A stretch of DNA of 64,000 bases from Lachnospiraceae bacterium (GTDB lineage Bacteria > Bacillota > Clostridia > Lachnospirales > Lachnospiraceae). Below the pieces are notes generated by a model. It was not told the DNA's origin. It worked only from the letters and a program-made list of their open reading frames with translations, and did no database searches. Positions 1 through 64,000 of the stretch are shown piece after piece; the first letter of the stretch is position 1, and each line of letters starts with the position of its first letter. The position numbers and the translations under genes are program-made. Location of the stretch: positions 1 to 64,000 of the forward strand of contig JAETTM010000012.1 of assembly GCA_021769135.1 (NCBI GenBank), written 5' to 3'.

Positions 1-165
1 GAGTCCGCCCAGTCCGGCGGCTATCTGCTCCGCACCAAAATCCGTGCGGCCATTGAATTCTTAGACCAGCTCTACCAGTATGGCAAAGCCGGGAAAACTA
101 CCATCAATGAACTGGGCGAGGAAACTTTTACGGAAGATGTGCCTTCGCTTGAGGACTTTGAATAG
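1..165 (+). CDS. C-terminal end of an unrecognised protein (partial)
   Basis: The reading frame is open from the first base of the window and ends at a TAG at 163-165, leaving the last 54 residues of a protein that begins outside. The visible part is a helix-rich, charged tail with the stretches KIRAAIEFLDQLYQYGKAG and EDVPSLEDF at the end. I do not recognise the family. It is the only gene on the plus strand in the first 22 kb, and it is followed at once by a long inverted repeat, so it could be the last gene of an unrelated operon or of a mobile element lying to the left. Function cannot be assigned. Confidence 0.5.
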   Translation, partial: ESAQSGGYLLRTKIRAAIEFLDQLYQYGKAGKTTINELGEETFTEDVPSLEDFE

Positions 166-180
166 GAGTTTTTTTCGGAA

Positions 181-229
181 GGAAAGGGGCTTTGGAGGCT
201 GCATCGCTGCATCCCCAAAGCCCCTTTCC
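181..229. repeat. 15-bp perfect inverted repeat, probable terminator or boundary hairpin
   Basis: GGAAAGGGGCTTTGG (181-195) is the exact reverse complement of 215-229, around a 19-base loop. It lies between the convergent ends of the plus-strand fragment (stop at 165) and the ThuA-like gene (stop at 293). No good T tract follows on either strand, so a simple rho-independent terminator is only one reading. Confidence 0.6.
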
Positions 230-292
230 TGTTCCTCATGCTTCACCAGCCAGAAGCCTTCCAGCCGACATCCCCCGCCATAAGATTTATTA

Positions 293-943
293 TCATCTCC
301 CCTCTGCTGTCCAATGTATTGCCTGATGCATGATTTTTCTGAAACTCTCATCTGCATATACTGCATTGTCATGTCCGGATGCATAACAGAATACCCTGCT
401 GTTTTTATAAGTCCTTGTCCATGCAATTTTTTTAATGCCGGAAGCATTGTCGGTTTCGATAAGAATCTCATTGCCTGGCTCCTCCGGTTCCCCTATTTCA
501 TATGTCTCATCCACAACGGTAAAATCCTTAACGCCGGCCACAATTGGATGTTCCTTCGCTACAATATGCTGATTCACCGTCTCGTTTTGATGGTATTTAA
601 ACTGCTCTTCGCAGCGCACCTTCACACCGGACACATCGGTATACAAATCCCATCTTGGGAAAGAGAGCAGAGCATGATGCATCAAAATAATCCCCTGTTT
701 TGTGCTGCCCAGCTGCTCTTCCAAATAACGCTTCCTCGCGCTGTTTTCTTCCGGAAGCGGCAGGCTCATGCTGTAATACAGCACACAATCATAAGCATCC
801 CTGTTTACTTCATCCTCTATAAACAGTTCAAAGGGCTGCACATAGCATTCGCAATCCTCAAAAGACCACAACATTTTCTGAAAATTCACGATATCATAAG
901 GATGGCACTCTACAATTACCGCAACCTTTATTTTTTTATCCAT
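293..943 (-). CDS. ThuA-like (glutamine amidotransferase-fold) sugar-utilisation protein
   Basis: This 216-residue protein has the ThuA-domain layout: an N-terminal beta strand, a central GIILMHHALLSFPRW stretch near residue 85, an HPI..G motif near 133 followed by DETYEIG, and a C-terminal RVFCYASGHD segment with YADESFRKIMHQAIHW. ThuA proteins take part in catabolism of disaccharides and keto-sugars, but the biochemical step is poorly defined. AAGGAAG lies a few bases before the ATG at 943. It is the last gene of the operon that starts at 6268, 57 bases after the aldo/keto reductase, so it probably acts in the cytoplasm on the sugar imported by that operon. The family call is good; the reaction is unknown. 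Confidence 0.75.
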   Translation of the reverse strand: MDKKIKVAVIVECHPYDIVNFQKMLWSFEDCECYVQPFELFIEDEVNRDAYDCVLYYSMSLPLPEENSARKRYLEEQLGSTKQGIILMHHALLSFPRWDLYTDVSGVKVRCEEQFKYHQNETVNQHIVAKEHPIVAGVKDFTVVDETYEIGEPEEPGNEILIETDNASGIKKIAWTRTYKNSRVFCYASGHDNAVYADESFRKIMHQAIHWTAEGR

Positions 944-1000
944 TTTTTATCTTCCTTTCTTCCCGTCTTTTGGCCCTATTCCTGAACTGCAAAAGCCAGG

Positions 1001-1918
1001 CTAAGGCAGCACATTCCCTGCAGCACGGTAGATTTCATACCATTCCTGCCTTGACAAATAAATTTCCGATGCCCTTGCAATTTCTTCCAGACGTTTTACA
1101 CTAGTAGTTCCTACCACTGCCTGCATCTTCGCCGGATGTCTAAGTATCCATGCGATAGCCACTGCGCCGGCCGTTACGTTATTATCTTCCGCAATACGCT
1201 CCAACACATGATTCAACTTAGGGTATTTGTCGCTTTTTAAGAAAGTGCCTTCAAAAAACCCGTATTGGAGGGAAGACCAAGTCTGTATGGTGATATCTTT
1301 CATCCTGCAATACTCCAGCACACTCCCGTCCCTGCCGATGCCCGCTTCATTTTTCATATTCACATTCAACCCGTTATCTATCATGCCCGTATGGGCTGCG
1401 CTGAACTGCAGCTGGTTCACAATCAGTTTATAAGGCAGACGGCTGCCCAGATACTCCATCTGCATCGGGTTCATATTGCTTACGCCAAAAGCATTTACCT
1501 TACCGGAAGTATGGAGCCTTTCAAACGCCTCCGCCACCTCTTCCGGCTCCATCAGCGTATCTGGCCTGTGCAAAAGCAGGACATCCAGATATTCGGTATT
1601 CAGCCTTTTCAGTATCTGATCCGTAGATGCTAAAATATACTCTTTGGAAAAATCAAAGAACCCGGGGCGGATACCGCATTTTGATTGAATCACAATATCC
1701 TCCCTCTTCACCGTTCCAAGGGCAAGCGCTTTGGCAAATACTTCTTCCGCCATGCCGCCCCCATAAATATCCGCATGGTCAAAGGTATTAATCCCTGCCT
1801 CCAGCGCTTTTTCTATTAAAGCCCCTACATCCTGCGGGTTCATCTCGCTGATTCTCATGCATCCCATGATAATAGCGGAGGCAGCAATGCTGCCCCCCAT
1901 ATTGATACTCTGTACCAT
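1001..1918 (-). CDS. aldo/keto reductase (YdhF-like)
   Basis: This 305-residue protein is a full-length AKR (alpha/beta)8 barrel. The catalytic tetrad is visible as D47 and Y52 in FDHADIYG, K80 in VIQSKCG and H117 in LLLHRPDTL. The cofactor-phosphate region reads VGTTSVKRLEEI near residue 270. The arrangement is closest to the E. coli YdhF branch, which uses NADPH to reduce carbonyl compounds. AAGGAGA precedes the ATG at 1918. It starts 13 bases after the upstream TIM-barrel gene and is clearly co-transcribed, so its substrate is probably a keto-sugar or aldose in this pathway. That last point is inference. Confidence 0.85.
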   Translation of the reverse strand: MVQSINMGGSIAASAIIMGCMRISEMNPQDVGALIEKALEAGINTFDHADIYGGGMAEEVFAKALALGTVKREDIVIQSKCGIRPGFFDFSKEYILASTDQILKRLNTEYLDVLLLHRPDTLMEPEEVAEAFERLHTSGKVNAFGVSNMNPMQMEYLGSRLPYKLIVNQLQFSAAHTGMIDNGLNVNMKNEAGIGRDGSVLEYCRMKDITIQTWSSLQYGFFEGTFLKSDKYPKLNHVLERIAEDNNVTAGAVAIAWILRHPAKMQAVVGTTSVKRLEEIARASEIYLSRQEWYEIYRAAGNVLP

Positions 1919-1931
1919 TTATATTCTCCTT

Positions 1932-2753
1932 TTATTTATAAGTCTCGGCACGAAGTTCCTGTACGAACTTCAAGGTTGTATCCGTCTCATAGGCGTAATC
2001 AATTTCGGCCGCGCCATTTGTGATTACCCAAGGGCATGCTACGGAAACGCCCTTATCGTATCCAGCTTCTTTTAATACCCTGAACAGATGGAGCAATGTC
2101 TCCTTCCTGTTCCCTACATTAGGCTGTGCGCCGCCATCCCCCTGGATATGCACGTTGAGGCAGTACTCGGGATATTTCAAAATATCTTCCAACGGCTGTT
2201 CCAATTCAAGGAAATAGTTCAAATCCGCCATAACCTTTACATTGCTGCGCCCGCACATTTTGGCAAACTCCACCCCTTCCAGATATCTGGGGAACAGGGT
2301 ATCCGCTTCTGCCTGGGGCTCCAATGCAATCTGCATGCCATATTTGTCGGCATAATCCGCTGCAATATTTATTGTGCTCAGCGCCTGGTCGATAGATTTT
2401 GTCCTGGAAAAGCCGTCCTGAACCCGGAAATGCCCTCCCCAGCACCCTACATATTTAATGCCCAATTCGCTCAGCCTCCTGAACTCACGTTCCAGGGAAA
2501 ATGCAATCAGTTCCCTGTCATAATATTTTCCGCTGCCGCCCTTCCATGTGGTTCCCGGCCCCAGCAAATGGCTTGTGGTCATGCATGGCCTTCCGTCCGC
2601 CTTATATTTATCCCTCCATACTTCCCAATCCGCATCGCAAAGGATTGGATCCCCATGGATGGAAGCGGGCACTTCGAAATACTCCCATGCCTTGCTTACC
2701 TTATCCAAAGGCACTACATCTACAACAATACCAATTTTGAACTGTTCACTCAT
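1932..2753 (-). CDS. TIM-barrel sugar isomerase/epimerase family protein
   Basis: This 273-residue protein belongs to the xylose-isomerase-like TIM-barrel superfamily. Probable metal ligands are the Glu in IALEPQ near residue 150, the Asp in MADLNYF near 180 and the His in NVHIQGDGG near 207. The usual fourth ligand, a Glu on the last strand, is not seen: the equivalent strand reads GVSVACPW. Such proteins isomerise or epimerise free or oxidised sugars in the cytoplasm. GGAGG lies 8 bases before the ATG at 2753. It sits between the binding protein (ends 2793) and the aldo/keto reductase (starts 1918). Substrate unknown; the missing Glu suggests an altered activity. Confidence 0.75.
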   Translation of the reverse strand: MSEQFKIGIVVDVVPLDKVSKAWEYFEVPASIHGDPILCDADWEVWRDKYKADGRPCMTTSHLLGPGTTWKGGSGKYYDRELIAFSLEREFRRLSELGIKYVGCWGGHFRVQDGFSRTKSIDQALSTINIAADYADKYGMQIALEPQAEADTLFPRYLEGVEFAKMCGRSNVKVMADLNYFLELEQPLEDILKYPEYCLNVHIQGDGGAQPNVGNRKETLLHLFRVLKEAGYDKGVSVACPWVITNGAAEIDYAYETDTTLKFVQELRAETYK

Positions 2754-2792
2754 TTTTTCTTCCTCCTGTTTTCATTAAAACTATTGTGCTAT

Positions 2793-4400
2793 TTATTCGA
2801 ACCTTACCGGGTTCTCCGCCATATAATCCTGGAACTCCTTCAGGATATCCGCCGTCTTCGGAGCGTAATCATTCTCGATTACATCCTTAAGATCGTCCAA
2901 TTCAGCCTCGCCTGTTACGTAGCGTACTTCCATGTTATTTACAGCCTGTACATCGTCAGGGAACTCCACCGCGATTTTATCCAGCATCTTTACAAAAGGC
3001 GTAAAGCATTCTTTCGTCGCTTCGTCGGCAACCTTCGTTTCCTCCTGCCATTTTTCAATCATCTCAGGCGTGGAACCGCCCATCAAAGCTTCCTGATTCT
3101 TATATGCATTGGCAAAGGCGAACATATTGCTGGTTACTTTTCTGACTGCTTCCGTCTGCTCTTCCGTCCTGTCAATAGTCCTTGTTTCAATATCATAGCT
3201 ATTGTAATGGGTGCCTTCCAGACCCAATTGCATTGCAATGAATCCTTCTTCAGAGTTAGCCCAATCGAGGACCCGCAGCACCGCATCTACATTTTCAGAT
3301 TCTGCATTGATAAAATATGCCATCCAGTTGGAAGGGGGCATTACATATACGGGATCCTGGGATTCATCCAATACCAGAGGTGCGCAATACATATAATCAT
3401 CCGGGTTCAGGCTGTATTTTTCCAAAACATTGGTTGTATAATTCTTGCCGGAAGCACCTACGATGCCGACCCTTCCCTGCGCAAATTTTTCCGTATGCTC
3501 TTCCGACTTATGGGTAATAAATTCCCTGTCAATAATACCCTCCGCATACATATCCCTTATCAAAGTTACATAGTCATAATATTCGGATTTTAACGGCCTT
3601 AATGTAAAACTTCCGTCCACATCCGGCATACCGTGATGCCATGCCGAAATGCTATAGGCTGTGGAAAGGAAATCGTTATTTAAATGCCAGATTCCGGAAT
3701 CCAGACTGTTCTGCTGCGCTCCGAAGCTTACTCCATAAGTGTCGTCTACACCATTTCCGTCAGGATCCTGTGTGGTAAACGCACGGCATACTTCCACGAA
3801 TTCATCCACCGTCTTAGGCGCTTCCATGCCTACCGCATCCAGCCATTTTTTGTTAATCAGAAAGCCATGCTTGTCATAGGAGTTCGGCCTCGGAATGCCG
3901 TAAATCCTATCGTCGCCCAACAGCTTCGTATCGCCGTACTGCTCTGCCGAAATATTGCTGCTTAAATTAGGATAATTTCCAATCAAATCCGTTACGTCCA
4001 GCAACAGCCCCTCTTCCGCCCACTGGGTTGCAAAAACATCCGCGCCGAAAGCGAAGAAATCTGGCATATCGCCTGTTCCCACCAAGATTTTTACGCGGTC
4101 GGAAAAGCTGTTTGACGGAGGCGCTTCCACAATCAGCCTCACGCCTGTAGCTTCTTCAATCTTATCGAGAACCGGATTATTATCCAATGAAATCTCCGGA
4201 TTCAACTGAAGCACGCATGTCACTTCAATTACCTCATCGTCCATCACCGCCGCCTCTTCTCCAGCAGACGCTTCCGGTTTTGCATCGGCTGCCGGCTCTT
4301 CATTTGCCTGCGTTCCGCCGCCAGATGCGTTGCCGCAGCCTGCCAATGTGGAGACCGCCAGCAATCCGCAAAGCAAGATACTAATTACTCTTTTTTTCAT
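2793..4400 (-). CDS. extracellular solute-binding lipoprotein (LplA-like) of a sugar ABC transporter
   Basis: This protein of about 535 residues starts with a Lys/Arg-rich lipoprotein signal peptide ending in the lipobox LAGC, then a Gly/Ala/Glu-rich linker. The mature part shows binding-protein features such as VLDKIEEATGVRL, DMPDFFAFG, LINKKWLDAVG and DPDGNGVDD. Its length fits the large LplA/YtcQ class used with LplB/LplC-type permeases for oligosaccharides. The second Met (4400) is chosen because GGAGG ends 8 bases before it; the Met two codons earlier is too close. It is the third gene of the operon, after both permeases. The ligand cannot be read from the sequence; an oligosaccharide or glycoside is likely. 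Confidence 0.9.
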   Translation of the reverse strand: MKKRVISILLCGLLAVSTLAGCGNASGGGTQANEEPAADAKPEASAGEEAAVMDDEVIEVTCVLQLNPEISLDNNPVLDKIEEATGVRLIVEAPPSNSFSDRVKILVGTGDMPDFFAFGADVFATQWAEEGLLLDVTDLIGNYPNLSSNISAEQYGDTKLLGDDRIYGIPRPNSYDKHGFLINKKWLDAVGMEAPKTVDEFVEVCRAFTTQDPDGNGVDDTYGVSFGAQQNSLDSGIWHLNNDFLSTAYSISAWHHGMPDVDGSFTLRPLKSEYYDYVTLIRDMYAEGIIDREFITHKSEEHTEKFAQGRVGIVGASGKNYTTNVLEKYSLNPDDYMYCAPLVLDESQDPVYVMPPSNWMAYFINAESENVDAVLRVLDWANSEEGFIAMQLGLEGTHYNSYDIETRTIDRTEEQTEAVRKVTSNMFAFANAYKNQEALMGGSTPEMIEKWQEETKVADEATKECFTPFVKMLDKIAVEFPDDVQAVNNMEVRYVTGEAELDDLKDVIENDYAPKTADILKEFQDYMAENPVRFE

Positions 4401-4478
4401 TCTCATTACCTCCTGTATAAATTTGTTTTTATCTGCTCCGCCGGGCTGTCCGCCCTGCGGCTACATACGAATTATTTT

Positions 4479-5360
4479 TTATTCTTTTACAGACCCCAAT
4501 GACACTCCCTGCACAAAATATTTCTGCATGAACGGGTACACTACCAGGATAGGCAATACTGTTATGACAATAGCCGCCATTTTCAAGGTGAACGGGTGGG
4601 ATCTATTCTGGGATGTGAGCATCTGGGTCACTGGCGATACTGCCGAAGTGTCCTCCACTACCAGTTCCCGCAGCACCAGCATCAACGGCCACAGCTTCCT
4701 GTCCGACACATACATCATTGCGGAGAAATAGTTGTTCCAGTAGTTTACCGCGCTGAATACCACCATTGTTGCAATCGCCGGTTTTAACAGCGGCGCCACC
4801 ACCTTAAACAGTATCTGCAAGTCATTGGCACCGTCTATTTTCGCCGCTTCTTCCAACGATTCCGGGATTGTCATCTGTACAAAATTTTTCATCAATATCA
4901 GGTTGAAACCGCTGATACAGCCCGGCAGAATCAATGCCCAAACCGTGTTTTGTATTCCCAGGCCCCTTACCAGGATATAATTGGAAATCATACCTCCGTT
5001 AAAGAACATAGTGAACAATACCATCCCCATAAAAAACTTATGTCCGCGCAAACGCTTTTTGGAAAGCGGATAAGCCGATATCACCAACAGGAAGACACTC
5101 AACGTCGTTCCTACTATCGTAGTAAAAAGCGTTACCGCATAGCCTGTTTTAATCAGTTCATAGTCAAGCATCTGTTCATATGCCGTAAAATCAATTTTCG
5201 ACGGGATGACCTTCAATGGATTTTCCAAATATTCCGTATATGGCATAAAGGATACGCAAAATACATATACAAATGGCATTGTGCAGGCTAATGCAAATAT
5301 TCCTACCACAACCATGCTGGCAATATCCATAAGGGTTAATTTTTTTCTTCGATGCTTCAT
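4479..5360 (-). CDS. carbohydrate ABC transporter permease (LplC-like)
   Basis: This integral membrane protein of 293 residues has six hydrophobic segments and the MalG-type cytoplasmic coupling loop EEAAKIDGANDLQILFKVVAPLLKP near residues 180-205. It ends in VQGVSLGSVKE, typical of the G-type subunit. The start at 5360 is preferred because AAGGAGG lies 6 bases upstream; longer versions would run into the preceding gene, which stops at 5372. It pairs with the LplB-like permease upstream and the lipoprotein downstream. No dedicated ATPase is encoded, so a shared MsmK-type ATPase probably powers it, as is common in Firmicutes. Confidence 0.9.
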   Translation of the reverse strand: MKHRRKKLTLMDIASMVVVGIFALACTMPFVYVFCVSFMPYTEYLENPLKVIPSKIDFTAYEQMLDYELIKTGYAVTLFTTIVGTTLSVFLLVISAYPLSKKRLRGHKFFMGMVLFTMFFNGGMISNYILVRGLGIQNTVWALILPGCISGFNLILMKNFVQMTIPESLEEAAKIDGANDLQILFKVVAPLLKPAIATMVVFSAVNYWNNYFSAMMYVSDRKLWPLMLVLRELVVEDTSAVSPVTQMLTSQNRSHPFTLKMAAIVITVLPILVVYPFMQKYFVQGVSLGSVKE

Positions 5361-5371
5361 GCTCATCCTCC

Positions 5372-6268
5372 TTAGAATATACCGTCTTCGCCCATCCACT
5401 TGGCAATCTTATTGGCAATCATCAAAAGCACGAACCCTATCACCGAACTGAACATGCTTACCGTGGAGGCGAAGGAATACCGTCCGTTCACTACACCCAT
5501 CTTGTAGGTGTAGGTTTCGAATACTTCTGAAACCGCTATATTGCTGCTGTTCTGCAATACATAAATCTGTTCAAATCCGTTGTTCATGATATTTCCGATG
5601 GCCAGCAGAAGCAGGATTACAATAGTAGGTTTGATACACGGCAGCGTAATATACCATATCCTTTTCAGCCTTCCCGCACCGTCTATCTTTGCCGCTTCAT
5701 AGAGATCCGGATTGATGCCCGTAATCGCCGCCAGATAGATGATGGTATCCCATCCGGCCTGTTTCCATATATGGGAAATAATGGCAATACCTCTGAAATA
5801 CTTATCGCTGCCCAGGAAGAAGACCGCTTCTCCCCCAAGCTTCTTTATCACATCGTTTACAATTCCCCAGGAAGGCGAAAGCAGATTGACCAGGATGCCC
5901 CCGATAACTACCCATGAAATAAAGTAGGGAAGGTAAATCATAGTCTGGGTTGCTTTCTTAAATTTCAAAAACGGTATCTCATTCAACAGAATCGATAACA
6001 AAATCGGTATAGGGAAAGAGATTAAAAGTTTTAGCACGCTTAATATAATAGAATTTGCAAAAACCCGGTAAAAATCCTTCAATCCAAATAAATATTTAAA
6101 ATTCTCCAATCCCGTCCAGGGGCTCCCTAAGATGCCTTTGGAAAACTTGAAATCCTTAAATGAAATAATCAGCCCGTACATTGGTATGTAGTTAAATATA
6201 ATCAAGTACACAATACATGGTATCAGCAATAAATACAGATATTTGTTCCGCTTAATATATTTCCACAT
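5372..6268 (-). CDS. sugar ABC transporter permease (LplB-like)
   Basis: This permease of 298 residues has about six membrane spans and the EAA loop LYEAAKIDGAGRLKRIWYITLPCIKP near residue 200. The N-terminal WKYIKRNKYLYLLLIPCIVYLIIFNYIPMYG is characteristic of LplB/YteP proteins. The ATG at 6268 is chosen over one 11 codons upstream because AAGGGAG lies 5 bases before it. It is the first gene of the operon, and the YesM/YesN pair immediately upstream probably controls it. It forms the channel with the LplC-like subunit that starts 12 bases after its stop codon. Confidence 0.9.
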   Translation of the reverse strand: MWKYIKRNKYLYLLLIPCIVYLIIFNYIPMYGLIISFKDFKFSKGILGSPWTGLENFKYLFGLKDFYRVFANSIILSVLKLLISFPIPILLSILLNEIPFLKFKKATQTMIYLPYFISWVVIGGILVNLLSPSWGIVNDVIKKLGGEAVFFLGSDKYFRGIAIISHIWKQAGWDTIIYLAAITGINPDLYEAAKIDGAGRLKRIWYITLPCIKPTIVILLLLAIGNIMNNGFEQIYVLQNSSNIAVSEVFETYTYKMGVVNGRYSFASTVSMFSSVIGFVLLMIANKIAKWMGEDGIF

Positions 6269-6315
6269 ATTTCTCCCTTCTTCCGTGATTTCTTTGTTCA
6301 ACTTATTATGGCATA

Positions 6316-6344
6316 ATTATATTGCATACTTTTTATATAATGAA
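6316..6344 (-). promoter_or_regulatory. probable promoter of the 6268-293 transport operon
   Basis: On the minus strand a perfect TATAAT (6321-6316) lies 17 bases after a poor -35 box, TTCATT (6344-6339). A weak -35 is expected for a promoter that needs an activator such as the adjacent YesN-type regulator. AT-rich sequence with the palindrome GCATATATGC (about 6388-6397) lies upstream and might hold the activator site. The rest of 6302-6638 contains only this region and the terminator of the kinase gene. Confidence 0.5.
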
Positions 6345-6527
6345 TAAACAAAAAAATTTATTTATTCAACACTTTTTTGGTTAATATGCATATATGCGAT
6401 TTTCTGAATAGTTTTTCTTATTTATCTGCCTCATATAATGGTTTTGGGTAAATTTTCTGATTATTTTTGCATTCCTTTTGCAAAAATCGTTGAATAATTA
6501 AATAGAATTTTGAAGTTTTTGTTGAAT

Positions 6528-6563
6528 GGTCAAAAGACAAATACCCCGCTGTAAGCTGCGGGG
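6528..6563 (-). terminator. terminator after the YesM-type kinase gene
   Basis: Read on the minus strand, CCCCGC and GCGGGG form a 6-bp GC stem around an 8-base loop, followed by TATTTGTCTTTTG. It lies about 75 bases after the kinase stop codon and would separate the regulatory genes from the transporter operon. The preceding 6565-6635 contains further short inverted stretches (CGCGAG and relatives) and looks like a dispersed intergenic repeat. Confidence 0.55.
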
Positions 6564-6638
6564 CATTCGACCCTCGCGACATTCGCCAAATGCTCGTGCA
6601 AGCACGGCACTTGTCTCATTGCTCGCGGGAATAGACAA

Positions 6639-8324
6639 TTACTGCCGCTTCTGTTTTATTACAATCTTTGTATATCTGTCCGGCTCGCTTTCAATGCTCA
6701 AAGAGCCCTGGCCGTTGGTACAAATTGCAATGCGGTTAATCACATTGCGTATCCCGTTCCCTCCACTGGAAACCTCTGCATCCCCTTCCATAATCATCAG
6801 TTTTCTCTCCTTGGTCATCCCGCTGCCATCATCTTCCACCATCAGGTAATAATATTCCTCGTCATAAAGGGAATAAATGGCAATATCCAGTACGCTGTCA
6901 TTCTTCCTTCCATGCATCACTGCATTTTCCACCAAAGGCTGCAAAATCAATTTTACAGTAAGGCATTCCATCAGTTCTTCATCAATATCTACCACCACAT
7001 TTAACTCGTTCCCGCACTTAAGCTTTTGCAAATAAACATAAGCGTTTAACTGCTCCACCTCGTCCTTCAGTTTCACCTGGTTTTCTTTGATGGAGATAGC
7101 ATAGCGCAGGAAGATGGCAAGTTTATCAATAGCTTCTGAAAGGATATTTGTCTCGGGCATCTGGCCCGCCCCCATAAACCCTTCCTTCCCTTTGGCCAGC
7201 CATTTCAGGGTGGAAAGGGCATTAAACAAAAAATGGGAATTAATCTGCGCCCGGAGCGCTACCATTTCCGCCGTCAGCCTGCTCTGATTCTTTTCCTCAA
7301 TCTCCTGCAGCAGCTGTCTGATATGCTCCCTGGTACGGTCGATTTCATCCCCCAGCACTTTAAACTCATCCGCCTTCTCGATTTCCCCGATTTCATCTGA
7401 CTCGCTGCTACCGATGGTCATCACCTTTTTCTGCAATATACTCAGCTTTCTGTTTAAGCTATTGGATATGAACATGACAATACCGAATGCAATGATTAAA
7501 ACAAGCCCAATCACAGGCAGCATATTCCTTAACACGCTCCACATCCCCCTGTTTAAATATTCCTTACTGGTGTGGATGATTACCTGCCAACCCCTGTCAT
7601 TCTTTGCACTGATTTTAATCTGCTCCTGCTTCTCCTGTTTCTCCTGCTTCACCTCCCGACCGCGCAGCATCTGTAAAAAAAGCGGCCGATCCGACATTGA
7701 CATCAGGGAATCCTGATGTACAAGACAGATATCGTTACCGCTTCCATCCTCATTGTAGAAGCCGAACAATTCCGATTCATAAATCTGGAATTCAATATAA
7801 AACTGCCTCTCCGGATTCCCCTGATACGCTTCCTTATATATGGAAAAAACTTTTTCGTTCTTTTCATTCAGGACAGTGCCGGTATAGGCAAAATCCATCC
7901 ACCGAAGCTGCTGCCTGACATTGGGAAGGTTCTTCTCTCTAAAGTCTTTATGGCTTTTATCATAAAAACCCGACTTATAAATATTGATTTTACTGATTCT
8001 GCCCAGATTTAATGTGATAAACTCTTCCGTGATATCATCCAGACATTTTCTCACTTCCTCATAATCATTGGCTTCCATACTCACTGTCAACATTTTATCC
8101 GCTGCCACCAGATTCATATATGACTCATAGTATTCCATACGGTTCTCCACATTAATCAGAATCTGTTTTGCCTGGTCTGTCAGCACCTTTTCTTCCCGTT
8201 CCTCATAACTGTTCCCCAGAAAAAAATAGAGAATCGTCCACATACAGACAGTAACAATCCCAATGACCAGTGCAAAAGATATATATAGCTGTGTCCTGAA
8301 CCTATATTGCCCCAATCGCCTCAT
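6639..8324 (-). CDS. YesM-type sensor histidine kinase
   Basis: This 561-residue protein has an N-terminal membrane segment (about 12-35), an extracytoplasmic sensing region to about 265, a second membrane segment (about 268-290), a HAMP-like linker, and the His-kinase domain with the phospho-acceptor in ALRAQINSHFLFNAL at H364. The ATPase part contains LQPLVENAVMHG, VEDDGSGM and GNGIRNVINRI. The motif reads NSH rather than the usual NPH. It follows the AraC-type response regulator by 3 bases, so they form one unit. It probably senses the extracellular sugar or its loaded binding protein and controls the operon at 6268. Confidence 0.93.
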   Translation of the reverse strand: MRRLGQYRFRTQLYISFALVIGIVTVCMWTILYFFLGNSYEEREEKVLTDQAKQILINVENRMEYYESYMNLVAADKMLTVSMEANDYEEVRKCLDDITEEFITLNLGRISKINIYKSGFYDKSHKDFREKNLPNVRQQLRWMDFAYTGTVLNEKNEKVFSIYKEAYQGNPERQFYIEFQIYESELFGFYNEDGSGNDICLVHQDSLMSMSDRPLFLQMLRGREVKQEKQEKQEQIKISAKNDRGWQVIIHTSKEYLNRGMWSVLRNMLPVIGLVLIIAFGIVMFISNSLNRKLSILQKKVMTIGSSESDEIGEIEKADEFKVLGDEIDRTREHIRQLLQEIEEKNQSRLTAEMVALRAQINSHFLFNALSTLKWLAKGKEGFMGAGQMPETNILSEAIDKLAIFLRYAISIKENQVKLKDEVEQLNAYVYLQKLKCGNELNVVVDIDEELMECLTVKLILQPLVENAVMHGRKNDSVLDIAIYSLYDEEYYYLMVEDDGSGMTKERKLMIMEGDAEVSSGGNGIRNVINRIAICTNGQGSLSIESEPDRYTKIVIKQKRQ

Positions 8325-8327
8325 ACC

Positions 8328-9554
8328 TTATGTTCCCTGCTCCTGCATCCTATATTCGCTTGGCGTAATCCCTGTCTCCTTCTTAAAACTTGAGTAAAAA
8401 TATGTCACATTCTCGTAACCGCACCGCAAAGCGATATCCCCTATTGGCAAATCGCTTTCCTTAAGCAGCCGCTGCGCGTTTTCCATCCGCACATTCATCA
8501 GATAACGGTTGATACCTATTCCGTTTATCGCCTTAAATACCATACCAATATAATTCGGCGTGAAATGCATGGATTTTGCAATAGAATCAATGGTCAGGCA
8601 AGACGCATACTGCGTCCGGATAATATGCTCTATCTCCGCAACAATCTGCTGCTTCCCCTTTTTCCTGTCGGTTCCCTGCCCTTGTAGGGCATTCGGCCAT
8701 GACAGGCTTTTTTGCCTAATCCTGTCATACAAGGCACCTGCGTCCATATCCCCTGCCTCGTCAAAAATTGCCTCCACCCGGACAGCTTTGCATTCCTGCC
8801 CTTCCAGGAATCTCCTGACAGCCTCTTCCAGCCGTTCCATCGTCTCCTTTATCCGCTCTTTCCCTGTGCGGAACACAGTAATCAGCCTGCCTTTATTCAT
8901 GCAAATACTAACCACTTTTCTGCAGTCATTCCTGCATTCTTTTATAAGCAAATCAATATTCCTGTCTATATGTTCCGTCCTCGCTTCATCAAAAATCGCT
9001 ATAATTTCGCCCAGATTGCCCTCGCCTTCATACAGCCAGCCCAGGTTCACCTGATTCGCCTGCTCCTGTTCCACCTTGATATTCATCAGCATCCTGCTAA
9101 TCAATGCCTGCCGGCCCAGTTTTAAATTCACCTCATAGTTATCTTTTATCTTATCATAAAGCTTTCTCTCCAATTCCTTTTCCGTTATCTGATCCACGGC
9201 CTTCTTTACGCTCCGAAGAAGCTGCATTTCATTCACCGGCTTGGTGAGATAAGCAAAAACATTCAGATTAATACCCTGTCTGGCATATTCGAAATCATCG
9301 TATGAACTGATAAACAATATCTTCGTCTCCGGCTGAAACTGGCGAATCTGCTCCGTCATTTCTATCGCATTCATCACCGGCATATTCACATCCGTCAAAA
9401 TAATATCCGGCCTCAGTTCCATCGCCATATTAAATCCCTGCATGCCATTGGCGGCCTCCCCGATAACCTGCACGCCTATCAATTCCCAGTCTATGCAATC
9501 TTTCAAAGCCTTTCTCTCAAAGCTTTCATCCTCTACAATAATCATTGTTGTCAT
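8328..9554 (-). CDS. YesN-type response regulator with AraC output domain
   Basis: This 408-residue protein has an N-terminal receiver domain with the acidic pocket VEDE near residue 8, the phospho-acceptor D55 in ILTDVNMPVM and the conserved Lys in YLTKPV near 105. A poorly conserved middle region follows. The last 100 residues are an AraC-type double helix-turn-helix with IAKSMHFTPNYIGMVFK and the closing IALRCGYENVTYFYSSFKK segment. The ATG at 9554 follows GGCGGGAA. It is paired with the YesM kinase 3 bases downstream and probably activates the neighbouring transport operon. Confidence 0.93.
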   Translation of the reverse strand: MTTMIIVEDESFERKALKDCIDWELIGVQVIGEAANGMQGFNMAMELRPDIILTDVNMPVMNAIEMTEQIRQFQPETKILFISSYDDFEYARQGINLNVFAYLTKPVNEMQLLRSVKKAVDQITEKELERKLYDKIKDNYEVNLKLGRQALISRMLMNIKVEQEQANQVNLGWLYEGEGNLGEIIAIFDEARTEHIDRNIDLLIKECRNDCRKVVSICMNKGRLITVFRTGKERIKETMERLEEAVRRFLEGQECKAVRVEAIFDEAGDMDAGALYDRIRQKSLSWPNALQGQGTDRKKGKQQIVAEIEHIIRTQYASCLTIDSIAKSMHFTPNYIGMVFKAINGIGINRYLMNVRMENAQRLLKESDLPIGDIALRCGYENVTYFYSSFKKETGITPSEYRMQEQGT

Positions 9555-9598
9555 ACAAGTTCCCGCCTCACACTTTCAGATGCCGGTTCATCCGCCCA

Positions 9599-11281
9599 TT
9601 ACCCGATTAATACCTTTTTCCCCTGAAAGGCAAACCCATATTTTCGAATCCTCTCATGCGAAATCCCTTTCGCCTCCAATATTGCCGAATACTCCATGTC
9701 CTCTATCTGAGCTAAAGCCCCTTTCACAGTATCTTCCAACGTTTTCTCTTCATCAGGGTCATGCACTTTAAACTCCATAATAATTGCATCGTCATTTTTA
9801 TTTAGCGGCTCCAGCATAACGTCATATCTCCCAAAACCGCTTTCCCGATTAGAGGTCATCGTGTAACGGTCTACCAGTTCCACCATTAATCCAAGAACAA
9901 AACCGTGATAAAACCGTTCTGGTTCCGCCTCTCGTGATGGCTTCTTTCCTGTGTCAAAATAACTGAATGTCGAAAGCGCCACTTTATTCATATAAATATT
10001 CATCGCCTTCACATCACCCAGCAGCAAGGCCTTTATAAAGTCATTATATGCCGGGGTAAATTCCGAAAACCACCCCTCTATCATCACTTCAAACATCAGA
10101 TGCACTTCCCAGTTGGTCAGCATCAGTTCGTATTCATCCCTTCCCCTTTTGTCCAGAAAATGCCGTTCTACCCGCAAGTAACCTCCCGCAAGCAGCAAAC
10201 TCCAAACCGAACTTTCCCTGCTGTCCAGTTGATAATATACAATCTGTTCATCCATTCGCGTGCGGAATGACTCGCCTTTTAAAAGCTTTTCCATAGTAAG
10301 CTTTATATTTCTGTTCCCCTCACGTATCAGTTTTCCTACCAGGCTATTGCTGCTTGTATTTGCCCAATATGGCGCAAACTTTCCAGTTTTCAGATAATTC
10401 AGTATTGACCATGGATTATAAATATCCCGCTGATTGCCAAAGGAAAATCCATCATACCACCACTTTACCTCTGACATTTGCCCTTCCATGCCATACTCTT
10501 TTAAAGCTTCATATACTTCATCCTCTGTAAAGCCAAAACTCTCTGCATACATATCCGAAGTCGATGTTATCACTGTCAGATTATTTAAATCAGAAAAAAT
10601 AGATTCTTTACTGATTTTTGTAATACCGGTCATAATAGCACGTTCCAGACAGAAATTTGTCTTAAATGTGGCATTAAATAGGCTTCTTATAAATGTAATC
10701 AGTTCTTCCCAGTATCCGTGCACATATGCTTCCTGTAGAGGCGTATCGTATTCATCCAAAAAAATAAGCACCTGTTTTCCATAGTATCTCATCAAATAAT
10801 TGGACAAAGCGTTTAAAGCATCCGTTGCGATATAATCTTCCATATCATCGGATACGCTTCTGTAAAATTCTTTCTCATTTTCATTTAGCTTTCCGCTTTC
10901 CAATAGGAAGTCAAATTTATTATACAAATTGGAGATAATACGGCATATTTTCTTCTTGGCATTCGGGCAGACGGTCTCTTTTACATCGGCAAAACTCAAT
11001 GTAATCACAGGGAAAGTCCCTTGCAGGCATCGATACTTTTCGTCCTCCCATATGGAAAGCCCTTGAAACAGTTCTCCCCGCCCTGCATATTCTACAGAAA
11101 AAAATTGCTCCAACATGCTCATATTCAAAGTCTTCCCAAAGCGTCTGGGCCGGGCAATCAAAGTTACATCATCCTTGCTTTCCCACCACTCTTTAATAAA
11201 ATTCGTTTTATCCACGTAAAAGCATTGATTTCGCCTTATTTTTTCGAAACTCTGGATTCCCATACCTACCGTTCTTGCCAT
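9599..11281 (-). CDS. AAA-ATPase-like protein with C-terminal PD-(D/E)XK nuclease fold (copy 1)
   Basis: This 560-residue protein belongs to the AAA_ATPase_like / DUF1703 group. The Walker A motif is ARPRRFGKT ending at about residue 51, and Walker B is [11 protein letters not shown] near 175. The C-terminal end has the nuclease-type triad D487 in GRYDVML and E503/K505 in IIMEFKV. The function of these genes is not established; nuclease or mobile-element-related roles are guesses. It is about 60 percent alike by eye to the gene at 35459 and opens with the same MARTV sequence. It stands alone, with its own promoter upstream, and no partner gene is visible. Confidence 0.85.
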
Positions 11282-11339
11282 ATTTACACGTCACGCCTCT
11301 CCTTTAATCTTCTTTCCCTTCTATCATTTTTACATATTA

Positions 11340-11368
11340 ATTATATCCTAATTTTTGTATTAAGTAAA
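11340..11368 (-). promoter_or_regulatory. promoter of the AAA/nuclease gene at 9599-11281
   Basis: On the minus strand, TTTACT (11368-11363) and a perfect TATAAT (11345-11340) are separated by exactly 17 bases. The box lies about 60 bases before the start codon. A nearly consensus sigma-A promoter implies that this lone gene is transcribed independently of its carbohydrate neighbours. Confidence 0.7.
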
Positions 11369-11395
11369 GCAAGCTGAAAACAGACTGTTAACTAA

Positions 11396-11431
11396 ATAGG
11401 CCACGTACCCATTATCCGGTACGTGGCCTAT
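11396..11431. terminator. strong 14-bp hairpin terminator
   Basis: ATAGGCCACGTACC (11396-11409) is the perfect complement of 11418-11431 around an 8-base loop. On the minus strand it lies about 100 bases after the GH31 stop and is followed by ATTTAGTT. It should end transcripts of the xyloside operon before the AAA gene promoter. Confidence 0.7.
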
Positions 11432-11487
11432 ATTGACGCATAACTTTTGCAGCTTCTATAGGATATTCTTATAGTCTTGCAGTTCAT

Positions 11488-11515
11488 GAAAAATCCCAAT
11501 GCACTTAACTTGGGA
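11488..11515 (-). terminator. short terminator just after the YicI-like gene
   Basis: On the minus strand TCCCAA and TTGGGA form a 6-bp stem around a 10-base loop, followed at once by TTTTTC. It lies 13 bases after the GH31 stop codon and probably acts with the larger hairpin at 11396-11431. Confidence 0.5.
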
Positions 11516-11527
11516 GTTTAATTCCTT

Positions 11528-13780
11528 TCACCCCAGCACAATCTCCCTACCGGAGTCCACCGCTTCTTCCACCTTCCAGCCTTTTCCGCCTTTAACAGCG
11601 ACCATAATCTTCCCGTTTTCCGCCGTCGCTTCCGCTGTCATCCCATCCTGTCCATCCATGTAGGGAACTGTCATATGAATCTTAGCCCCTTCCCGGATAC
11701 CGTATAATTTCAGGGTTGTGTCTTCAGTATAATCATAATCCGGCCTGTCATCGCATTTTCCTATGGCCAGCACCGTATTTTCCCTGACCATTAACGGAAG
11801 ATGGAAATAGTCAAAGGTTTCCGTATACCATTTTCCGCCTTCTTTTACTTCATTGGTCAGATAATTCGTCCATATTCCTTCCGGCAGATAATAGGATACT
11901 TCCCCGCTTTCTTTGAAAACCGGCGCCACAAGCAGGGAATCCCCCAGCATGTACTGTCTGTCCAGAGTCTCGCAGGTCAAGTCCCCCGGGAACTCCAGGA
12001 ACATCGGACGCATCATGGGAACCCCTTCCCTATGGGCTTTTACCGCCTGGGCATAAAGGTAAGGCATCAGCGAGCATTTTAACTTCACAAACTTCCTGAG
12101 CACGCCGCAGGCTTCCTCGTCAAACAGCCAGGGCACTCTATAGGAAGTGGAGCCGTGAAGCCTGCTATGGGAACTAAGCAGTCCAAAGGCGCACCAGCGT
12201 TTATATACATCCGCAGAGGCGGTCTGCTCGAAGCCTCCGATATCATGGCTCCAAAATCCATAACCGCATGCTGACAGGGAAAGCCCTCCCCGCAAATCCT
12301 CCGCCATGGAAGGATATGTGGCCGTACAGTCGCCGCCCCAATGAACGGGGAACTTCTGCCCTCCTGCCGCCGTGGAGCGGGCGAAAACAAGAGCTTTATC
12401 CCTCCCCATTCTTCTTTCCAACAGCTCAAACACTGTCTTATTATACAAATACGCATAGTAGTTGTGCATTTTCACCGTATCAGAGCCGTCATAATATTGC
12501 ACTCCCGTCACAGGGATTCTTTCGCCAAAGTCCGTTTTAAAGCAATCCACGCCCATGTCGATGAGCCGTTCCAGCTTACTCTGATACCATTTGCATGCTT
12601 CCGGATTCGTAAAATCTACCAACGCCATCCCCGCCTGCCAGCGGTCGCACTGCCATACGGAGCCATCCAGATTTTTTACAAAATAGCCGTTGGCCATCCC
12701 TTCGTCAAACAACGCAGACTTCTGCCCGATATAACTGTTTATCCACACGCAGATATGAAGCCCCCGTTCCTTGTACCTCTTTAGCATCCCTTCCGGGTCT
12801 GGAAAAGTGTCTTTATCCCATTCGAAATTGCACCATTCATACCCCTTCATCCAGAAGCAGTCGAAATGGAAGGTATGCAAAGGGATATCCCTGTCCGCCA
12901 TCCCCTGGATAAAACCGGTCACCGTCTCTTCATCATAGCTTGTGGTAAAAGACGTGGTAAGCCAAAGGCCAAAGGACCAGGCGGGGGGGAGCGCCGGCAA
13001 ACCGGTCAGCCTGGTATAAAGCTGCACCGTTCCTTTCGGCGTCTCTCCATTCAGGATATAGTATTCCAGCCGTTCCGTCTCCACGCTGAACTGAACCCTT
13101 TCCACCTTTTCGCTTCCCACTTCAAAATGAACGTCGCCGGCATGGCCTACGAAAACGCCATAGCCCTTATTGGTAAGATAAAAAGGTACGTTCTTATAGG
13201 TCTGCTCCGAAGCCGTTCCGCCATCTTCATTCCAGATTTCCACCGTCTGCCCGTTTTTTACAAAAGGCGTATACCGCTCTCCCAATCCATAAACATATTC
13301 CCCTACATCTAACAGAAGCTGTTCCACCATATAATTTTTCTTCGTATTTTGGTTGCGCATATAGGCCAGATTCCTGAAGCTGCTTTCCGTCAGCAGCCTG
13401 TTCCCGTCCACAAACTCCACTTTCCACCCATTGGCGGCTTTATGTATCACTGCGCTCGTATGCCCTGAGGTAAAAACAATCTTCTCTTCATCTTCTTTGA
13501 TGGATACGAAATCCCCCTCCTGCCCGCACACTTCATAATGGGGGCCTTTATATAAAGCCCCTTTAAAATGTACCGCCGAAACCTTGATTACATTTTCCAT
13601 AGGGCTGAAGAAGGTAACGGTCAGCAGGGGCTGATTCAAAGTGTCTCCCCGGTCTCCCATATGTTTTGTCGCCGCATAAACAACCAGCTCCTTGTCCTTT
13701 ATTTCCGCATCGTAATATTCCACTGCGTATACCGGGTCGATTTCCTCCCTGATACGCCAGTAACCGTTGGTGAATTTCAT
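11528..13780 (-). CDS. yicI: alpha-xylosidase, GH31 (YicI-like)
   Basis: This 750-residue GH31 enzyme lines up over its full length with E. coli YicI (772 residues), which releases alpha-xylose from isoprimeverose-type xylosides. The catalytic nucleophile is D417 in CFKTDFGERIPV, matching YicI D416, and the acid/base is D484 in HWGGDC, matching D482. It has no signal peptide, so it acts in the cytoplasm after uptake. AAGGAGG lies 6 bases before the ATG at 13780. It is the last gene of the operon containing the binding protein at 17973, two permeases and a second GH31, which suggests stepwise breakdown of imported xyloglucan-type oligosaccharides. Confidence 0.92.
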   Translation of the reverse strand: MKFTNGYWRIREEIDPVYAVEYYDAEIKDKELVVYAATKHMGDRGDTLNQPLLTVTFFSPMENVIKVSAVHFKGALYKGPHYEVCGQEGDFVSIKEDEEKIVFTSGHTSAVIHKAANGWKVEFVDGNRLLTESSFRNLAYMRNQNTKKNYMVEQLLLDVGEYVYGLGERYTPFVKNGQTVEIWNEDGGTASEQTYKNVPFYLTNKGYGVFVGHAGDVHFEVGSEKVERVQFSVETERLEYYILNGETPKGTVQLYTRLTGLPALPPAWSFGLWLTTSFTTSYDEETVTGFIQGMADRDIPLHTFHFDCFWMKGYEWCNFEWDKDTFPDPEGMLKRYKERGLHICVWINSYIGQKSALFDEGMANGYFVKNLDGSVWQCDRWQAGMALVDFTNPEACKWYQSKLERLIDMGVDCFKTDFGERIPVTGVQYYDGSDTVKMHNYYAYLYNKTVFELLERRMGRDKALVFARSTAAGGQKFPVHWGGDCTATYPSMAEDLRGGLSLSACGYGFWSHDIGGFEQTASADVYKRWCAFGLLSSHSRLHGSTSYRVPWLFDEEACGVLRKFVKLKCSLMPYLYAQAVKAHREGVPMMRPMFLEFPGDLTCETLDRQYMLGDSLLVAPVFKESGEVSYYLPEGIWTNYLTNEVKEGGKWYTETFDYFHLPLMVRENTVLAIGKCDDRPDYDYTEDTTLKLYGIREGAKIHMTVPYMDGQDGMTAEATAENGKIMVAVKGGKGWKVEEAVDSGREIVLG

Positions 13781-13849
13781 AGTCCGCCTCCTTTTCTACA
13801 CTGTTTTTTGTGCACAAAAACAATCCATATGTGAAACTTGCTCCTTTGA

Positions 13850-15850
13850 CTAAAATTTACGTCCGTTTCTTATGAATACCGGCAATTGAGCCAATGGAGC
13901 ATCCGCCTCCACTTCTTCGCCGCCTTGATAGGCCGCTCCGGTAAAATAATGTGTCCACTCGCTGCCTTCAGGCAAATATACTTTCCTCTTTCTCATCCCT
14001 TCATACAGTATCGGAGCCACTAATACATCCGGGCCGAACATATATTCATCTTCCGTCTCCCAAGCCGTTTTGTCTTCCGGGAAATCGTAGAACAGGGGCC
14101 TCATTACCGGAGTACCTTTCTCATGGGCCGCTTTCATCAACTCCGTAATATAAGGTTTCATTTTCTCCCTCAAGTTTAAATAGGTTTTGCAGATTTCATA
14201 TGCCTCATCCCCAAAAGACCACACTTCGTTGTCCGCTCCCGAGACGCATGCCGCTCCCCCTTCCGTTCCCATAGGCTCCTTTAAAGGTTCCCTATAACCG
14301 TGGAGACGCATTACCGGGCAAAACGCGCCGTATTCGAACCATCTTACCAGCAGTTCCTGAAATGCCGGGTCTTTGGGGTTTCCGCCATGAAAACCCCCGA
14401 TATCCGTAGTCCACCAGGGGATTCCCGCCATTCCCATATTCAGCCCGGCCGCAAGCTGATTCCTCAGGCTGGCAAAGCTGGAGTGGATATCCCCTGACCA
14501 TACGAGCGCACCGTATTTTTGAGAGCCCGCCCATGCACAACGCAGCAGATTAATAATGTTTTCCTGCCCTTCCGCTTTCATCCCATCAAAAAATGTCTTT
14601 GCATAAAAGAGGGGATAGCTGTTTCCGATTTGCACATTAGGGCCCAAATAATAGCGGTAATTATCAAAATCATAAATGCTGTATTCCGGTTCCGCCTCAT
14701 CCAGCCAGAAAATCCTTATCCCTTTCTTATAATAATTTTCTTTGGCTTTCTGCCATACATACTCCCTGGCTTTCGGGTTGGTGGCATCATAATGGATGGT
14801 ATTTCCCTGGAAATCCATGGCAATACGGAATCCCCTGTCAGTACGTATTAAATATCCTTTCTCTTTCATTTCCTGGAAGTTTTCGCTCCGATAATCCACT
14901 GTAGGCCAAATGGAAACCATTAGCTCAATCCCCATTTCTTTCAGTTCTTTTATCATCTTATCAGGATTCGGCCAATATTTCAAATCAAACTTCCAATCCC
15001 CCTGCAGCGGCCAATGGAAGTAGTCGATGACAATGACGGATATAGGCAGCCCCCTTTTCTTATATTCCCTCGCCACATCCAAAAGTTCTTCCTGTGTCTG
15101 ATAACGGAGTTTGCATTGCCAGAACCCCATGGCATATTCGGGCATCATAGGCACCGTGCCCACAGCTTTCCCATAGGCTTCTTCGATTTCCGCCGGGCTG
15201 TCGCCCGCTGTAATCCAATAGTCCATACCTTTCGTGGAATATGCTTCCCATGTGGTAATATTACTGCCAAACACCACGCGGCCCACCGCCGGGTTGTTCC
15301 AAAGAAATCCATATCCCAGGGAAGATACGGCAAAAGGAACGCTGGCCTGGGAATTTCTTTGGGCCAGTTCCAGGTCGCTGCCTTTCAGATTCAGGTTCGG
15401 CTGTTGATACTGCCCCATGCCATATATTTTTTCCTTTGCATTGGACACAAACCTTAAAGACAGATGATAATCCCCGCCCGGTATCGGTTTAAATTCCCTG
15501 GCCTCCACTTCAAGGGCGCTGCAATAGTCCGCAAACACATCAAGGCGGTTTCTTAAGTATTCATCCAGCAGGATATCCCCTTTTTTATTGTAAAATGTCA
15601 TCTTCCCATAAGAGGAAATCCTGGCACGTATTTTCCCGTTTTCTATCTCGGCATGTTTCTCCTGCACCCTTATCCTGGCCTCGGTTGCCATAGCCGCCGG
15701 CCTTTCCTGCAAAGCCCAGTTTTCCTCCGGCATGGCCGCCATCTTTGATGCCCGTACCCTGAAGCTGTTCTCCCCCCAAGGCTCTATCCATAATTCCTCA
15801 GCATCATAATGATATTTAAGGCAATTGCCCTCTATCCTAAAAACATCCAT
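13850..15850 (-). CDS. GH31 family glycosidase (alpha-xylosidase/alpha-glucosidase type)
   Basis: This GH31 protein of about 666 residues has its nucleophile in RIFWLDEAEPE (about D384) and acid/base in LVWSGDIHSSF (about D454). IPWWTTDIGGFHGG and PVMRLHGYRE are the usual GH31 barrel motifs. The WLDEAEPE form differs from the KTDFGE of the YicI neighbour, so it belongs to another GH31 subgroup and probably cleaves a different linkage or chain end. No signal peptide is present. The second in-frame ATG (15850) is preferred because GGAG lies 8 bases upstream. Exact specificity, xyloside or glucoside, cannot be decided from sequence alone. Confidence 0.88.
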   Translation of the reverse strand: MDVFRIEGNCLKYHYDAEELWIEPWGENSFRVRASKMAAMPEENWALQERPAAMATEARIRVQEKHAEIENGKIRARISSYGKMTFYNKKGDILLDEYLRNRLDVFADYCSALEVEAREFKPIPGGDYHLSLRFVSNAKEKIYGMGQYQQPNLNLKGSDLELAQRNSQASVPFAVSSLGYGFLWNNPAVGRVVFGSNITTWEAYSTKGMDYWITAGDSPAEIEEAYGKAVGTVPMMPEYAMGFWQCKLRYQTQEELLDVAREYKKRGLPISVIVIDYFHWPLQGDWKFDLKYWPNPDKMIKELKEMGIELMVSIWPTVDYRSENFQEMKEKGYLIRTDRGFRIAMDFQGNTIHYDATNPKAREYVWQKAKENYYKKGIRIFWLDEAEPEYSIYDFDNYRYYLGPNVQIGNSYPLFYAKTFFDGMKAEGQENIINLLRCAWAGSQKYGALVWSGDIHSSFASLRNQLAAGLNMGMAGIPWWTTDIGGFHGGNPKDPAFQELLVRWFEYGAFCPVMRLHGYREPLKEPMGTEGGAACVSGADNEVWSFGDEAYEICKTYLNLREKMKPYITELMKAAHEKGTPVMRPLFYDFPEDKTAWETEDEYMFGPDVLVAPILYEGMRKRKVYLPEGSEWTHYFTGAAYQGGEEVEADAPLAQLPVFIRNGRKF

Positions 15851-15858
15851 ATTCATCT

Positions 15859-15896
15859 CTCCTATTCCAGTACCGCACTCGCCCTTCCGGCACCCA
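15859..15896 (-). repeat. leader repeat, copy C (before the GH31 gene at 15850)
   Basis: On the minus strand this 38-base segment begins ATGGG, contains GGAAGGGC and TGCGG.ACTGGAATAGGAG, and ends in the ribosome binding site of the GH31 gene. It resembles copies at 17703-17742 and 17807-17846. It contains a complete 11-codon ORF, ATG to TAG, whose stop overlaps the GGAG. Confidence 0.45.
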
Positions 15897-15931
15897 TTCT
15901 TTTTCTCTTGCAGAAAATTCCCGGCCGGCTT

Positions 15932-16762
15932 TTATCCTTTCACCGAACCGCTGGTCATGCCTTCTACGATGTGTTTCTGCATAGTTACGAAAATAAAGCA
16001 GCTGGGCAGTATCAGCAATACCCCGTATGCCATAATACTGTTCCATTTCGTGCCATATTGGTTCATGAAGGTATAAATCGCCGAAGTCATAGGGCGCATG
16101 GCTTCTTTTACATTAAAGGTCATGGAATAGGCCAAATCATTCCATGCAAATACAAAACTGAAACAAGCTGCCGTAATTACCGTAGGCTTGCAAATGGGAA
16201 GCGCTATTTTAAAAAATGCGGAAAATGCATTGCATCCGTCTATTTTGGCCGCATCTTCCAGCTCCTTGGGCATATTTAAAAATCCCGGGCGCAGCATCAG
16301 CACTACAAAAGGGATGGATATGGTTGCGGTAGACAGTATCGGCGCAAAATAGGAATTCAATATACCTAATTTGGAAAAAATCAGGAATAAAGGGGTCAGC
16401 ACCAAGGAAGCGGGGAGCATCTGGGTAATCAGGAAAACCAGAACAAAGATTTTCATTCCCCTCACCTTATATCTGGCCAGTCCATATGCCGCCGGCACTG
16501 AAAGGCAAAGGGCTAATGCCATAGAGCCAATGGCAATAATTACCGAGTTCTTTAAAGTGACAGAAAGGCTTCCTAACTGTTCCTGATAAGCCTTTAAGGT
16601 AAACTGCTGCGGCCAGAATGTAGGTACGGCGGCAAATATCTCATTGTCCAGTTTAAAGGAGTTAACTACTATCCAATAAAGCGGGAACAGGAAAATGCAG
16701 GCCACTATAACGGCCACTATGTTCATCAATATATTTTTTTGTTTTGCATTCAAATGCTTCAT
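15932..16762 (-). CDS. carbohydrate ABC transporter permease (MalG type)
   Basis: This 276-residue protein has six membrane spans and the EAA loop ELEDAAKIDGCNAFSAFFKIALPICKP near residue 180. It ends with HIVEGMTSGSVKG, typical of G-type permeases. AAAGGAG precedes the ATG at 16762 by 9 bases. It forms the membrane channel with the F-type permease upstream (33 bases apart) for the sugar captured by the lipoprotein at 17973. The ATPase is not encoded here and is probably a shared MsmK-like protein. Its place directly before two GH31 genes points to import of alpha-xylose-containing oligosaccharides, which is inference. Confidence 0.92.
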   Translation of the reverse strand: MKHLNAKQKNILMNIVAVIVACIFLFPLYWIVVNSFKLDNEIFAAVPTFWPQQFTLKAYQEQLGSLSVTLKNSVIIAIGSMALALCLSVPAAYGLARYKVRGMKIFVLVFLITQMLPASLVLTPLFLIFSKLGILNSYFAPILSTATISIPFVVLMLRPGFLNMPKELEDAAKIDGCNAFSAFFKIALPICKPTVITAACFSFVFAWNDLAYSMTFNVKEAMRPMTSAIYTFMNQYGTKWNSIMAYGVLLILPSCFIFVTMQKHIVEGMTSGSVKG

Positions 16763-16795
16763 ACTCTTACTCTCCTTTCTGTGATTTCCGCCGCC

Positions 16796-17695
16796 TTACA
16801 TCATTTCATCCCGTGAAATAGTCTTTAAATATATCAATGCTACGAGGAACAGGCAAATGAACAAAATATTCGCCACTGCCGCACCCTCGCCGAAATGGAA
16901 AAGCTGAAAAGACAGCTTGTAAGAGTAGGTGGATAATACTTCCGTAGCATCTACAGGGCCGCCCCCGGTCATAACATATACCAGGTCGAAGACCTTAAAA
17001 GTCAGCACAAAGCCCAGCACGAGGACGGACATAATCGTGGGCTTTAACAAAGGTACAGTAATCCGCACAAATTTCTGCCAGCCCGTTGCCCCGTCGATAG
17101 AAGCCGCCTCATAAATATCCGTAGATATATCGTTCAATCCTGTGGTAAGGAGAAGCATGTTAAACGGGATTCCCACCCAGGAATTAGCGATAATCAGCCC
17201 CAGCATCGCTGTATTTCCATTTAAAAGCCATCCGATAGGCTGGTCTATAATGTGCAGGCCCAATAAAATCGCATTGATAATGCCGTTCCCTTCCGCAAAC
17301 ATAAACTTAAAAACCAAAGCCGTTACCGTTACCGGAAGCATCCAACTGATTACGATAAAGCCGCGAATAGGTTTGGAAAAAGTAAACTTTTTTGCAAAAA
17401 ACATTGCAAAAAGAAATCCCAGAGAGAACTGAATTACCAGGCATCCTACCGTATACACAAAGGTATGCAGTAAGGCTTTCCGGAAGGTTACGTCCGCAAA
17501 TATTGCCTTATAATTGGCAAACCCCAGGAAATCCCTCGTATCGCTGCCCAAGGTCAACGCTGTCACATCCTGAAAACTGACAATCCAGTTATACACAATG
17601 GGATATCCTATAAATATCAACATATAAACCACTGCAGGAACGATAAAAAGATACCCAAGCATCTGTTCTTTCCTATCCATTTTATTTGCTCCCAT
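16796..17695 (-). CDS. sugar ABC transporter permease (MalF type)
   Basis: This 299-residue membrane protein has six predicted spans. Its coupling loop IYEAASIDGATGWQKFVRITVPLLKP lies near residues 195-220, and MTGGGPVDATEVLSTY is the usual F-subunit signature. AGGAGG lies 7 bases before the ATG at 17695. The ribosome binding site is part of a short repeated leader (see 17703-17742). A strong terminator stands between this gene and the binding-protein gene upstream, so the permeases are probably expressed at a lower level than the binding protein. Confidence 0.92.
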   Translation of the reverse strand: MGANKMDRKEQMLGYLFIVPAVVYMLIFIGYPIVYNWIVSFQDVTALTLGSDTRDFLGFANYKAIFADVTFRKALLHTFVYTVGCLVIQFSLGFLFAMFFAKKFTFSKPIRGFIVISWMLPVTVTALVFKFMFAEGNGIINAILLGLHIIDQPIGWLLNGNTAMLGLIIANSWVGIPFNMLLLTTGLNDISTDIYEAASIDGATGWQKFVRITVPLLKPTIMSVLVLGFVLTFKVFDLVYVMTGGGPVDATEVLSTYSYKLSFQLFHFGEGAAVANILFICLFLVALIYLKTISRDEMM

Positions 17696-17702
17696 TAGCT
17701 AT

Positions 17703-17742
17703 CCTCCTATTCCAGTTCCGCAAGCCCCCTTCCTTGGCCCAT
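17703..17742 (-). repeat. leader repeat, copy A (before the MalF-type permease)
   Basis: This 40-base segment on the minus strand starts ATGGGCC and ends GAATAGGAGG, the ribosome binding site of the permease gene. It contains an 11-codon ORF from ATG to TAG whose stop codon overlaps the AGGAGG. It is 24 of 25 bases identical to copy B over TTCCAGTTCCGCAAGCCCCC on the plus strand. Confidence 0.5.
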
Positions 17743-17806
17743 ATAGCAGAGCAATTTCTCGTCCGCTTCGCTGACGCGAAATCCTCTGGGGCCTTTCCTG
17801 GGGCCT

Positions 17807-17846
17807 TGCTGTTTCCAGTTCCGCAAGCCCCCTTTCCAGGAGCCAT
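17807..17846 (-). repeat. leader repeat, copy B (orphan copy)
   Basis: This copy lies between the terminator at 17877-17930 and copy A. It has one extra base that breaks the small ORF, and it has no ribosome binding site, so it looks like a duplicated and decayed leader. Between copies A and B the sequence GCGTCAGCGAAGC and two GGCCCC blocks form further small hairpins. Confidence 0.45.
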
Positions 17847-17876
17847 ATTGCAACTATACCATCCAAATTTTAAGCC

Positions 17877-17930
17877 AAAAAAACTCCACCACATCACAAT
17901 CTCAAATATTGTCCATGCGATGGAGTTTTT
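17877..17930 (-). terminator. intra-operon terminator after the binding-protein gene
   Basis: On the minus strand AAAAACTCCA pairs perfectly with TGGAGTTTTT, and the inner CATCGCA/TGTGATG extends the stem. A run of seven T follows. It lies about 45 bases after the binding-protein stop codon. Such a terminator typically lets the binding protein be made in excess over the downstream permeases and enzymes. Confidence 0.8.
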
Positions 17931-17972
17931 CATCCATTATTTTATTCTTTGTTCCTCTCTCTATTAACTTGT

Positions 17973-19301
17973 CTATTTCTGGCTAATAGCGTCTATCTTT
18001 GCCTGTGCGTCCGCCATGGCTGTATCCACATCCTTCTGCCCTGTGAAAACTTCCTGCTGCGCTGTATAGATTGCTGCGGAAATCTCCGGCCAATCCGGTG
18101 AAGGGCCTCTGGACTGTGCATTGGGCATAACTTCTGCAAATACGGAATTCAAAGGGTCGCCTTCGAACATTTCCTGAACGTTTACATCCGCCCTGGGTGA
18201 AAAACGCCCAATGGATTTGCAGATTTCCTGCGACTTCTCTTTGCTGGTAATCCATGTCAGGAAAGTCCAGCTGGCTTCCACATTCGCCCCTGTGCAAATC
18301 GCTACATTTTCTCCTCCCAGTACCGATGCATAATCTCCGTCATCCGCCTTCGGTACTTTTGCTACGCCATAATCCAAATCCGGGGCATCATTTGCCAGCC
18401 CTGAAAACTGCCATGGACCGTTAATCATCATAGCTGCCTGCCCTGCTGCAAACTGCTTTTCCGCATCAGCCTGCGTCCAGTTGACACATTCCCTGCTCAC
18501 ATACCCTTTTTCAATCAGATTATACAGATATGTCATTGACTCCTTTGAGCCCTCACTTGTCAAATCCATCACGCTTCCGCCCGAAGACAACAGCCAGGGC
18601 ATATACTGGAACGTTCCTTCTTCATTTCCGATTGCCGAAATAGCCAGCCCCTTGCAGCTATCTGTTGTCAGTTTTTCGCATGCCGCTTCCAGCTCAGACC
18701 ATGTGGTAGGAACTTCAACGCCCGCCGCATCCAGCATTTCCTTATTATAGAAAAGGCCTAAACAGTTATTTCCCCAGGGAAGTCCATATAATTTCCCGTC
18801 ATAATAGCAGGAATTGATGGAGCCTTCCATAAAATTAGCCTCATCCCAGGAGTTGTACAAATCCGTAATATCCTCAAACACGCCCATGGAAGCGTAAGAG
18901 TTATGGTCCGGGTTATCCACCATACCGCAGTCCGGCAGCTCACCGGATACTACCCCGATGGTGTACTGTTTCATAAGCTCTGCCCTGGGCAGATATTGTG
19001 CGTTCACAAAAATCTCATCCTGGGAATTGTTAAATTCTTCCACGGCTTCATTTACAAACTTCCCTTCTTTATCCTCGGACATATAATGCCAGAATGTTAT
19101 TTCCGTCCTTCCTTCTGCCCCGGAGTTTTCTGCTTCCGCAGTTTCCGTATCCGTGCTCTCCGCCTGTGGTGCCTGCTCTTCTTTAGCCGGTTGCTCCTGA
19201 GCCGGCTGTTCCGCTGCCGGTGTGTCCGCACTGCCCCCGCAGCCTATCAATGTACCGGCTGTCATTGCCAGTGCTGTCAATACTGCTAAACTTCTTTTCA
19301 T
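17973..19301 (-). CDS. extracellular solute-binding lipoprotein (family 1)
   Basis: This 442-residue protein has a lipoprotein signal peptide with the lipobox LIGC, then a Gln/Glu/Pro/Ala-rich linker of about 40 residues. The mature part reads TEITFWHYMSEDKEG, CYYDGKLYGLPWGNN and LFYNKEMLDAAGVEVP, all family-1 sugar-binding signatures. AAAGGAGG lies 7 bases before the ATG. It is the first structural gene downstream of the YesM/YesN pair and leads into the two permeases and two GH31 enzymes. Ligand by context: a xylosylated oligosaccharide (inference). Confidence 0.93.
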   Translation of the reverse strand: MKRSLAVLTALAMTAGTLIGCGGSADTPAAEQPAQEQPAKEEQAPQAESTDTETAEAENSGAEGRTEITFWHYMSEDKEGKFVNEAVEEFNNSQDEIFVNAQYLPRAELMKQYTIGVVSGELPDCGMVDNPDHNSYASMGVFEDITDLYNSWDEANFMEGSINSCYYDGKLYGLPWGNNCLGLFYNKEMLDAAGVEVPTTWSELEAACEKLTTDSCKGLAISAIGNEEGTFQYMPWLLSSGGSVMDLTSEGSKESMTYLYNLIEKGYVSRECVNWTQADAEKQFAAGQAAMMINGPWQFSGLANDAPDLDYGVAKVPKADDGDYASVLGGENVAICTGANVEASWTFLTWITSKEKSQEICKSIGRFSPRADVNVQEMFEGDPLNSVFAEVMPNAQSRGPSPDWPEISAAIYTAQQEVFTGQKDVDTAMADAQAKIDAISQK

Positions 19302-19329
19302 ATCTCATCCTCCTTTTTGTGATAATTTA

Positions 19330-19358
19330 ATTATATCCGGAAGATATTTTGTAAGATA
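19330..19358 (-). promoter_or_regulatory. probable activated promoter of the xyloside operon
   Basis: On the minus strand a perfect TATAAT (19335-19330) is 17 bases from a non-consensus -35, TATCTT. The repeated AATATCTT just upstream (twice, 14 bases apart) is a candidate site for the AraC-type regulator encoded next door. The weak -35 fits a promoter that needs an activator. Confidence 0.5.
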
Positions 19359-19438
19359 TTCCAATATTTTAATAAAAGTGTATAAAATCATATACTTTTT
19401 ATTCTTCTTTGCGCAATCGCTAATCGCCCAATCTGCAG

Positions 19439-20173
19439 TTACTTGTTTTTCCTCTCATCTATGGCATATTGCTTGGCCGATACTCCCGCATACTCTTTGA
19501 ACACCTTGGAAAAATATTTCTGGTCAGGATATCCTACGCTGCATGCCACTTCATAAATTTTCATATCTGTATTCAAAATCAATTCCTTCGCTTTTTCCAT
19601 CCGAATTTTTTTCAGATAATTGGAAAACGTCATTCCTGTCTCTTTTGCGAAAAGATTGCTCAAATACTCCGGCGTCAGCCGGAACTTGTCCGCAAAGCTG
19701 TCCAGCCCCAGCCGCATACCGTAGTTTTCTTCTATCACAGACACCATCTCCTTCACAGCCGCAGAATATTCCTGCATTCTGGCATCCTCTGCCTGTTCCT
19801 CTTCCTGGCACGTCAGCTTTTTCAGCAATTCCTTCACATCGCTTATAGTCGCCGGCTTTAACAGATATTCCTTTACTCCAAGGCGTATTCCTGTCCGCGC
19901 ATATTCAAAGTCGGCATACCCGCTCAAAATGACAAAAACGCAATCAATTCCCATCTCTTTTATTTTCTCTATCATTTCCAGCCCATCTATCTTCGGCATA
20001 CGTATATCCGTAATAACGATATCCGGCTCCATATCCCTAATCATTTTAATCCCTTCATAGCCGTTCTCCGCTTCCCCTATGACCCGGCATCCCATATCCA
20101 CCTTATTAATCAAATTGCTAAGCCCTTGCCTAATCCGGAATTCATCCTCGACAATCACTATTCTCTTCACCAT
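19439..20173 (-). CDS. response regulator, YesN type, short form with AraC output domain
   Basis: This 244-residue protein joins a receiver domain directly to an AraC helix-turn-helix, without the middle region of the other two regulators in the window. D56 in IVITDIRMPK is the phospho-acceptor, and YLLKPA near residue 108 holds the conserved Lys. The output domain has FADKFRLTPEYLSNLFAKETG and VACSVGYPDQKYFSKVFKEYAG. GGAGG lies 8 bases before the ATG at 20173. It follows the YesM kinase gene by 69 bases and precedes the binding protein, so it is the probable activator of the xyloside operon. Confidence 0.93.
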   Translation of the reverse strand: MVKRIVIVEDEFRIRQGLSNLINKVDMGCRVIGEAENGYEGIKMIRDMEPDIVITDIRMPKIDGLEMIEKIKEMGIDCVFVILSGYADFEYARTGIRLGVKEYLLKPATISDVKELLKKLTCQEEEQAEDARMQEYSAAVKEMVSVIEENYGMRLGLDSFADKFRLTPEYLSNLFAKETGMTFSNYLKKIRMEKAKELILNTDMKIYEVACSVGYPDQKYFSKVFKEYAGVSAKQYAIDERKNK

Positions 20174-20242
20174 CCGCTATTCCTCCCTTCACTGCCGTTC
20201 ATAAATGTTTTTCCATAAACCAGCGTTCCCCGAGCTCGACCA

Positions 20243-22045
20243 TTACCGTACATCAGGTATCACCAATACGAATTCTGTGCCTTCTCCCCAACGGCTGTTT
20301 ACATCAATCTCTGCATTTTCCCCGTAATAAATCCTCAGCCGGTGCACCACATTGCTGATTCCAATATGTTTCCCGTCCAATGGCCCCCGTTCATGGATTT
20401 CTTTTCTAAGCTCCTCAAGAATGTCTTCCCTGATGCCGCATCCATTGTCCTTCATACGTATTTCCAGCCTCTTATCCGGCCGCACAAAAGCCTTTACGTC
20501 TATCATCCCTCCCTCTTTTACTTCTTCAAACGCGTGGAGGATGGTATTCTCAACAATAGGCTGCAACAGCATTTTATAGATCGGGAAAGATAAGGCTTCG
20601 TCGGAAACATCATACCGGCAGTCAAAAGAATCATGGAATCTGTCCCTTTGCAGAAAAATATATTTTTTCAGCCAGCTGATTTCCGCTTCCAGCACCACCA
20701 TCATCTCTATATTGGATACGCTGTACCGGAGCAGGCTTCCCAACGTGCCAAGCATGTTGCTGATTTCTTCTTCATCATGTTCAATGGCCCGCCAATTGAT
20801 GGAATCCAATGTGTTAAAAAGGAAATGCGGGTTAATCTGCGCCTCCAATGCTTTTATTTCCGCATGTTTCTGGCTGATAGCCGCCGCCTTTATCTCTTCA
20901 TTCCTTTGCCTTAAAGTTTCCACCAGCGAATTTACCCTCGATGTCATAATATTAAACTGGCGCGCAATAACGTATAATTCATCCTTTTCATCCACCTCCA
21001 CATGAATCTCCTTGGCGCCTGTTCCCTCGTAATCATGAATGCCCTGGGCAATCTTTTGGATTGTCTGGATGTATTTGCGGGAGACAAAATATACAATCAG
21101 GAAAAAAGCGCAGGTAACCACTGCCACTAAAAAGATTACCGCCCATACCAGCTTATAGATATCCTTCCTGTAAACGTCTTTGTCAATGATATTTACAATT
21201 GTCCATTCCGTATCGCTTATTTTTCGAATCTGCTCCGTTATCCTTTTAACATTTCCATACTCTTCTTCCAGATACTCTTTATAGTTCCTGTTCATGTAAG
21301 GATTTTCCACCCCTGCGAGAATCCTCTCCTGCTCATCTATAATAATTGTCACAACGCCATTTTCCCTGTTCACTTTTCCGTTCTCTTCAAACAACAAAAT
21401 ATTGTTTTCCAAGGCTATCACCAGCACTCCGCTCTGTTCCCTGGAACGCAGATTTTTCACCGGGAAGCCCATAAGGATTACATAGTCATCCCTGCCTTCC
21501 GTAAGGCTCTGGTTGACCACTGCAATAAACGTCAGCTTCTGATTTTCCTCAATTTTTTCATGAATTTCACGGCGCGCTTCTTCGTCGGACCAAATATTTT
21601 CATTCGTACTCCCATACCATTTGGAATATGTGGCATATCGTCCATTGTCCGCCAGAAAAGTAATCCCTCTGATTCCTTCGTGGGTATATACGCTATTCTT
21701 CAGTAAGGTTTCCATATGGTCTCTGTAAACCAAAAAGGATTTCTCATCTTCCGTATTTATTTTCTTCCCCAACTCAATATATTCTTTATTGGACACCAAC
21801 TCATACAGGACATCTTCGTAGACATCCATCCGCTCCTTCACCACAACTTCATGCTGAACCGCATTCTGCTCCACCAGCCCGTACGCGCTTTTCAGCAAAT
21901 TATTATAGTATATGGCGCTTATGGACAGTGTAATAATCATCATCGGCAGCACCGCCACAATCAGGTAAACAACGATGACCTTCCTCTGAATGCTGGATTC
22001 CTTTCCGAAAATATGCGCTATATAGCCACTTACATTATCTCCCAT
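20243..22045 (-). CDS. YesM-type sensor histidine kinase
   Basis: This 600-residue protein has a membrane segment at about 22-48, a large extracytoplasmic sensor domain (50-295), a second membrane segment (about 298-322), a HAMP region, and the kinase domain with H407 in EAQINPHFLFNTLDSINW. The ATPase has LQPIVENTILHAFEE, MKDNGCGI and HIGISNVVHRL. It is the first gene of the two-component unit controlling the xyloside operon. It is transcribed away from the DUF4143-type ATPase gene, with which it shares a 265-base intergenic region. Confidence 0.93.
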   Translation of the reverse strand: MGDNVSGYIAHIFGKESSIQRKVIVVYLIVAVLPMMIITLSISAIYYNNLLKSAYGLVEQNAVQHEVVVKERMDVYEDVLYELVSNKEYIELGKKINTEDEKSFLVYRDHMETLLKNSVYTHEGIRGITFLADNGRYATYSKWYGSTNENIWSDEEARREIHEKIEENQKLTFIAVVNQSLTEGRDDYVILMGFPVKNLRSREQSGVLVIALENNILLFEENGKVNRENGVVTIIIDEQERILAGVENPYMNRNYKEYLEEEYGNVKRITEQIRKISDTEWTIVNIIDKDVYRKDIYKLVWAVIFLVAVVTCAFFLIVYFVSRKYIQTIQKIAQGIHDYEGTGAKEIHVEVDEKDELYVIARQFNIMTSRVNSLVETLRQRNEEIKAAAISQKHAEIKALEAQINPHFLFNTLDSINWRAIEHDEEEISNMLGTLGSLLRYSVSNIEMMVVLEAEISWLKKYIFLQRDRFHDSFDCRYDVSDEALSFPIYKMLLQPIVENTILHAFEEVKEGGMIDVKAFVRPDKRLEIRMKDNGCGIREDILEELRKEIHERGPLDGKHIGISNVVHRLRIYYGENAEIDVNSRWGEGTEFVLVIPDVR

Positions 22046-22112
22046 TCTTCCCCGAGCCCCCTGCTATCCCGAAATATTTTCATTCCGTAGGCTTGCTTTC
22101 TGCATTTTTATC

Positions 22113-22141
22113 ATTTTATCATTTCCCGGCTACAGCCGCAA
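22113..22141 (-). promoter_or_regulatory. promoter of the kinase gene at 20243-22045
   Basis: On the minus strand TTGCGG (22141-22136) and TAAAAT (22118-22113) are 17 bases apart, about 70 bases before the start codon. Confidence 0.5.
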
Positions 22142-22171
22142 TAAGACAAATCTCAATTCCAGCATCATCAT

Positions 22172-22247
22172 ATTCCATGCATTTTTTATCTATTACATTG
22201 TCAAATTCCATGCATTTTTCATTTTCGCATCGTCAAATTCCATGCAT
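22172..22247 (+). repeat. three direct repeats ATTCCATGCAT spaced 32-33 bp
   Basis: The 11-mer occurs at 22172-22182, 22205-22215 and 22237-22247; the last two copies share the longer GTCAAATTCCATGCAT. Spacing is 33 and 32 bases, close to three helical turns, and the third copy ends 6 bases before a -35 box. It reads like an array of protein-binding sites upstream of the ATPase promoter. Each unit contains the palindrome ATGCAT. Confidence 0.7.
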
Positions 22248-22253
22248 ATTCTG

Positions 22254-22283
22254 TTGACAAAGAGGCATACTGCTTTATATAAT
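22254..22283 (+). promoter_or_regulatory. promoter of the DUF4143-type ATPase gene
   Basis: TTGACA (22254-22259) and TATAAT (22278-22283) are both perfect, separated by 18 bases. The distance to the ATG at 22311 is 27 bases, so the leader is very short. Confidence 0.8.
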
Positions 22284-22310
22284 AAAGAAAATGGCAGGTA
22301 GGTGGAAGAT

Positions 22311-23609
22311 ATGCTGAAGAGGAAAATTTATCGTGCACTTTTGCATTGGAAAGAGACAAAAAAAATGGAATGCCTTCTGGTAAAGGGCGCCAGGCAGATA
22401 GGTAAGACTTTTATCATAGAAAGATTCGGAGCAGAACAATACTCCAGCTATATCTATATAAATTTTTACAAAAACCCCGAACACAAGGCAATTTTCGATG
22501 GTTCCCTGGAAGCGGAGGAAATTTACAAAAAGATTTCCCTGTATGTAAGGAATATACGTTTTGTACCCCACGATACCCTGATTTTCCTTGATGAGATACA
22601 GGACTGTCCCAATGCGAGAACCGCCCTAAAGTTCCTCGCCATTGATGACCGTTATGATGTGATTGCTTCGGGCTCTATGCTGGGTCTTCATTATAAAGAA
22701 ATGGCTTCCATTCCAGTAGGATATGAACGGACAATGGATATGTTTTCCCTCGACTTTGAAGAATTTCTCTGGGCCATGGGAAAGGGAGAGGAAGCAATCG
22801 GGGCACTTAAGACATATTTTGAACACAGGGAAAAGGTGGATTCCGGTATTCATGAACAATTTATGGGGCTTCTTAGAGAGTATCTTGTTGTGGGCGGGAT
22901 GCCGGAAGCGGTAAATATTTTCCTGAAATCCAATAATTACCAGGATGTATACGCCACTCAGAAAAAAATTATGGAAAGTTACAGGGAGGATATCAAACAT
23001 TATGCCTCCACACCGATGCGTCAGAAAATCGAAGATTGTTACCGCTCAATTCCCAGGCAGCTGGCAAAAGAATATACAAAATTCCAATACAAAGTAGTCA
23101 GCAAGGAGGGGAATGCAAGGCGTTATGAGAACTGCCTGAACTGGCTTGTTGACGCAGGCATGATTGCCTTGTGCTTCAACGTATCTACGCCGCAGTTCCC
23201 ACTTGTAGCCTATGAGAAGCCTGAGCAATTTAAGGCGTATGTCACAGATATCGGCCTGCTGACTTCTCTATATGGATATGAGACACAGGCAACATTATTG
23301 AAAAATACCCTCACCGGCCCCGCCAAAGGAGGAATCTATGAGAATCTTGTGTTCGATATGCTTATAAAGCGCGGGTTTTCTCTGAATTATTATAAAAATG
23401 ACAGGAATACCCAGGAAATAGAGTTTCTCTATACACGAGACGGAAACGTCATTCCCGTGGAAGTGAAATCCAAAAACGGGGCTACGCTATCGTTGAACCA
23501 GTTCCTTGCAGACTTCCATCCGCCCTGTGCTTATAAGCTAGTATCAGGGAATGTGGGGGTAAGCGGTGCAAAGGTCACCCTGCCGTTGTATATGGCTTTG
23601 TTTTTGTAA
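22311..23609 (+). CDS. ATP-binding protein, AAA_14/DUF4143 family
   Basis: This 432-residue protein has the AAA_14 Walker A motif VKGARQIGKTF (about 25-34) and Walker B LIFLDEIQDC near 92. A DUF4143 domain follows with LREYLVVGGMPEAV and YVTDIGLLTSLYG. The C-terminal end carries IEFLYTRDGNVIPVEVKSK, a PD-(D/E)XK-like core. The family (COG1373) is widespread and its role is unknown. The ATG at 22311 is chosen because AGGTGG lies 5 bases upstream; a GTG three codons earlier is less well placed. It is one of few plus-strand genes here and has its own strong promoter behind an array of repeats. Confidence 0.88.
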   Translation: MLKRKIYRALLHWKETKKMECLLVKGARQIGKTFIIERFGAEQYSSYIYINFYKNPEHKAIFDGSLEAEEIYKKISLYVRNIRFVPHDTLIFLDEIQDCPNARTALKFLAIDDRYDVIASGSMLGLHYKEMASIPVGYERTMDMFSLDFEEFLWAMGKGEEAIGALKTYFEHREKVDSGIHEQFMGLLREYLVVGGMPEAVNIFLKSNNYQDVYATQKKIMESYREDIKHYASTPMRQKIEDCYRSIPRQLAKEYTKFQYKVVSKEGNARRYENCLNWLVDAGMIALCFNVSTPQFPLVAYEKPEQFKAYVTDIGLLTSLYGYETQATLLKNTLTGPAKGGIYENLVFDMLIKRGFSLNYYKNDRNTQEIEFLYTRDGNVIPVEVKSKNGATLSLNQFLADFHPPCAYKLVSGNVGVSGAKVTLPLYMALFL

Positions 23610-23623
23610 CGGATTGGGGGGCT

Positions 23624-24421
23624 TTATCCCCCTGCCCCCGTCACCCCATGCACCGTCACCGTCTGATACGGAATCTCAATTCCGTTCTTTTCAAACTCCT
23701 GAACCAGGGCAATCCGTATATCGCTGCATGCCCGGAAGCTGTTATCCAGGTTTTCCGTCCAAACAATAGTTTTGATTATCACGCCGTTAGCTGTAAAACC
23801 GCTGGCACTCACCGCATTTTTTTCCGTGTTCAATGTGAGTTCATGCTCCACGCAGATTTTCCGCATAATGCCGATTGCTTTCTCAATATCCGACTGATAC
23901 GAAATCTCCACTTCCACATAGTTGCCGATATTTTCCGTAAAATTGGTATTGATGATGACTGCCGAGTCCATAACGGAGTTGGGGACGATGCAGCTTTCCC
24001 CATTGAACTGGTAAATCACCGTATGCCGTATGGTTACGTCCTTGACAATCCCTTCCGCAATCACCGTGCCCCCCTGGATAACCCTTATCTTCTCATCCAC
24101 ATTATAAGGCTTTGAGGCGGATATCATAATGCCGCTTATTACATTGGACAAAGCCTGCTGGGCTGCAAAGGTCGCTATCGCCACAATCAGGGAACCGCTT
24201 TGCAGCAGGACTTTGCTGATATCTTTGGTAAATTCAAACTGCTGGGCCAAAGTATAGATGACAATAACATCGATTACAATATTCACCATGCTTTTGGAAA
24301 ACCGCAGGTGAACGGCCTTATTTTTGGTTCTCTTAGAGATGTATCTGTAAATCAAATTTACGGCACTGTTTAAAACAAAAGCGATACCGATAAAAATCCC
24401 TGCAGTCATCAAAAAGCCCAT
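23624..24421 (-). CDS. mscS: small-conductance mechanosensitive channel (MscS family)
   Basis: This 265-residue protein has three N-terminal hydrophobic segments (about 3-22, 50-70, 77-100), then the MscS beta domain with QGGTVIAEGIVKDVTIRHT and CIVPNSVMDSAVIINTNF. The pore helix region reads AIATFAAQQALSNVISGIM. It is in the cytoplasmic membrane and releases solutes under hypo-osmotic stress. Its length and domain order are normal for MscS. The ATG at 24421 follows GGGGGTG by 5 bases. It converges with the ATPase gene, with only 14 bases between the stop codons. Confidence 0.93.
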   Translation of the reverse strand: MGFLMTAGIFIGIAFVLNSAVNLIYRYISKRTKNKAVHLRFSKSMVNIVIDVIVIYTLAQQFEFTKDISKVLLQSGSLIVAIATFAAQQALSNVISGIMISASKPYNVDEKIRVIQGGTVIAEGIVKDVTIRHTVIYQFNGESCIVPNSVMDSAVIINTNFTENIGNYVEVEISYQSDIEKAIGIMRKICVEHELTLNTEKNAVSASGFTANGVIIKTIVWTENLDNSFRACSDIRIALVQEFEKNGIEIPYQTVTVHGVTGAGG

Positions 24422-24447
24422 ACGGACACCCCCATTTCTATCCTATA

Positions 24448-24497
24448 AACTCCCGGAATCCCCCTGTAGCTGGTTTTGCAGGAAGATTCCAGGAGTT
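24448..24497 (-). terminator. long imperfect hairpin after the flavodoxin-like gene
   Basis: On the minus strand AACTCC-T-GGAATC-TT-CCTG pairs with CAGG-GG-GATTCC-G-GGAGTT, three helical blocks separated by small mismatches, followed by TATAGG. It lies 9 bases after the stop of the gene at 24506 and separates it from mscS. Confidence 0.65.
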
Positions 24498-24505
24498 GTT
24501 TCCAT

Positions 24506-25123
24506 TTACCGAATGAAATTCGTCCGCTTGAAAGGCTCTTTCTCAGGAACCCCATATTTTTCTTTTCCAAGGGCAATGCTCTTCATAAGGAATGTCATAT
24601 TTTTTGCAAGCGTACGCATAATCTGCAGCCCTTCTTCATCCTGCACGGCTTCCCCCGGCGTCGCCCCGTGGATGCTGTTCCAGTACTGGCCCGATGCCAC
24701 AGGCATGCCCGAAATCGTAAAGAATTTATTTAACTCATCGAACGTGGAAGACAGCCCGCCCCGGCGCGCAGCCACCACACTTGCCCCTACCTTCATTGTT
24801 TTATCGAACGGCGTGCTGTAGAAAAGCCGTGTCAGAAAAGCCACCAGTGTGGCGTTAGCCGATGCATAATATACAGGGCTGCCCACCACCAAGCCATCGC
24901 AGGCCTCGAACTTAGGCGCAATCTCATTCACCTCATCTGCAAAGACGCACTTTCCGCTTTTCGCACAGCTCCGGCAGGCGATGCATCCCCGGATATCTTT
25001 ATTGCCAATATGTATAATTTCCGTTTCTATTCCTTCCTGCTGGAAAATCTTCTCCATTTCTTTCAGTGCAACCGACGTATTCCCATTTGCCCTCGGGCTT
25101 CCATTTAACATTAAGACTTTCAT
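24506..25123 (-). CDS. flavodoxin-fold NAD(P)H-dependent FMN reductase, iron-sulfur-flavoprotein-like
   Basis: This 205-residue protein has the FMN-binding N-terminus MLNGSPRANGNTS and VVGSPVYYASANA near residue 80. It also has a compact four-cysteine motif, GCIACRSCAKSGKC (spacing C-x2-C-x2-C-x5-C), which is the spacing known from iron-sulfur flavoproteins, so it may carry a [4Fe-4S] cluster and pass electrons to FMN. The start at 25123 is chosen because AGGAAGGGAG lies just upstream. It stands alone between two hairpins. The redox partner is unknown. Confidence 0.85.
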   Translation of the reverse strand: MKVLMLNGSPRANGNTSVALKEMEKIFQQEGIETEIIHIGNKDIRGCIACRSCAKSGKCVFADEVNEIAPKFEACDGLVVGSPVYYASANATLVAFLTRLFYSTPFDKTMKVGASVVAARRGGLSSTFDELNKFFTISGMPVASGQYWNSIHGATPGEAVQDEEGLQIMRTLAKNMTFLMKSIALGKEKYGVPEKEPFKRTNFIR

Positions 25124-25236
25124 TCTTTTCTCCCTTCCTTTCTGCATGTCCTGTGTCCTTTATCTTTGCCAAGATTGACCGGCTTCCGCTAAGCCTATGC
25201 GCATGCTTCACTATAGCACAATTATTAATATGCAGC

Positions 25237-25292
25237 TCCAAGTCCATGTTAGCACAAAAAAATGCGCACAGCAACTGCACGCACTTGAAAAT
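25237..25292 (-). terminator. 56-bp repeat with terminator, copy 1
   Basis: On the minus strand TGCGTGCA and TGTGCGCA form a hairpin followed by seven T. It lies 4 bases after the stop of the AAA/nuclease gene at 25297. The 56-base segment is identical, except for one base, to 26953-27008 on the other side of that gene. Confidence 0.75.
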
Positions 25293-25296
25293 CAAG

Positions 25297-26907
25297 CTAC
25301 AACGTTTCTATTTTACAGCTATGCCTTTTGGACTTCCGGTCATAAGCTATACCCACCGCAAAAATTTTCCCGGTATACTCCTTTTTTTCTCCAATCCTCC
25401 CTTTAAAATTCAGCGCATACTTCCTTTCCCTGATTTGGCATATAGCCTCTTCCGGCGTGCTGTCCACTTTTAACTCCAAAATAATTCCCGGCTCGCTTTT
25501 TTTCTTTGGATAAAATATAAAATCAACATAACCGATTCCGGCCTTATCCTCCCTTTCCACATAGTAGGAATCCCTGGCCGATAAATATAGCAAATTCACC
25601 AATGCCGTTAAATCCGTCTCATTATTGTAGTTAAGCAGCGGCATCTCCGTATTATGTGCATATTCCAGCATCTCGGCCACCTTACCGCTATCCCCTTTTA
25701 ATGTTGCCTCCAACATTTGTTCCGACTCCTTTGCCAGACGGTGTACATATCCTAAGGAAGATTCTTTCAAAAGAACGTCCGCAAATTTATCCATTAATTC
25801 CTTATTGGGTATTCTCACCTTCCCATCTTCATAGCTTAAGAAGCCATATACTACCATAGCGGATAAAATCTCATCCTTCGTTTGAAGGTTCATTGATGTG
25901 GCCGCATATTCCTGTATCTTTGCCTTTACCCCTTCCCCCGCGGCCATACGAGCCAAATCATCCCGTACCGCATCTACATTTTTCTCTATATAATAGAAAA
26001 TCTCATCATAAGGGCCCGCATTCGTCCAATAGCTTCCCAGCTGGTTATCGCCAAGCGCACAAACCACAGAACGCGGATTGTACATCCTTTTTCCTCCCAT
26101 GGTATAATAACCGTCATACCAAAGCCTAAGCCCCTCCCGCTCAATAGCCGGCGCATCGGTTACAGAAAGATACCTGGCATATAATTCATCCACTTCCCTG
26201 TCATCAAACCCTAAGTATTGGCTGTACTTTTCTTTCGCGGCCATTGTATATTCCAAGAACATATTCAAAGCGGAACCGCTGGAATATTTTGAAATAGGCA
26301 ATATTCCTGTCATATATGCCAAAATCACATATGGCTTGTCCTTTAGCAGCGCGCTTAAAAATTCAATAAAAGATTCCTTATCCTCCCTGGACACGAAGTC
26401 TCTGTGGAAAATGTAATCCCATTCATCCAAAACAAAAATAAAGCGTGCGGATTTGTCCGCCGCATAGATATCCATCAGAACATCCCACACGGCATCTTCT
26501 TCGTTCACTTCCACATCCGGATAAGCCTGTTTCAAATCTTTTATAATCCTTGACTCAATCCGTTCAATATATTGTTCATAAGTCGCACAACGTTTCGGAA
26601 CTTCATTCAATGATATATGAATCACATTATACTGATTCATTTTCCTGCGGTATTCCTCATTTTGGGAAATCTCCAATTTATCAAAGACTTCCGATGCATC
26701 GCATCCTTTTGAAAAAAAAGATGCGATAAGATTCGCCATCACCGTTTTCCCGAATCTGCGCGGCCTTGTAATGCAAATATAATGGCTCCCTTCTTCTACA
26801 AGGGGAAATAACTCCTCTAAAATCCTTGTTTTATCAATGAAATACGTTTTTTTTGATTCATTTTTATACAAAGTATATGCCGTAGGGCTATTTAAATAGA
26901 TTCCCAT
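25297..26907 (-). CDS. AAA-ATPase-like protein with C-terminal PD-(D/E)XK fold (copy 2, divergent)
   Basis: This 536-residue protein has Walker [11 protein letters not shown] ending at residue 55, Walker B FIFVLDEWDYIF near 170, and a C-terminal nuclease-type core with D in GYVDFIFYP and E/K in IILELKVD. It belongs to the same broad family as the genes at 9599 and 35459 but is clearly more distant, with a different N-terminus (MGIYLNSPTAYT). GGAG lies 6 bases before the ATG at 26907. It is flanked on both sides by the same 56-bp terminator-bearing repeat, so it may have been inserted as a unit behind the GH32 gene. Function unknown. Confidence 0.85.
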   Translation of the reverse strand: MGIYLNSPTAYTLYKNESKKTYFIDKTRILEELFPLVEEGSHYICITRPRRFGKTVMANLIASFFSKGCDASEVFDKLEISQNEEYRRKMNQYNVIHISLNEVPKRCATYEQYIERIESRIIKDLKQAYPDVEVNEEDAVWDVLMDIYAADKSARFIFVLDEWDYIFHRDFVSREDKESFIEFLSALLKDKPYVILAYMTGILPISKYSSGSALNMFLEYTMAAKEKYSQYLGFDDREVDELYARYLSVTDAPAIEREGLRLWYDGYYTMGGKRMYNPRSVVCALGDNQLGSYWTNAGPYDEIFYYIEKNVDAVRDDLARMAAGEGVKAKIQEYAATSMNLQTKDEILSAMVVYGFLSYEDGKVRIPNKELMDKFADVLLKESSLGYVHRLAKESEQMLEATLKGDSGKVAEMLEYAHNTEMPLLNYNNETDLTALVNLLYLSARDSYYVEREDKAGIGYVDFIFYPKKKSEPGIILELKVDSTPEEAICQIRERKYALNFKGRIGEKKEYTGKIFAVGIAYDRKSKRHSCKIETL

Positions 26908-26952
26908 ATTTTTCTCCGTTTCTTTGCCAGAGTACTCTGCATATTACAATCT

Positions 26953-27008
26953 TCCAAGTCCATGTTAGCACAAAAAAATGCGCACAGCAACTGCGCGCAC
27001 TTGAAAAT
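26953..27008 (-). terminator. 56-bp repeat with terminator, copy 2
   Basis: On the minus strand TGCGCGCA and TGTGCGCA form the stem, with a 6-base loop and seven T following. It lies 27 bases after the stop of the GH32 gene and should end the fructoside operon. It differs from copy 1 at one base, which here improves the stem. Confidence 0.8.
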
Positions 27009-27034
27009 TGAACCCCAAAATTGATTTCGTATGC

Positions 27035-28528
27035 TTAAATGTCCAAATCATATTTTTCAATATCCATCCTTACCGTACCCTCTGCCAAAAACGATATACC
27101 ATCCGCCGTTTGTTCCGTATATATGATAGCCGTCAGCACATGCTCGCCGTCATTTACAAAAACCTCTGCACTGAACCTGTCTAAAATAATTCTCAATTTC
27201 AGCTTACCGCCCTCACTCCTCACCAAACTTCTCCTTTGATGAATAATGGCCCTTCTCGAACCCGAAAATTTCCTGTCTATTTTTAAGATAGAATCTTCCG
27301 GGTGGAAGCTAAGGGATGTCTGGAACTTATCGTTCTGGGCAAACCGCACGGCAAATTTCCGGTAAATATCCTGTTCCTTTTCCGGCCGAAGGGTCAACTC
27401 CATATCCACGCGCCTTCCTTTGATGCCTTCCAAACAAACCGTTCCCGAAACGGGCACGCCCTCATATGCCACCTTATTCCTCCTTAAGTTTTCCAATTCT
27501 CTAATCGGCTTCTGATACAGCCGCCCACCCCTTACAGACAATTCCCTCGGCAGGCTCATCTGCCCAAACCATGAAATATTCTGCGCCCGGAAATTACAAG
27601 TATCCCAGTTCTGCATCCAGCCTATCATGATGCGGCGTCCATCCGGCGCCAATATTGTCTGGGGCGCATAAAAATCAATGCCATAATCAATGGATTGGTT
27701 ATATTGTTCCGAAAATGTATTCTCCCCCTCATCAAAGTTCCCTATCAAACATAACGTTCCGTTCCCATTATGATATTCAAACCCCACAGGAAGCATGTCC
27801 ATAGGGCTGGTAAGCAAAAGCCATTTCCCATCCAGTTGGAAAAAATCGGGGCATTCCCACATTTTCCCGAATCTGTTCCCATTTTCTATCAGCACCTTTT
27901 CATATTTCCATGCAAAGCCATCCTGGCTGGTAAACAGTAAAATCTGCCCGCTGCCATCCGCCCCCCGGTTGCCGATTACGCAGCAATAGCTTCCATCTTC
28001 CTTCCTCCACATTTTCGGGTCACGGAAATCGTATTTGCTGCCCCCTTCCGGCAAATCCCCGGAATCTATCACAGGATTTTTCCCATATTTCTCATAGTCG
28101 ATTCCATCCCCTGCCGCTAGGCATTGGGTTTGTATTTCCCTTGTTTCTCCATTTATACAATGCTCTTTCACTACTCCTGTATACATTAAAAGCTGCCTGC
28201 CATCATCCAAGGTGACGGCGCTTCCCGAAAAACACCCATCCTTATCATACAATTCATCCGGCGCCAAAGCTGCCGGAAGATATTCCCAATGTAAAAGGTC
28301 TTCGCTCACCGCATGGCCCCAATGCATAGGCCCCCAATGAGAATCATATGGATGATATTGATAAAACATATGATACTTCCCATCATAATAAGAAAAACCA
28401 TTCGGGTCATTCATCCACCCCGTACGGGCCGATAAATGAAAGGCCGGCCTCTCCCGCACGGATATCATTTTCTCCATATTTTCTTCATATTTCCGTGCAT
28501 CACGCAATATCTGACTCATCACTTTCAT
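27035..28528 (-). CDS. beta-fructofuranosidase / sucrose-6-phosphate hydrolase, GH32
   Basis: This 497-residue GH32 enzyme has the nucleophile D41 in GWMNDPNG, the transition-state stabiliser in FRDPKMW and the acid/base Glu in WECPDFF. A C-terminal beta-sandwich ends with SAEVFVNDGEHVLTAII. No signal peptide is seen, so it cleaves imported fructosides in the cytoplasm. The start at 28528 is chosen because GGAG lies 6 bases upstream; longer versions overlap the preceding regulator gene. It is last in an operon with an ABC importer rather than a PTS, so the natural substrate is probably unphosphorylated fructo-oligosaccharide or sucrose (inference). Confidence 0.92.
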   Translation of the reverse strand: MKVMSQILRDARKYEENMEKMISVRERPAFHLSARTGWMNDPNGFSYYDGKYHMFYQYHPYDSHWGPMHWGHAVSEDLLHWEYLPAALAPDELYDKDGCFSGSAVTLDDGRQLLMYTGVVKEHCINGETREIQTQCLAAGDGIDYEKYGKNPVIDSGDLPEGGSKYDFRDPKMWRKEDGSYCCVIGNRGADGSGQILLFTSQDGFAWKYEKVLIENGNRFGKMWECPDFFQLDGKWLLLTSPMDMLPVGFEYHNGNGTLCLIGNFDEGENTFSEQYNQSIDYGIDFYAPQTILAPDGRRIMIGWMQNWDTCNFRAQNISWFGQMSLPRELSVRGGRLYQKPIRELENLRRNKVAYEGVPVSGTVCLEGIKGRRVDMELTLRPEKEQDIYRKFAVRFAQNDKFQTSLSFHPEDSILKIDRKFSGSRRAIIHQRRSLVRSEGGKLKLRIILDRFSAEVFVNDGEHVLTAIIYTEQTADGISFLAEGTVRMDIEKYDLDI

Positions 28529-28562
28529 TATTTTCTCCATTTCCTTGCATCTTTTTGTTTTT

Positions 28563-30074
28563 TTAATTTTTCCTTCCTCTATATTCCTCCGGCGTAACCC
28601 CATATGTCTTCTTAAAATATTGAATAAACCGGGAAACATCGTTATATCCTGAAAGCATCGCCACATCGCTGATTTTCAGCAAATCGCTTTCCAGAAGCTC
28701 CTTCGCCTTCCTCATACGGAATTCCATCAGATAGCTGGAAAAAGTCTGCCCGGTTTCATTTTTAAAAAGCCTGCTCAAATAACTACTGTTCATAAAATAT
28801 TTATGTTCTGCCAGTTCCCCAATCGAAATATTGCTTTGATAATTCTGAGCGATATACCCCAGGATTTCCGCTACAATATAATGATATTTTTTCCCTTCCT
28901 GTTCCTCGCACATGGTTCTTACTATGTTCAGCACATAATCCTCCACTTCGGAAAGCGTATGATAACGGTATAAATCCGTGCGGTAGGAAAAGAGCATATA
29001 TCCGGGGTTCCCATCCTCTGTACGGCCTCCGGTCCTGCAAAACAATCGATAGAGAAGATTGAAAATGCCGCTGATTGTCACATATAAGGTGTACGCATTT
29101 TTGCAGTTTTCCATAAGCTCTCTCGTAATTTTCTCCGCCTGCAGGCACCTTCTCTCCACAATGGCTTCTTCCAGCATTTGCTCCTTCTCCTTGCCAAGCA
29201 GGTTTTCCGGTTTGAAGTCGGCCGCAAACTCAAATACTTTTTTCCATCCTTCCACCAGCCTCTGGTTTATGGCATATACCGCTTCCTGATAAGCCTTTGG
29301 GCAATGCTCCATTTGCGTATGGCCTAAGCTCATCCCCACAGTCAATTCCCCCAGCCCTAAAATATCGGCATGGGTTACAAAATTATTCAGCTTCCCTGCG
29401 ATTTCCTCCCTTTTCCCGAAAAGAATCAGCACATTTTCCTCAAACCGGTTAAAATAAAAACATTCGCCCTGAAACTGCTGCTTAAGCTTCTGCAGCAGGC
29501 GTTCCCCTTCCCGGGTTTCCGACCAGCCTTCTTCGCTCCTACCTTGTATGACGGCCAGGTAAAAGACTTTCCCCGCATTTTTTCGAAAGGCCGGCTCCAA
29601 AAACATTTTCCTCCAACCCTCATGGGCGGCAATCTCCTCTATGCTCAAGAATTGCAGAGTCCTCTTTATCATCATCTTCTGCATCTTTTCTTCATACTTT
29701 TTTTGCCCCCTGCTGATTTTTTCCAATGCCTCCCGCAGTTCTTCCTTCTGCACCGGCTTCACCAGATAGTTGCTCACTCCAAAGCTAATCGCCTTTCTCG
29801 CATACTCGAACTCATTATATCCCGATATAATAATGACTTCTATTTGAGATTCCTGCTCGAATAAATATTGTGCCAAATGCAGGCCGTCCATTTCCGGCAT
29901 TTTTACATCCGTCAGCACCACATCGATTTCATCCGGATGTTCCTCCAAATATTCCAACACCTGTATACCATTCTCGAAATCCCCCATAATCTCCACATCC
30001 GGGTTCGCCTGGAGCACCTTTTTTGCCATAGCTTTCCGCGCATAAAATTCGTCATCTGCAATTAGAATCTTCAA
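28563..30074 (-). CDS. YesN-type response regulator with AraC output domain (TTG start)
   Basis: This 503-residue protein has an N-terminal receiver with ADDE near residue 7, the phospho-acceptor D56 in VVLTDVKMPEM and Lys in YLVKPV near 106. A long middle region follows. The C-terminal AraC domain has HKYFMNSSYLSRLFKNETG and DVAMLSGYNDVSRFIQYFKKTYG. The start is TTG at 30074: the receiver begins exactly there, GGAGG lies 7 bases upstream, and no ATG is near. It sits inside the fructoside operon between the YesM kinase and GH32 genes, and probably activates the operon promoter upstream of the binding protein. Confidence 0.92.
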   Translation of the reverse strand: MKILIADDEFYARKAMAKKVLQANPDVEIMGDFENGIQVLEYLEEHPDEIDVVLTDVKMPEMDGLHLAQYLFEQESQIEVIIISGYNEFEYARKAISFGVSNYLVKPVQKEELREALEKISRGQKKYEEKMQKMMIKRTLQFLSIEEIAAHEGWRKMFLEPAFRKNAGKVFYLAVIQGRSEEGWSETREGERLLQKLKQQFQGECFYFNRFEENVLILFGKREEIAGKLNNFVTHADILGLGELTVGMSLGHTQMEHCPKAYQEAVYAINQRLVEGWKKVFEFAADFKPENLLGKEKEQMLEEAIVERRCLQAEKITRELMENCKNAYTLYVTISGIFNLLYRLFCRTGGRTEDGNPGYMLFSYRTDLYRYHTLSEVEDYVLNIVRTMCEEQEGKKYHYIVAEILGYIAQNYQSNISIGELAEHKYFMNSSYLSRLFKNETGQTFSSYLMEFRMRKAKELLESDLLKISDVAMLSGYNDVSRFIQYFKKTYGVTPEEYRGRKN

Positions 30075-30109
30075 AGCCGTTCCTCCTGTTTCCCCTTCCC
30101 TGTAAAAGT

Positions 30110-31945
30110 TCAGATGCTTTCGCCCTCACTGTCATCCTGCCATTCCATTTTTCGTATCCTGATTTGAATCTCTGTATATTCTCCCTCTTCGCTCCATATT
30201 TGTATCCCATATTCTTTGCCATACAGATTTTTGATACGCGCATTTACATTCCTTAAGCCAATCCCTTTGTCCACATGGTTGACAAGCGTTCCCGTGTCCG
30301 TCTGTGCCAATTCCCTGTTCAGTTCTTCCGCCTGCTCCGCTTTCATCCCCACGCCGTTATCCCGCAGACGGAATATAATATCTTTCCCATCCTCCTGGGC
30401 AGTCAGGCTGACCGTATTAATCTCTTTCATTTTTCCAAACGCATGCTGGAGGGAATTCTCCGCCAATGGCTGAAGCAGGAATTTCAGCATCTTCTTTTCT
30501 TCCACCTCCGGGTCAATCCTATATTCGAATCGGTATTTTCCCGGAAAACGTATGGCCTGTATTTCCAGATAATTTTTCACATGCTGGATTTCTTTTCGTA
30601 CTGGTACTATGTCGTCCCCTTTTATATTATACTGGAACATGCCGGAAAGGTTATCCGCAATCTTCACGATTTCCTCAATATCCGACAATGCGGCAATGGA
30701 ACTGATTGTATTTAATGTATTATAAAGGAAATGGGGATTAATCTGGAACTGCAGCATTTTTAGTTCCGTCTGTTTCTGGTTAATCTGGTAAATATAAATT
30801 TTTTCAATGCTGTCATTAATCCGCTTCCCCATCTCGTTGTAGCTTCTGAAAAGCAGCCCCATCTCATCCTGCCAGCTGTATTTTTCCTGTTCCAGCAAAT
30901 TCACCTTCCCCTTGTCTACCTGGCCCATAGCCTTTGCAAGAATCATAACCGGGCGGCTAATCTGGCCAGCCAGATAAATCCCCAGAAAAACAGCCGTAAT
31001 CAGCAGCATAATCATTGCGCTGAAAATCCCCACCATATTCTTCCAACCCGATGCATAGATATCCGACAAAGGCATCCAGGCCATAATCTGCCAGTCCGTT
31101 GTCTCATTCCGGACACTGGCCGCCAGGCATTTTTTCCCCCGCATGGTAAATTCCCCCGGCTCGGCCCTGCTGCCTTTCAGGAAATCCCTGACGGCCGCTC
31201 TCTCCCCCTCATCCATCTGTTCCCAGGCCCCTTCCTCCCAACCTTCGGAGTCATAAATCACTTCCTGGTTTCCGTCGAAAATCAAAAGCTTGGTCCGGGA
31301 AGTCTTTGATTCCGCCAGACGGTCCAGCATCTGCCGGATGCTTGAAAAATTCAAATCGATATATAAGGTTCCGATATAATCCTCCTGATTGATATCATAC
31401 ATTTTGCTGATACTGGTTACCATTTCAAAGGGAAGGAGGTAGATTTCTTCCTGATAGACCCCTGTGTAATATACTTTGTTTTTGTCCGTCCAATCCTGCG
31501 CCTTATCAATTTCTTCCATCTTTTCCAGATAGGCATCATTGTTTGTCAGCACATTGGAGTAGACATCCCCATATTCGTTCACAATTGTCGCCCGCACAAC
31601 ATATTGGTTCATATTCGTCATATGATTTAGGGCCCGTTCAATATAATCATTTTCGTCCAGCAGTTCCTCCATGGATTTATCTTCCATGGAACGGCGGAGC
31701 ATATGTTTAATCTTATCATCTATAAAATGCAGAAAACGGATTCTGTCCATATTGGACACAATCACGTCTGTGCTCATGCTGACCTGTTCTCCAAACTGAT
31801 ACATATAACTATAGCTTTCCTCTTTGGCGCTCTCCATGCTTTTGAGGATATATATCGCTATCAGAAGGCAGGAAATGCCGATGAACAGGATATAAGAACT
31901 GAGTATCTTTTTTTTGAAAGACATTTTCTTAATATAATCCAGCAT
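30110..31945 (-). CDS. YesM-type sensor histidine kinase
   Basis: This protein of about 611 residues has a membrane segment (about 15-36), an extracytoplasmic sensor region to about 300, a second membrane segment (303-325), a HAMP domain and the kinase domain with the acceptor His in LQFQINPHFLYNTLNTI (about H405). ATPase motifs are LQPLAENSLQHAF, LRDNGVGM and GIGLRNVNARI. The second ATG (31945) is preferred because GGGGG lies 6 bases before it. It is co-transcribed with the permeases (20 bases apart) and the regulator downstream, an order unlike the other two loci, where the pair precedes the transporter. Confidence 0.92.
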   Translation of the reverse strand: MLDYIKKMSFKKKILSSYILFIGISCLLIAIYILKSMESAKEESYSYMYQFGEQVSMSTDVIVSNMDRIRFLHFIDDKIKHMLRRSMEDKSMEELLDENDYIERALNHMTNMNQYVVRATIVNEYGDVYSNVLTNNDAYLEKMEEIDKAQDWTDKNKVYYTGVYQEEIYLLPFEMVTSISKMYDINQEDYIGTLYIDLNFSSIRQMLDRLAESKTSRTKLLIFDGNQEVIYDSEGWEEGAWEQMDEGERAAVRDFLKGSRAEPGEFTMRGKKCLAASVRNETTDWQIMAWMPLSDIYASGWKNMVGIFSAMIMLLITAVFLGIYLAGQISRPVMILAKAMGQVDKGKVNLLEQEKYSWQDEMGLLFRSYNEMGKRINDSIEKIYIYQINQKQTELKMLQFQINPHFLYNTLNTISSIAALSDIEEIVKIADNLSGMFQYNIKGDDIVPVRKEIQHVKNYLEIQAIRFPGKYRFEYRIDPEVEEKKMLKFLLQPLAENSLQHAFGKMKEINTVSLTAQEDGKDIIFRLRDNGVGMKAEQAEELNRELAQTDTGTLVNHVDKGIGLRNVNARIKNLYGKEYGIQIWSEEGEYTEIQIRIRKMEWQDDSEGESI

Positions 31946-31965
31946 CGGCATCCCCCTATCTGTCC

Positions 31966-32805
31966 TTATGACTTTACAGCCCCTGCCGTCAGGCCTTTCA
32001 CAATATTCTTCTGTGCCAGTATATAGGCTATCAGCACCGGCACCATAGCAATCAGGTAAGAAGCGAAAGCCATATTATAGTCAAAAGAATACTGTGATTT
32101 AAAATTGTACTGGAACAGCGGCAATGTCCAGGTATCCGGCAATTTATTCAATATCATCAAAGGCATCTGGAAATCATTCCACACCCACAAGGCGTTCAAT
32201 ACAATGACCGTAGAAGTCATAGGCTTTAATAGCGGCAAAACTACTTTCACATAGGCCTGAATCGTTGTACAGCCGTCAATGTAAGCTGCCTCTTCCAAAT
32301 CTACCGGCACATTCTGGATATAGTTTACCAGAAGGAATACGCCTTGCATAGCCGCATAAGTTACATGAAGCAAAATCAGCCCAAATTTATTTGACATCCC
32401 CAGGCCCCCCATAAATTGCACCAGGGGAACCATGATAACCTGGAAAGGCACAAACATTCCAAGGACGATAAAGCCAAAAATAAATTTGTAATATACATGC
32501 CGCTTCATATTGCGGGCAATCGCATAGGAAATCATTGTTACCAGTATATAAATCAAAATCAAAGAACTTACTGTAACCACTACCGAATTCATGAAATATT
32601 TGAAATACCCGGCCTTTGCAAACACCGTTTTAAAGTTTTCCAGATATAAGCTTTTCGGGAAGGAAAAGAAATTCTGCGCCGACTCCTGCGGTGTTTTGAA
32701 TGCCGTAATCAAGGTTACGTAAAACGGAAGAAGGATTATGAGGGCCCCTGCTGCCGCTATCAGGTAAGACACGGTTCTGCTCGCTATATGTTTACTCTTC
32801 GCCAT
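31966..32805 (-). CDS. carbohydrate ABC transporter permease (MalG type)
   Basis: This 279-residue membrane protein has six spans and the EAA loop DLEEAAYIDGCTTIQAYVKVVLPLLKP near residue 185. It ends in NIVKGLTAGAVKS, the usual G-subunit ending. The ATG at 32805 lies one base after the TGA of the F-type permease (TGATATG arrangement), so translation of the two is probably coupled; GTG three codons earlier is the alternative start. It works with the permease at 32807 and the lipoprotein at 33692. No ATPase gene is present. Confidence 0.92.
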   Translation of the reverse strand: MAKSKHIASRTVSYLIAAAGALIILLPFYVTLITAFKTPQESAQNFFSFPKSLYLENFKTVFAKAGYFKYFMNSVVVTVSSLILIYILVTMISYAIARNMKRHVYYKFIFGFIVLGMFVPFQVIMVPLVQFMGGLGMSNKFGLILLHVTYAAMQGVFLLVNYIQNVPVDLEEAAYIDGCTTIQAYVKVVLPLLKPMTSTVIVLNALWVWNDFQMPLMILNKLPDTWTLPLFQYNFKSQYSFDYNMAFASYLIAMVPVLIAYILAQKNIVKGLTAGAVKS

Positions 32806-32806
32806 A

Positions 32807-33688
32807 TCAATCACCCACTTTCTTGCTGTTGGACATGCGCATGGTCACTACCGATACCAATGCAATGATAACAAATAAAATCATGGACTCCGCCACGGAA
32901 TACCCGAACTTGCCTTCCTGCATGGCGTGATTATAAATCAATATCCCCACCGACTCCGTGGACTGCATCGGCCCGCCGTCCGTCATAGCCTTGATATAAT
33001 CAAAAGTGGTCAATCCTCCCTTTACACAGGTAACAATCACCATATTTAATACCGGAATCAAGTATGGAATGGTAATGGATTTAAATTTTTCCCAGGCCGA
33101 TGCCCCGTCGATTGACGCAGCCTCATATAAATCCACCGGCACGCTTTGAAGCCCTGCAATCAAAAGGACAATCGGCGTTGCACATCCCTGCCACAAATTG
33201 ACAATCAATATCGCGTACATAGCCAGCTTCGGGCTTCCCAGCCAGCTGGACTGGAAAAGCCCCCATCCTGTAGCTTCTCCAATCGCCGGAATCATCCGGT
33301 AAAATAATTCATTCCATATCAAACCGACCGTTACCAAACTCAAAATCGCAGGCAGGAAATAAATGGAACGGAAAAACCCTCTCGCCTTTATTTTCTGGTT
33401 TAAAACTATCGCGACAATCAATGATATGACTACTGTTGCCACGGTCAGCAAAAACGTATACTTGAAATTAAACACCAGCGCATTCCTGAACCGCTCATCC
33501 TGAAAAATTTTTATGTAGTTTTGGATTCCAATAAAATTGTAGTCAGCGCTTGTTCCCGACCAGTCCGTAAAGCTGTTTTTCATCCCCATCAGCAGAGGCA
33601 CTATGAAAAATACGCAATACATAATGAGAATCGGAAGCGTAAACAGAAACAGCACCTGGTTTCTTTGCACTAATTTTGTCTTCTTCAT
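32807..33688 (-). CDS. sugar ABC transporter permease (MalF type)
   Basis: This 293-residue protein has six membrane spans, the loop LYEAASIDGASAWEKFKSITIPYLIP near residue 195, and MTDGGPMQSTESVGILIYNHA, an F-type signature. GGAG lies 8 bases before the ATG at 33688, and the gene starts only 3 bases after the stop of the binding-protein gene. Together with the G-type subunit it makes the membrane channel of the fructoside importer. Confidence 0.92.
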   Translation of the reverse strand: MKKTKLVQRNQVLFLFTLPILIMYCVFFIVPLLMGMKNSFTDWSGTSADYNFIGIQNYIKIFQDERFRNALVFNFKYTFLLTVATVVISLIVAIVLNQKIKARGFFRSIYFLPAILSLVTVGLIWNELFYRMIPAIGEATGWGLFQSSWLGSPKLAMYAILIVNLWQGCATPIVLLIAGLQSVPVDLYEAASIDGASAWEKFKSITIPYLIPVLNMVIVTCVKGGLTTFDYIKAMTDGGPMQSTESVGILIYNHAMQEGKFGYSVAESMILFVIIALVSVVTMRMSNSKKVGD

Positions 33689-33691
33689 CTT

Positions 33692-34987
33692 TTATTCTCC
33701 GTATAATTCCAAAAATTCATCCTTGTTTTCTGCGAATACCTCCGACAGCTTGGTCAGGAAAGAGTTTACATCCTCGCCGCCCTCCGGCACTATCACCTTC
33801 TGAATCGTGTTCTGCCTTTCGTCAGATACGGCCTTTGGCAGCGCGGTAGCCTGCAAAGCGCCCTTTCCGCCCTCTACCAAATCCACGATTTCCTGCGCAT
33901 CCGGGATATTGGCGGTTACATCCTTCATGCAGGGGAGGGAATAATCGTTGTCCACATACAGCTGCACCATTTCCTTGGATGCTGCAAATTCCACGAATTT
34001 TTTCGCCGCATCCGCATTGGCGCATTTCGCCGAAATAGCCAGGTTTACGTCAATCCCCATGCTTACCTTTGTATCGCCGCTATTGCTGGGGAAGGAGAAC
34101 ATTCCAATATTCATCTCCGGATTAGCCTTTTTAATGGAAGGCAATGCCCAGATTCCCTGCATGAACATACACGATTTCCCGGTAGCGAAATCGCTGATGG
34201 CCTGGTCATAGCCAAGTGCCAGCGTATCCCCCTGCCCATACTGGCGGATTTCAATCACTTTCTGCAGCGTTTCCGCAAACAGGGCATCATCCTGGAAAGT
34301 GGTTGTTCCGTTTGCGATGTCCATATATACCTGTTTTCTGTCTCCCCTGGCCGAGCCGTCGATATTGTCTTCCCAGCACTGCACCAAAGTCCATGAGTCC
34401 TTATCCGGGAACAGGAAAGGCGTTTCCCCATCGACCTGCATCTTTTGGGCCAATGCAATCAGCTCGTCATATGTTTTCGGCACCGTATAGCCTTTTTCTT
34501 CAAATTTATCTTTATTGTAGTAAACCCCGCTGAAATTGGCGGAAATCGGAACCACATAATTTTTCCCTTTAAATTTTATTGCCTCCTTATAATTGTCCAC
34601 CACCTGATTCAGGCAATCCATCCCGGTTAAATCCAGGAAATGCCCTTCCTTCATAAACTGCATTGTATTGGAATCCTGCATGCCTCCCACCTGGATAATG
34701 TCCGGCAAATCCCCCGTTGCCGCGCGCGACATCAGTACGCTGGTGGAATCCGGCACGATATTCTGTGTCACTACGATTTCGTCCTGGCTTGCGTTGAATT
34801 CGGCGATAATCTTGTCAAAAGTATCCGCCGCTTCCCTCTTCTGGGTAAAAAACTCCAGTTCAATCTTCCCGGAGTTCCCCGCAGCGCTCTCGCCCCCGTT
34901 GCTGTCTCCCGAACTGCCGCACCCCGCAAGCAGCCCCGTTGCCAATACCGCACTTATCAACAAAGCCGTTACTTTTTTTGCTTTCAT
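33692..34987 (-). CDS. extracellular solute-binding lipoprotein (family 1)
   Basis: This protein of about 431 residues has a signal peptide with lipobox LAGC followed by a Gly/Ser-rich linker. The mature sequence has IELEFFTQKREAAD, GVYYNKDKFEEKGYTVPKTYDEL and GKSCMFMQGIWALP, all typical of sugar-binding proteins. The start at 34987 is chosen because AAGGAGG ends 9 bases upstream; a longer version would begin with Arg-rich codons that are really the ribosome binding site. It is the first gene of the fructoside operon. The ligand, fructo-oligosaccharide or sucrose, is inferred from the GH32 gene downstream. Confidence 0.92.
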   Translation of the reverse strand: MKAKKVTALLISAVLATGLLAGCGSSGDSNGGESAAGNSGKIELEFFTQKREAADTFDKIIAEFNASQDEIVVTQNIVPDSTSVLMSRAATGDLPDIIQVGGMQDSNTMQFMKEGHFLDLTGMDCLNQVVDNYKEAIKFKGKNYVVPISANFSGVYYNKDKFEEKGYTVPKTYDELIALAQKMQVDGETPFLFPDKDSWTLVQCWEDNIDGSARGDRKQVYMDIANGTTTFQDDALFAETLQKVIEIRQYGQGDTLALGYDQAISDFATGKSCMFMQGIWALPSIKKANPEMNIGMFSFPSNSGDTKVSMGIDVNLAISAKCANADAAKKFVEFAASKEMVQLYVDNDYSLPCMKDVTANIPDAQEIVDLVEGGKGALQATALPKAVSDERQNTIQKVIVPEGGEDVNSFLTKLSEVFAENKDEFLELYGE

Positions 34988-35025
34988 CGATTCTTTCCTC
35001 CTTGTTCTTCGCATTTAGTAATTAA

Positions 35026-35063
35026 ATTATAAAAAAAAGGCGCAGTTTCGTATATGCGCCTTT
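35026..35063 (-). terminator. hairpin overlapping the region before the fructoside operon
   Basis: AAAGGCGCA (35036-35044) and TGCGCCTTT (35055-35063) form a perfect 9-bp stem. On the minus strand it is followed by TTTTT and then TATAAT (35031-35026), a possible -10 box of the fructoside operon without a clear -35. It would stop transcripts coming from the relic genes upstream, or act as an attenuator. Confidence 0.55.
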
Positions 35064-35115
35064 CTACTTTTTCATATGCATGTTTTTACCAATGCGGAGG
35101 GGGATATGCAAATTT

Positions 35116-35226
35116 TTACCAGTCAATGCACTCATCTGCTACCCCAATTGCATCCCCCATTCGGACAGGAATTTCTTCTCCCTTCCCCATTTGTTCCATA
35201 GAATGTTGGTTTAACCTTTCATCCAT
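35116..35226 (-). CDS. short 36-residue ORF after the relic binding-protein gene
   Basis: An ATG at 35226 overlaps the end of the relic gene in the arrangement AATGGATGA and runs for 36 codons to a TAA at 35116-35118. The peptide begins MDERLNQHSMEQMG and ends VADECIDW. I do not recognise it. It may be a genuine small gene, the stump of a longer one, or chance. A direct repeat, ATATGCA..TTTTTACCA, flanks its end at about 35076-35121. Confidence 0.3.
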   Translation of the reverse strand: MDERLNQHSMEQMGKGEEIPVRMGDAIGVADECIDW

Positions 35227-35383
35227 TCTCACTTATATAAATGCTCATACGTGACTGAATGATTTTCGCCACATCTTCCGCTGACTTCTGACCATTAAAA
35301 TATGCGGCGGCTTCCTCATTTACAATTTTCAACAAGCTCTCTGCTGCACTGTTTGCCCTTTTATCTATACTCAATATAAAAAC
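35219..35383 (-). pseudogene. C-terminal remnant of a sugar-binding protein gene
   Basis: Translated on the minus strand, this stretch gives KRANSAAESLLKIV, NEEAAAYFNGQKSAED and VAKIIQSRMSIYISENG followed by TGA at 35219-35221. That is the usual C-terminal end of family-1 solute-binding proteins. No N-terminal part exists: the frame degenerates near 35371-35385, immediately before the promoter of the plus-strand AAA gene. It is the relic of a transporter gene that lost its 5' part, plausibly when the AAA gene arrived. About 50 residues are recognisable. Confidence 0.75.
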
Positions 35384-35394
35384 CCCGGGAACGA

Positions 35395-35423
35395 TTGATT
35401 TTCATAAGCAAAACAGATATACT
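35395..35423 (+). promoter_or_regulatory. promoter of the AAA/nuclease gene at 35459
   Basis: TTGATT (35395-35400) and TATACT (35418-35423) are separated by 17 bases. The ribosome binding site GGAGG at 35445-35449 follows, 9 bases before the ATG. The promoter starts about 10 bases beyond the last recognisable codon of the relic gene on the other strand. Confidence 0.6.
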
Positions 35424-35458
35424 ATTAGCAAAAGATATAAAGCTGGAGGAACGCAAAT

Positions 35459-37153
35459 ATGGCAAGAACGGTAAGTATTGGCTGCCAGGATTTTGAAACA
35501 ATTCGTAACAACAATTATTTTTATATAGATAAAACTCAGTTTATCAAAGAATGGTGGGAGCAGGGCGACAGCGTGACCTTAATTACCCGCCCACGGCGTT
35601 TTGGAAAAACATTAGCCATGAGTATGGTCGAAAAATTTTTTTCCATAAATTGCGCAGGGCAGGGCTATCTTTTTGAAGGTCTGTCTTTATGGGAAGATGA
35701 GAAATACCGTCTTCTTCAGGGAACCTATCCCGTCATCGACCTAAGTTTCGCAAATGTAAAGGAAAGTTCATTTTTTAGCAGCAAAAAAAAGATATGCCAA
35801 ATCATCACAAATTTATATAATCAATATGATTTTTTGCCAAACAGCGGAACGCTGAATGATAAAGAAATAAATTTTTTTAATAAGGTATCTGCTGAAATGG
35901 AAGATTATATTGCCACAGATTCTTTAAATGCCCTTTCCGGTTATTTAGCGAAATACTATGGCAAAAAAGTAATTATTCTTTTGGATGAATATGATACTCC
36001 TATGCAAGAAGCCTATGTAAATGGGTATTGGGATGAATTAGTAAACTTCACCAGAAATTTATTTAATGCTACCTTCAAAACAAATCCCCATCTTGAACGT
36101 GCCATTATGACGGGAATTACCAGAATTAGTAAAGAGTCTATATTTTCTGATTTAAATAATCTGGAGGTTGTAACAACAACTTCCAAAAAATATATGGATT
36201 GTTTCGGATTTACGGAACAAGAAGTCTTTACTGCATTAGGAGAATTTGGTTTATCAAAGAAAAAGAAGCTGATTAAGGAATGGTATAATGGTTTTACCTT
36301 TGGAAGCAGAAAGGATATTTATAATCCATGGTCGATTATTAATTATCTGGACAAAAAGCAAGAAGGAGTTTATTGGGCAAATACCAGTTCAAATAGTCTG
36401 GTGAGCAGGCAAATACAAGAAGGGAGCGGTAAAATCAAGGAATCTTTTGAATCCCTTTTAAAGGGGGAATCCATTTGCACCGATATTGATGAACAGATTA
36501 TATATGATTTATTAGACCAAGATGAACAGGCTGTTTGGAGCCTTCTGCTATCCAGTGGCTATCTGACAGTGAAAAGCTTTAAAACATATACAACTAAGTT
36601 CGGTGCATGGAAACAGGAGTATGAATTGAAACTTACCAACTTTGAAGTCAAAATAATGTTTCAAAACATGTTTCGAAAGTGGTTTGGCTGTGCTGACTCT
36701 GATTACAATGATTTTATAAAAGCATTGATGCAGGATGATATTATTGCGATGAATCACTACATGAATAAAGTTGCACTCGCAACATTTAGCTATTTTGACA
36801 CCGGAAAGGGGCCCTTGGGAGAAGAGCCGGAACGTTTCTATCATGGATTTGTTTTAGGCCTAATTGTGGAACTGGCGGATAGATATGTAATTACATCAAA
36901 TCGAGAAAGCGGATTTGGCCGATATGACATAATGCTAGAGCCGAGAAAGCCTGAAAGCAATGCAATTATTATAGAATTTAAAGTGCAGCATTCCCCGGAA
37001 AAAGATTTGGCGGATACTGTGCAAAAAGCGTTGCAGCAGATAGAAGAACGAAACTATCAATCAGTTCTTTTATCCAAAGGAATACCTGCAGAATGCATTC
37101 GAAAATATGGATTCGCATTTTGTGGAAAAAAAGTATTAATTGGGAGTGGTTGA
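35459..37153 (+). CDS. AAA-ATPase-like protein with C-terminal PD-(D/E)XK nuclease fold (copy 3)
   Basis: This 564-residue paralogue of the gene at 9599 shares the MARTV start, the YIDKTQFIKEWWE segment, Walker [10 protein letters not shown] (ending residue 51) and Walker B VIILLDEYDTP near 175. The nuclease-type triad is D490 in GRYDIML and E506/K508 in IIIEFKV. Base composition is clearly more AT-rich than the flanking sugar genes, which suggests later arrival. It is on the plus strand, opposite to everything around it, with its own promoter and terminator. Cellular role unknown. Confidence 0.88.
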   Translation: MARTVSIGCQDFETIRNNNYFYIDKTQFIKEWWEQGDSVTLITRPRRFGKTLAMSMVEKFFSINCAGQGYLFEGLSLWEDEKYRLLQGTYPVIDLSFANVKESSFFSSKKKICQIITNLYNQYDFLPNSGTLNDKEINFFNKVSAEMEDYIATDSLNALSGYLAKYYGKKVIILLDEYDTPMQEAYVNGYWDELVNFTRNLFNATFKTNPHLERAIMTGITRISKESIFSDLNNLEVVTTTSKKYMDCFGFTEQEVFTALGEFGLSKKKKLIKEWYNGFTFGSRKDIYNPWSIINYLDKKQEGVYWANTSSNSLVSRQIQEGSGKIKESFESLLKGESICTDIDEQIIYDLLDQDEQAVWSLLLSSGYLTVKSFKTYTTKFGAWKQEYELKLTNFEVKIMFQNMFRKWFGCADSDYNDFIKALMQDDIIAMNHYMNKVALATFSYFDTGKGPLGEEPERFYHGFVLGLIVELADRYVITSNRESGFGRYDIMLEPRKPESNAIIIEFKVQHSPEKDLADTVQKALQQIEERNYQSVLLSKGIPAECIRKYGFAFCGKKVLIGSG

Positions 37154-37190
37154 GAAACTGATGGAGAAGAATAAATCCGCCAGTTTCTCA
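37151..37190 (+). terminator. 10-bp hairpin terminator after the AAA/nuclease gene
   Basis: TGAGAAACTG (37151-37160, starting with the stop codon) is perfectly complementary to 37181-37190, and TATTTCCTC follows. It separates this gene from the convergent dehydrogenase cluster. Confidence 0.55.
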
Positions 37191-37238
37191 TATTTCCTCA
37201 GCATAACATCTGTAAACTCTGCTCACTTCCCTGAGATA

Positions 37239-38363
37239 TTAATAAGCGTTCCTGTAAATTTCAAGAATTTCGTCCTCCGTCAAAGCAACATAATTGTTAT
37301 TCAGCAAACGCTGTTGTGTCTCTACCACATCTTTTGCGAATAACGGCAATTCCTCTTCCTTTATCCCATGCTCCCTCAATGGAGCCCGTTTCAGCACACC
37401 ATCCATCAGCCGGTACAAACCGTTTAGCCCCTCCTTTGCGGGGATTCCCAGTTCTTCCCCAAGAACTGCCCCAAGGCTCTCCAATTTCCCTTCCGGCCGC
37501 TTCCTTGCATATTTTTTCATCACATCGGCAAACATCAGCTGATTGGCCTGGCCGTGGGGAATATGGTGTACGCTGCCCAACGGATAGGCCATGGCATGCA
37601 CTGCGGCACAGCCAGCGTGGCCGAAGGCGATGCCGGCATAGTTGGATGCCCTTAAGAATTCCTGCGCACAGTCCTTCCATGCCTCTCCCCCGCCTTTTTC
37701 CAATGTTCTTTTCCATCCCCGCAGGATATGGCGAAGCGCTTCTATGGAGAACATTTCGGAAATAGCACAGGCATTAGGGCTTAAATAGCTTTCCACCGCA
37801 TGGACCATAGCATCGATAGAAGATGTGGCGAATACGCCATAAGGCAGGCTCATCAGCATATCCGGTATCAGCACCGCTTCATCCGCAAACATAGCGCCGG
37901 ACACAATTCCCTGCTTTACTCCCTTGGATATCCTGTTAATGATGGAAATATTAGTAACCTCACTCCCCGTTCCGCAAGTGGTTGGCACGATGAGAAGGGG
38001 ATGGGCTTTTACCAGCCCCTCCGCCATCCGGTCATATAAATCGTCCACCCTATCCTCCGGCGCTGCCACCGCCAGCACCTTCGCAATATCAATTACCGTT
38101 CCGCCGCCTACTGCAATAATGCGTCCATATTCCTTCCCCCGCAGTTCATCCAAAATAGCGTCCACCATCTCATCGGTTGGCTCCCCGCCGCCGAATTTTT
38201 CCTGAAATACCGTCTGGCACCCCAGGCCAAGCTCCGCAATCACAGGATGATAAATATATTTGTTTGTTAAAATCAGGTCATCGCTTCCCAGGTCCGCCGC
38301 ATCGGCAAAATCTGCAAATTTACCATACTCCGTTATCGACGGAATTATTTGAAATGCTTTCAT
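37239..38363 (-). CDS. iron-containing alcohol dehydrogenase (4-hydroxybutyrate dehydrogenase-like)
   Basis: This protein of about 374 residues is a group III metal-dependent alcohol dehydrogenase. NAD binding is shown by AVGGGTVIDIAK near residue 90 and TTCGTGSEVTN near 130. The metal ligands lie in SSIDAMVHAVESY and FGHAGCAAVHAMAYPLG...HIPHG. By eye it is closest to clostridial 4-hydroxybutyrate dehydrogenase. The start is uncertain between 38375 and 38363; the latter matches the family N-terminus. It is the last gene of a seven-gene dehydrogenase/transketolase unit. The real substrate is probably a small hydroxy-aldehyde or acid made in this pathway (inference). Confidence 0.83.
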   Translation of the reverse strand: MKAFQIIPSITEYGKFADFADAADLGSDDLILTNKYIYHPVIAELGLGCQTVFQEKFGGGEPTDEMVDAILDELRGKEYGRIIAVGGGTVIDIAKVLAVAAPEDRVDDLYDRMAEGLVKAHPLLIVPTTCGTGSEVTNISIINRISKGVKQGIVSGAMFADEAVLIPDMLMSLPYGVFATSSIDAMVHAVESYLSPNACAISEMFSIEALRHILRGWKRTLEKGGGEAWKDCAQEFLRASNYAGIAFGHAGCAAVHAMAYPLGSVHHIPHGQANQLMFADVMKKYARKRPEGKLESLGAVLGEELGIPAKEGLNGLYRLMDGVLKRAPLREHGIKEEELPLFAKDVVETQQRLLNNNYVALTEDEILEIYRNAY

Positions 38364-38399
38364 ATAAATTATCATATCCTTTCTTTTCTGCCCAAATTA

Positions 38400-39308
38400 T
38401 CAAACCGATAAACGCCGTTTCCGCGCTTCCCGCATCGCCACGGCCACATCTACAATTTCTTCGATTTCCGGAAGCAGCGCCGCCGGCAAGTCGCAATCAA
38501 AATGGAATTTCATCATAGCAATCTGCTGGCAGGCCAGCATGCTTTTCCCATCGATAATCTCCAGGCCCGCATCCCGTGCCCGCCTTAAAAACGGGGTAAG
38601 GGGATAGGATACATCCGCCGCCACCGCGCCCGGGGCGAGGTTTTCCACAAACTCCCATGGCATATATTCTCCCCGGTTCATTTCCATGCTCAATGTGGTG
38701 CATTGAACCGCAATATGGAACCCGGCCGTATTGCCTACTAAAAATTCATCGGTAAGAGGGCCGGTCAGCACTTTTACATCTTCGTACCTGTCCTTTAGTT
38801 TCTGCGCGATTCCTTCCGCTTTTGCTACGGTCCGGTTCGCTATGACAAATTCCCTGATACCACATTCACAAAGGGCAGCCGCAATCAGTCCTGCCACCGC
38901 GCCGGCTCCGAGAATAACTACTTTGCACCCGGCCAGTTTTTCCCCGCATTTTAATTCCAGGGCGATTTTCATGCCTATGCCATCCAGGCCGATGCCAATA
39001 AATTTTCCGTCTCTTATTTTCACCCCGTTGACACATTGGAATGTCCGGCTGACTTCATCGCATTCATCCAAATAAGGAATAATTGCCGTCTTCAAAGGGG
39101 TAGTGAGGTCAAATCCTGCAATCCCCAACGTTTTCGCCGCCTTTATAAACCCCGGCAGCCCCTCTTCATCCACATTTTGTGCTGCACAGACAGCATTTAC
39201 GTTTCCCAGTTCGTATACTTTGTTATGTACAAAAGTTGCCGTTCCCTCTTCCAAATGCGTTCCTATCTGAAACAATAATTTTGTATCCACATCATGTTTT
39301 ACGCTCAT
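38400..39308 (-). CDS. shikimate dehydrogenase-like (AroE family) oxidoreductase, variant active site
   Basis: This 302-residue protein has the AroE two-domain layout with the catalytic Lys K73 in FDLTTPLK, N94 and D109 in GIGLDGIG, and a nucleotide-binding loop VILGAGAVAGLIAAALCECG near 125. The SxS motif that binds the shikimate carboxylate in AroE is replaced by TATF near residue 24, and the PHK signature reads PLK. It therefore probably oxidises or reduces a different polyol or acid. The ATG at 39308 follows GGAG by 6 bases. It is translated 19 bases after the transketolase C-subunit gene, so a biosynthetic aromatic role is unlikely. Confidence 0.8.
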   Translation of the reverse strand: MSVKHDVDTKLLFQIGTHLEEGTATFVHNKVYELGNVNAVCAAQNVDEEGLPGFIKAAKTLGIAGFDLTTPLKTAIIPYLDECDEVSRTFQCVNGVKIRDGKFIGIGLDGIGMKIALELKCGEKLAGCKVVILGAGAVAGLIAAALCECGIREFVIANRTVAKAEGIAQKLKDRYEDVKVLTGPLTDEFLVGNTAGFHIAVQCTTLSMEMNRGEYMPWEFVENLAPGAVAADVSYPLTPFLRRARDAGLEIIDGKSMLACQQIAMMKFHFDCDLPAALLPEIEEIVDVAVAMREARKRRLSV

Positions 39309-39327
39309 ATTCAACTCCGATTCTGAA

Positions 39328-40293
39328 CTATTTTCTTTCCAATACCCGTTCTACTGCGGCAACGATATGTTCCGCCGTCAGGCCGAACCGCTCCCGCAAA
39401 TAGTCCACAGGGCCCACTTCCCCGAATTCATCCTGTACGCCCACATATTCCATCGGAACAGGATATCGGCGCGCCACAGCCTGGGATACCGCAGCGCCAA
39501 GCCCATTGATTATATTGTGGTTTTCCGCCGTAACAATAGCCCCTGTTTCCTCCGCTGCCCGGATAACGGCATCTTCATCCAACGGCTTCCATGTAAACAT
39601 ATCCAGAACCCTCACCGAGACTCCCTTCCGCGCCAGGATATCGGCGGCATCAATTGCTTCTTTTACACAATACCCGCTGGCAATTACAGTGGCATCCTTT
39701 CCGTCGATAATCGGCACGGCCTTCCCGATTTCGAATGTGGAACCTTCCTTATATATTTCCGGGGCGGAGCGTCTCACCAGCCTTAGATAGCACATCCCAT
39801 ATCTCCCGGACACTTGTTTCACCATCTCCCCGAGCATAACATTATCTGTAGGCTCTATGACTGTCATACCCGGAATCAGCCGCATAATCCCCATATCTTC
39901 AAAGGGCATATGGGTTCCGCCATTATAAGCCGCCGTAATGCCGGGGTCGGAGCCGATAACTTTTACATTGGCTTTATTGTATGCGCCTGACAGGAAAATC
40001 TGGTCGCAGGCCCTTCTGGTACAGAACGGGGCAAACGTATGGGCAAAAGGGATTTTCCCCTGTACGGAAAGGCCGCAGGCTACCCCAATCATATTCGCTT
40101 CCTGAATACCGCAGTCAATTGTACGTTCCGGGAATTTTTCCGCGAAAGGCTTCGTTCCCATCGCCGCCATTAAATCCGCATCCAAAACGCATATCCTGTC
40201 ATTTTTCTCCGCCAGCTCTATCAAGGTATCGCAATATACCTTTCTCATTTCTATAGGATTATCATCATGTTTTTCTGATAGTGTAAAATTCAT
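39328..40293 (-). CDS. transketolase, C-terminal subunit
   Basis: This 321-residue protein corresponds to the pyrimidine-binding and C-terminal domains of transketolase. It has the activating Glu in TIDCGIQEANMIGVACGL and HTFAPFCTRRACDQIF, plus the C-terminal VTAENHNIINGLGAAVSQ. The ATG at 40293 is selected because GGAG lies 6 bases upstream. It pairs with the N-terminal subunit gene 23 bases upstream to make a split transketolase, cytoplasmic and ThDP-dependent. In this cluster it probably handles the phosphorylated end-product of the rare-sugar pathway, transferring a two-carbon unit. Split transketolases are known both in pentose metabolism and in apulose-4-phosphate breakdown, so the donor is open. 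Confidence 0.92.
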   Translation of the reverse strand: MNFTLSEKHDDNPIEMRKVYCDTLIELAEKNDRICVLDADLMAAMGTKPFAEKFPERTIDCGIQEANMIGVACGLSVQGKIPFAHTFAPFCTRRACDQIFLSGAYNKANVKVIGSDPGITAAYNGGTHMPFEDMGIMRLIPGMTVIEPTDNVMLGEMVKQVSGRYGMCYLRLVRRSAPEIYKEGSTFEIGKAVPIIDGKDATVIASGYCVKEAIDAADILARKGVSVRVLDMFTWKPLDEDAVIRAAEETGAIVTAENHNIINGLGAAVSQAVARRYPVPMEYVGVQDEFGEVGPVDYLRERFGLTAEHIVAAVERVLERK

Positions 40294-40316
40294 ATTTTTC
40301 TCCATTTCTGCGCTGT

Positions 40317-41177
40317 TTAAGCGTAAGTTCCTTCATATCTGTCCAGTTCCTTCTGCATTTCCGCCAAAGCTTCTTCCTTTTCTTCCGCTGTAAAGCCCCG
40401 GCTGTGGCTGCCCACTTGATTGGCCGATTTGGACCAGCCATATCCTTTCACAGTATCCATAACGATTACCGACGGGCATCCGCGGTTTGCTTTCGCCAGC
40501 GTGATGGCATCGTCAATAGCATCTACATCATGCCCGTTTACCGATTGGGCATACCACCCAAAGGAACGGAATTTCGCCGCGATATCTCCCACATTGCATA
40601 TGGAATCGGTATCCGTGCGCCCATCTATCTGTAATTTATTGTAATCCACAAAAGCAATCAGATGCTCCAGCTTCCGGGATGCCGCATGCATCGCCATTTC
40701 CCATACCTGGCCCTCCTGTATTTCCCCATCCCCTAAAATCAGAAATACATAGTTATCCCTTCCATCTATTTTCATCCCATTGGCAACTCCTGCTGCCAGG
40801 GAAGCTCCCTGTCCAAGGGAGCCGGTTGTCATATCGATGCCGACGGTATGGTTTCTGTCGCAGTGGCTGGGCAAATCCGTATGGGGAATATTCAGAGTAG
40901 CCAGCTGTTCCATGGGAAAATATCCTTTTAAAGCCAGCGAAGCATACACGGCAGGGCCGCTGTGCCCCTTGGAATCCACCAGCCAATCCCTTTCCTCCCA
41001 TTCAGGGTTTGAAGGCTCGATTTTCATCTGCTTATTATACAATACGGACAATAAATCGCAGATAGACAGACAGCCCCCAAGATGCCCCGCCGGCAATCCG
41101 GCAATCATTTTTACCACTTCCATCTGTGCACGTTTTGAAAAAATTTTAATCTCTTTTCTTTCCTTTTCATTCAACAT
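40317..41177 (-). CDS. transketolase, N-terminal subunit
   Basis: This 286-residue protein is the ThDP-pyrophosphate-binding half of transketolase. The GDG...N motif is visible in ILGDGEIQEGQVWEMA followed by AFVDYNKLQIDG. GHLGGCLS and SKGHSGPAVYA hold conserved His residues. The ATG at 41177 follows GAGG by 6 bases. It is encoded just before its C-terminal partner, and 116 bases after the RpiB-like isomerase gene, which fits isomerase and transketolase acting in sequence. The 41178-41293 gap holds no further gene. Confidence 0.92.
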   Translation of the reverse strand: MLNEKERKEIKIFSKRAQMEVVKMIAGLPAGHLGGCLSICDLLSVLYNKQMKIEPSNPEWEERDWLVDSKGHSGPAVYASLALKGYFPMEQLATLNIPHTDLPSHCDRNHTVGIDMTTGSLGQGASLAAGVANGMKIDGRDNYVFLILGDGEIQEGQVWEMAMHAASRKLEHLIAFVDYNKLQIDGRTDTDSICNVGDIAAKFRSFGWYAQSVNGHDVDAIDDAITLAKANRGCPSVIVMDTVKGYGWSKSANQVGSHSRGFTAEEKEEALAEMQKELDRYEGTYA

Positions 41178-41293
41178 AATCATCCTCATTTCTGCGCTGC
41201 GTTTCTCTCTGTCCTAATCATTCCTCTGCCTGCGGATACAGCGCCTGCAAAATTTCCTCTGTTGCAGAGCCAAATATTGTTTTGGTTCATCGC

Positions 41294-41767
41294 TTATGGG
41301 AGTAAAGTTTCCTCCAATTTTTCCACTTCATCCACCAGCCCTTTCAGCACTGCTGCCCTTTTTTCATCCGCACCCTCATGAAAATCTGTGTTCAGGAAAG
41401 TATCCACAATGTCCTTGGCCATCACCGGAGCCACAATGCGCTCCCCCATCGCCAGCATATTGGCGTTATTGATGAACCGTGCGCTGCGGGCCGCCCACTG
41501 GGATTCTACCGGAACGCAATAAATGCCCTTGTGTTTATTGGCCACAATGCTTACCCCGGCTCCTGTTCCGCAAAATACCAGCCCCCGTTCCGCATCTCCC
41601 GACTGCACTGCTTTGGCAACCCGGTCAGAAGCGTACATGAACTTCACTTCCTTATCCGTGGAAAGCGTTCCCCAATCCTTCACCTCATGCCCCTGAGACG
41701 TCAAATGCGCCTTAATCTCTTCCTTCAAATGGAATCCCGCGTTATCCGAACCGATTGCAATTTTCAT
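41294..41767 (-). CDS. RpiB/LacAB-family sugar-phosphate isomerase with altered histidines
   Basis: This 157-residue protein is a typical RpiB-fold isomerase with the base C66 in VFCGTGAGVSI and anion-binding N100. Two positions usually held by His differ: residue 9 is Asn (SDNAG instead of SDHAG) and residue 99 is Ile (FINNAN instead of .HN.AN). His 99 assists ring opening of ribose-5-phosphate in known RpiB enzymes. Its absence suggests a substrate that does not cyclise, such as a tetrose phosphate. Known relatives isomerise D-erythrulose-4-phosphate to erythrose-4-phosphate. The start at 41767 follows GGAG. The family is certain, the tetrose assignment is inference. Confidence 0.85.
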   Translation of the reverse strand: MKIAIGSDNAGFHLKEEIKAHLTSQGHEVKDWGTLSTDKEVKFMYASDRVAKAVQSGDAERGLVFCGTGAGVSIVANKHKGIYCVPVESQWAARSARFINNANMLAMGERIVAPVMAKDIVDTFLNTDFHEGADEKRAAVLKGLVDEVEKLEETLLP

Positions 41768-41800
41768 ATCCTCTTTCTCCTTTTCATCACTTGAATTTCA

Positions 41801-42841
41801 TCACTTGAATTTCACCACGGCCTTAATTACATCCTCTTTATGAAAAGCCGCCTTTTCCAACGCCTCCCCCACTTCTTCAAAATCAAAAATGTGGGATACG
41901 ATTTCCTTTACCGGAATCATCCCCGATGCAATCCTCTGTATCGCCACCGGATATTGATTCCTGTAACGGAATACCGTCTTCACATCCGCTTCCTTTAAAT
42001 AAAGGTTTCGGAAATTAAAAGCTACATCCCCCACAATATTTCCTACCATTACAATAGTGCCGCCCCTGCGTACCAGATATCCTGTTTGCGCCGCCGTCAC
42101 TTTGCTTCCTGCGGTTTCAAAAACATAATCGAATCCTTCGCCGTCCGTAAAGCCGCACATATCCATGAAGTCCACATCTTTCCCCGCATGGAAAACATAG
42201 TCTGCCCCCAAAGCCTTCGCCTTTTCCAGCCGCCTTTCAAACAAGTCCGATACCACTACCGTTCTTGCTCCCGCTGCTTTACAGGCCATCATAGTCACCA
42301 GCCCGATGGCACCGCTTCCTAAAATAAGCGCTGTTTTTCCCGGTTTAAAACGGGCATTTTCCACCGCCTGCAGCCCTACTGCCAGGGGCTCTATCAATGC
42401 CCCGTCCAAAGTGCTCACATTTTCCGGCAGCCGGTAGGTCATAAAGGCCGGATGGTTAATATATTCCCGAAACGCCCCATCGGTGGGAGGCGCTGCCAGG
42501 AATTTTACCTCCCGGCACAGGTTATATCTTCCCTGCCTGCAAAATTCGCACTTCCCGCAGGGCACGCCCGGTTCCAGGGCCACTCTGTCACCGGCCTTAA
42601 GATTTTTCACCTCTTTCCCCACTGCGGTCACTATCCCCGCGCTCTCATGGCCCAAAATAAAAGGATAGGGAACCTTGGTATTTCCAATACATCCATGTTC
42701 GAAGAAATGGACATCCGAGCCGCATACCCCGCAATATTCCAATTTCACCGTTACCTCATCCGCCTGTGGCGCATCCATTTCCATATCCGAAATTTCAATT
42801 TTCTGCATGGCCGTCATATAGGCGGCTTTCATTTTTAACAT
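41801..42841 (-). CDS. zinc-dependent polyol dehydrogenase (sorbitol/xylitol dehydrogenase-like)
   Basis: This 346-residue medium-chain dehydrogenase has the catalytic-zinc motif YCGVCGSDVHFFEHG and GHESAG. All four structural-zinc cysteines are in CGKCEFCRQGRYNLC, and the NAD-binding loop is LGSGAIGLVTMMAC near residue 175. EHGCIGNTKVPYPFILGHE is characteristic of sorbitol/xylitol dehydrogenases. The ATG at 42841 is used because AAGGAG lies 8 bases before it. It oxidises a secondary alcohol of a polyol to a ketose with NAD. It follows another zinc dehydrogenase gene by 48 bases. Confidence 0.9.
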   Translation of the reverse strand: MLKMKAAYMTAMQKIEISDMEMDAPQADEVTVKLEYCGVCGSDVHFFEHGCIGNTKVPYPFILGHESAGIVTAVGKEVKNLKAGDRVALEPGVPCGKCEFCRQGRYNLCREVKFLAAPPTDGAFREYINHPAFMTYRLPENVSTLDGALIEPLAVGLQAVENARFKPGKTALILGSGAIGLVTMMACKAAGARTVVVSDLFERRLEKAKALGADYVFHAGKDVDFMDMCGFTDGEGFDYVFETAGSKVTAAQTGYLVRRGGTIVMVGNIVGDVAFNFRNLYLKEADVKTVFRYRNQYPVAIQRIASGMIPVKEIVSHIFDFEEVGEALEKAAFHKEDVIKAVVKFK

Positions 42842-42889
42842 TTCATCCACTCCTTTTCACAATTTAGGCAGCAAAACTTCCCCTGCCCA

Positions 42890-43942
42890 TTACGGAATCA
42901 ATATCACCTTAATCCCTTCCCTGCTCTCCGCCAACTCAAATCCTTCTTCCCACCTCTCCAGGGGAAATCGCCCTGATATCAAAGGCTTTACATCCACCAT
43001 ACCGCTTTCCAGCAAATGCATGCATTCTATCCAGCTTTCATAGTCATAAGCGAAATGCCCGATTATCTTAATTCCCTTTCTCACAAAATCATCCAATGAC
43101 AGATTTAACGGTTCCGAGTCATATCCGATTTTAATAAATTCGCCTCCCTTTCTTAAAATCTGCAAAGATTCTTCCAGGATATGATTAGCTCCCGCGCAGT
43201 CTATCACCACTTCCGCTCCTTCCCCCTTCGTAATTCCATATATCTTTCCGGGAACATCTTTTTCACCATATATAATTTCTGTAGCGCCATAACTTTGGGC
43301 AATTTCATATTTTCTTTCATTTTGGCTGCGGTTTACTGCAATGACATGTCTGGCTCCCGCCAGCGATGCGATACGCACTGCCAGCAATCCAATAGTTCCC
43401 ATGCCATAAACCACAACGGAATCCCCTGCTTTCAAGTTGCTTTCCTGTATAACTGCTTTGTAGGCATTGGCCAGAGGGTCCATAAAAACAGCCTCTTCAT
43501 ATGTCATCTGTCCGGGAATTCGGAATAGAGTGTTGGGATTAATTGCCAGCAAATCGCCGTTTATTTTTACATACTTTGCAAAACCGCCGTCCATCCCAAA
43601 CCCCAGCCCTTTTCGGTGATTACACATCATATAATTTCCCGTCCCACAATACCGGCATGTTCCGCATAAATAACCGCTGTTATCGGAAACTACTCTTTCC
43701 CCGACCCGGAATCGCGATACTTTCTTTCCGGTTTCGCAAATGATGCCCGCAAATTCATGCCCTATAACCACCGGGGGAATCAGCGCTTTTGAATCGCCTA
43801 TGTTTTTCAGACGCAAATCCGACCCGCATATTCCCGCTGCTTTTACCTCGATGAGTAAATCCTCATCCCCGATTTCCGGCTTCCCTATCTCTTCAAATGC
43901 GAATCCTCCAGGCCCCGCCCTTTTTTTCATTAACGCTTTCAT
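42890..43942 (-). CDS. zinc-dependent alcohol/polyol dehydrogenase
   Basis: This 350-residue medium-chain dehydrogenase has catalytic zinc residues in AAGICGSDLRL and GHEFAG, structural-zinc Cys in CGTCRYCGTGNYMMC, and the Rossmann loop YGMGTIGLLAVRIA near 175. The start at 43942 is chosen because GGAAGGAG lies 4 bases upstream; a longer version would run into the operator. It is the first gene of the right-to-left unit ending at 37239. A perfect GTAAACGTTTAC palindrome in its leader indicates control by the LacI-type protein encoded divergently. Its polyol substrate is unknown. Confidence 0.88.
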   Translation of the reverse strand: MKALMKKRAGPGGFAFEEIGKPEIGDEDLLIEVKAAGICGSDLRLKNIGDSKALIPPVVIGHEFAGIICETGKKVSRFRVGERVVSDNSGYLCGTCRYCGTGNYMMCNHRKGLGFGMDGGFAKYVKINGDLLAINPNTLFRIPGQMTYEEAVFMDPLANAYKAVIQESNLKAGDSVVVYGMGTIGLLAVRIASLAGARHVIAVNRSQNERKYEIAQSYGATEIIYGEKDVPGKIYGITKGEGAEVVIDCAGANHILEESLQILRKGGEFIKIGYDSEPLNLSLDDFVRKGIKIIGHFAYDYESWIECMHLLESGMVDVKPLISGRFPLERWEEGFELAESREGIKVILIP

Positions 43943-43960
43943 ATGTCTCCTTCCCATTTT

Positions 43961-43972
43961 GTAAACGTTTAC
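43961..43972. promoter_or_regulatory. LacI-type operator GTAAACGTTTAC
   Basis: This perfect 12-bp palindrome (14 bp with the flanking T and A) lies 18 bases before the dehydrogenase ATG on the minus strand and 18 bases upstream of the -35 box of the regulator gene. It can control both directions. It also fits the CcpA cre consensus, so catabolite control is an alternative. Confidence 0.75.
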
Positions 43973-43989
43973 ATTTTTGCAGGAAATCC

Positions 43990-44018
43990 TTGACCTTTTC
44001 CCTTTTATCAATCATAAT
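43990..44018 (+). promoter_or_regulatory. promoter of the LacI-family regulator
   Basis: TTGACC (43990-43995) and CATAAT (44013-44018) lie 17 bases apart on the plus strand. The leader before the ATG at 44118 is about 90 bases. Confidence 0.55.
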
Positions 44019-44117
44019 TATCAGTAGCGATTATTGTTCGTATGATTTCTTCCGGCTCTTTATCCGCCTAATCGCTGACTTGTTACATATTGTAGATGAG
44101 AGAAAGGCATGGTATTT

Positions 44118-45137
44118 ATGGCAACGATAAAAGATGTGGCAAAATTGGCAAAGGTTTCGATTGCAACCGTTTCCCGGGTTATCAACAATCCGTCCAGCGT
44201 TTCCGATGCACGCACAAAGCTGGTGAAGGATGCCATTGAGGAATTGCATTATGTGCCGAATATCATTGCAAAAGAACTGATTACCAAAAGTTCTGCCACG
44301 GTAGGCCTTTTGCTGCCCGATATCACCAACACCTTCACACCCTATATCATTGACAGTTTTGTAAAAGTCCTGTCGGATTACCATTATAATGTGGTCACCT
44401 GTATCACCGGCTTTGACGATAAACGGGAACAGGAACTGATTCATGTTCTCACCGCCAGGAATGTGTGCGGCTTTGTTTTTCTTGGTCCGCGTCAGGCCCA
44501 TTCCGTCAATAACCCTATTATCTCCCGGCTCACCGATACTTTTCCCGTTATCATGCTGGATTACTTCGATGACCCTAAGGTATGCCATGTCATGGCTGAC
44601 GAAGAGGAAGGCGCTTATCTGGCCGCCAAACATTTGATTGAACTGGGCCACCGTAACATTGCCTTTTTAAACGGCGACCTCTCCTATGGCACTTATTTAC
44701 ATAAACAAGCCGGCTTCTTGCGGGCTTTTGAGGAATCCGGGCTGACACCCGACTCTTCCTTAATGAAGTCAATTACCCCCGACCACATTGGCGGATACCA
44801 GGCGACCACTGAACTGCTCCAGTACCGCAATCGCCCCACTGCCATTTTTACCGCCGGAGACCAAATCGCCATCGGCGTTTACCGCGCTGCCCAGGAAAAT
44901 AAAGTTTCCATCCCCAGCCAGCTTTCGGTTATCGGTTTCAGCGGCTCCCCCTTCTCCCTGGGCCTTCATCCCCCGTTATGTACCATCTCCCAGTTTGCCC
45001 CCGATATCGGGCGGGAGGCGGCCATGCTGATGATAAACTTAACAAAACATAAGGAAGAAGGGGTTAAGGATATTATCATAAATCCTGCTTTATTGGACCG
45101 CTTTTCTTGTAGCTACGCGGCCGGACATGCCGTTTAA
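44118..45137 (+). CDS. LacI-family transcriptional regulator
   Basis: This 339-residue protein has an N-terminal LacI helix-turn-helix with MATIKDVAKLAKVSIATVSRVINN and the hinge VPNIIAKELITK. A sugar-binding core follows with GLLLPDITNTFTPYIID, GHRNIAFLNGD and TAIFTAGDQIAIGVYRA. The ATG at 44118 is the family start; one three codons upstream is too close to the ribosome binding site. It is the only plus-strand gene inside the 25-kb cluster and divides it. The GTAAACGTTTAC sites at 43961, 57171, 57279 and 61377 are its probable targets, so it is likely the local repressor, released by a pathway sugar. Confidence 0.92.
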   Translation: MATIKDVAKLAKVSIATVSRVINNPSSVSDARTKLVKDAIEELHYVPNIIAKELITKSSATVGLLLPDITNTFTPYIIDSFVKVLSDYHYNVVTCITGFDDKREQELIHVLTARNVCGFVFLGPRQAHSVNNPIISRLTDTFPVIMLDYFDDPKVCHVMADEEEGAYLAAKHLIELGHRNIAFLNGDLSYGTYLHKQAGFLRAFEESGLTPDSSLMKSITPDHIGGYQATTELLQYRNRPTAIFTAGDQIAIGVYRAAQENKVSIPSQLSVIGFSGSPFSLGLHPPLCTISQFAPDIGREAAMLMINLTKHKEEGVKDIIINPALLDRFSCSYAAGHAV

Positions 45138-45165
45138 GCATGCCCATATCGGTATCCCCCTGTTA

Positions 45166-46824
45166 TCATACCGCCTCCGGCCATACGGAGAAGCTGCCGT
45201 CCAGCTTTACTTCTATCATGAAAGGCTTCCCGCATTTTCTTGCTTCTTCAAATGCCGCCGGGATTTCCGATGCCTTTTTCACAATGCAGCCTTCCATTCC
45301 TAATGCCCGCGCTACATTCACATAGTCTATATCCGGGAAATCCACGCCCGTATAGCGCCCTTCCCCCATCTTAAACAATTCTTCCTGCTTTATATTTCCG
45401 TATGCGGAGTCATTTACGAGAAGCACAATAATCGGCAGTTTCTCGCGCCCTATCGTTTCCAGTTCCCCTAAGGTCATGCCGAGGGAACCGTCGCCCAACA
45501 GCGCCACCACTTCTTTTTCCGGACATGCCAGCTGGCATCCTATGGATGCGCCCAACGCAAAGCCCATATTTCCAAAATTTACCGGTTTCATATAGCTTAT
45601 ATTTTCAGGAAAGGAAGCGGCATGTGTCCAGGCGCCTGGGTTTCCCGCATCTACGCAAAAAACGCTGTCCGCCCTTAACACTTTTTCCAATTGCTTCTGC
45701 AATGCCAACGGCGGCACCGGCGATGCCATATCATCCGCAATCGCCCCCTGGAAAAGTTCCTTTTTCCATTCCGCCTTTCTTTTTTGCATATCCTTAAGGA
45801 ACTCCGCGTTCCCTTTATATCCTTCCGCTTTCAACAGGTCAATCAAAGAGCGCAGGGAACGTTTCGCGTCTCCCACAACTCCTGCGGCCACCGGATAATG
45901 CCGCCCAATATTTTCGGGGATAATATCGAACTGTATGATTTCCTGCGGTTTCATATCCCAACGGTTCGTGCTGATTGCCGTAAGCGTGGAGCCAATCACC
46001 AGCGTGCATTCCGCCTCTTCGATAGCGGCCCGCGTCACTTTGCTGCCGTGCCTTGACCTGGGCCCGATGAAATTAGGAAAGGTACTGTCTATTGCCCCAA
46101 TCCCATTATAGGTGCAGACAATAGGCGCATGCAGCAATTCTGATAACTCCTTTACCTCCCAGGCCGCCTTCCCATGCTTCACCCCATTGCCAATCCACAG
46201 GCATATTTTCTTTTTCGATTGAATTATCCTTTTCGCTTTATCCAGCATTTCACCGGAAGCTGTGTATTCCGGCATAATGCAGTACTCTTCCGGATTTTGG
46301 GGAATATATTCCCCTTTCTGGTTCTCCACCACATCCCTGTAAAGGTCAACCACTACCGGCCCGGGCCTTCCTGTCTTCGCCACGCGGTATGCTTCCCGCA
46401 TCGCCCATGGTATCGTCGATGCATCCCTTACCGGAATATATTTCTTGCAAATACTCCCAAAAAGCAATTCATGGTCGCTTTCCTGGGCCTCCCCTTTTCC
46501 CGCATCGGGAAGTCTGTTCTGAAAAATCAAAGCGATTAATGGACTGGAATCCCTAAGTGCTCCTCCCATTCCTGTAATCAGGTTCGTAGCGCCGCAGCCC
46601 GTAGTTGCCAGGCAGACTCCCGGCTCCCCCGTCAGGCGTCCCCATCCGTCCGCTGCGCATACTGCGCCGTTTTCATGGCGCGTGTGAATAAAACGGATTT
46701 CCGTATCCTGCAGCGGGTCAGTCACAAATAAAGTCTGCCCACCCGGCACTCCAAATACATACTTCACCCCGATTTCCTGAAGCATTTTTACTACCAGTTG
46801 ACCTCCGTTTATCAATTCTCCCAT
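45166..46824 (-). CDS. thiamine-diphosphate enzyme of the acetolactate-synthase fold, unknown reaction
   Basis: This 552-residue protein has three domains: the pyrimidine-binding domain with catalytic Glu E51 in TRHENGAVCAADGWGRL, a central domain near 190-330, and the C-terminal domain with the ThDP motif LLGDGSLGMTLGELETIG and VNDSAYGNIKQEE. It belongs with acetolactate synthases, sulfoacetaldehyde acetyltransferases and similar carboligases/lyases. No small regulatory subunit gene is present, and the operon is catabolic, so branched-chain amino-acid synthesis is unlikely. It may split or join a keto-acid or ketose. GGAG lies 6 bases before the ATG at 46824. It follows an FGGY kinase. Confidence 0.83.
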   Translation of the reverse strand: MGELINGGQLVVKMLQEIGVKYVFGVPGGQTLFVTDPLQDTEIRFIHTRHENGAVCAADGWGRLTGEPGVCLATTGCGATNLITGMGGALRDSSPLIALIFQNRLPDAGKGEAQESDHELLFGSICKKYIPVRDASTIPWAMREAYRVAKTGRPGPVVVDLYRDVVENQKGEYIPQNPEEYCIMPEYTASGEMLDKAKRIIQSKKKICLWIGNGVKHGKAAWEVKELSELLHAPIVCTYNGIGAIDSTFPNFIGPRSRHGSKVTRAAIEEAECTLVIGSTLTAISTNRWDMKPQEIIQFDIIPENIGRHYPVAAGVVGDAKRSLRSLIDLLKAEGYKGNAEFLKDMQKRKAEWKKELFQGAIADDMASPVPPLALQKQLEKVLRADSVFCVDAGNPGAWTHAASFPENISYMKPVNFGNMGFALGASIGCQLACPEKEVVALLGDGSLGMTLGELETIGREKLPIIVLLVNDSAYGNIKQEELFKMGEGRYTGVDFPDIDYVNVARALGMEGCIVKKASEIPAAFEEARKCGKPFMIEVKLDGSFSVWPEAV

Positions 46825-46848
46825 TCTTTTCTCCATTCCTGCTCTATA

Positions 46849-48294
46849 TTACATCTTCATATTGGCATAAATATCAGCGACTTTATCATGAATTTCCATA
46901 TATTGCCGGTAAAATGCATCGTATACTTCCGCTTCCTTTTCCTGCACCGGGAATTCTTCCTCCACAGGAATCGGGGGAATCTCTTCCAGCTTCGCTCCCC
47001 CGGCCAGCAGTAGCAAAATGCAGGAGCCTGTTATCGTTGCCTCTTCCACCGAAGATTTATAATGGACGGTACGCATAATATCCGCTTTCATCTGAAGCCA
47101 GAGGGGGCTTTTCGAACCTCCTCCCAAAGCAACCACCTGGTCAAAAGCAATCCCGCAGGCTTTCCCCGTTTCCGCTATTTTTCTTACCGCATATCCGTCC
47201 GCTTCCAAAATTGCCCGGAAAAGATGCCCTGGCCCATGTTCCATCCCCATGCCCAATACCGTTCCCCGCAAAAGCGGATTCCAGAACGGCGTCCTTTCCC
47301 CCGATAATGTAGGAAAAGCAATTACTCCCTCGCTCCCCGCCGGAATCCCCCCTGCCAGCTCGTTCATTTTGCCTATATCCCAATGGCCGCCCATTATTTT
47401 TTGAATAAACCAGTCTGCCGCCCCGCCATATATCCCCATGGGGCCTCCGCTAATCCAAAAGCCAGGGCATACATGGGGGTTGGTTACCAGCCCCATGCTC
47501 GCATCATCGCATAAATTTTTGTGGACCATAAAAAATACATCTGTGGTTCCCATAACGCTTACCGCCATTCCGGCCTTTGATGCCCCCGCGCCAAGAATAC
47601 CCGTAGAACCGTCCACGCTGCCCACCGCCACCGGCACGATGCTTTCTATGCCTAGTTCTTCTGCAATTTCTTTTTTTATCTTTCCCAGCATTTCGTATGG
47701 CCTTCGCAGTACCGGCAGCTTATTTTCATCAATCCCGCTCTTTTCAATCAACTCCCTGCTCCAGCACGCTTTTTCCACATCATATAAAAGTGTATAGCAT
47801 GCAAATGTATGGTCAATTCCCATAATGCCTGTCAGCTTTGCGTTGATAAAATCTTTTAATGTGGTAAAACATGCCAGCCTTTCGTAAACTTCCTTTTCCT
47901 GTTCTTTCAGATGCATCATTTTAAATACGGCATTTTCCGCACTCATGCGCCGTCTGCATATTGCATATATTTCCCGGTCCGTATACAAATTATGGAAACC
48001 TTCATATTCTTCCATGCATTGGTGCATATAAGTATAGCAGGGGGTAACCGCATATCCCGCAGCGTCCATCCCCACCCAGCTCAAAAGGGAAGATACCGCT
48101 ATGCCGTCAATCTTCTTTTCTTTATCCGTAATTCTCTTTATCAGGCGGAAAATATTTTCCCATTCTTCTTCGGCATCAAATACCGCTTCGGCGGTTCTTT
48201 TTATAACCTCTATATTCAAAATCCGGAGATTCTCCCCGATTAACGCTGCGCGAAGCGAGCTTGTTCCTATATCAACGATAATGTATTGTCTCAT
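46849..48294 (-). CDS. FGGY-family carbohydrate kinase
   Basis: This 481-residue sugar kinase has the N-terminal phosphate loop IIVDIGTSSLRAALI, the catalytic Asp in VAVGSVDGSTGILGAG near residue 235, FPTLSGERTPFWNP near 320 and the adenosine loop VVALGGGSKSPLW near 400. FGGY enzymes phosphorylate sugars, polyols or sugar acids with ATP. Its ATG overlaps the stop of the upstream hydrolase gene by one base (TGATG), showing tight translational coupling. It sits between a lactonase-fold hydrolase and the ThDP enzyme, which suggests that its substrate is a sugar acid or ketose made by the hydrolase and dehydrogenases. That is inference. Confidence 0.88.
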   Translation of the reverse strand: MRQYIIVDIGTSSLRAALIGENLRILNIEVIKRTAEAVFDAEEEWENIFRLIKRITDKEKKIDGIAVSSLLSWVGMDAAGYAVTPCYTYMHQCMEEYEGFHNLYTDREIYAICRRRMSAENAVFKMMHLKEQEKEVYERLACFTTLKDFINAKLTGIMGIDHTFACYTLLYDVEKACWSRELIEKSGIDENKLPVLRRPYEMLGKIKKEIAEELGIESIVPVAVGSVDGSTGILGAGASKAGMAVSVMGTTDVFFMVHKNLCDDASMGLVTNPHVCPGFWISGGPMGIYGGAADWFIQKIMGGHWDIGKMNELAGGIPAGSEGVIAFPTLSGERTPFWNPLLRGTVLGMGMEHGPGHLFRAILEADGYAVRKIAETGKACGIAFDQVVALGGGSKSPLWLQMKADIMRTVHYKSSVEEATITGSCILLLLAGGAKLEEIPPIPVEEEFPVQEKEAEVYDAFYRQYMEIHDKVADIYANMKM

Positions 48295-49109
48295 CAATCA
48301 TAAAACCCGTCCTGGGATTTCGTCAGCGTGTCGAACTGTTCTATATCATGCCCGTACAGCAGCTTGCAGTTATTCTTCTCGATATAATCCAGGATAAACT
48401 TCGCCGTCCGCACATATCCCACCGAATCGTAGATGATGCCCGGAATTTTAATGCTTGGATACAGGTTATCTTTCATATATACGGAATCCGCCACACAGAG
48501 CAGATTGCCCGTATTTTCCAATTCCACCTTCATGCCCAGCATGCCCCAGGAATGCCCGGAGCCAAAATTCAACAGCGTAACGCCCGGCACAAGCTCCAAT
48601 TCCTTTTCCTCCGGCATCACTGTCCTCCATTTCAGCTTTGCCTGGATGAACGCCTCGATATCGCAGGGAACATGCACGTTCAAATCTTCCCCTTTCACAT
48701 AATTGCATACCGTTGTGGTGAATTCTTCATTATTTACATAAACCGTAGCGTTTTTAAAGTTCTTCAACCCTCCCGCATGGTCCACATGAAGATGGGAGAT
48801 AACCACATATTTAATATCTTCCGGCTTCACATTCAGCTGGGCAAGCCTGTTTAACAAAAGCTGCTCTTCCGTCACATAATAGGGCGAATCTTCCTCTATA
48901 AAAGCCGGCCAGCTCGTCTTAAATTCCGGGTCGCATCCGGTATCAAACAAGATGTACCCCTCCGGATGCTCAATAAGATAGGCCTGAATCGGTATCTTCT
49001 GCCAAATCGCCTTCGGCTCCGGATTATAGGTCTTCGCATTCGTACAGCCAGCTACCAACGCCGACTTATCCAATTTCTCATATCCAAGGTCCAATACATA
49101 AAATTTCAT
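48294..49109 (-). CDS. metallo-beta-lactamase-fold hydrolase (AHL-lactonase-like)
   Basis: This 271-residue protein has the metal motif SHLHVDHAGG (H106, H108, D110, H111), an FDTGCDPEFK strand, GSGHSWG near 190 and ADSVYM near 215, with a closing His in YGHDIEQF. The arrangement is that of the N-acyl-homoserine lactonase branch. In a sugar operon a role in opening a sugar lactone is more likely than quorum quenching. GGAG lies 8 bases before the ATG at 49109. It is translationally coupled to the FGGY kinase. The fold is certain, the substrate is not. Confidence 0.85.
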   Translation of the reverse strand: MKFYVLDLGYEKLDKSALVAGCTNAKTYNPEPKAIWQKIPIQAYLIEHPEGYILFDTGCDPEFKTSWPAFIEEDSPYYVTEEQLLLNRLAQLNVKPEDIKYVVISHLHVDHAGGLKNFKNATVYVNNEEFTTTVCNYVKGEDLNVHVPCDIEAFIQAKLKWRTVMPEEKELELVPGVTLLNFGSGHSWGMLGMKVELENTGNLLCVADSVYMKDNLYPSIKIPGIIYDSVGYVRTAKFILDYIEKNNCKLLYGHDIEQFDTLTKSQDGFYD

Positions 49110-49123
49110 CTTTTTGTCTCCTT

Positions 49124-50050
49124 TCAAAATTCTCCATTATCCTCCAAAAGTTCCTTCCTTAACCACTTTGGGTCTTCATAAGCCGGATTGGGGTACGTAT
49201 AAAAGCCCTTTCCGGATTTTACCCCTAATTCCCCTTTATCCACCATCCCGCGCAGGAAATCAATCCTTTTTTTCCAGACCGAAGCATCCTGCCCCTGGTC
49301 TCTGCATTTTTGATATTCGTTTTGCGCCTGAGCCAGACGCAAATCCAATCCGCAGAAATCCATAATGGCGAAAGGGCCTCTGTCATGCTTATGCGCCAGC
49401 ATCCAGCTCCTGTCCAAATCTTCATACGTTCCGTATCCGTCAATAATCAAATCCAGCGCCTCCATAAACCAAACCTGAAGGCAGTTATTGGCCAGATATC
49501 TTGTTTTTTCTTTCAACATGACGATAGGAACTTCTCCTGCGCTGATGGAAAGTTCCCTTAAGGTCTTCACTACCTCCGGAGATGTTTCCGGAATTCCCAT
49601 AATTTCCGTATAAGTATTAGGGCTGTTGAAATGCCATGCGCAAAACCTTTCCTTATGTTTCATATTGGCCGCAATCAGGCTGGGTGCCAGAGAAGAAGTG
49701 TTGGTAACTATAATGGTATCCTCTCCCACCTTCTCTTCTATCTGCTCCATCACCCTCCGCTTCACTTCCATATTTTCCACAACAGCTTCGATGACCAAAT
49801 CCGCCTTTATGACATCCTCAAAGTTTTCCGTCAAAGCAATATTCCCCAGCGCCCGTTCCAGCTCCTCCTCCGTCATTCCGAAGTTGCTCTTCATCACGCT
49901 CCCAATTGCGTCAAACTGCTGCCTCCAATTCTTAAGCGCCTCAGGGTTAATATCATATACAGTCAGCTTATAACCTTTTCTGCCAAGAATCATCCCAATC
50001 CGGCAGCTCATAACACCCCCGCCCATTATAAAAAAGTGCTTTATTGCCAC
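49124..50050 (-). CDS. 3-hydroxyacyl-CoA dehydrogenase-like / L-gulonate 3-dehydrogenase-like oxidoreductase (GTG start)
   Basis: This 308-residue protein has an N-terminal Rossmann domain with FIMGGGVMSCRIGMILGRKG and VTNTSSLAPS, then the C-terminal helical domain of the HCDH family. The catalytic pair is probably the His in CAWHFNSP and the Glu in YTEIMG; ANNCLQVWF follows. No CoA-binding features can be recognised, and the relatives known as lambda-crystallin act on L-gulonate, so a sugar-acid 3-dehydrogenase is likely. The start is GTG at 50050 with GGAGG 6 bases upstream; the ATG overlapping it is out of frame. It begins 34 bases after the TIM-barrel isomerase gene. Confidence 0.82.
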   Translation of the reverse strand: MAIKHFFIMGGGVMSCRIGMILGRKGYKLTVYDINPEALKNWRQQFDAIGSVMKSNFGMTEEELERALGNIALTENFEDVIKADLVIEAVVENMEVKRRVMEQIEEKVGEDTIIVTNTSSLAPSLIAANMKHKERFCAWHFNSPNTYTEIMGIPETSPEVVKTLRELSISAGEVPIVMLKEKTRYLANNCLQVWFMEALDLIIDGYGTYEDLDRSWMLAHKHDRGPFAIMDFCGLDLRLAQAQNEYQKCRDQGQDASVWKKRIDFLRGMVDKGELGVKSGKGFYTYPNPAYEDPKWLRKELLEDNGEF

Positions 50051-50084
50051 ATTACCCCTCCTTTTCCAGCTTCCGAAATAGCGG

Positions 50085-50894
50085 TTACCAATGTTCCCTT
50101 ACAAATGCCGCATCCGCAAGCAACGCATCCAATCCATGCCCTATATCCGCCAACGGCCTCTCATTATAATGGGTTTCCAGAAAATACCACCCGTCAAATC
50201 CCATATGCCGCATCCATTTCAGGCTTTGCGCCACATCCGCCGCGCCTTCTCCCAAAAGACATGTTCTATTCATTTCTTCGCTGCAATCCTTCACATGGAT
50301 ACAGTCAATCCTCTCTTTTCCAAAAGCCGCTATATCCTTTTTGGGTTCGCTGAAGCCAAAAAGATGCGGGTTTGCAAGGTCATAACATAGTTTCACGTTC
50401 CCGGTTTCCTCATAAATCCGAAGCATTGTCTCCGTATCGGAAAAACCCTCATAAATCAGCCGTACCCCGTCTGCCTGTGCAATTTTGGAATATTCGTTTA
50501 AGGTATGTATCGTCTGACCCAGTTCATAACGATTCTGAAATTTGCTTCCTGCAAAAGAAGCCAGCATAATTGTGGGAATATGATACCTGACACAGGTCTC
50601 CACAGTTTTCTTATAAATCTCCATGGTTTTCTGCCCTATGCTGCTTTTTATGTCGAACTGAATACCAGGATTACGGGCAATTTCCAGCGGATGTAAGGTA
50701 TATATCGTAAAATCCGTTCCGTCCAGTTCCTCCAGAAAAAGTTCCTCCACCCTTTCGTCCAAAAGGGGGTAGTTCCTTTCCGAGCCTCCCAAATCCGTCA
50801 TCTGCATCCCGTCAAGCCCCAGCTTTTTACAAAGACGTACCGCCGCAGGCCCGCTCACCGGCAAATACCATTCCGTTACCCCAAGTTTTTTCGT
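50085..50894 (-). CDS. TIM-barrel sugar isomerase/epimerase with no standard start codon at its natural N-terminus
   Basis: This protein of about 269 residues belongs to the AP-endonuclease-like TIM-barrel family. Its likely metal ligands are in LIYEGF, CYDLANPH, IHVKD and WYFLETHY. The first strand, KLGVTEWYLPVSG, is preceded by KK and an ACG codon at 50894-50892 exactly where ATG would be expected. GGGGGAAGGGG lies about 10-20 bases before it, and an in-frame stop stands further upstream. A TTG at 50864 or GTG at 50858 would remove the first strand. The gene may start at ACG, have lost its start codon, or use the shorter form. Confidence 0.7.
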   Translation of the reverse strand, partial: TKKLGVTEWYLPVSGPAAVRLCKKLGLDGMQMTDLGGSERNYPLLDERVEELFLEELDGTDFTIYTLHPLEIARNPGIQFDIKSSIGQKTMEIYKKTVETCVRYHIPTIMLASFAGSKFQNRYELGQTIHTLNEYSKIAQADGVRLIYEGFSDTETMLRIYEETGNVKLCYDLANPHLFGFSEPKKDIAAFGKERIDCIHVKDCSEEMNRTCLLGEGAADVAQSLKWMRHMGFDGWYFLETHYNERPLADIGHGLDALLADAAFVREHW

Positions 50895-50936
50895 AACAAA
50901 CCACGCCCCTTCCCCCGCTCATAAAAGTTTTCCGCA

Positions 50937-52001
50937 TTATGAAAACGAAGTAAACATTTCCTTAATATTCTCTTTTTTTACGCACCGCTCAAATGCCGCC
51001 TCCGCATTCTTGATATTCGTCCTGTGGGTAATAATCTTCGCGCACTGTGCCGCCCCTTCCCTGTGATAAGCCAGCCAGGATAACGTCCTTTCCCAGGCCA
51101 CACGGCCGCTGTAAGTGCCCTTAACCGTTCTGGCGCTTCTAACTATGGCGTTGGACAATTCCAGGCTCACTTCCCGGGAGTAAATTCCTTCCAGAAGAAT
51201 TCTGCCCGTTGCTTTTTTCGCGCACTCTACCCCATCCTGGATAACTGCCGCTGCGCCGGAAGCTTCAAATACTACATCCACCCCTTGCCCGCCGGTAAGC
51301 TCCATTACCATATCCTGCAAGTCCGTTTCATCCGTGCAAAACACCTTATCCGCCCCCAGTTCCACCGCTTTCCTAAGTCGGGCGGCATCCTTTTTCGTGC
51401 CGCATACGATGCACATCCCGGCTCCCGCATTTTTCGCCATTACCAGTGTCAGCAATCCAATCGTTCCCGGTCCGATAATCAGGCAGCTGTCCCCGATAGT
51501 CAAATTCGCATCGTCCACCGCACATCCGCCTATGCTGACCGGCTCCGCAAGAGCCCCCTCCTCGAAACTGACTTCATCAGGCAAAAGAATCACCCCGTTT
51601 TCTTTTGCCTTATAATATTCCGCAAACCCACCATTCTTTTTCCATCCGGTCAGATTTTCCCTGTGCACTTCACAGAAATGCCTTCTCCCCGATACACAGT
51701 AACTACAATTTCCGCAGGAGCCGGTCACGGATGTCCTGGCCAATACCCTATCCCCTTCTTTTACTTTCCTTACCATTTTCCCTGCGCCCACAACTATGCC
51801 GGAAAATTCGTGCCCCAGCACCACAGGCAGATAGGGAACCAGCCAGTCATAACCGCCTTTCCATTCATATACATGCACATCGGAGCCGCATATTCCCGAT
51901 GCCTGCACCTTAACAAGCACTTCGTCTTCGCCGATTTCCGGTATAGGCATATCCACCACTTCTATCCCCGGAAAAGCGCCTCTTTTTATTACCGCTTTCA
52001 T
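50937..52001 (-). CDS. zinc-dependent polyol dehydrogenase (sorbitol/threonine dehydrogenase type)
   Basis: This 354-residue medium-chain dehydrogenase has the catalytic zinc motif SGICGSDVHVYEWKGG and GHEFSG, the structural-zinc set CGNCSYCVSGRRHFC and the cofactor loop IIGPGTIGLLTLVMAK near 180. The V-x-E-W region resembles sorbitol- and threonine-type dehydrogenases. GGGAAGAGGT directly precedes the ATG at 52001. It lies between the phosphotriesterase-family gene and the TIM-barrel isomerase, and probably oxidises a pathway polyol or sugar acid with NAD. Confidence 0.88.
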   Translation of the reverse strand: MKAVIKRGAFPGIEVVDMPIPEIGEDEVLVKVQASGICGSDVHVYEWKGGYDWLVPYLPVVLGHEFSGIVVGAGKMVRKVKEGDRVLARTSVTGSCGNCSYCVSGRRHFCEVHRENLTGWKKNGGFAEYYKAKENGVILLPDEVSFEEGALAEPVSIGGCAVDDANLTIGDSCLIIGPGTIGLLTLVMAKNAGAGMCIVCGTKKDAARLRKAVELGADKVFCTDETDLQDMVMELTGGQGVDVVFEASGAAAVIQDGVECAKKATGRILLEGIYSREVSLELSNAIVRSARTVKGTYSGRVAWERTLSWLAYHREGAAQCAKIITHRTNIKNAEAAFERCVKKENIKEMFTSFS

Positions 52002-52030
52002 ACCTCTTCCCTCTCATATACGGCAATATT

Positions 52031-53002
52031 TCACCCCAGAATCCGCTTCGGATTATCTATGAAAAGTTTATCTATCTCTTCCTCTGTCACTCCGTGCTCT
52101 TTTCTCAGCATCGGCAAAATAGCATCGTGTATATAGCCAAAATGATAATTACGCCACTCCGCTTTCTCATTTTCCGGCCATTCAATCGGCCTTCCAAGCC
52201 TCTGGCAAATTACGTCCTGGGATACTACAATCTGGTTTCCGTAGCCTTCCTTAATCAATTTCGCCAGGCAAATGGTTTTTTCCCTGTCCTCCGGGTGGTA
52301 TCCGTCATATGCGCCCAATCTGTCAAAGCCTATATTGAATCCCCAGTCCATAATCTCCTTATGCCTGCTTGTCCTGATTTCCCCGCACATATGCCCAATG
52401 ACAATTTTCGCCGGATTGCACCCATGTTTTAAAAACAATTTCGCCTGGTCAAATCCCAGCTCCCCATCTTCCGTATGGGTATAAATCGGGCTCCCGGTCC
52501 TCTTATGGGCAATCGCCGCCCCTTTCAGCATCATTTTCTGATAATCGCTGATAGCCTGATGGCTGGTAGCCAGCTTAATCAATCCAGCCTTGATGCCCGT
52601 ATTGCCGATTCCATTGGTCAATTCCGCTTCCAGCAGTTCCGCGTATTCCTCTTCGGCCCCGCCGCAGTGCATCCTCAAATTCCAATACCCCGAAGCGGAA
52701 AATCCTTCCGCATAGTAACCCGTCACACAAATAATCTGCAATCCCGACTTGTCCGATATTTCCGCCAGCCATTCCGGATTACGCCCGCAATCCATAGGCG
52801 TAGCATCAACCACCGTGTTATAACCCTGGGAGACAAGCAGCTTTGCATCCTCCACACATTTTTTCACCGCCTCATCCCTGAGCACATGCTTCCCCGTAGA
52901 AATATCATACTCAAATCCCGGAAAACCAAAGCAAAAATGCTCATGCATAAAAGTACGCCCCAACTTTTCTGCCTCAATCGGCCCTGTCACCGTCTGAACC
53001 AT
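52031..53002 (-). CDS. phosphotriesterase-family metal-dependent hydrolase, probable sugar lactonase
   Basis: This 323-residue protein is an amidohydrolase-superfamily barrel with H20-x-H22 in TFMHEHFCF, the lysine in GLIKLAT, His in YTHTEDG and IGHMCGEI, and the terminal Asp in VVSQDVI. Characterised bacterial relatives in sugar operons hydrolyse (phosphorylated) pentono-lactones. The start at 53002 follows AAAGGAGG with 8 bases spacing. It is the first enzyme gene after the RbsBAC-type transporter and is separated from it by a 157-bp palindromic element. Lactone hydrolysis is inference from family and context. Confidence 0.83.
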   Translation of the reverse strand: MVQTVTGPIEAEKLGRTFMHEHFCFGFPGFEYDISTGKHVLRDEAVKKCVEDAKLLVSQGYNTVVDATPMDCGRNPEWLAEISDKSGLQIICVTGYYAEGFSASGYWNLRMHCGGAEEEYAELLEAELTNGIGNTGIKAGLIKLATSHQAISDYQKMMLKGAAIAHKRTGSPIYTHTEDGELGFDQAKLFLKHGCNPAKIVIGHMCGEIRTSRHKEIMDWGFNIGFDRLGAYDGYHPEDREKTICLAKLIKEGYGNQIVVSQDVICQRLGRPIEWPENEKAEWRNYHFGYIHDAILPMLRKEHGVTEEEIDKLFIDNPKRILG

Positions 53003-53065
53003 CCTTTTTTCCTCCTTTCCCACACTACTGTTGCTTTGTCAATTGCGAAACCAACAACCCTGGCC

Positions 53066-53222
53066 GAATATTCTGACAATATAGTCTGTGAAAAGCCTTT
53101 TGTGCCATGGAATCAAGACCATAAATCATGGAGGCGCTATCGCCGACATGATTTTGCCCTATTGGGCTTGATGGAGTGTTTGGCACAGTAGGATTTGAAC
53201 AGACTATATTATCAGAATATTC
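53066..53222. repeat. 157-bp palindromic element with 24-bp terminal inverted repeats (MITE-like)
   Basis: GAATATTCTGACAATATAGTCTGT is matched, with one mismatch, by the reverse complement at 53199-53222. Inside, TGTGCCA/TGGCACA, ATCAAG/CTTGAT, AAATCATG/CATGATTT and GGCG/CGCC nest around a four-base loop at 53137-53140. The whole segment can fold into one long hairpin. No coding frame is evident. It may be a miniature transposable element or an RNA that acts in cis. A clear target-site duplication was not seen. Confidence 0.75.
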
Positions 53223-53257
53223 TCACAGCCTAAAATTTCCCAATTACCAAGCTACCA

Positions 53258-54226
53258 TTACTTATCCTTATTGAAAAACAGTTCAATATTGCTCATCGCC
53301 ACCGCAAACAGGAATACAAATCCCTTCACAATCCACTGCCAATACTCAAGCACATCCAAAAGCACCAGCCCATTGGTCAGAATACCGATAATAATCGCCC
53401 CTATAAATACATTCAATATCTTCCCTTTGCCGCCAGTGAGCATCACGCCGCCCAGAACGGTGGCGGTCAATACATCCATAGCAAAGTCTGTGCCCACGGA
53501 AGGCTGCCCTGTGCCCATGCGGGAAGCCATGATGATGCCGGCAATCCCCGCTGTGGCCGCGGAAATCATAAATACAATAATCCTTACTTTATTGGTTTTT
53601 ATCCCCGAAAGCCTGGCCGCCTCATTGTTGCCCCCAACGGCATAAATCCTCCTCCCGAAGCATGTGCTGTGAAGAACCACAAAACCTATGATGAATAAAG
53701 CTATCATAAACAAAATCGGCGTGGGTACTACCCCAAAGACAAACCCCTGCCCGAAAAACTTAAACCCTTCGGAAGAAGCCCGGATAGGAATCCCCCCGGT
53801 GAGCAGATATGTACATCCCTTTATAATCTGCTGCATCGCCAATGTAGCGATTAATGACGGAATCTGAAACCGGGTTACGAAAACGCCTGTCAGGAAACCA
53901 AACAGCACGGAAATACCCACCGCAATCACACAGGCGATAAACGGATTTATCCCTCCTTCCTCCATCAGCTTTACTGCCAGACAGCCGGAAAAGGCCAGAA
54001 TAGAACCTACTGAAATATCAATTTCCCCAAGCAGAAGCACCATTGTCATACCCACTGCGGACATGCCGAAAAAGGATATCTGCCTTCCTACCAGCATAAG
54101 ATTGTTGGTGGCAAAAAACTTATCCGAAAGAATGGCAAAAATAATAATTTCCACAATAAGGATAACTAAAATACCAAATTTCTGATATGCAGTTATAAAT
54201 GTTGAAATATCTTTTTTCTTCGTCAT
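53258..54226 (-). CDS. sugar ABC transporter permease (RbsC-like)
   Basis: This 322-residue membrane protein has about ten hydrophobic segments and the RbsC-type motifs GEIDISVGSILAFSG, IPSLIATLAMQQIIKG, YAVGGNNEAARLSGI and VLGGVMLTGGKGKI. It forms the membrane channel of a ribose/xylose-class importer. GAGGAAG precedes the ATG at 54226, 14 bases after the ATPase gene. It ends 36 bases before the palindromic element. In this operon it brings in the pathway sugar or polyol. Confidence 0.93.
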   Translation of the reverse strand: MTKKKDISTFITAYQKFGILVILIVEIIIFAILSDKFFATNNLMLVGRQISFFGMSAVGMTMVLLLGEIDISVGSILAFSGCLAVKLMEEGGINPFIACVIAVGISVLFGFLTGVFVTRFQIPSLIATLAMQQIIKGCTYLLTGGIPIRASSEGFKFFGQGFVFGVVPTPILFMIALFIIGFVVLHSTCFGRRIYAVGGNNEAARLSGIKTNKVRIIVFMISAATAGIAGIIMASRMGTGQPSVGTDFAMDVLTATVLGGVMLTGGKGKILNVFIGAIIIGILTNGLVLLDVLEYWQWIVKGFVFLFAVAMSNIELFFNKDK

Positions 54227-54240
54227 AATATCTTCCTCGT

Positions 54241-55740
54241 TTATTCTGTTATACCGGATGCCAGCGTCAGGATTTTTTCCTGCGTCGCTTCCTTTGCATC
54301 CAGTTCGCCCATCATTTTCCCTTCATACATCACCAGAATCCTGTCACAAAGGCCCAGGATTTCCGGCATTTCCGAAGAAATAATAATAATGCTCTTCCCT
54401 TCATTTTTCAGCCGGAAAAGGAAATCATAAATTTCCTTTTTGGCGCCTACGTCAATGCCCCTCGTCGGTTCATCGAAAAATAAAATATCGCAGCCTGTAG
54501 AAATCCATTTTGCCAATACCACTTTCTGCTGATTCCCGCCGGAAAGGCTGGAAATAGGATTTTCCACGGATGCCAGCTTGACGGAAAGCAGCTTAACGCT
54601 TTTTTCCACGCTGTCCTGTTCCATTTTCTTATTCACAAAAGGCCCTTTTGCGAGTTTATCTATAAATGTTATTGTCATATTCAGTTTAATGCTCTGGTTT
54701 AGCATCAGCCCTTCCCGTTTCCGGTCCTCCGGCAGCAATGCCACGCCTTTTTTAATGGCATCCTGGGGGGTTTTCATTGTTACCTTTTCCCCATTAATCT
54801 TTATATCCCCCGACTTTATCCTGTCCGCACCGAAAATCGCCCTGACAATTTCCGACCGGCCCGAACCAACCAGACCTGACAGCCCAAGGATTTCCCCTTT
54901 TTTCAGTTGGAACGAAATATCATGTATCTTGCTCGTATTAAGGTTTTCCACCTCCATGATAATCTCATCATCTTTATATATGTTTTCCACCCTTTCCGGG
55001 AATTCGCTGGAAAGCTCCCGTCCAATCATAAGGCGTATCAGTTCTTCCCTGCTGGTTTCCTCTATCGTCTGAGTGGTAATATATTGCCCATCCCGCAAAA
55101 CGGTCACTTTATCGCAAATATTAAAAATCTCATCCATACGATGAGAAATATATACAATCGCAATACCCTGTTCTTTTAATCTGTGAATGATTTCAAAAAG
55201 CACATCCACTTCGTTATTCGTTAAAGGGGCTGTCGGTTCATCGAATATAATAAGTTTGCTGTTTTCCAAAAGGGCTTTTGCAATCTCCACAAGCTGGCAG
55301 TAGGCCACAGAAAGCTGGCTGATGGTTTTCATCACGTCCAATTCCACGCCCATGTTTTCAAAGACTTCCTTTGCCCTTCTTATCATTTCCTTTTTATCCA
55401 GAAAAGCGCCCTTTTTCAGTTCCTTACCGATAAACATATTTTCATATACGCTCAGTTCCGCCACCAGGTTAAATTCCTGGTATACCATTCCCACCCCCAA
55501 TTTCTTGGATTCTTCCGGGTTTAATCCGTCATAGGCCTGCCCCTCAATTACAATCTGCCCGGAAGCCGGTGATATCGCCCCGGACAGCATTTTACAAAGC
55601 GTAGATTTCCCCGCACCGTTTTCGCCAATCAAGGCATGTACTTCGCCTTTGTAAAAATCAATGCTTACGCCCTGGAGCACTGTGATGGAATCGTATATTT
55701 TCGTAAGTTCTTTTGTCGCTAAAAAAATACTGTTCGCCAT
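54241..55740 (-). CDS. sugar ABC transporter ATP-binding protein (RbsA-like, two ATPase domains)
   Basis: This 499-residue protein contains two fused ATPase domains. The first has Walker A GENGAGKSTLCK near residue 38, QLSVAYCQLVEIAKA and Walker B LIIFDEPTAPL. The second has the variant P-loop GLVGSGRSEIVRA typical of RbsA/MglA proteins near 285, and the intact LSGGNQQKVVLAKW and LFFDEPTRGIDVGA. It sits on the cytoplasmic face and powers the RbsC-like channel. Unlike the three MalFG-type systems in this window, this transporter carries its own ATPase. Start at 55740 follows AAAGGA. Confidence 0.94.
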   Translation of the reverse strand: MANSIFLATKELTKIYDSITVLQGVSIDFYKGEVHALIGENGAGKSTLCKMLSGAISPASGQIVIEGQAYDGLNPEESKKLGVGMVYQEFNLVAELSVYENMFIGKELKKGAFLDKKEMIRRAKEVFENMGVELDVMKTISQLSVAYCQLVEIAKALLENSKLIIFDEPTAPLTNNEVDVLFEIIHRLKEQGIAIVYISHRMDEIFNICDKVTVLRDGQYITTQTIEETSREELIRLMIGRELSSEFPERVENIYKDDEIIMEVENLNTSKIHDISFQLKKGEILGLSGLVGSGRSEIVRAIFGADRIKSGDIKINGEKVTMKTPQDAIKKGVALLPEDRKREGLMLNQSIKLNMTITFIDKLAKGPFVNKKMEQDSVEKSVKLLSVKLASVENPISSLSGGNQQKVVLAKWISTGCDILFFDEPTRGIDVGAKKEIYDFLFRLKNEGKSIIIISSEMPEILGLCDRILVMYEGKMMGELDAKEATQEKILTLASGITE

Positions 55741-55763
55741 TTTGCTTCTATCCTTTCGAAGGC

Positions 55764-55798
55764 GGGCGCCGCATATGCCTTCCCGCTATACGGCGCCC
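55764..55798 (-). other. intercistronic hairpin between the binding protein and ATPase genes
   Basis: GGGCGCCGCAT (55764-55774) pairs with 55788-55798 over 11 bp with a single G-T pair. No T run follows on the minus strand. It probably stabilises the upstream binding-protein mRNA or lowers expression of the downstream transporter genes. Confidence 0.65.
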
Positions 55799-55864
55799 CT
55801 CAAGAATACAATTTTCCGGGATACCCAAATTGATTCGCCCGCTTCTAATCATAGATTGTCTGGA

Positions 55865-57025
55865 TTATAAATTATTCATGTACTCAACCAATTCTTCATC
55901 CAGTTCAAATACCACCTCTTTAGACCGATAAGCATCCACCTCATCCTGCCAGATTGGCATAACTACGCAATTGTAAACTTCATCGTAGTTCAATCCCAAT
56001 GTGCATTTTACAATGTTCTGCATCCAGCCAAATCCGATTTCCGGAACCGTCTGTGCATTGCCGATGGTAACCCTGAACGGGGAATTTTCTTCCTTCATCA
56101 AATCCAGTATCGTATCCGTGCCATCACAGGAACCAATCAGGAATTTCGACATATCCAGCCCTGACTGGATGGCCGCCTGATAAGCGCCGGTGGATGTGTT
56201 GTCATTGTAGCAAAGAATCATGTCCGTATCCGGGTGCGCCTGCAAAGCTGCTTCGATATTGGTCATCGCTTCTTCCGCGCCTACCGCTTCTACTTTAATC
56301 CATTCAAAGTCGCTGTATACTTCGGCAACCGCTTCCTGCATGCCCCTGCATCTTTCAATGGAGTTCTTTTCCTGGGAAGATGTCAGGTTGATAATCACCG
56401 GTTTATGGTCTGCATCATAATTTTCCTGCATCCATTTCGCGCCCGCTTCACCCAGCTGATGACCCCAGTCATATTCATCATATCCCAGGTAAGCCTTCGC
56501 CTCTGTCACCGCGTCGTCATGAGGATAATAAGCTACATTGATGCCTTTTTCCCCTGCCGAATTCAAAAGATCCGCCATCGCATCTACAGATACGCACTGT
56601 ACAATCAGCGTATCCACGCCGGATTCAATCAGGTTTTCCGTATTCGTCATCTGTTTTTCCGGTTCATTGTTTCCGCCGTCCGTGCTTGTCCAGTTGATGC
56701 CTGTCTGCTTAGCAAACTCTTCATAACCTTTGCAAAGGTTAATCATAAATTCCTGCTGGAATGACATAACGCATGTTCCAACATTCAGGAAGGAAAGGTC
56801 TTTCGCGCCATCCGTCTCCGGGGTTTGGGCAGCCTCTTCAGTTCCGGCATCCGCTTCCTCCGCTGTCTCTTCCGGTGCGCTTTCCTGCGCTTCGCTGCCG
56901 CTATCCGCCTCTGCGCTCGGCTCCGGCGAAGTGTTGCTTCCTGAATTACCGCATCCGCCAAGGCTGGCCAGCAATAATGCTGCGGAAATAACCAATGCTA
57001 AGTTTTTTACGCTTCTCTTTTTCAT
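55865..57025 (-). CDS. sugar-binding lipoprotein (RbsB-like, type I)
   Basis: This 386-residue protein has a signal peptide with the lipobox LGGC and a long Glu/Ala/Ser-rich linker to about residue 70. The mature part starts LSFLNVGTCVMSFQQEF and contains TENLIESGVDTLIVQCV, NLTSSQEKNSIERCRGMQEA, MILCYNDNTSTGAYQAA and FLIGSCDGTDTI, all RbsB-type features. GGAGG lies before the ATG at 57025. It is outside the membrane and feeds the RbsA/RbsC pair. It is the first gene after a promoter flanked by two LacI-type operators. The ligand is not predictable; rare sugars and polyols are typical of this class. Confidence 0.93.
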   Translation of the reverse strand: MKKRSVKNLALVISAALLLASLGGCGNSGSNTSPEPSAEADSGSEAQESAPEETAEEADAGTEEAAQTPETDGAKDLSFLNVGTCVMSFQQEFMINLCKGYEEFAKQTGINWTSTDGGNNEPEKQMTNTENLIESGVDTLIVQCVSVDAMADLLNSAGEKGINVAYYPHDDAVTEAKAYLGYDEYDWGHQLGEAGAKWMQENYDADHKPVIINLTSSQEKNSIERCRGMQEAVAEVYSDFEWIKVEAVGAEEAMTNIEAALQAHPDTDMILCYNDNTSTGAYQAAIQSGLDMSKFLIGSCDGTDTILDLMKEENSPFRVTIGNAQTVPEIGFGWMQNIVKCTLGLNYDEVYNCVVMPIWQDEVDAYRSKEVVFELDEELVEYMNNL

Positions 57026-57170
57026 GATAATGCCTCCTTTTGATTTTTATTATTTGTTTATAAGCTCTACTGTTTTGTATCGCTTATTAGAAACCCTTCT
57101 CACTGCCTATGGGCAGGTTTTGTTTATGTCTGTTCCACTGGTGTACGTAAAATTGTAATTTCCATTTTTT

Positions 57171-57182
57171 GTAAACGTTTAC
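57171..57182. promoter_or_regulatory. LacI-type operator O1 before the rbsB-like gene
   Basis: Perfect GTAAACGTTTAC (14 bp as TGTAAACGTTTACA), centred about 16 bases after the expected transcription start. Confidence 0.75.
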
Positions 57183-57199
57183 AGCAATGAGTTTTGACC

Positions 57200-57228
57200 A
57201 TTCTACCATTCCTATTTTTTACTGTCAA
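57200..57228 (-). promoter_or_regulatory. promoter of the RbsBAC-type transporter operon
   Basis: On the minus strand TTGACA (57228-57223) and TAGAAT (57205-57200) are exactly 17 bases apart. It lies between the two operators, the standard layout for repression by DNA looping. Confidence 0.75.
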
Positions 57229-57278
57229 GTTCCATAAATTTACCAATATTTTTTCCAAATTTTTGGTAATTATTTTTT

Positions 57279-57290
57279 GGAAACGTTTAC
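57279..57290. promoter_or_regulatory. LacI-type operator O2, overlapping the end of the 2-hydroxyacid dehydrogenase gene
   Basis: GGAAACGTTTAC is a near-palindrome centred 108 bases from O1, close to ten helical turns. Its last base is the G of the TAG stop codon of the upstream gene. Confidence 0.6.
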
Positions 57291-58423
57291 TAATTTTGCC
57301 TGATATTGACTCCGTTTCCGCCATTTTTTCTGGCAATCCAATCTTTATGTATCTCAAACCACCCTTCTAAAACGGAAGGGTTGCAAATTGTTTCCGGACG
57401 CTCCCCCCTAAAAAGCGTTTCCAGATTTTCCATGATAATCCTGGAATGGTGCTCCGGTATTTCCCGTGACTGTCCCGCCATATGGGGCGTCAAGACCACA
57501 TTGTCCAGCTTTAACAGAGCATCGTCCGCAGGTATTGGCTCCAAAGGGAATACATCCAGCGCCGCTCCCGCGATTTTCTTCTCCGCCAGCATTTCCCCAA
57601 GCGCAGCATAGTCCATAATCGGGGCCCTGGCAGTATTCACGATGAAAGCCGTAGGCTTCATCAAAGAAAGCATTTCCCTGTTTACCATCCCCTCCGTGGA
57701 AGGGTTCACATTGCAATTAATAGAGATAAAGTCGCTTTCCCTCATCAGCATGGGCAAGTCCACAATTTTCGCATTCATGCCGCTGATTGCTTCCGGCGCA
57801 AGGAAAGGGTCAGCAATCAACAGTTCCATGCCAAAAGCCGCAGCGCGTTTCGCCACCTCGCGCCCTATGCTGCCATAGCCAATCTGGCCGAATTTCTTGC
57901 CGTATAATTCCGGGTATTTCCCGTAAAGGGCAGCCGGGCCATTGGGGTCTGTGGACCAAATCTGGGGCTTTTTGACGCCTTCCTTCTTTTCTTGCTCCTT
58001 ATCTTTATAGACAGCCCCGGCCAGCTTGTCCGTATGCCTTAGCAAATAATCCGTTGTGGATATATTTTTGCAGCATGCCAGCAGGATTCCAATCGTATAT
58101 TCCGCCACGCTTATTGCATTTCTTCCCACTGCCTGTATGACCGGTATCCCCCTTTCTGTGGCCGCATCGATATCAATGCTGGCAAAAGCCTCGTTGCGGC
58201 AGCATGCGATAACCTTAAGGTTCCTGCAGGCATCCATCGTCTCCCCGTCAATATTTTCCACGCCATCGATAACAATATCCGCGTCCTTTATTGCCTCCCT
58301 CATTTCCTCTGTAGAAAGCTTTACCCCTGTATATCCGCGCCCTGTACAGACAATGCTGTCCGCTATAGCCTGTAGGCGCTCCATATATTCTTCCGTAATT
58401 TTTGCTGTTACTACCGCTTTCAT
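57290..58423 (-). CDS. D-isomer-specific 2-hydroxyacid dehydrogenase
   Basis: This 377-residue protein has an N-terminal catalytic domain (KAVVTAKITEEYMERL, LKVIACCRNEAFASID) and a Rossmann domain with IGYGSIGREVAKRAAAFG near 190. The active-site residues are the Arg in NTARAPIMD, the Glu in FPLEPIPADD and the His in LTPHMAGQSRE. It reduces or oxidises 2-hydroxy/2-keto acids with NAD(H). The start is uncertain; 58423 is chosen because the family N-terminus begins there, although the ribosome binding site is far. It ends an apparent unit with the eltD-like, aldolase and FGGY genes, so its substrate is probably a cleavage product such as glycolate/glyoxylate or a short sugar acid. Confidence 0.87.
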   Translation of the reverse strand: MKAVVTAKITEEYMERLQAIADSIVCTGRGYTGVKLSTEEMREAIKDADIVIDGVENIDGETMDACRNLKVIACCRNEAFASIDIDAATERGIPVIQAVGRNAISVAEYTIGILLACCKNISTTDYLLRHTDKLAGAVYKDKEQEKKEGVKKPQIWSTDPNGPAALYGKYPELYGKKFGQIGYGSIGREVAKRAAAFGMELLIADPFLAPEAISGMNAKIVDLPMLMRESDFISINCNVNPSTEGMVNREMLSLMKPTAFIVNTARAPIMDYAALGEMLAEKKIAGAALDVFPLEPIPADDALLKLDNVVLTPHMAGQSREIPEHHSRIIMENLETLFRGERPETICNPSVLEGWFEIHKDWIARKNGGNGVNIRQN

Positions 58424-58451
58424 ATCCAAAACCATAGCCTTTCTATAAGCC

Positions 58452-59969
58452 TTATATTTTTTCCAGTCGCTGCAAATCGTTTTCCAGATGCTGGTACATG
58501 CTCCGGTAAAACGGATATAGCCTATCATAGATTTTTACCCATTCCGGGTTCGGTTCTATGATTTCTTTATATCTTACAGCCTGTTTTGCCGCCTCTTCCG
58601 GTGTATTCACCAGGCCGATGCCGATGCCTGCAAATATGGCATCCCCCAATGCCGCCCTGTCCACCTCCTCATTTTCCATCACTTTCAACGGCATATTGAG
58701 GACTGAGGCTTTAATTTTCAGCCATTCCCTGCTCTTTGCGCCGCCGCCTGCACAGACCACATATTGAGGCTTTACCCCACGCTTTGCCGCTTCCTCAAAA
58801 TTATGGCGGACCGCATAGGATGTTCCTTCAAACACCGCTCTGGCAAGATGCTCCCTCCCCGTACTGCTTGTCATGCCGATAAACATTCCTTTGGCATAGC
58901 CGTTAAAAAGCGGCGACCTTTCGCCCGATAAATACGGAAAATAAATGAGTTTCCCTGCGCCTGGCGGTACGCTGGCCGCATCCCTGTCTAAAGTGCCATA
59001 GGATAGCTTCTCCTTGCCATTTTCAGAAAACAGCTTCCTGAACCACTCGACGCTGGCCCCGCTGGCATTGATGGCCGCTACAAGGATTTCTTTTTCCTTT
59101 TGGAATGGGGAAGGCTTTACCAGCAATCTCCCATAGTCCTGCAGCGGTTTTGAACTATTGAAAAGCAAAATGGAGGAAGTTCCTATCATTTCCGCGGCGC
59201 CTTCATCGCTTACCATGCCATATCCGTAATACGCACTTATCGTATCCGTGGCACCGGCTGCCACCGGCGTTCCCTCCTTCAGGCCGGTAATTTTTGCGGC
59301 CTGGGCCGTCACTTGCCCGATAATATCGAAGGGCTTCGATATGGCAGGAAGCACCTCCCGAAGCGGTATATCCACCGCCTCCTCTATTTCCTTTGACCAT
59401 TGCTGTTTCCCATAATCCATCCCCTGCACTGCTACCGCATGAATAAGGTCTATGGAATATTTCCCGGTCAGCTTATAATTGATATAACCGTTTACTTGAA
59501 GATATATTTTTGTTTTTTCATAGAGCTCCGGCTCGTGTTCCCTGTACCAAAGCATCTTTGGCAGCACATAATAGGCGTCCGGTTCCGATTTCAGGATTCT
59601 CCGGTATCTTTCATGTCCAATCAGCCTATTGGCCGCATAATCCGACTCCGCCTCCGCGCGCCGGTCCATCCATATCATCGCCCGCCGCAGGACATTCCCC
59701 TTTTCATCCAAAGGAATCAGCGAAGGCGACTGGGAGCTTACCGCAATCCCCGCAATTTCTCCCTTCCCCTCTATTTGCCCCGCAATTTTTTTAATTGCAT
59801 CCGCTGTGGCCCTCCACCAGTCCTCCGGCTCCTGTTCCGCATAGGAAGGCCCCTCGAAGTATGTCTTGTATTCTCCTTTCCCATATGCCGCGGGATGGAA
59901 ATCTGTGGTAAAGCAACAGGCTTTCACGGTAGAGGTGCCCACATCGATGCCCAGCAAATATTTTTCCAT
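58452..59969 (-). CDS. FGGY-family carbohydrate kinase (xylulokinase-like)
   Basis: This 505-residue sugar kinase has the phosphate loop LLGIDVGTSTVKACCF, catalytic Asp in AAGATDTISAYYG near 245, FPYLSGERSPLFNG near 340 and the adenosine loop CAGGGAKSREWLKIKA near 410. IAVSSQSPS and WMDRRAEAE are typical of the xylulokinase branch. GGAGG lies 8 bases before the ATG at 59969. It lies 20 bases after the tandem aldolase gene. A kinase followed by a class II aldolase is the standard order for ketose breakdown (fuculose or rhamnulose style), so it probably makes the aldolase substrate. Confidence 0.9.
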   Translation of the reverse strand: MEKYLLGIDVGTSTVKACCFTTDFHPAAYGKGEYKTYFEGPSYAEQEPEDWWRATADAIKKIAGQIEGKGEIAGIAVSSQSPSLIPLDEKGNVLRRAMIWMDRRAEAESDYAANRLIGHERYRRILKSEPDAYYVLPKMLWYREHEPELYEKTKIYLQVNGYINYKLTGKYSIDLIHAVAVQGMDYGKQQWSKEIEEAVDIPLREVLPAISKPFDIIGQVTAQAAKITGLKEGTPVAAGATDTISAYYGYGMVSDEGAAEMIGTSSILLFNSSKPLQDYGRLLVKPSPFQKEKEILVAAINASGASVEWFRKLFSENGKEKLSYGTLDRDAASVPPGAGKLIYFPYLSGERSPLFNGYAKGMFIGMTSSTGREHLARAVFEGTSYAVRHNFEEAAKRGVKPQYVVCAGGGAKSREWLKIKASVLNMPLKVMENEEVDRAALGDAIFAGIGIGLVNTPEEAAKQAVRYKEIIEPNPEWVKIYDRLYPFYRSMYQHLENDLQRLEKI

Positions 59970-59989
59970 ATCCGTATCCTCCATGTTAC

Positions 59990-61306
59990 TTATAATGCGG
60001 GCATTTCCGGTTTAGGAATCTTAAAACGATGTTTCAGCGCCTCAATATTTTCATCTGTTATCTTTACAATATCCTTTTGCATAATTTTCGTATAATGCAC
60101 CGAACGGGCCGTATACTCGAAGATTTCCATTCTGTCATATGCGGCAAAAGGGCTTACGCTGCACACAATATAAAATCCATTGGCCACTATTGCCACAGGC
60201 GTATTTAGGGTCAGATATTCCCCAATCGCTTCCGGGCAGTCTAAAAATGTATCGAAATCAAACGTGCGGCAGGCCTGCAGCCTGTTAAAGCATTCCGGTA
60301 TCACCCTGACATCATAAGGTTCCCCGGTAGTCACAAAGATTCCTGCATATGGGGAAGCCGCCGTAATAATGGAACGGATATCCCCGCAATATTTATAAAT
60401 CAATCCATGCAATCCTGCCATAACGCTGGGCATTTTCCCGGCTTCACACCTGTCTCCTTCCACTCGCACCAGTTCCTTTTCATCCAAAGCACTGTTGTCC
60501 GCGTCAAGGGGCGTAATAATCATACCACCGGCGGAAAGTTTCGCCGAATATACTCCCTGGGAAACGCCAAATATCCGTTTGTCATAAGCACGTTTTGTAA
60601 ATCTGCAAATCTCCTGTCTCAAAAGGAGCTCTTCGTTGGTCATTTTGTTCTCTTCCAGCTTCCCGTACTTTCTTTCGGAAAGTTCTCCGTATTTTTCCAA
60701 CTGTTCATCGGTCAGGCTTCCTGCCGCTTTTCCGATGCTTTTTGCCATCAGCTGGGAACATGCCGCCAGCTCCAGCGCTTCAAATTTTTTATATGCGTCG
60801 AAAAGGTCGATTTTGCTGCCGAGAAAAACCCCATGGTTTTCCAGAATTACCGTATCATATCCTTTTGCAAATACCGAGCCCACATTTTCCACCAAGGCTT
60901 CGCTTCCCGGCAATGCATAGGGCGCCAGAGCGGCCTTCCCTGTCAAAGCATATAAATCCGGCAATATCTTTACGTCCGGCAGTTCATGCATGATGCTCAT
61001 AGCTACCAGCGCCGGGGAATGCGCATGGAGGACGGCACGGATATCCGGCCTCCTGTCATACACCCCTTTATGTATCTTAAATTCCAGGGATGGTTTTGCA
61101 TGCCCGCATATTTCCCCATTTTCCAATATCCGACAGACATCCCCTCTTTTCAAACAGGCTTTATCGCCGCCGGAAGGGGATACCCATACATTCCCTTCCC
61201 CATCCCGGATGGACAAATTTCCTCCCGAAACAGTTGTCAGTTTATTTCCATAAATTTGTGCCATAATTTGGCAGATTTCCTCCGCCGGATGAAGCAAACG
61301 TCTCAT
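59990..61306 (-). CDS. tandem class II aldolase/adducin protein, second half without metal site
   Basis: This 438-residue protein contains two copies of the class II aldolase domain. The first (1-205) is complete: TTVSGGNLS, SPSGGDK, catalytic E75 in PSLEFKIHKG, zinc ligands H94 and H96 in LHAHSP, and H158 in ILENHG. The second (about 225-420) follows the same order, but HAHSP is replaced by TAASP (315-319), E75 by Val and ENHG by ANGF, so it cannot bind zinc in the usual way. Normal aldolases of this family have about 215 residues. AAGGA precedes the ATG at 61306. It probably cleaves a ketose phosphate made by the neighbouring FGGY kinase. Confidence 0.88.
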   Translation of the reverse strand: MRRLLHPAEEICQIMAQIYGNKLTTVSGGNLSIRDGEGNVWVSPSGGDKACLKRGDVCRILENGEICGHAKPSLEFKIHKGVYDRRPDIRAVLHAHSPALVAMSIMHELPDVKILPDLYALTGKAALAPYALPGSEALVENVGSVFAKGYDTVILENHGVFLGSKIDLFDAYKKFEALELAACSQLMAKSIGKAAGSLTDEQLEKYGELSERKYGKLEENKMTNEELLLRQEICRFTKRAYDKRIFGVSQGVYSAKLSAGGMIITPLDADNSALDEKELVRVEGDRCEAGKMPSVMAGLHGLIYKYCGDIRSIITAASPYAGIFVTTGEPYDVRVIPECFNRLQACRTFDFDTFLDCPEAIGEYLTLNTPVAIVANGFYIVCSVSPFAAYDRMEIFEYTARSVHYTKIMQKDIVKITDENIEALKHRFKIPKPEMPAL

Positions 61307-61375
61307 TTTCTTTCCTTACTTCCTTTCCACTTCATGATTGTGGCCGCCTGACAGTCTGCCGGAAGATTATTAAAA

Positions 61376-61389
61376 TGTAAACCTTTACA
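61376..61389. promoter_or_regulatory. LacI-type operator before the tandem aldolase gene
   Basis: TGTAAACCTTTACA differs from the other three sites only in the central CG. It lies about 70 bases before the ATG at 61306, after the eltD-like gene. Confidence 0.55.
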
Positions 61390-61409
61390 AATTCTTATGA
61401 AATTTCATC

Positions 61410-61457
61410 CCGAAAATACTCCAATACCAAATCCACAAAGTATTGGAAGTATTCCGG
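61410..61457 (-). terminator. hairpin after the eltD-like gene
   Basis: On the minus strand TACTTCCAATAC pairs with GTATTGGAGTA (one bulged base) around a 12-base loop, followed by TTTTCGGG. It lies about 50 bases after the stop of the eltD-like gene, and suggests that the aldolase gene has its own start of transcription or is partly attenuated. Confidence 0.5.
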
Positions 61458-61504
61458 GCTTTCTCTGCAGCAGCGTAACGCTATAATATTCCTCTGCCAC
61501 ATCC

Positions 61505-62581
61505 CTAAAACTTAATAGCCACTTTAAAATCCCCATATTTGCCTGTGGCATGCTCAAAGGCCTTTTCCCATTCTTCAATGGGGAACATACTGGACACCAC
61601 CCCATTGGTTTTCAAATTGCCGTTTCCGATATTTTCTATTACAAAAGGATAACAGTAAGGGCTTAAATGAGAGCCTAAAATATCCAGTTCCTTCCTATCC
61701 CCGATGATGGACCAGTCAACAGTGGTCGGCGCGCCGAATACGCTGAACTCCACAAACCTTCCCAGCTTGCGAATCATGCTTAACCCCTGCTGTACGCTGG
61801 AAGGATGGCCGGTGGCTTCGATATAAATATCACATCCGTACCCATCCGTCATCTCGAGTATTTTCGCCACTACATCCTCTTTTCCGGGATTCATCACCAG
61901 GTCAGCCCCGAATTCTTTCGCCTTCTCCAAACGGTTATCCACCATGTCCAGCGCAATCAGTTTGGTCGGGTTCTGCATCCTGGCATAAGTTATCATCCCC
62001 AGGCCCAGCGTGCCCGCTCCCGAAATCACCACAATATCTTCATTGCGTATCTGCGCCCTGTCCACAGCATGTTTGGAACAGCCATAGGGCTCGATTAACA
62101 GCGCTTCCTCCAATGACATCTCCTCCGGAACGCGGGAAATCACCGCCGTCTTCGGATAGCGGACATATTCCGCCATCCCGCCGTTATTCCCTTTCTGGAA
62201 GCCAAAAATAGCATGGGGCTGGCACATCCAGTAGCGCCCGCTCTTGCAGAAACGGCATTCCCCGCAGGGAACAATCTGGTCTGCCGTAATCCTCTGGCCA
62301 AGTTCAAATCCTTGTACATTTTCACCCATTTCCACGATATGCCCTACGAATTCATGGCCCGGTATAAAGGGAGGCTCCACCCATGCAGGCTGCACCTCAT
62401 CCCCCCAGAACATGGCCGCCCCGTGATTGCACTTCAAATCCCCGGCACAAACCCCGCAGCCCTCCGTCTTAATGATAATGTCATCCGGCCCGCATTTCGG
62501 CGTGGGATAGTTCAGTTCCAGCTTATAATCCCCTTTTCCGTATGCCACTAACGCTTTCATTGTCTCCGGTACGTTTCCCAT
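61505..62581 (-). CDS. eltD: zinc-dependent erythritol/L-threitol dehydrogenase-like protein
   Basis: This 358-residue medium-chain dehydrogenase has catalytic zinc residues in GVCAGDLKC and GHEFVG, the structural-zinc set CGECRFCKSGRYWMC, and the cofactor loop SGAGTLGLGMITYAR near 190. The segment CNHGAAMFWGDE with PAW and the later LIEPYGCSKHAVDRAQI closely resembles mycobacterial EltD, which oxidises L-threitol and erythritol to L-erythrulose. GAGGAGGG lies 7 bases before the ATG at 62581. It is the first gene of the cluster, behind a consensus promoter. The resemblance is judged from memory of the family; tetritol specificity is probable, not proven. Confidence 0.75.
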   Translation of the reverse strand: MGNVPETMKALVAYGKGDYKLELNYPTPKCGPDDIIIKTEGCGVCAGDLKCNHGAAMFWGDEVQPAWVEPPFIPGHEFVGHIVEMGENVQGFELGQRITADQIVPCGECRFCKSGRYWMCQPHAIFGFQKGNNGGMAEYVRYPKTAVISRVPEEMSLEEALLIEPYGCSKHAVDRAQIRNEDIVVISGAGTLGLGMITYARMQNPTKLIALDMVDNRLEKAKEFGADLVMNPGKEDVVAKILEMTDGYGCDIYIEATGHPSSVQQGLSMIRKLGRFVEFSVFGAPTTVDWSIIGDRKELDILGSHLSPYCYPFVIENIGNGNLKTNGVVSSMFPIEEWEKAFEHATGKYGDFKVAIKF

Positions 62582-62677
62582 TGTATTGCCCTCCTCTTTG
62601 TTATAATAATTTTATATCAAGTATTGTCTTTTTAATATTTTGTCATTTCGTTTTGTTAATCCGTTTTACATATTAGC

Positions 62678-62706
62678 ATTATATATCTATTTGCCAATTC
62701 TGTCAA
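62678..62706 (-). promoter_or_regulatory. promoter of the eltD-like gene
   Basis: TTGACA (62706-62701) and TATAAT (62683-62678) on the minus strand are both perfect, with 17 bases between them. The leader is about 90 bases and AT-rich (TTAACAAAACGAAATGACAA), where the ROK regulator encoded upstream could bind. Confidence 0.8.
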
Positions 62707-62787
62707 TAAGAATAGTTAAAAAGTTAGTTCGATTATAAAAAATTCACAAACATCGGATGCCAGGCTTCGCCAGCTATCCTCATGTTA

Positions 62788-62817
62788 ACAAAAGGAGCTG
62801 ACCCAGCGGCCAACTCC
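62788..62817 (-). terminator. terminator after the ROK regulator gene
   Basis: On the minus strand GGAGTTGGCC and GGGTCAGCTCC pair with two G-T pairs around a short loop, followed by TTTTGTT. It lies about 20 bases after the stop codon. Confidence 0.7.
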
Positions 62818-62838
62818 AAAAAATGCTTCACAGCTCCA

Positions 62839-63966
62839 TTATAAGGTTTTCCAGAATTCATGTATAAACGGCAGGGCGCTTCCCAGCGCCAGGGCGTCTT
62901 TCTTTACCTTGCATACCCTAAGGTAATCCGCGTTATCCTCAAACGTATTCCTTTCCGTCGCCAGCCTTTTCAGCTCATCCATATATTTTTCCAGATGCGC
63001 CCCCACATAACCGCCCAGGATTACTTTGCAGTCAAAAAGCATCCTGATATTGTTGACCGCAATGGAAAGGTAATGCAGATATTCCTTCCATATCGCCCTG
63101 CATTTTTCCTCCCCTTCATCCAGCTGTTGGAAAAACATGGCCAAGTCTCCTTCATACTGCCCCGATAAAATCGTCGCATTGCAGTATACTTCAAAGCAGC
63201 CTTGCTGCCCGCAGTAACATTCCCCTCCGCCGGGCAGCACCGTCATATGCCCGATTTCACCGCTTCTGGGGCTTTCCCCTTTATACACTTTGTGGTCGAT
63301 TAAAATCGAACCCCCGATATTATTGCTCAAACTAATATAAAACGCATCCGTCAGTTCTTCGCTTTGGGAAATTTCCGCATATCCTCCCGCATCCGCATCG
63401 TTATACAGCCTGCATGGATAAGGGATATATTTTCCCAGTTCTTCCGCCGTCATGCCGGTAAACTTAAGAATCTCCCCATAAAAAACTTTCTGCTGGTCTT
63501 CGGTAATCAGCCCCGGAACGGCAATGCCAACCCCCATTACCGCATCGTTTTCGATATCCTGGGCTTTTATGGCTTCCTCCACCAGTCTTCCCAATTCCCT
63601 TTTATAATTATCTTCCTGGGAAAAAGCGAGGCGCACCCTTTTTTCATAAATCAAATCTCCGCTTAAATCTATTACAATCGTTGTAACGTGATTCTTCGTC
63701 AGGTCAATCCCCACTGCAACCTTATTTTTCTTGACAATAGAATATGCTTTTGCCCGCCTTCCTCCGGTATGCCCGAAGGTGCCGCTTTCATAAATCAACC
63801 CCATCCCCATCAATTCATCTACATTCTGCTTAATCGTGGGCCTGCTCAGCTGAAGCTCATAAGAAAGAGCCGAGCTGGAAATACTGCCGGCTTCGCGGAT
63901 TTGGTTAAAAACCCGGTTCCTGTTCCCATATTTTAAGTCCAAGTAAATATTTGATTCTTTTTGCAT
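62839..63966 (-). CDS. ROK-family transcriptional regulator (XylR/NagC type)
   Basis: This 375-residue protein has an N-terminal winged helix with SSSALSYELQLSRPTIKQNVDEL, then a ROK sugar-binding/kinase-like domain with VGIDLTKNHVTTIVIDL, GVGIAVPGLI and the zinc motif GGECYCGQQGCFEVYCN near residue 245. The ATP-binding part reads NNIGGSILIDHKVYKG. The start at 63966 follows AGGGAAC by 5 bases. It lies directly upstream of the eltD-like promoter in the same direction, separated by a terminator, and may regulate it in response to a pathway sugar. A second regulator besides the LacI protein would give the cluster two-signal control. Confidence 0.9.
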   Translation of the reverse strand: MQKESNIYLDLKYGNRNRVFNQIREAGSISSSALSYELQLSRPTIKQNVDELMGMGLIYESGTFGHTGGRRAKAYSIVKKNKVAVGIDLTKNHVTTIVIDLSGDLIYEKRVRLAFSQEDNYKRELGRLVEEAIKAQDIENDAVMGVGIAVPGLITEDQQKVFYGEILKFTGMTAEELGKYIPYPCRLYNDADAGGYAEISQSEELTDAFYISLSNNIGGSILIDHKVYKGESPRSGEIGHMTVLPGGGECYCGQQGCFEVYCNATILSGQYEGDLAMFFQQLDEGEEKCRAIWKEYLHYLSIAVNNIRMLFDCKVILGGYVGAHLEKYMDELKRLATERNTFEDNADYLRVCKVKKDALALGSALPFIHEFWKTL

Positions 63967-64000
63967 ATTAGTTCCCTATTTTTAACAGTTCAGATTCCTA

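Follow-up and report, generated by a model that had tools for sequence, protein, structure and literature searches.

A block of about 20 genes in a Lachnospiraceae bacterium, apparently for import and breakdown of a rare sugar or sugar acid

Which substrate does a bacterium take up and degrade with four Zn dehydrogenases, two FGGY kinases, two lactonase-like hydrolases and a split transketolase packed side by side, and are these genes under one control? The locus lies in a window of 64,000 nucleotides, the whole stretch of DNA analyzed here. Profile and Pfam matches on the window's open reading frames recovered every gene listed in a preliminary description of positions 37239 to 62581, including four Zn dehydrogenases (ZnDH1 to ZnDH4, at 61505, 50937, 42890 and 41801), two FGGY kinases (58452 and 46849) and four further dehydrogenases (2-HADH at 57290, 3HCDH at 49124, AroE-like at 38400, FeADH at 37239). 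Judged from sequence, this block of about 20 genes apparently serves import and breakdown of a rare sugar or sugar acid. Its earlier designation as a rare-sugar catabolic cluster with uncertain substrate is supported; the cluster is real and rare, and for three marker proteins the searched genomes contain hardly any close relatives. Portions of it were found in the neighborhoods of relatives without the remaining genes. Most of the catalytic motifs sought by pattern search were present in the cluster proteins, and no cluster enzyme reached a profile (equivalog) cut-off that would fix a substrate. Most gaps within units measure −4 to 39 bp, the wider ones being ZnDH2 to TIM barrel (72 bp), RpiB to transketolase N-terminal half (104 bp), binding protein to ATPase (124 bp) and permease to PTE gene (234 bp).

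At the high-coordinate end the following features were found:

62839 to 63966, minus strand, ROK-family regulator (PF00480), outside the proposed LacI regulon and absent from the preliminary description
62794 to 62817, terminator-like hairpin after the ROK gene
62678 to 62706, minus strand, promoter P1 before ZnDH1 (TTGACA-17-TATAAT, 12/12)
61505 to 62581, minus strand, ZnDH1, the "eltD-like" Zn polyol dehydrogenase (PF08240/PF00107), adjoining the ROK gene

The promoter scan gave 39 sigma-70-like sites between 44500 and 63000 for 29.4 expected; only the 12/12 and 11/12 sites were therefore used. ZnDH1 is set apart from the genes beyond it because it lacks a preceding TGTAAA-NN-TTTACA-type site, has its own 12/12 promoter and is followed by a hairpin (z −3.9, matched in none of 200 shuffles). 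The scan did not call this hairpin as a terminator, so P1 may read through into the aldolase gene. The same pairing occurs in another genome, a ROK protein 64% identical standing beside a ZnDH1 88% identical, and ROK-ZnDH1 is most likely a polyol dehydrogenase unit of its own, of a commoner kind, that borders on the regulon. The earlier idea that two branches could share the cluster is half right, since the boundary falls between ZnDH1 and the aldolase gene, not at the LacI gene. The case of ZnDH1 illustrates that an "eltD-like" family resemblance can mislead when a regulatory boundary crosses a cluster.

Beyond this boundary lies a unit of three genes:

61376 to 61389, operator-like site 1, TGTAAACCTTTACA, with a CC center on the plus strand and without the CG center
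59990 to 61306, minus strand, tandem class II aldolase (PF00596 twice)
58452 to 59984, minus strand, FGGY kinase 1 (XylB model 332 bits, cut-off 380)
57290 to 58435, minus strand, D-2-hydroxyacid dehydrogenase, 2-HADH (PF02826/PF00389), with its start placed by inference at about 58435

The aldolase N half has a Zn site of the E75/H94/H96/H158 type, and the C half has lost the Zn-site residues. Among 11 examined loci with aldolase relatives, 3 also contain RpiB-like genes (L055, L056, L064), and 2-HADH relatives were found at 57% and 51%. The triad was seen again in genome G133. Near it (L054), genes of the OtnC, DUF1537 kinase and PdxA2 pathway were named by eye.

The importer and the genes after it come next:

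57278 to 57291, second, weaker operator-like site (2 mismatches)
57200 to 57228, minus strand, promoter P2 (TTGACA-17-TAGAAT with TG, 11/12)
57170 to 57183, operator-like site 2, TGTAAACGTTTACA, immediately after the −10 element of P2
55865 to 57025, minus strand, sugar-binding lipoprotein (Peripla_BP_4)
54241 to 55740, minus strand, sugar ABC ATPase, RbsA/XylG type (profile match)
53258 to 54226, minus strand, RbsC-type permease (profile match)
53040 to 53240, 200-bp nested palindromic repeat, MITE-like, between permease and PTE gene
52031 to 53023, minus strand, PTE-family hydrolase (PF02126; solved relatives 3orw and 3fdk, up to 297 bits)
50937 to 52001, minus strand, ZnDH2 (profile and Pfam match)
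50085 to 50864, minus strand, AP_endonuc_2 TIM-barrel isomerase/epimerase (PF01261), true start upstream
49124 to 50050, minus strand, 3HCDH-family dehydrogenase (best solved match diketoreductase 4dyd)
48294 to 49127, minus strand, MBL-fold lactonase-like protein (AhlS model 303 bits, cut-off 475)
46849 to 48297, minus strand, FGGY kinase 2 (XylB model 229 bits, cut-off 380)
45166 to 46836, minus strand, ThDP enzyme, acetolactate synthase family (HENGA motif Glu present)

The RbsBAC-type importer spans 53258 to 57025. Importer to ThDP gene is only assumed to be a single transcript, since the PTE gene has neither an operator-like site nor a recognizable strong promoter in front of it and the 234-bp gap holds the palindromic repeat, which also occurs in the ZnDH-DhaK-DhaL-RpiB operon on contig C49 of the same genome. 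PTE relatives of about 30 to 34% occur in G133 (contig C61, L030) with an importer and a ZnDH3-like gene (50%), where neighbors also read as KDPG aldolase and DgoK; others in G104 (L032) stand beside importer, ZnDH and TIM barrel, and the closest two (41 to 43%) are in non-sugar settings. The TIM-barrel frame continues upstream without ATG, GTG or TTG. The 3HCDH protein matches diketoreductase (139.7 bits) better than lambda-crystallin, the L-gulonate 3-dehydrogenase (61.4 bits), and the MBL-fold protein shares 42% identity with the acyl-homoserine lactonase AiiB. From 3HCDH through MBL and FGGY kinase 2 to the ThDP gene the spacing is −4, −4 and 12 bp. No 3-keto acid decarboxylase was recognized in the cluster.

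The LacI gene and a last unit complete the block:

44109 to 45137, plus strand, LacI-family repressor (PF00356; RbsR model 212 bits, cut-off 382)
43960 to 43973, operator-like site 3, TGTAAACGTTTACA, 17 bp ahead of the probable start of ZnDH3
42890 to 43942, minus strand, ZnDH3, start corrected by inference
41801 to 42850, minus strand, ZnDH4, sorbitol/arabinitol-type polyol dehydrogenase (nearest solved 5vm2)
41294 to 41767, minus strand, RpiB-family isomerase (profile match)
40317 to 41189, minus strand, transketolase N-terminal half (PF00456)
39328 to 40305, minus strand, transketolase C-terminal half (PF02779/PF02780)
38400 to 39314, minus strand, AroE-like oxidoreductase, shikimate-dehydrogenase fold (third solved match 5-ketofructose reductase)
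37239 to 38375, minus strand, Fe-type alcohol dehydrogenase, FeADH (profile match)

The ZnDH3 start is more likely 43942 than 44011, as operator-like site and ribosome site would fall inside the longer frame. Patterns as written missed the first Zn cysteine in both ZnDH2 and ZnDH3 (CGSD by eye) and the AroE lysine (TTPLK by eye). For the RpiB protein, the general RpiB model gives 148 bits, above its cut-off of 135, and the DerI model gives 108, below its cut-off of 240.

The inverted repeat TGTAAA-NN-TTTACA (TGTAAANNTTTACA sites) has three exact matches in the 64-kb window, all inside the cluster, preceding the aldolase-kinase-2HADH unit, the importer and the ZnDH-RpiB-transketolase-AroE-FeADH unit. 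With up to one mismatch there are 4 matches for 0.15 expected, as many being reached in none of 100 shuffles. The three exact copies in the 26,728-bp cluster, compared to none in 126,639 bases of the same genome outside it, suggest that the aldolase-, importer- and ZnDH3-led units share one LacI regulon. Both local marks of such a regulon are present, namely an adjacent LacI gene, here between the units and right at site 3, and a near-perfect palindrome shared by several units.

We tentatively favor, at somewhat less than an even chance, the reading that 61306 down to 37239 is one catabolic regulon under LacI (44109), serving a single rare sugar or sugar acid that the cell takes up. Its predicted enzymes (two lactonase folds, dehydrogenases of the 3HCDH and 2-hydroxyacid types, two FGGY kinases, aldolase, RpiB and transketolase) fit a route by which such a compound would enter the pentose phosphate pathway. 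Sugar-acid breakdown, named earlier as an alternative, is the best fit. Going by enzyme families, the CUT2 importer would take up the substrate, Zn dehydrogenases would oxidize it, at least once to a lactone, and the PTE- and MBL-fold hydrolases would open the lactone. The 3HCDH protein may then oxidize the acid at C3, the 3-keto acid losing CO2 to give a pentulose, which FGGY kinases would phosphorylate. TIM barrel and aldolase would rearrange or cleave the phosphorylated product, and RpiB and the split transketolase would pass it to the pentose phosphate pathway. ThDP enzyme, 2-HADH, AroE-like protein and FeADH could clear a by-product, either a 2-oxo acid or an aldehyde. The order of these steps is conjecture. 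The fully specified version, a LacI-run oxidative route from a rare aldose through lactone and acid, C3 oxidation by a non-CoA 3HCDH and decarboxylation to a pentulose handled by FGGY kinase, epimerase and split transketolase, as a bacterial counterpart of the animal L-gulonate-to-L-xylulose conversion, is quite unlikely. No description of a LacI-controlled lactone/3HCDH/pentulose route was found in the literature searched, and since the three marker enzymes are nearly without close relatives among the searched genomes, the route may be rare or new. If the single-regulon reading is true, binding protein and repressor offer a direct handle on the substrate, and the inducer is whatever frees the LacI protein from its three sites.

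The operator-like repeat also matches the CcpA cre consensus, WTGNAANCGNWNNCW, so catabolite control could account for the shared palindrome, and the block would then consist of two or three sugar pathways, independent of each other but adjacent, that CcpA controls through cre sites in place of a local operator. The MITE-like repeat at the permease-PTE boundary and the recurrence of cluster portions on their own agree with this explanation. We consider it rather unlikely, because the outside bases, which include other sugar operons, hold no exact site and a single cre-consensus match, and the LacI gene lies directly at site 3. A pentitol or ketopentose pathway, in which a ZnDH4-type dehydrogenase yields a ketopentose for FGGY kinase, TIM-barrel epimerase, aldolase-family epimerase, RpiB and transketolase, would agree with the matches of ZnDH4 to sorbitol, L-arabinitol and xylitol dehydrogenases, with a LacI protein nearest to RbsR, and with near ZnDH1 relatives (L105 to L107) beside FGGY and L-ribulose-5-P 3-epimerase-like genes, joined in L105 and L107 by AraD-like genes. 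It appears improbable: the window TIM barrel scores only 33 bits with the 3-epimerase model, and lactonases, 3HCDH, 2-HADH and ThDP enzyme are left unexplained.

The erythritol or threitol route proposed at first is weakened and not favored, although RpiB, transketolase and a ZnDH of the right family are present. In it, ZnDH1 would yield erythrulose for an FGGY kinase; RpiB would then give erythrose-4-phosphate, or an aldolase would cleave erythrulose-1-phosphate, before transketolase takes over. PMC10733421 gives the formation of erythrulose-1-phosphate from formaldehyde and DHAP as possible for FucA/RhaD-type aldolases. ZnDHs that stand next to DhaK belong to the family of ZnDH1 and are 58 to 65% identical to it. 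An aldolase relative (30%) in G015 (L064) lies with DhaK-, DhaL-, RpiB-, FGGY- and importer-like genes, those in L055 and L056 lie with RpiB-like and FGGY-like genes (some names in these loci by eye), and in G085 (L068) DhaK and a ZnDH1 relative lie within a few kb of FGGY1 and 2-HADH relatives, with a regulator gene in between. Against this, ZnDH1 falls outside both the site set and, in the tree, the clade of DhaK-associated ZnDHs; of 13 ZnDH1 relatives examined (72 to 88%), none has DhaK next to it within the stretch retrieved, and some of these stretches end at a contig end. The genome already has a compact, separate ZnDH-DhaK-DhaL-RpiB operon on C49, the window RpiB is under the DerI cut-off (as is the C49 RpiB, 118.7 bits for 240), and lactonases and 3HCDH are left without a role. 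A tetritol substrate appears improbable.

Several known systems were compared with the cluster. With the tetritol pathways of Mycolicibacterium smegmatis and Brucella (EltD/LerK/LerI/DerI; EryABCHI) the cluster shares the Zn polyol dehydrogenase family, an RpiB-type isomerase, a sugar ABC importer, an FGGY-type kinase and product entry into the pentose phosphate pathway. The erythrulose kinase LerK is of the DhaK family, the L-erythrulose-1-P isomerases LerI/EryH are TpiA-like, and Brucella EryA is an FGGY kinase, a type that could also stand in for LerK in the cluster. The window lacks a DhaK-type LerK and a TpiA-like isomerase, Pfam finding neither a Dak nor a triosephosphate isomerase domain in any cluster gene, and has lactonases, 3HCDH, 2-HADH, ThDP enzyme and split transketolase in addition; a closer counterpart lies on C49. 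The G133 locus on C61 (L030), read as a De Ley-Doudoroff-type cluster, shares CUT2 importer, ZnDH3-like (50%) and PTE-like (about 32 to 34%) genes, whereas the window cluster is without dehydratase, KDG/KDGal kinase and KDPG-type aldolase domains (Pfam). From the four-carbon acid (tetronate, OtnC) pathway it has an OtnC-like aldolase N half, 2-HADH and TIM barrel, but the OtnC score is 134 bits for a cut-off of 250, FGGY replaces the DUF1537 kinase, and neither a DUF1537 domain nor PdxA2 is present. The IolM/IolN/IolO inositol route is not supported: ZnDH1 to ZnDH4 score 176, 196, 220 and 211 bits to IolM, the scyllo-inosose 3-dehydrogenase (cut-off 450), and the TIM barrel, in the frame 50085 to 50864, has no IolO epimerase match at E 0.001. 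Pentulose routes (L105, L107) share FGGY kinase, TIM barrel, class II aldolase family and Zn polyol dehydrogenase; unlike them, the window has a TIM barrel remote from epimerase models (33 bits) and extra acid-type enzymes. RbsR-type regulons likewise combine a LacI repressor, palindromic sites and a CUT2 importer together with RpiB, but the window LacI is under the RbsR cut-off and no PfkB-type ribokinase domain was matched (Pfam). The D-apiose pathway uses a split apulose-4-phosphate transketolase, an apulokinase and an apiose isomerase; the window cluster has a split transketolase and FGGY kinases, with no model specific to that pathway among their profile matches. In the literature searched, a single paper names apionate, once, and none names apulose.

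Pfam and NCBIfam scans found the gene set of the preliminary description in the window as described. The cluster encodes a LacI regulator, a CUT2 (RbsBAC-type) importer, four zinc dehydrogenases (ZnDH1 to ZnDH4), two FGGY kinases (FGGY1 and FGGY2), a split transketolase, RpiB, an AP_endonuc_2 TIM barrel, a two-domain (tandem) class II aldolase, a PTE-fold and an MBL-fold hydrolase, a ThDP enzyme and four further dehydrogenases, namely a 2-hydroxyacid dehydrogenase (2-HADH), a 3HCDH-family enzyme, an AroE-like protein and an Fe-type alcohol dehydrogenase (FeADH). The majority of the catalytic motifs looked for were detected in the cluster proteins, and Pfam placed a ROK regulator immediately upstream of ZnDH1. 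The source contig, C117, belongs to an assembly of 4.43 Mb in 152 contigs. The landmarks are:

35459-37153, AAA-ATPase-like/PDDEXK gene, one flank of the cluster
37239-62581, the cluster
44109-45137, plus strand, LacI-family repressor gene
61505-62581, minus strand, ZnDH1, the eltD-like gene
past the window end, KilA-N gene, the other flank

Rfam gave no match at gathering score in 36500-64000, and single-sequence structures of the TIM barrel (pLDDT 43) and the binding protein (pLDDT 47) were left unused. The TIM-barrel frame runs on upstream at 50865-50903 (KLGVTEWY, read by eye) without ATG, GTG or TTG, and a six-A run lies inside this extension. Elsewhere in the window, 27035-35014 carries genes for a GH32 enzyme, a histidine kinase/response regulator pair and a sugar ABC importer, probably a fructan or sucrose-type uptake unit.

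Inspection of the long intergenic gaps for palindromes revealed one inverted repeat common to several unit fronts, TGTAAANNTTTACA (TGTAAA-NN-TTTACA), with three exact matches in the window, at 43960, 57170 and 61376. Allowing one mismatch added 22457, outside the cluster, giving four sites in the window versus 0.15 expected, a count reached in none of 100 shuffles. The repeat was absent from 126,639 bases of the same genome outside the cluster, a sample that took in the window's first 37 kb and two further ZnDH operons, and likewise from 110 other fetched loci (1.10 Mb, partly overlapping and partly from the same genome). Site 57170 lies directly past the -10 of an 11/12 promoter, site 43960 is 17 bp ahead of the likely ZnDH3 ATG and site 61376 about 70 bp ahead of the aldolase gene; the LacI gene itself sits between units, divergent from the third. 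Upstream of ZnDH1 no such site was found, and this gene has its own 12/12 promoter. The gap between ZnDH1 and the aldolase holds a hairpin beyond chance (z -3.9; 0/200 shuffles) that does not appear in the terminator-scan list. Because of the palindrome placement, the separate promoter and the hairpin, we tentatively propose, at a little short of even confidence, a single LacI regulon running from the aldolase to the ThDP gene and from ZnDH3 to FeADH, next to a separate ROK-ZnDH1 unit; binding of the sites by LacI is a prediction. The palindrome also matches the consensus of cre, the CcpA catabolite-control site, and the CG centre is missing from one of the three sites; we consider it unlikely that the shared repeat is a cre site. 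Within the proposed LacI regulon, the permease-PTE gap of 234 bp is occupied by a repeat, so that co-transcription across it is an assumption. A search of ZnDH1 upstream regions for a common ROK operator gave no clear candidate.

The repeat in that gap (53040-53240) is a 200-bp nested palindrome with an RNA fold z of -9, and a second copy, 93.5% identical, lies between ZnDH and DhaK in an operon on contig C49 of the same genome (L112 10525-10723). This element, present in two sugar operons, is MITE-like.

The preliminary description had named a tetritol pathway as a possibility. Neighbour genes in the fetched loci were taken as the longest non-overlapping ORFs, many named by eye, and some were missed, such as the PTE gene of locus L030, masked by an antisense ORF. 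At E 1e-100, ZnDH1 relatives occurred in 17 of 190 family genomes including its own (each genus is represented by about one genome in the family samples), and the context of 20 of the 26 other matches was examined, the six omitted having 46-63% identity. Among relatives at 58-65% identity, DhaK adjoins six of seven (L111, L112, L113, L114, L115 and L068), with DhaL also in five of these and RpiB in three. Among those at 72-88%, DhaK was beside none of 13 within the fetched stretches; the neighbours, many named by eye, were a Ugp-type importer with a glycerophosphodiesterase-like gene (n=2), FGGY with an L-ribulose-5-P 3-epimerase-like gene (n=3), oxoprolinase-like genes (n=2), D-psicose 3-epimerase or a close relative (n=2, one on contig C110 of the same genome) and other genes (n=4). 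The tree unites the DhaK-linked genes in one clade (support 1.00) that leaves out the window ZnDH1, which groups with L099 and L100, both linked to glycerophosphodiesterase (0.86); support at deeper nodes is weak. L099 (6639-14824) has a ROK (64%) and ZnDH1 (88%) pair followed by the Ugp-type importer and glycerophosphodiesterase-like gene; L100 repeats the ZnDH1, importer and glycerophosphodiesterase-like arrangement, the ROK gene being observed in L099 only. On C110 (L109 7868-11466), a ZnDH1 paralogue (72%) adjoins a ROK gene and a D-psicose 3-epimerase that scored 446.6 bits, above the curated cut-off of 300.

Known tetritol pathways reach D-erythrose-4-phosphate via erythrulose or erythrulose phosphates (PMC12780249, PMC10733421), and the Brucella-type set is given as eryA, B, C, H and I (PMC10190533). 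On C49 lies a ZnDH-DhaK-DhaL-RpiB operon from which a ROK regulator diverges (L112 7703-13011). Its RpiB, like that of the window, missed the DerI cut-off; the operon is nonetheless a better tetritol candidate in this genome than the window cluster. The tetritol reading of the cluster draws support from a row on contig C64 of genome G015 (L064 6077-18330, several names by eye), where a relative of the tandem aldolase (30%) stands with RpiB-, DhaL-, DhaK-, FGGY- and CUT2 importer-like genes, possibly a tetritol or dihydroxyacetone-type operon using such an aldolase. The position of ZnDH1 outside the DhaK-linked clade and the better fit of C49 speak against it, and we regard a tetritol pathway in the window as improbable.

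The tandem aldolase occurred in 11 of 250 family genomes, its own included, and the 11 other loci examined comprised four in a sugar-gene setting, L064 among them, and seven in an apparently unrelated one. Homologues in 10 other family genomes were near full length, three matches having one internal stop. In the window protein, the C-terminal half (59990-60630) retains a fold match and has lost the Zn-site residues. Genome G133 (L054) again has aldolase (43%), FGGY1 (47%) and 2-HADH (56%) together, in the neighbourhood of a TRAP importer and of what we take for PdxA2 and DUF1537-kinase genes; ZnDH1 (80%) lies about 15 kb away. In G015 (L055) and G104 (L056) the tandem aldolase is accompanied by a pair of RpiB-like genes, by an FGGY-like kinase and by what we take for a dehydratase and aldehyde dehydrogenases. 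Relatives of 2-HADH at E 1e-70 were confined to three of 250 genomes including its own; in G085 one lies between FGGY-like kinases and a single class II aldolase, with DhaK and a ZnDH1 relative farther along.

Close relatives of three marker proteins are scarce in the genomes searched, and the gene combination is unusual. Across 250 family genomes at E 1e-40, and across 16 genus genomes at E 1e-30, 3HCDH was matched in its own genome only; at E 1e-45 three of 398 phylum genomes had a match, its own and two at 34-37%; scanning genome contigs with six exact 8-residue patterns, which misses relatives having none of them, gave two loci at 24-28%. The ThDP enzyme was restricted to its own genome among 190 family genomes (E 1e-110), with no relatives in viral contigs. 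The AroE-like protein occurred in two of 250 family genomes (E 1e-40), its own and one at 36%; its absence from five sister genomes at E 1e-30 is uninformative, as the search had no positive control. Seven cluster proteins were searched against plasmids, and every match was below 60% identity among the best 10 or 12 of 159 to 1676 matching records per query. Two Persicobacter plasmids carry a tandem aldolase (36-37%) adjoining genes that we take for an isomerase and a kinase of the deoxysugar type, and in Halorhabdus tiamatea (L120) the neighbours of an FGGY2 relative (30%) are genes for a class II aldolase, GH88 and a beta-galactosidase. Sugar genes were not found in loci L117 and L119, and none of these five plasmid neighbourhoods resembled the whole cluster.

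The PTE-family protein matched solved phosphotriesterase-family enzymes, presumably lactonases, with up to 297 bits. Relatives at about 30-34% stand beside an importer, ZnDH3-like (50%) and KDPG-aldolase/DgoK-like genes (L030) or an importer, ZnDH and TIM barrel (L032); the two closest family relatives (41-43%) adjoin thiolase- and dehydrogenase-like genes, a setting that speaks against a fixed role with sugars. AiiB acyl-homoserine lactonases share 42% identity with the MBL protein, and the nearest match of 3HCDH is a diketoreductase. Glyoxylate carboligase is not known to carry the catalytic Glu; this residue is present in the ThDP enzyme, and that assignment was set aside. An inositol route (IolM/IolO) was set aside on the model cut-offs. 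ZnDH4 is nearest to 5vm2, which is YdjJ of E. coli according to PMC10033563, and to sorbitol and arabinitol dehydrogenases. That the AroE-like protein may be a 5-ketofructose reductase is no more than a lead; according to PMC7954740, a shikimate-dehydrogenase-like protein of Clostridium pasteurianum had no activity on 5-ketofructose.

From the protein families we infer a route in which the imported substrate would be oxidised to a lactone and the ring opened; the product would then be oxidised at C3, decarboxylated, phosphorylated, and epimerised or cleaved before it enters the pentose phosphate pathway. Titles and abstract starts in the literature on related sugar routes, covering few subscription papers, yielded no published account of this gene set. 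Pfam matched no relative of DUF1907, the decarboxylase family of the L-gulonate route, in the cluster. For the middle of the proposed route, the closest described parallel is the path from L-gulonate through 3-dehydro-L-gulonate to L-xylulose (PMC12435205). Rare-sugar clusters of this general build are already known; what is unusual here is the combination of genes.
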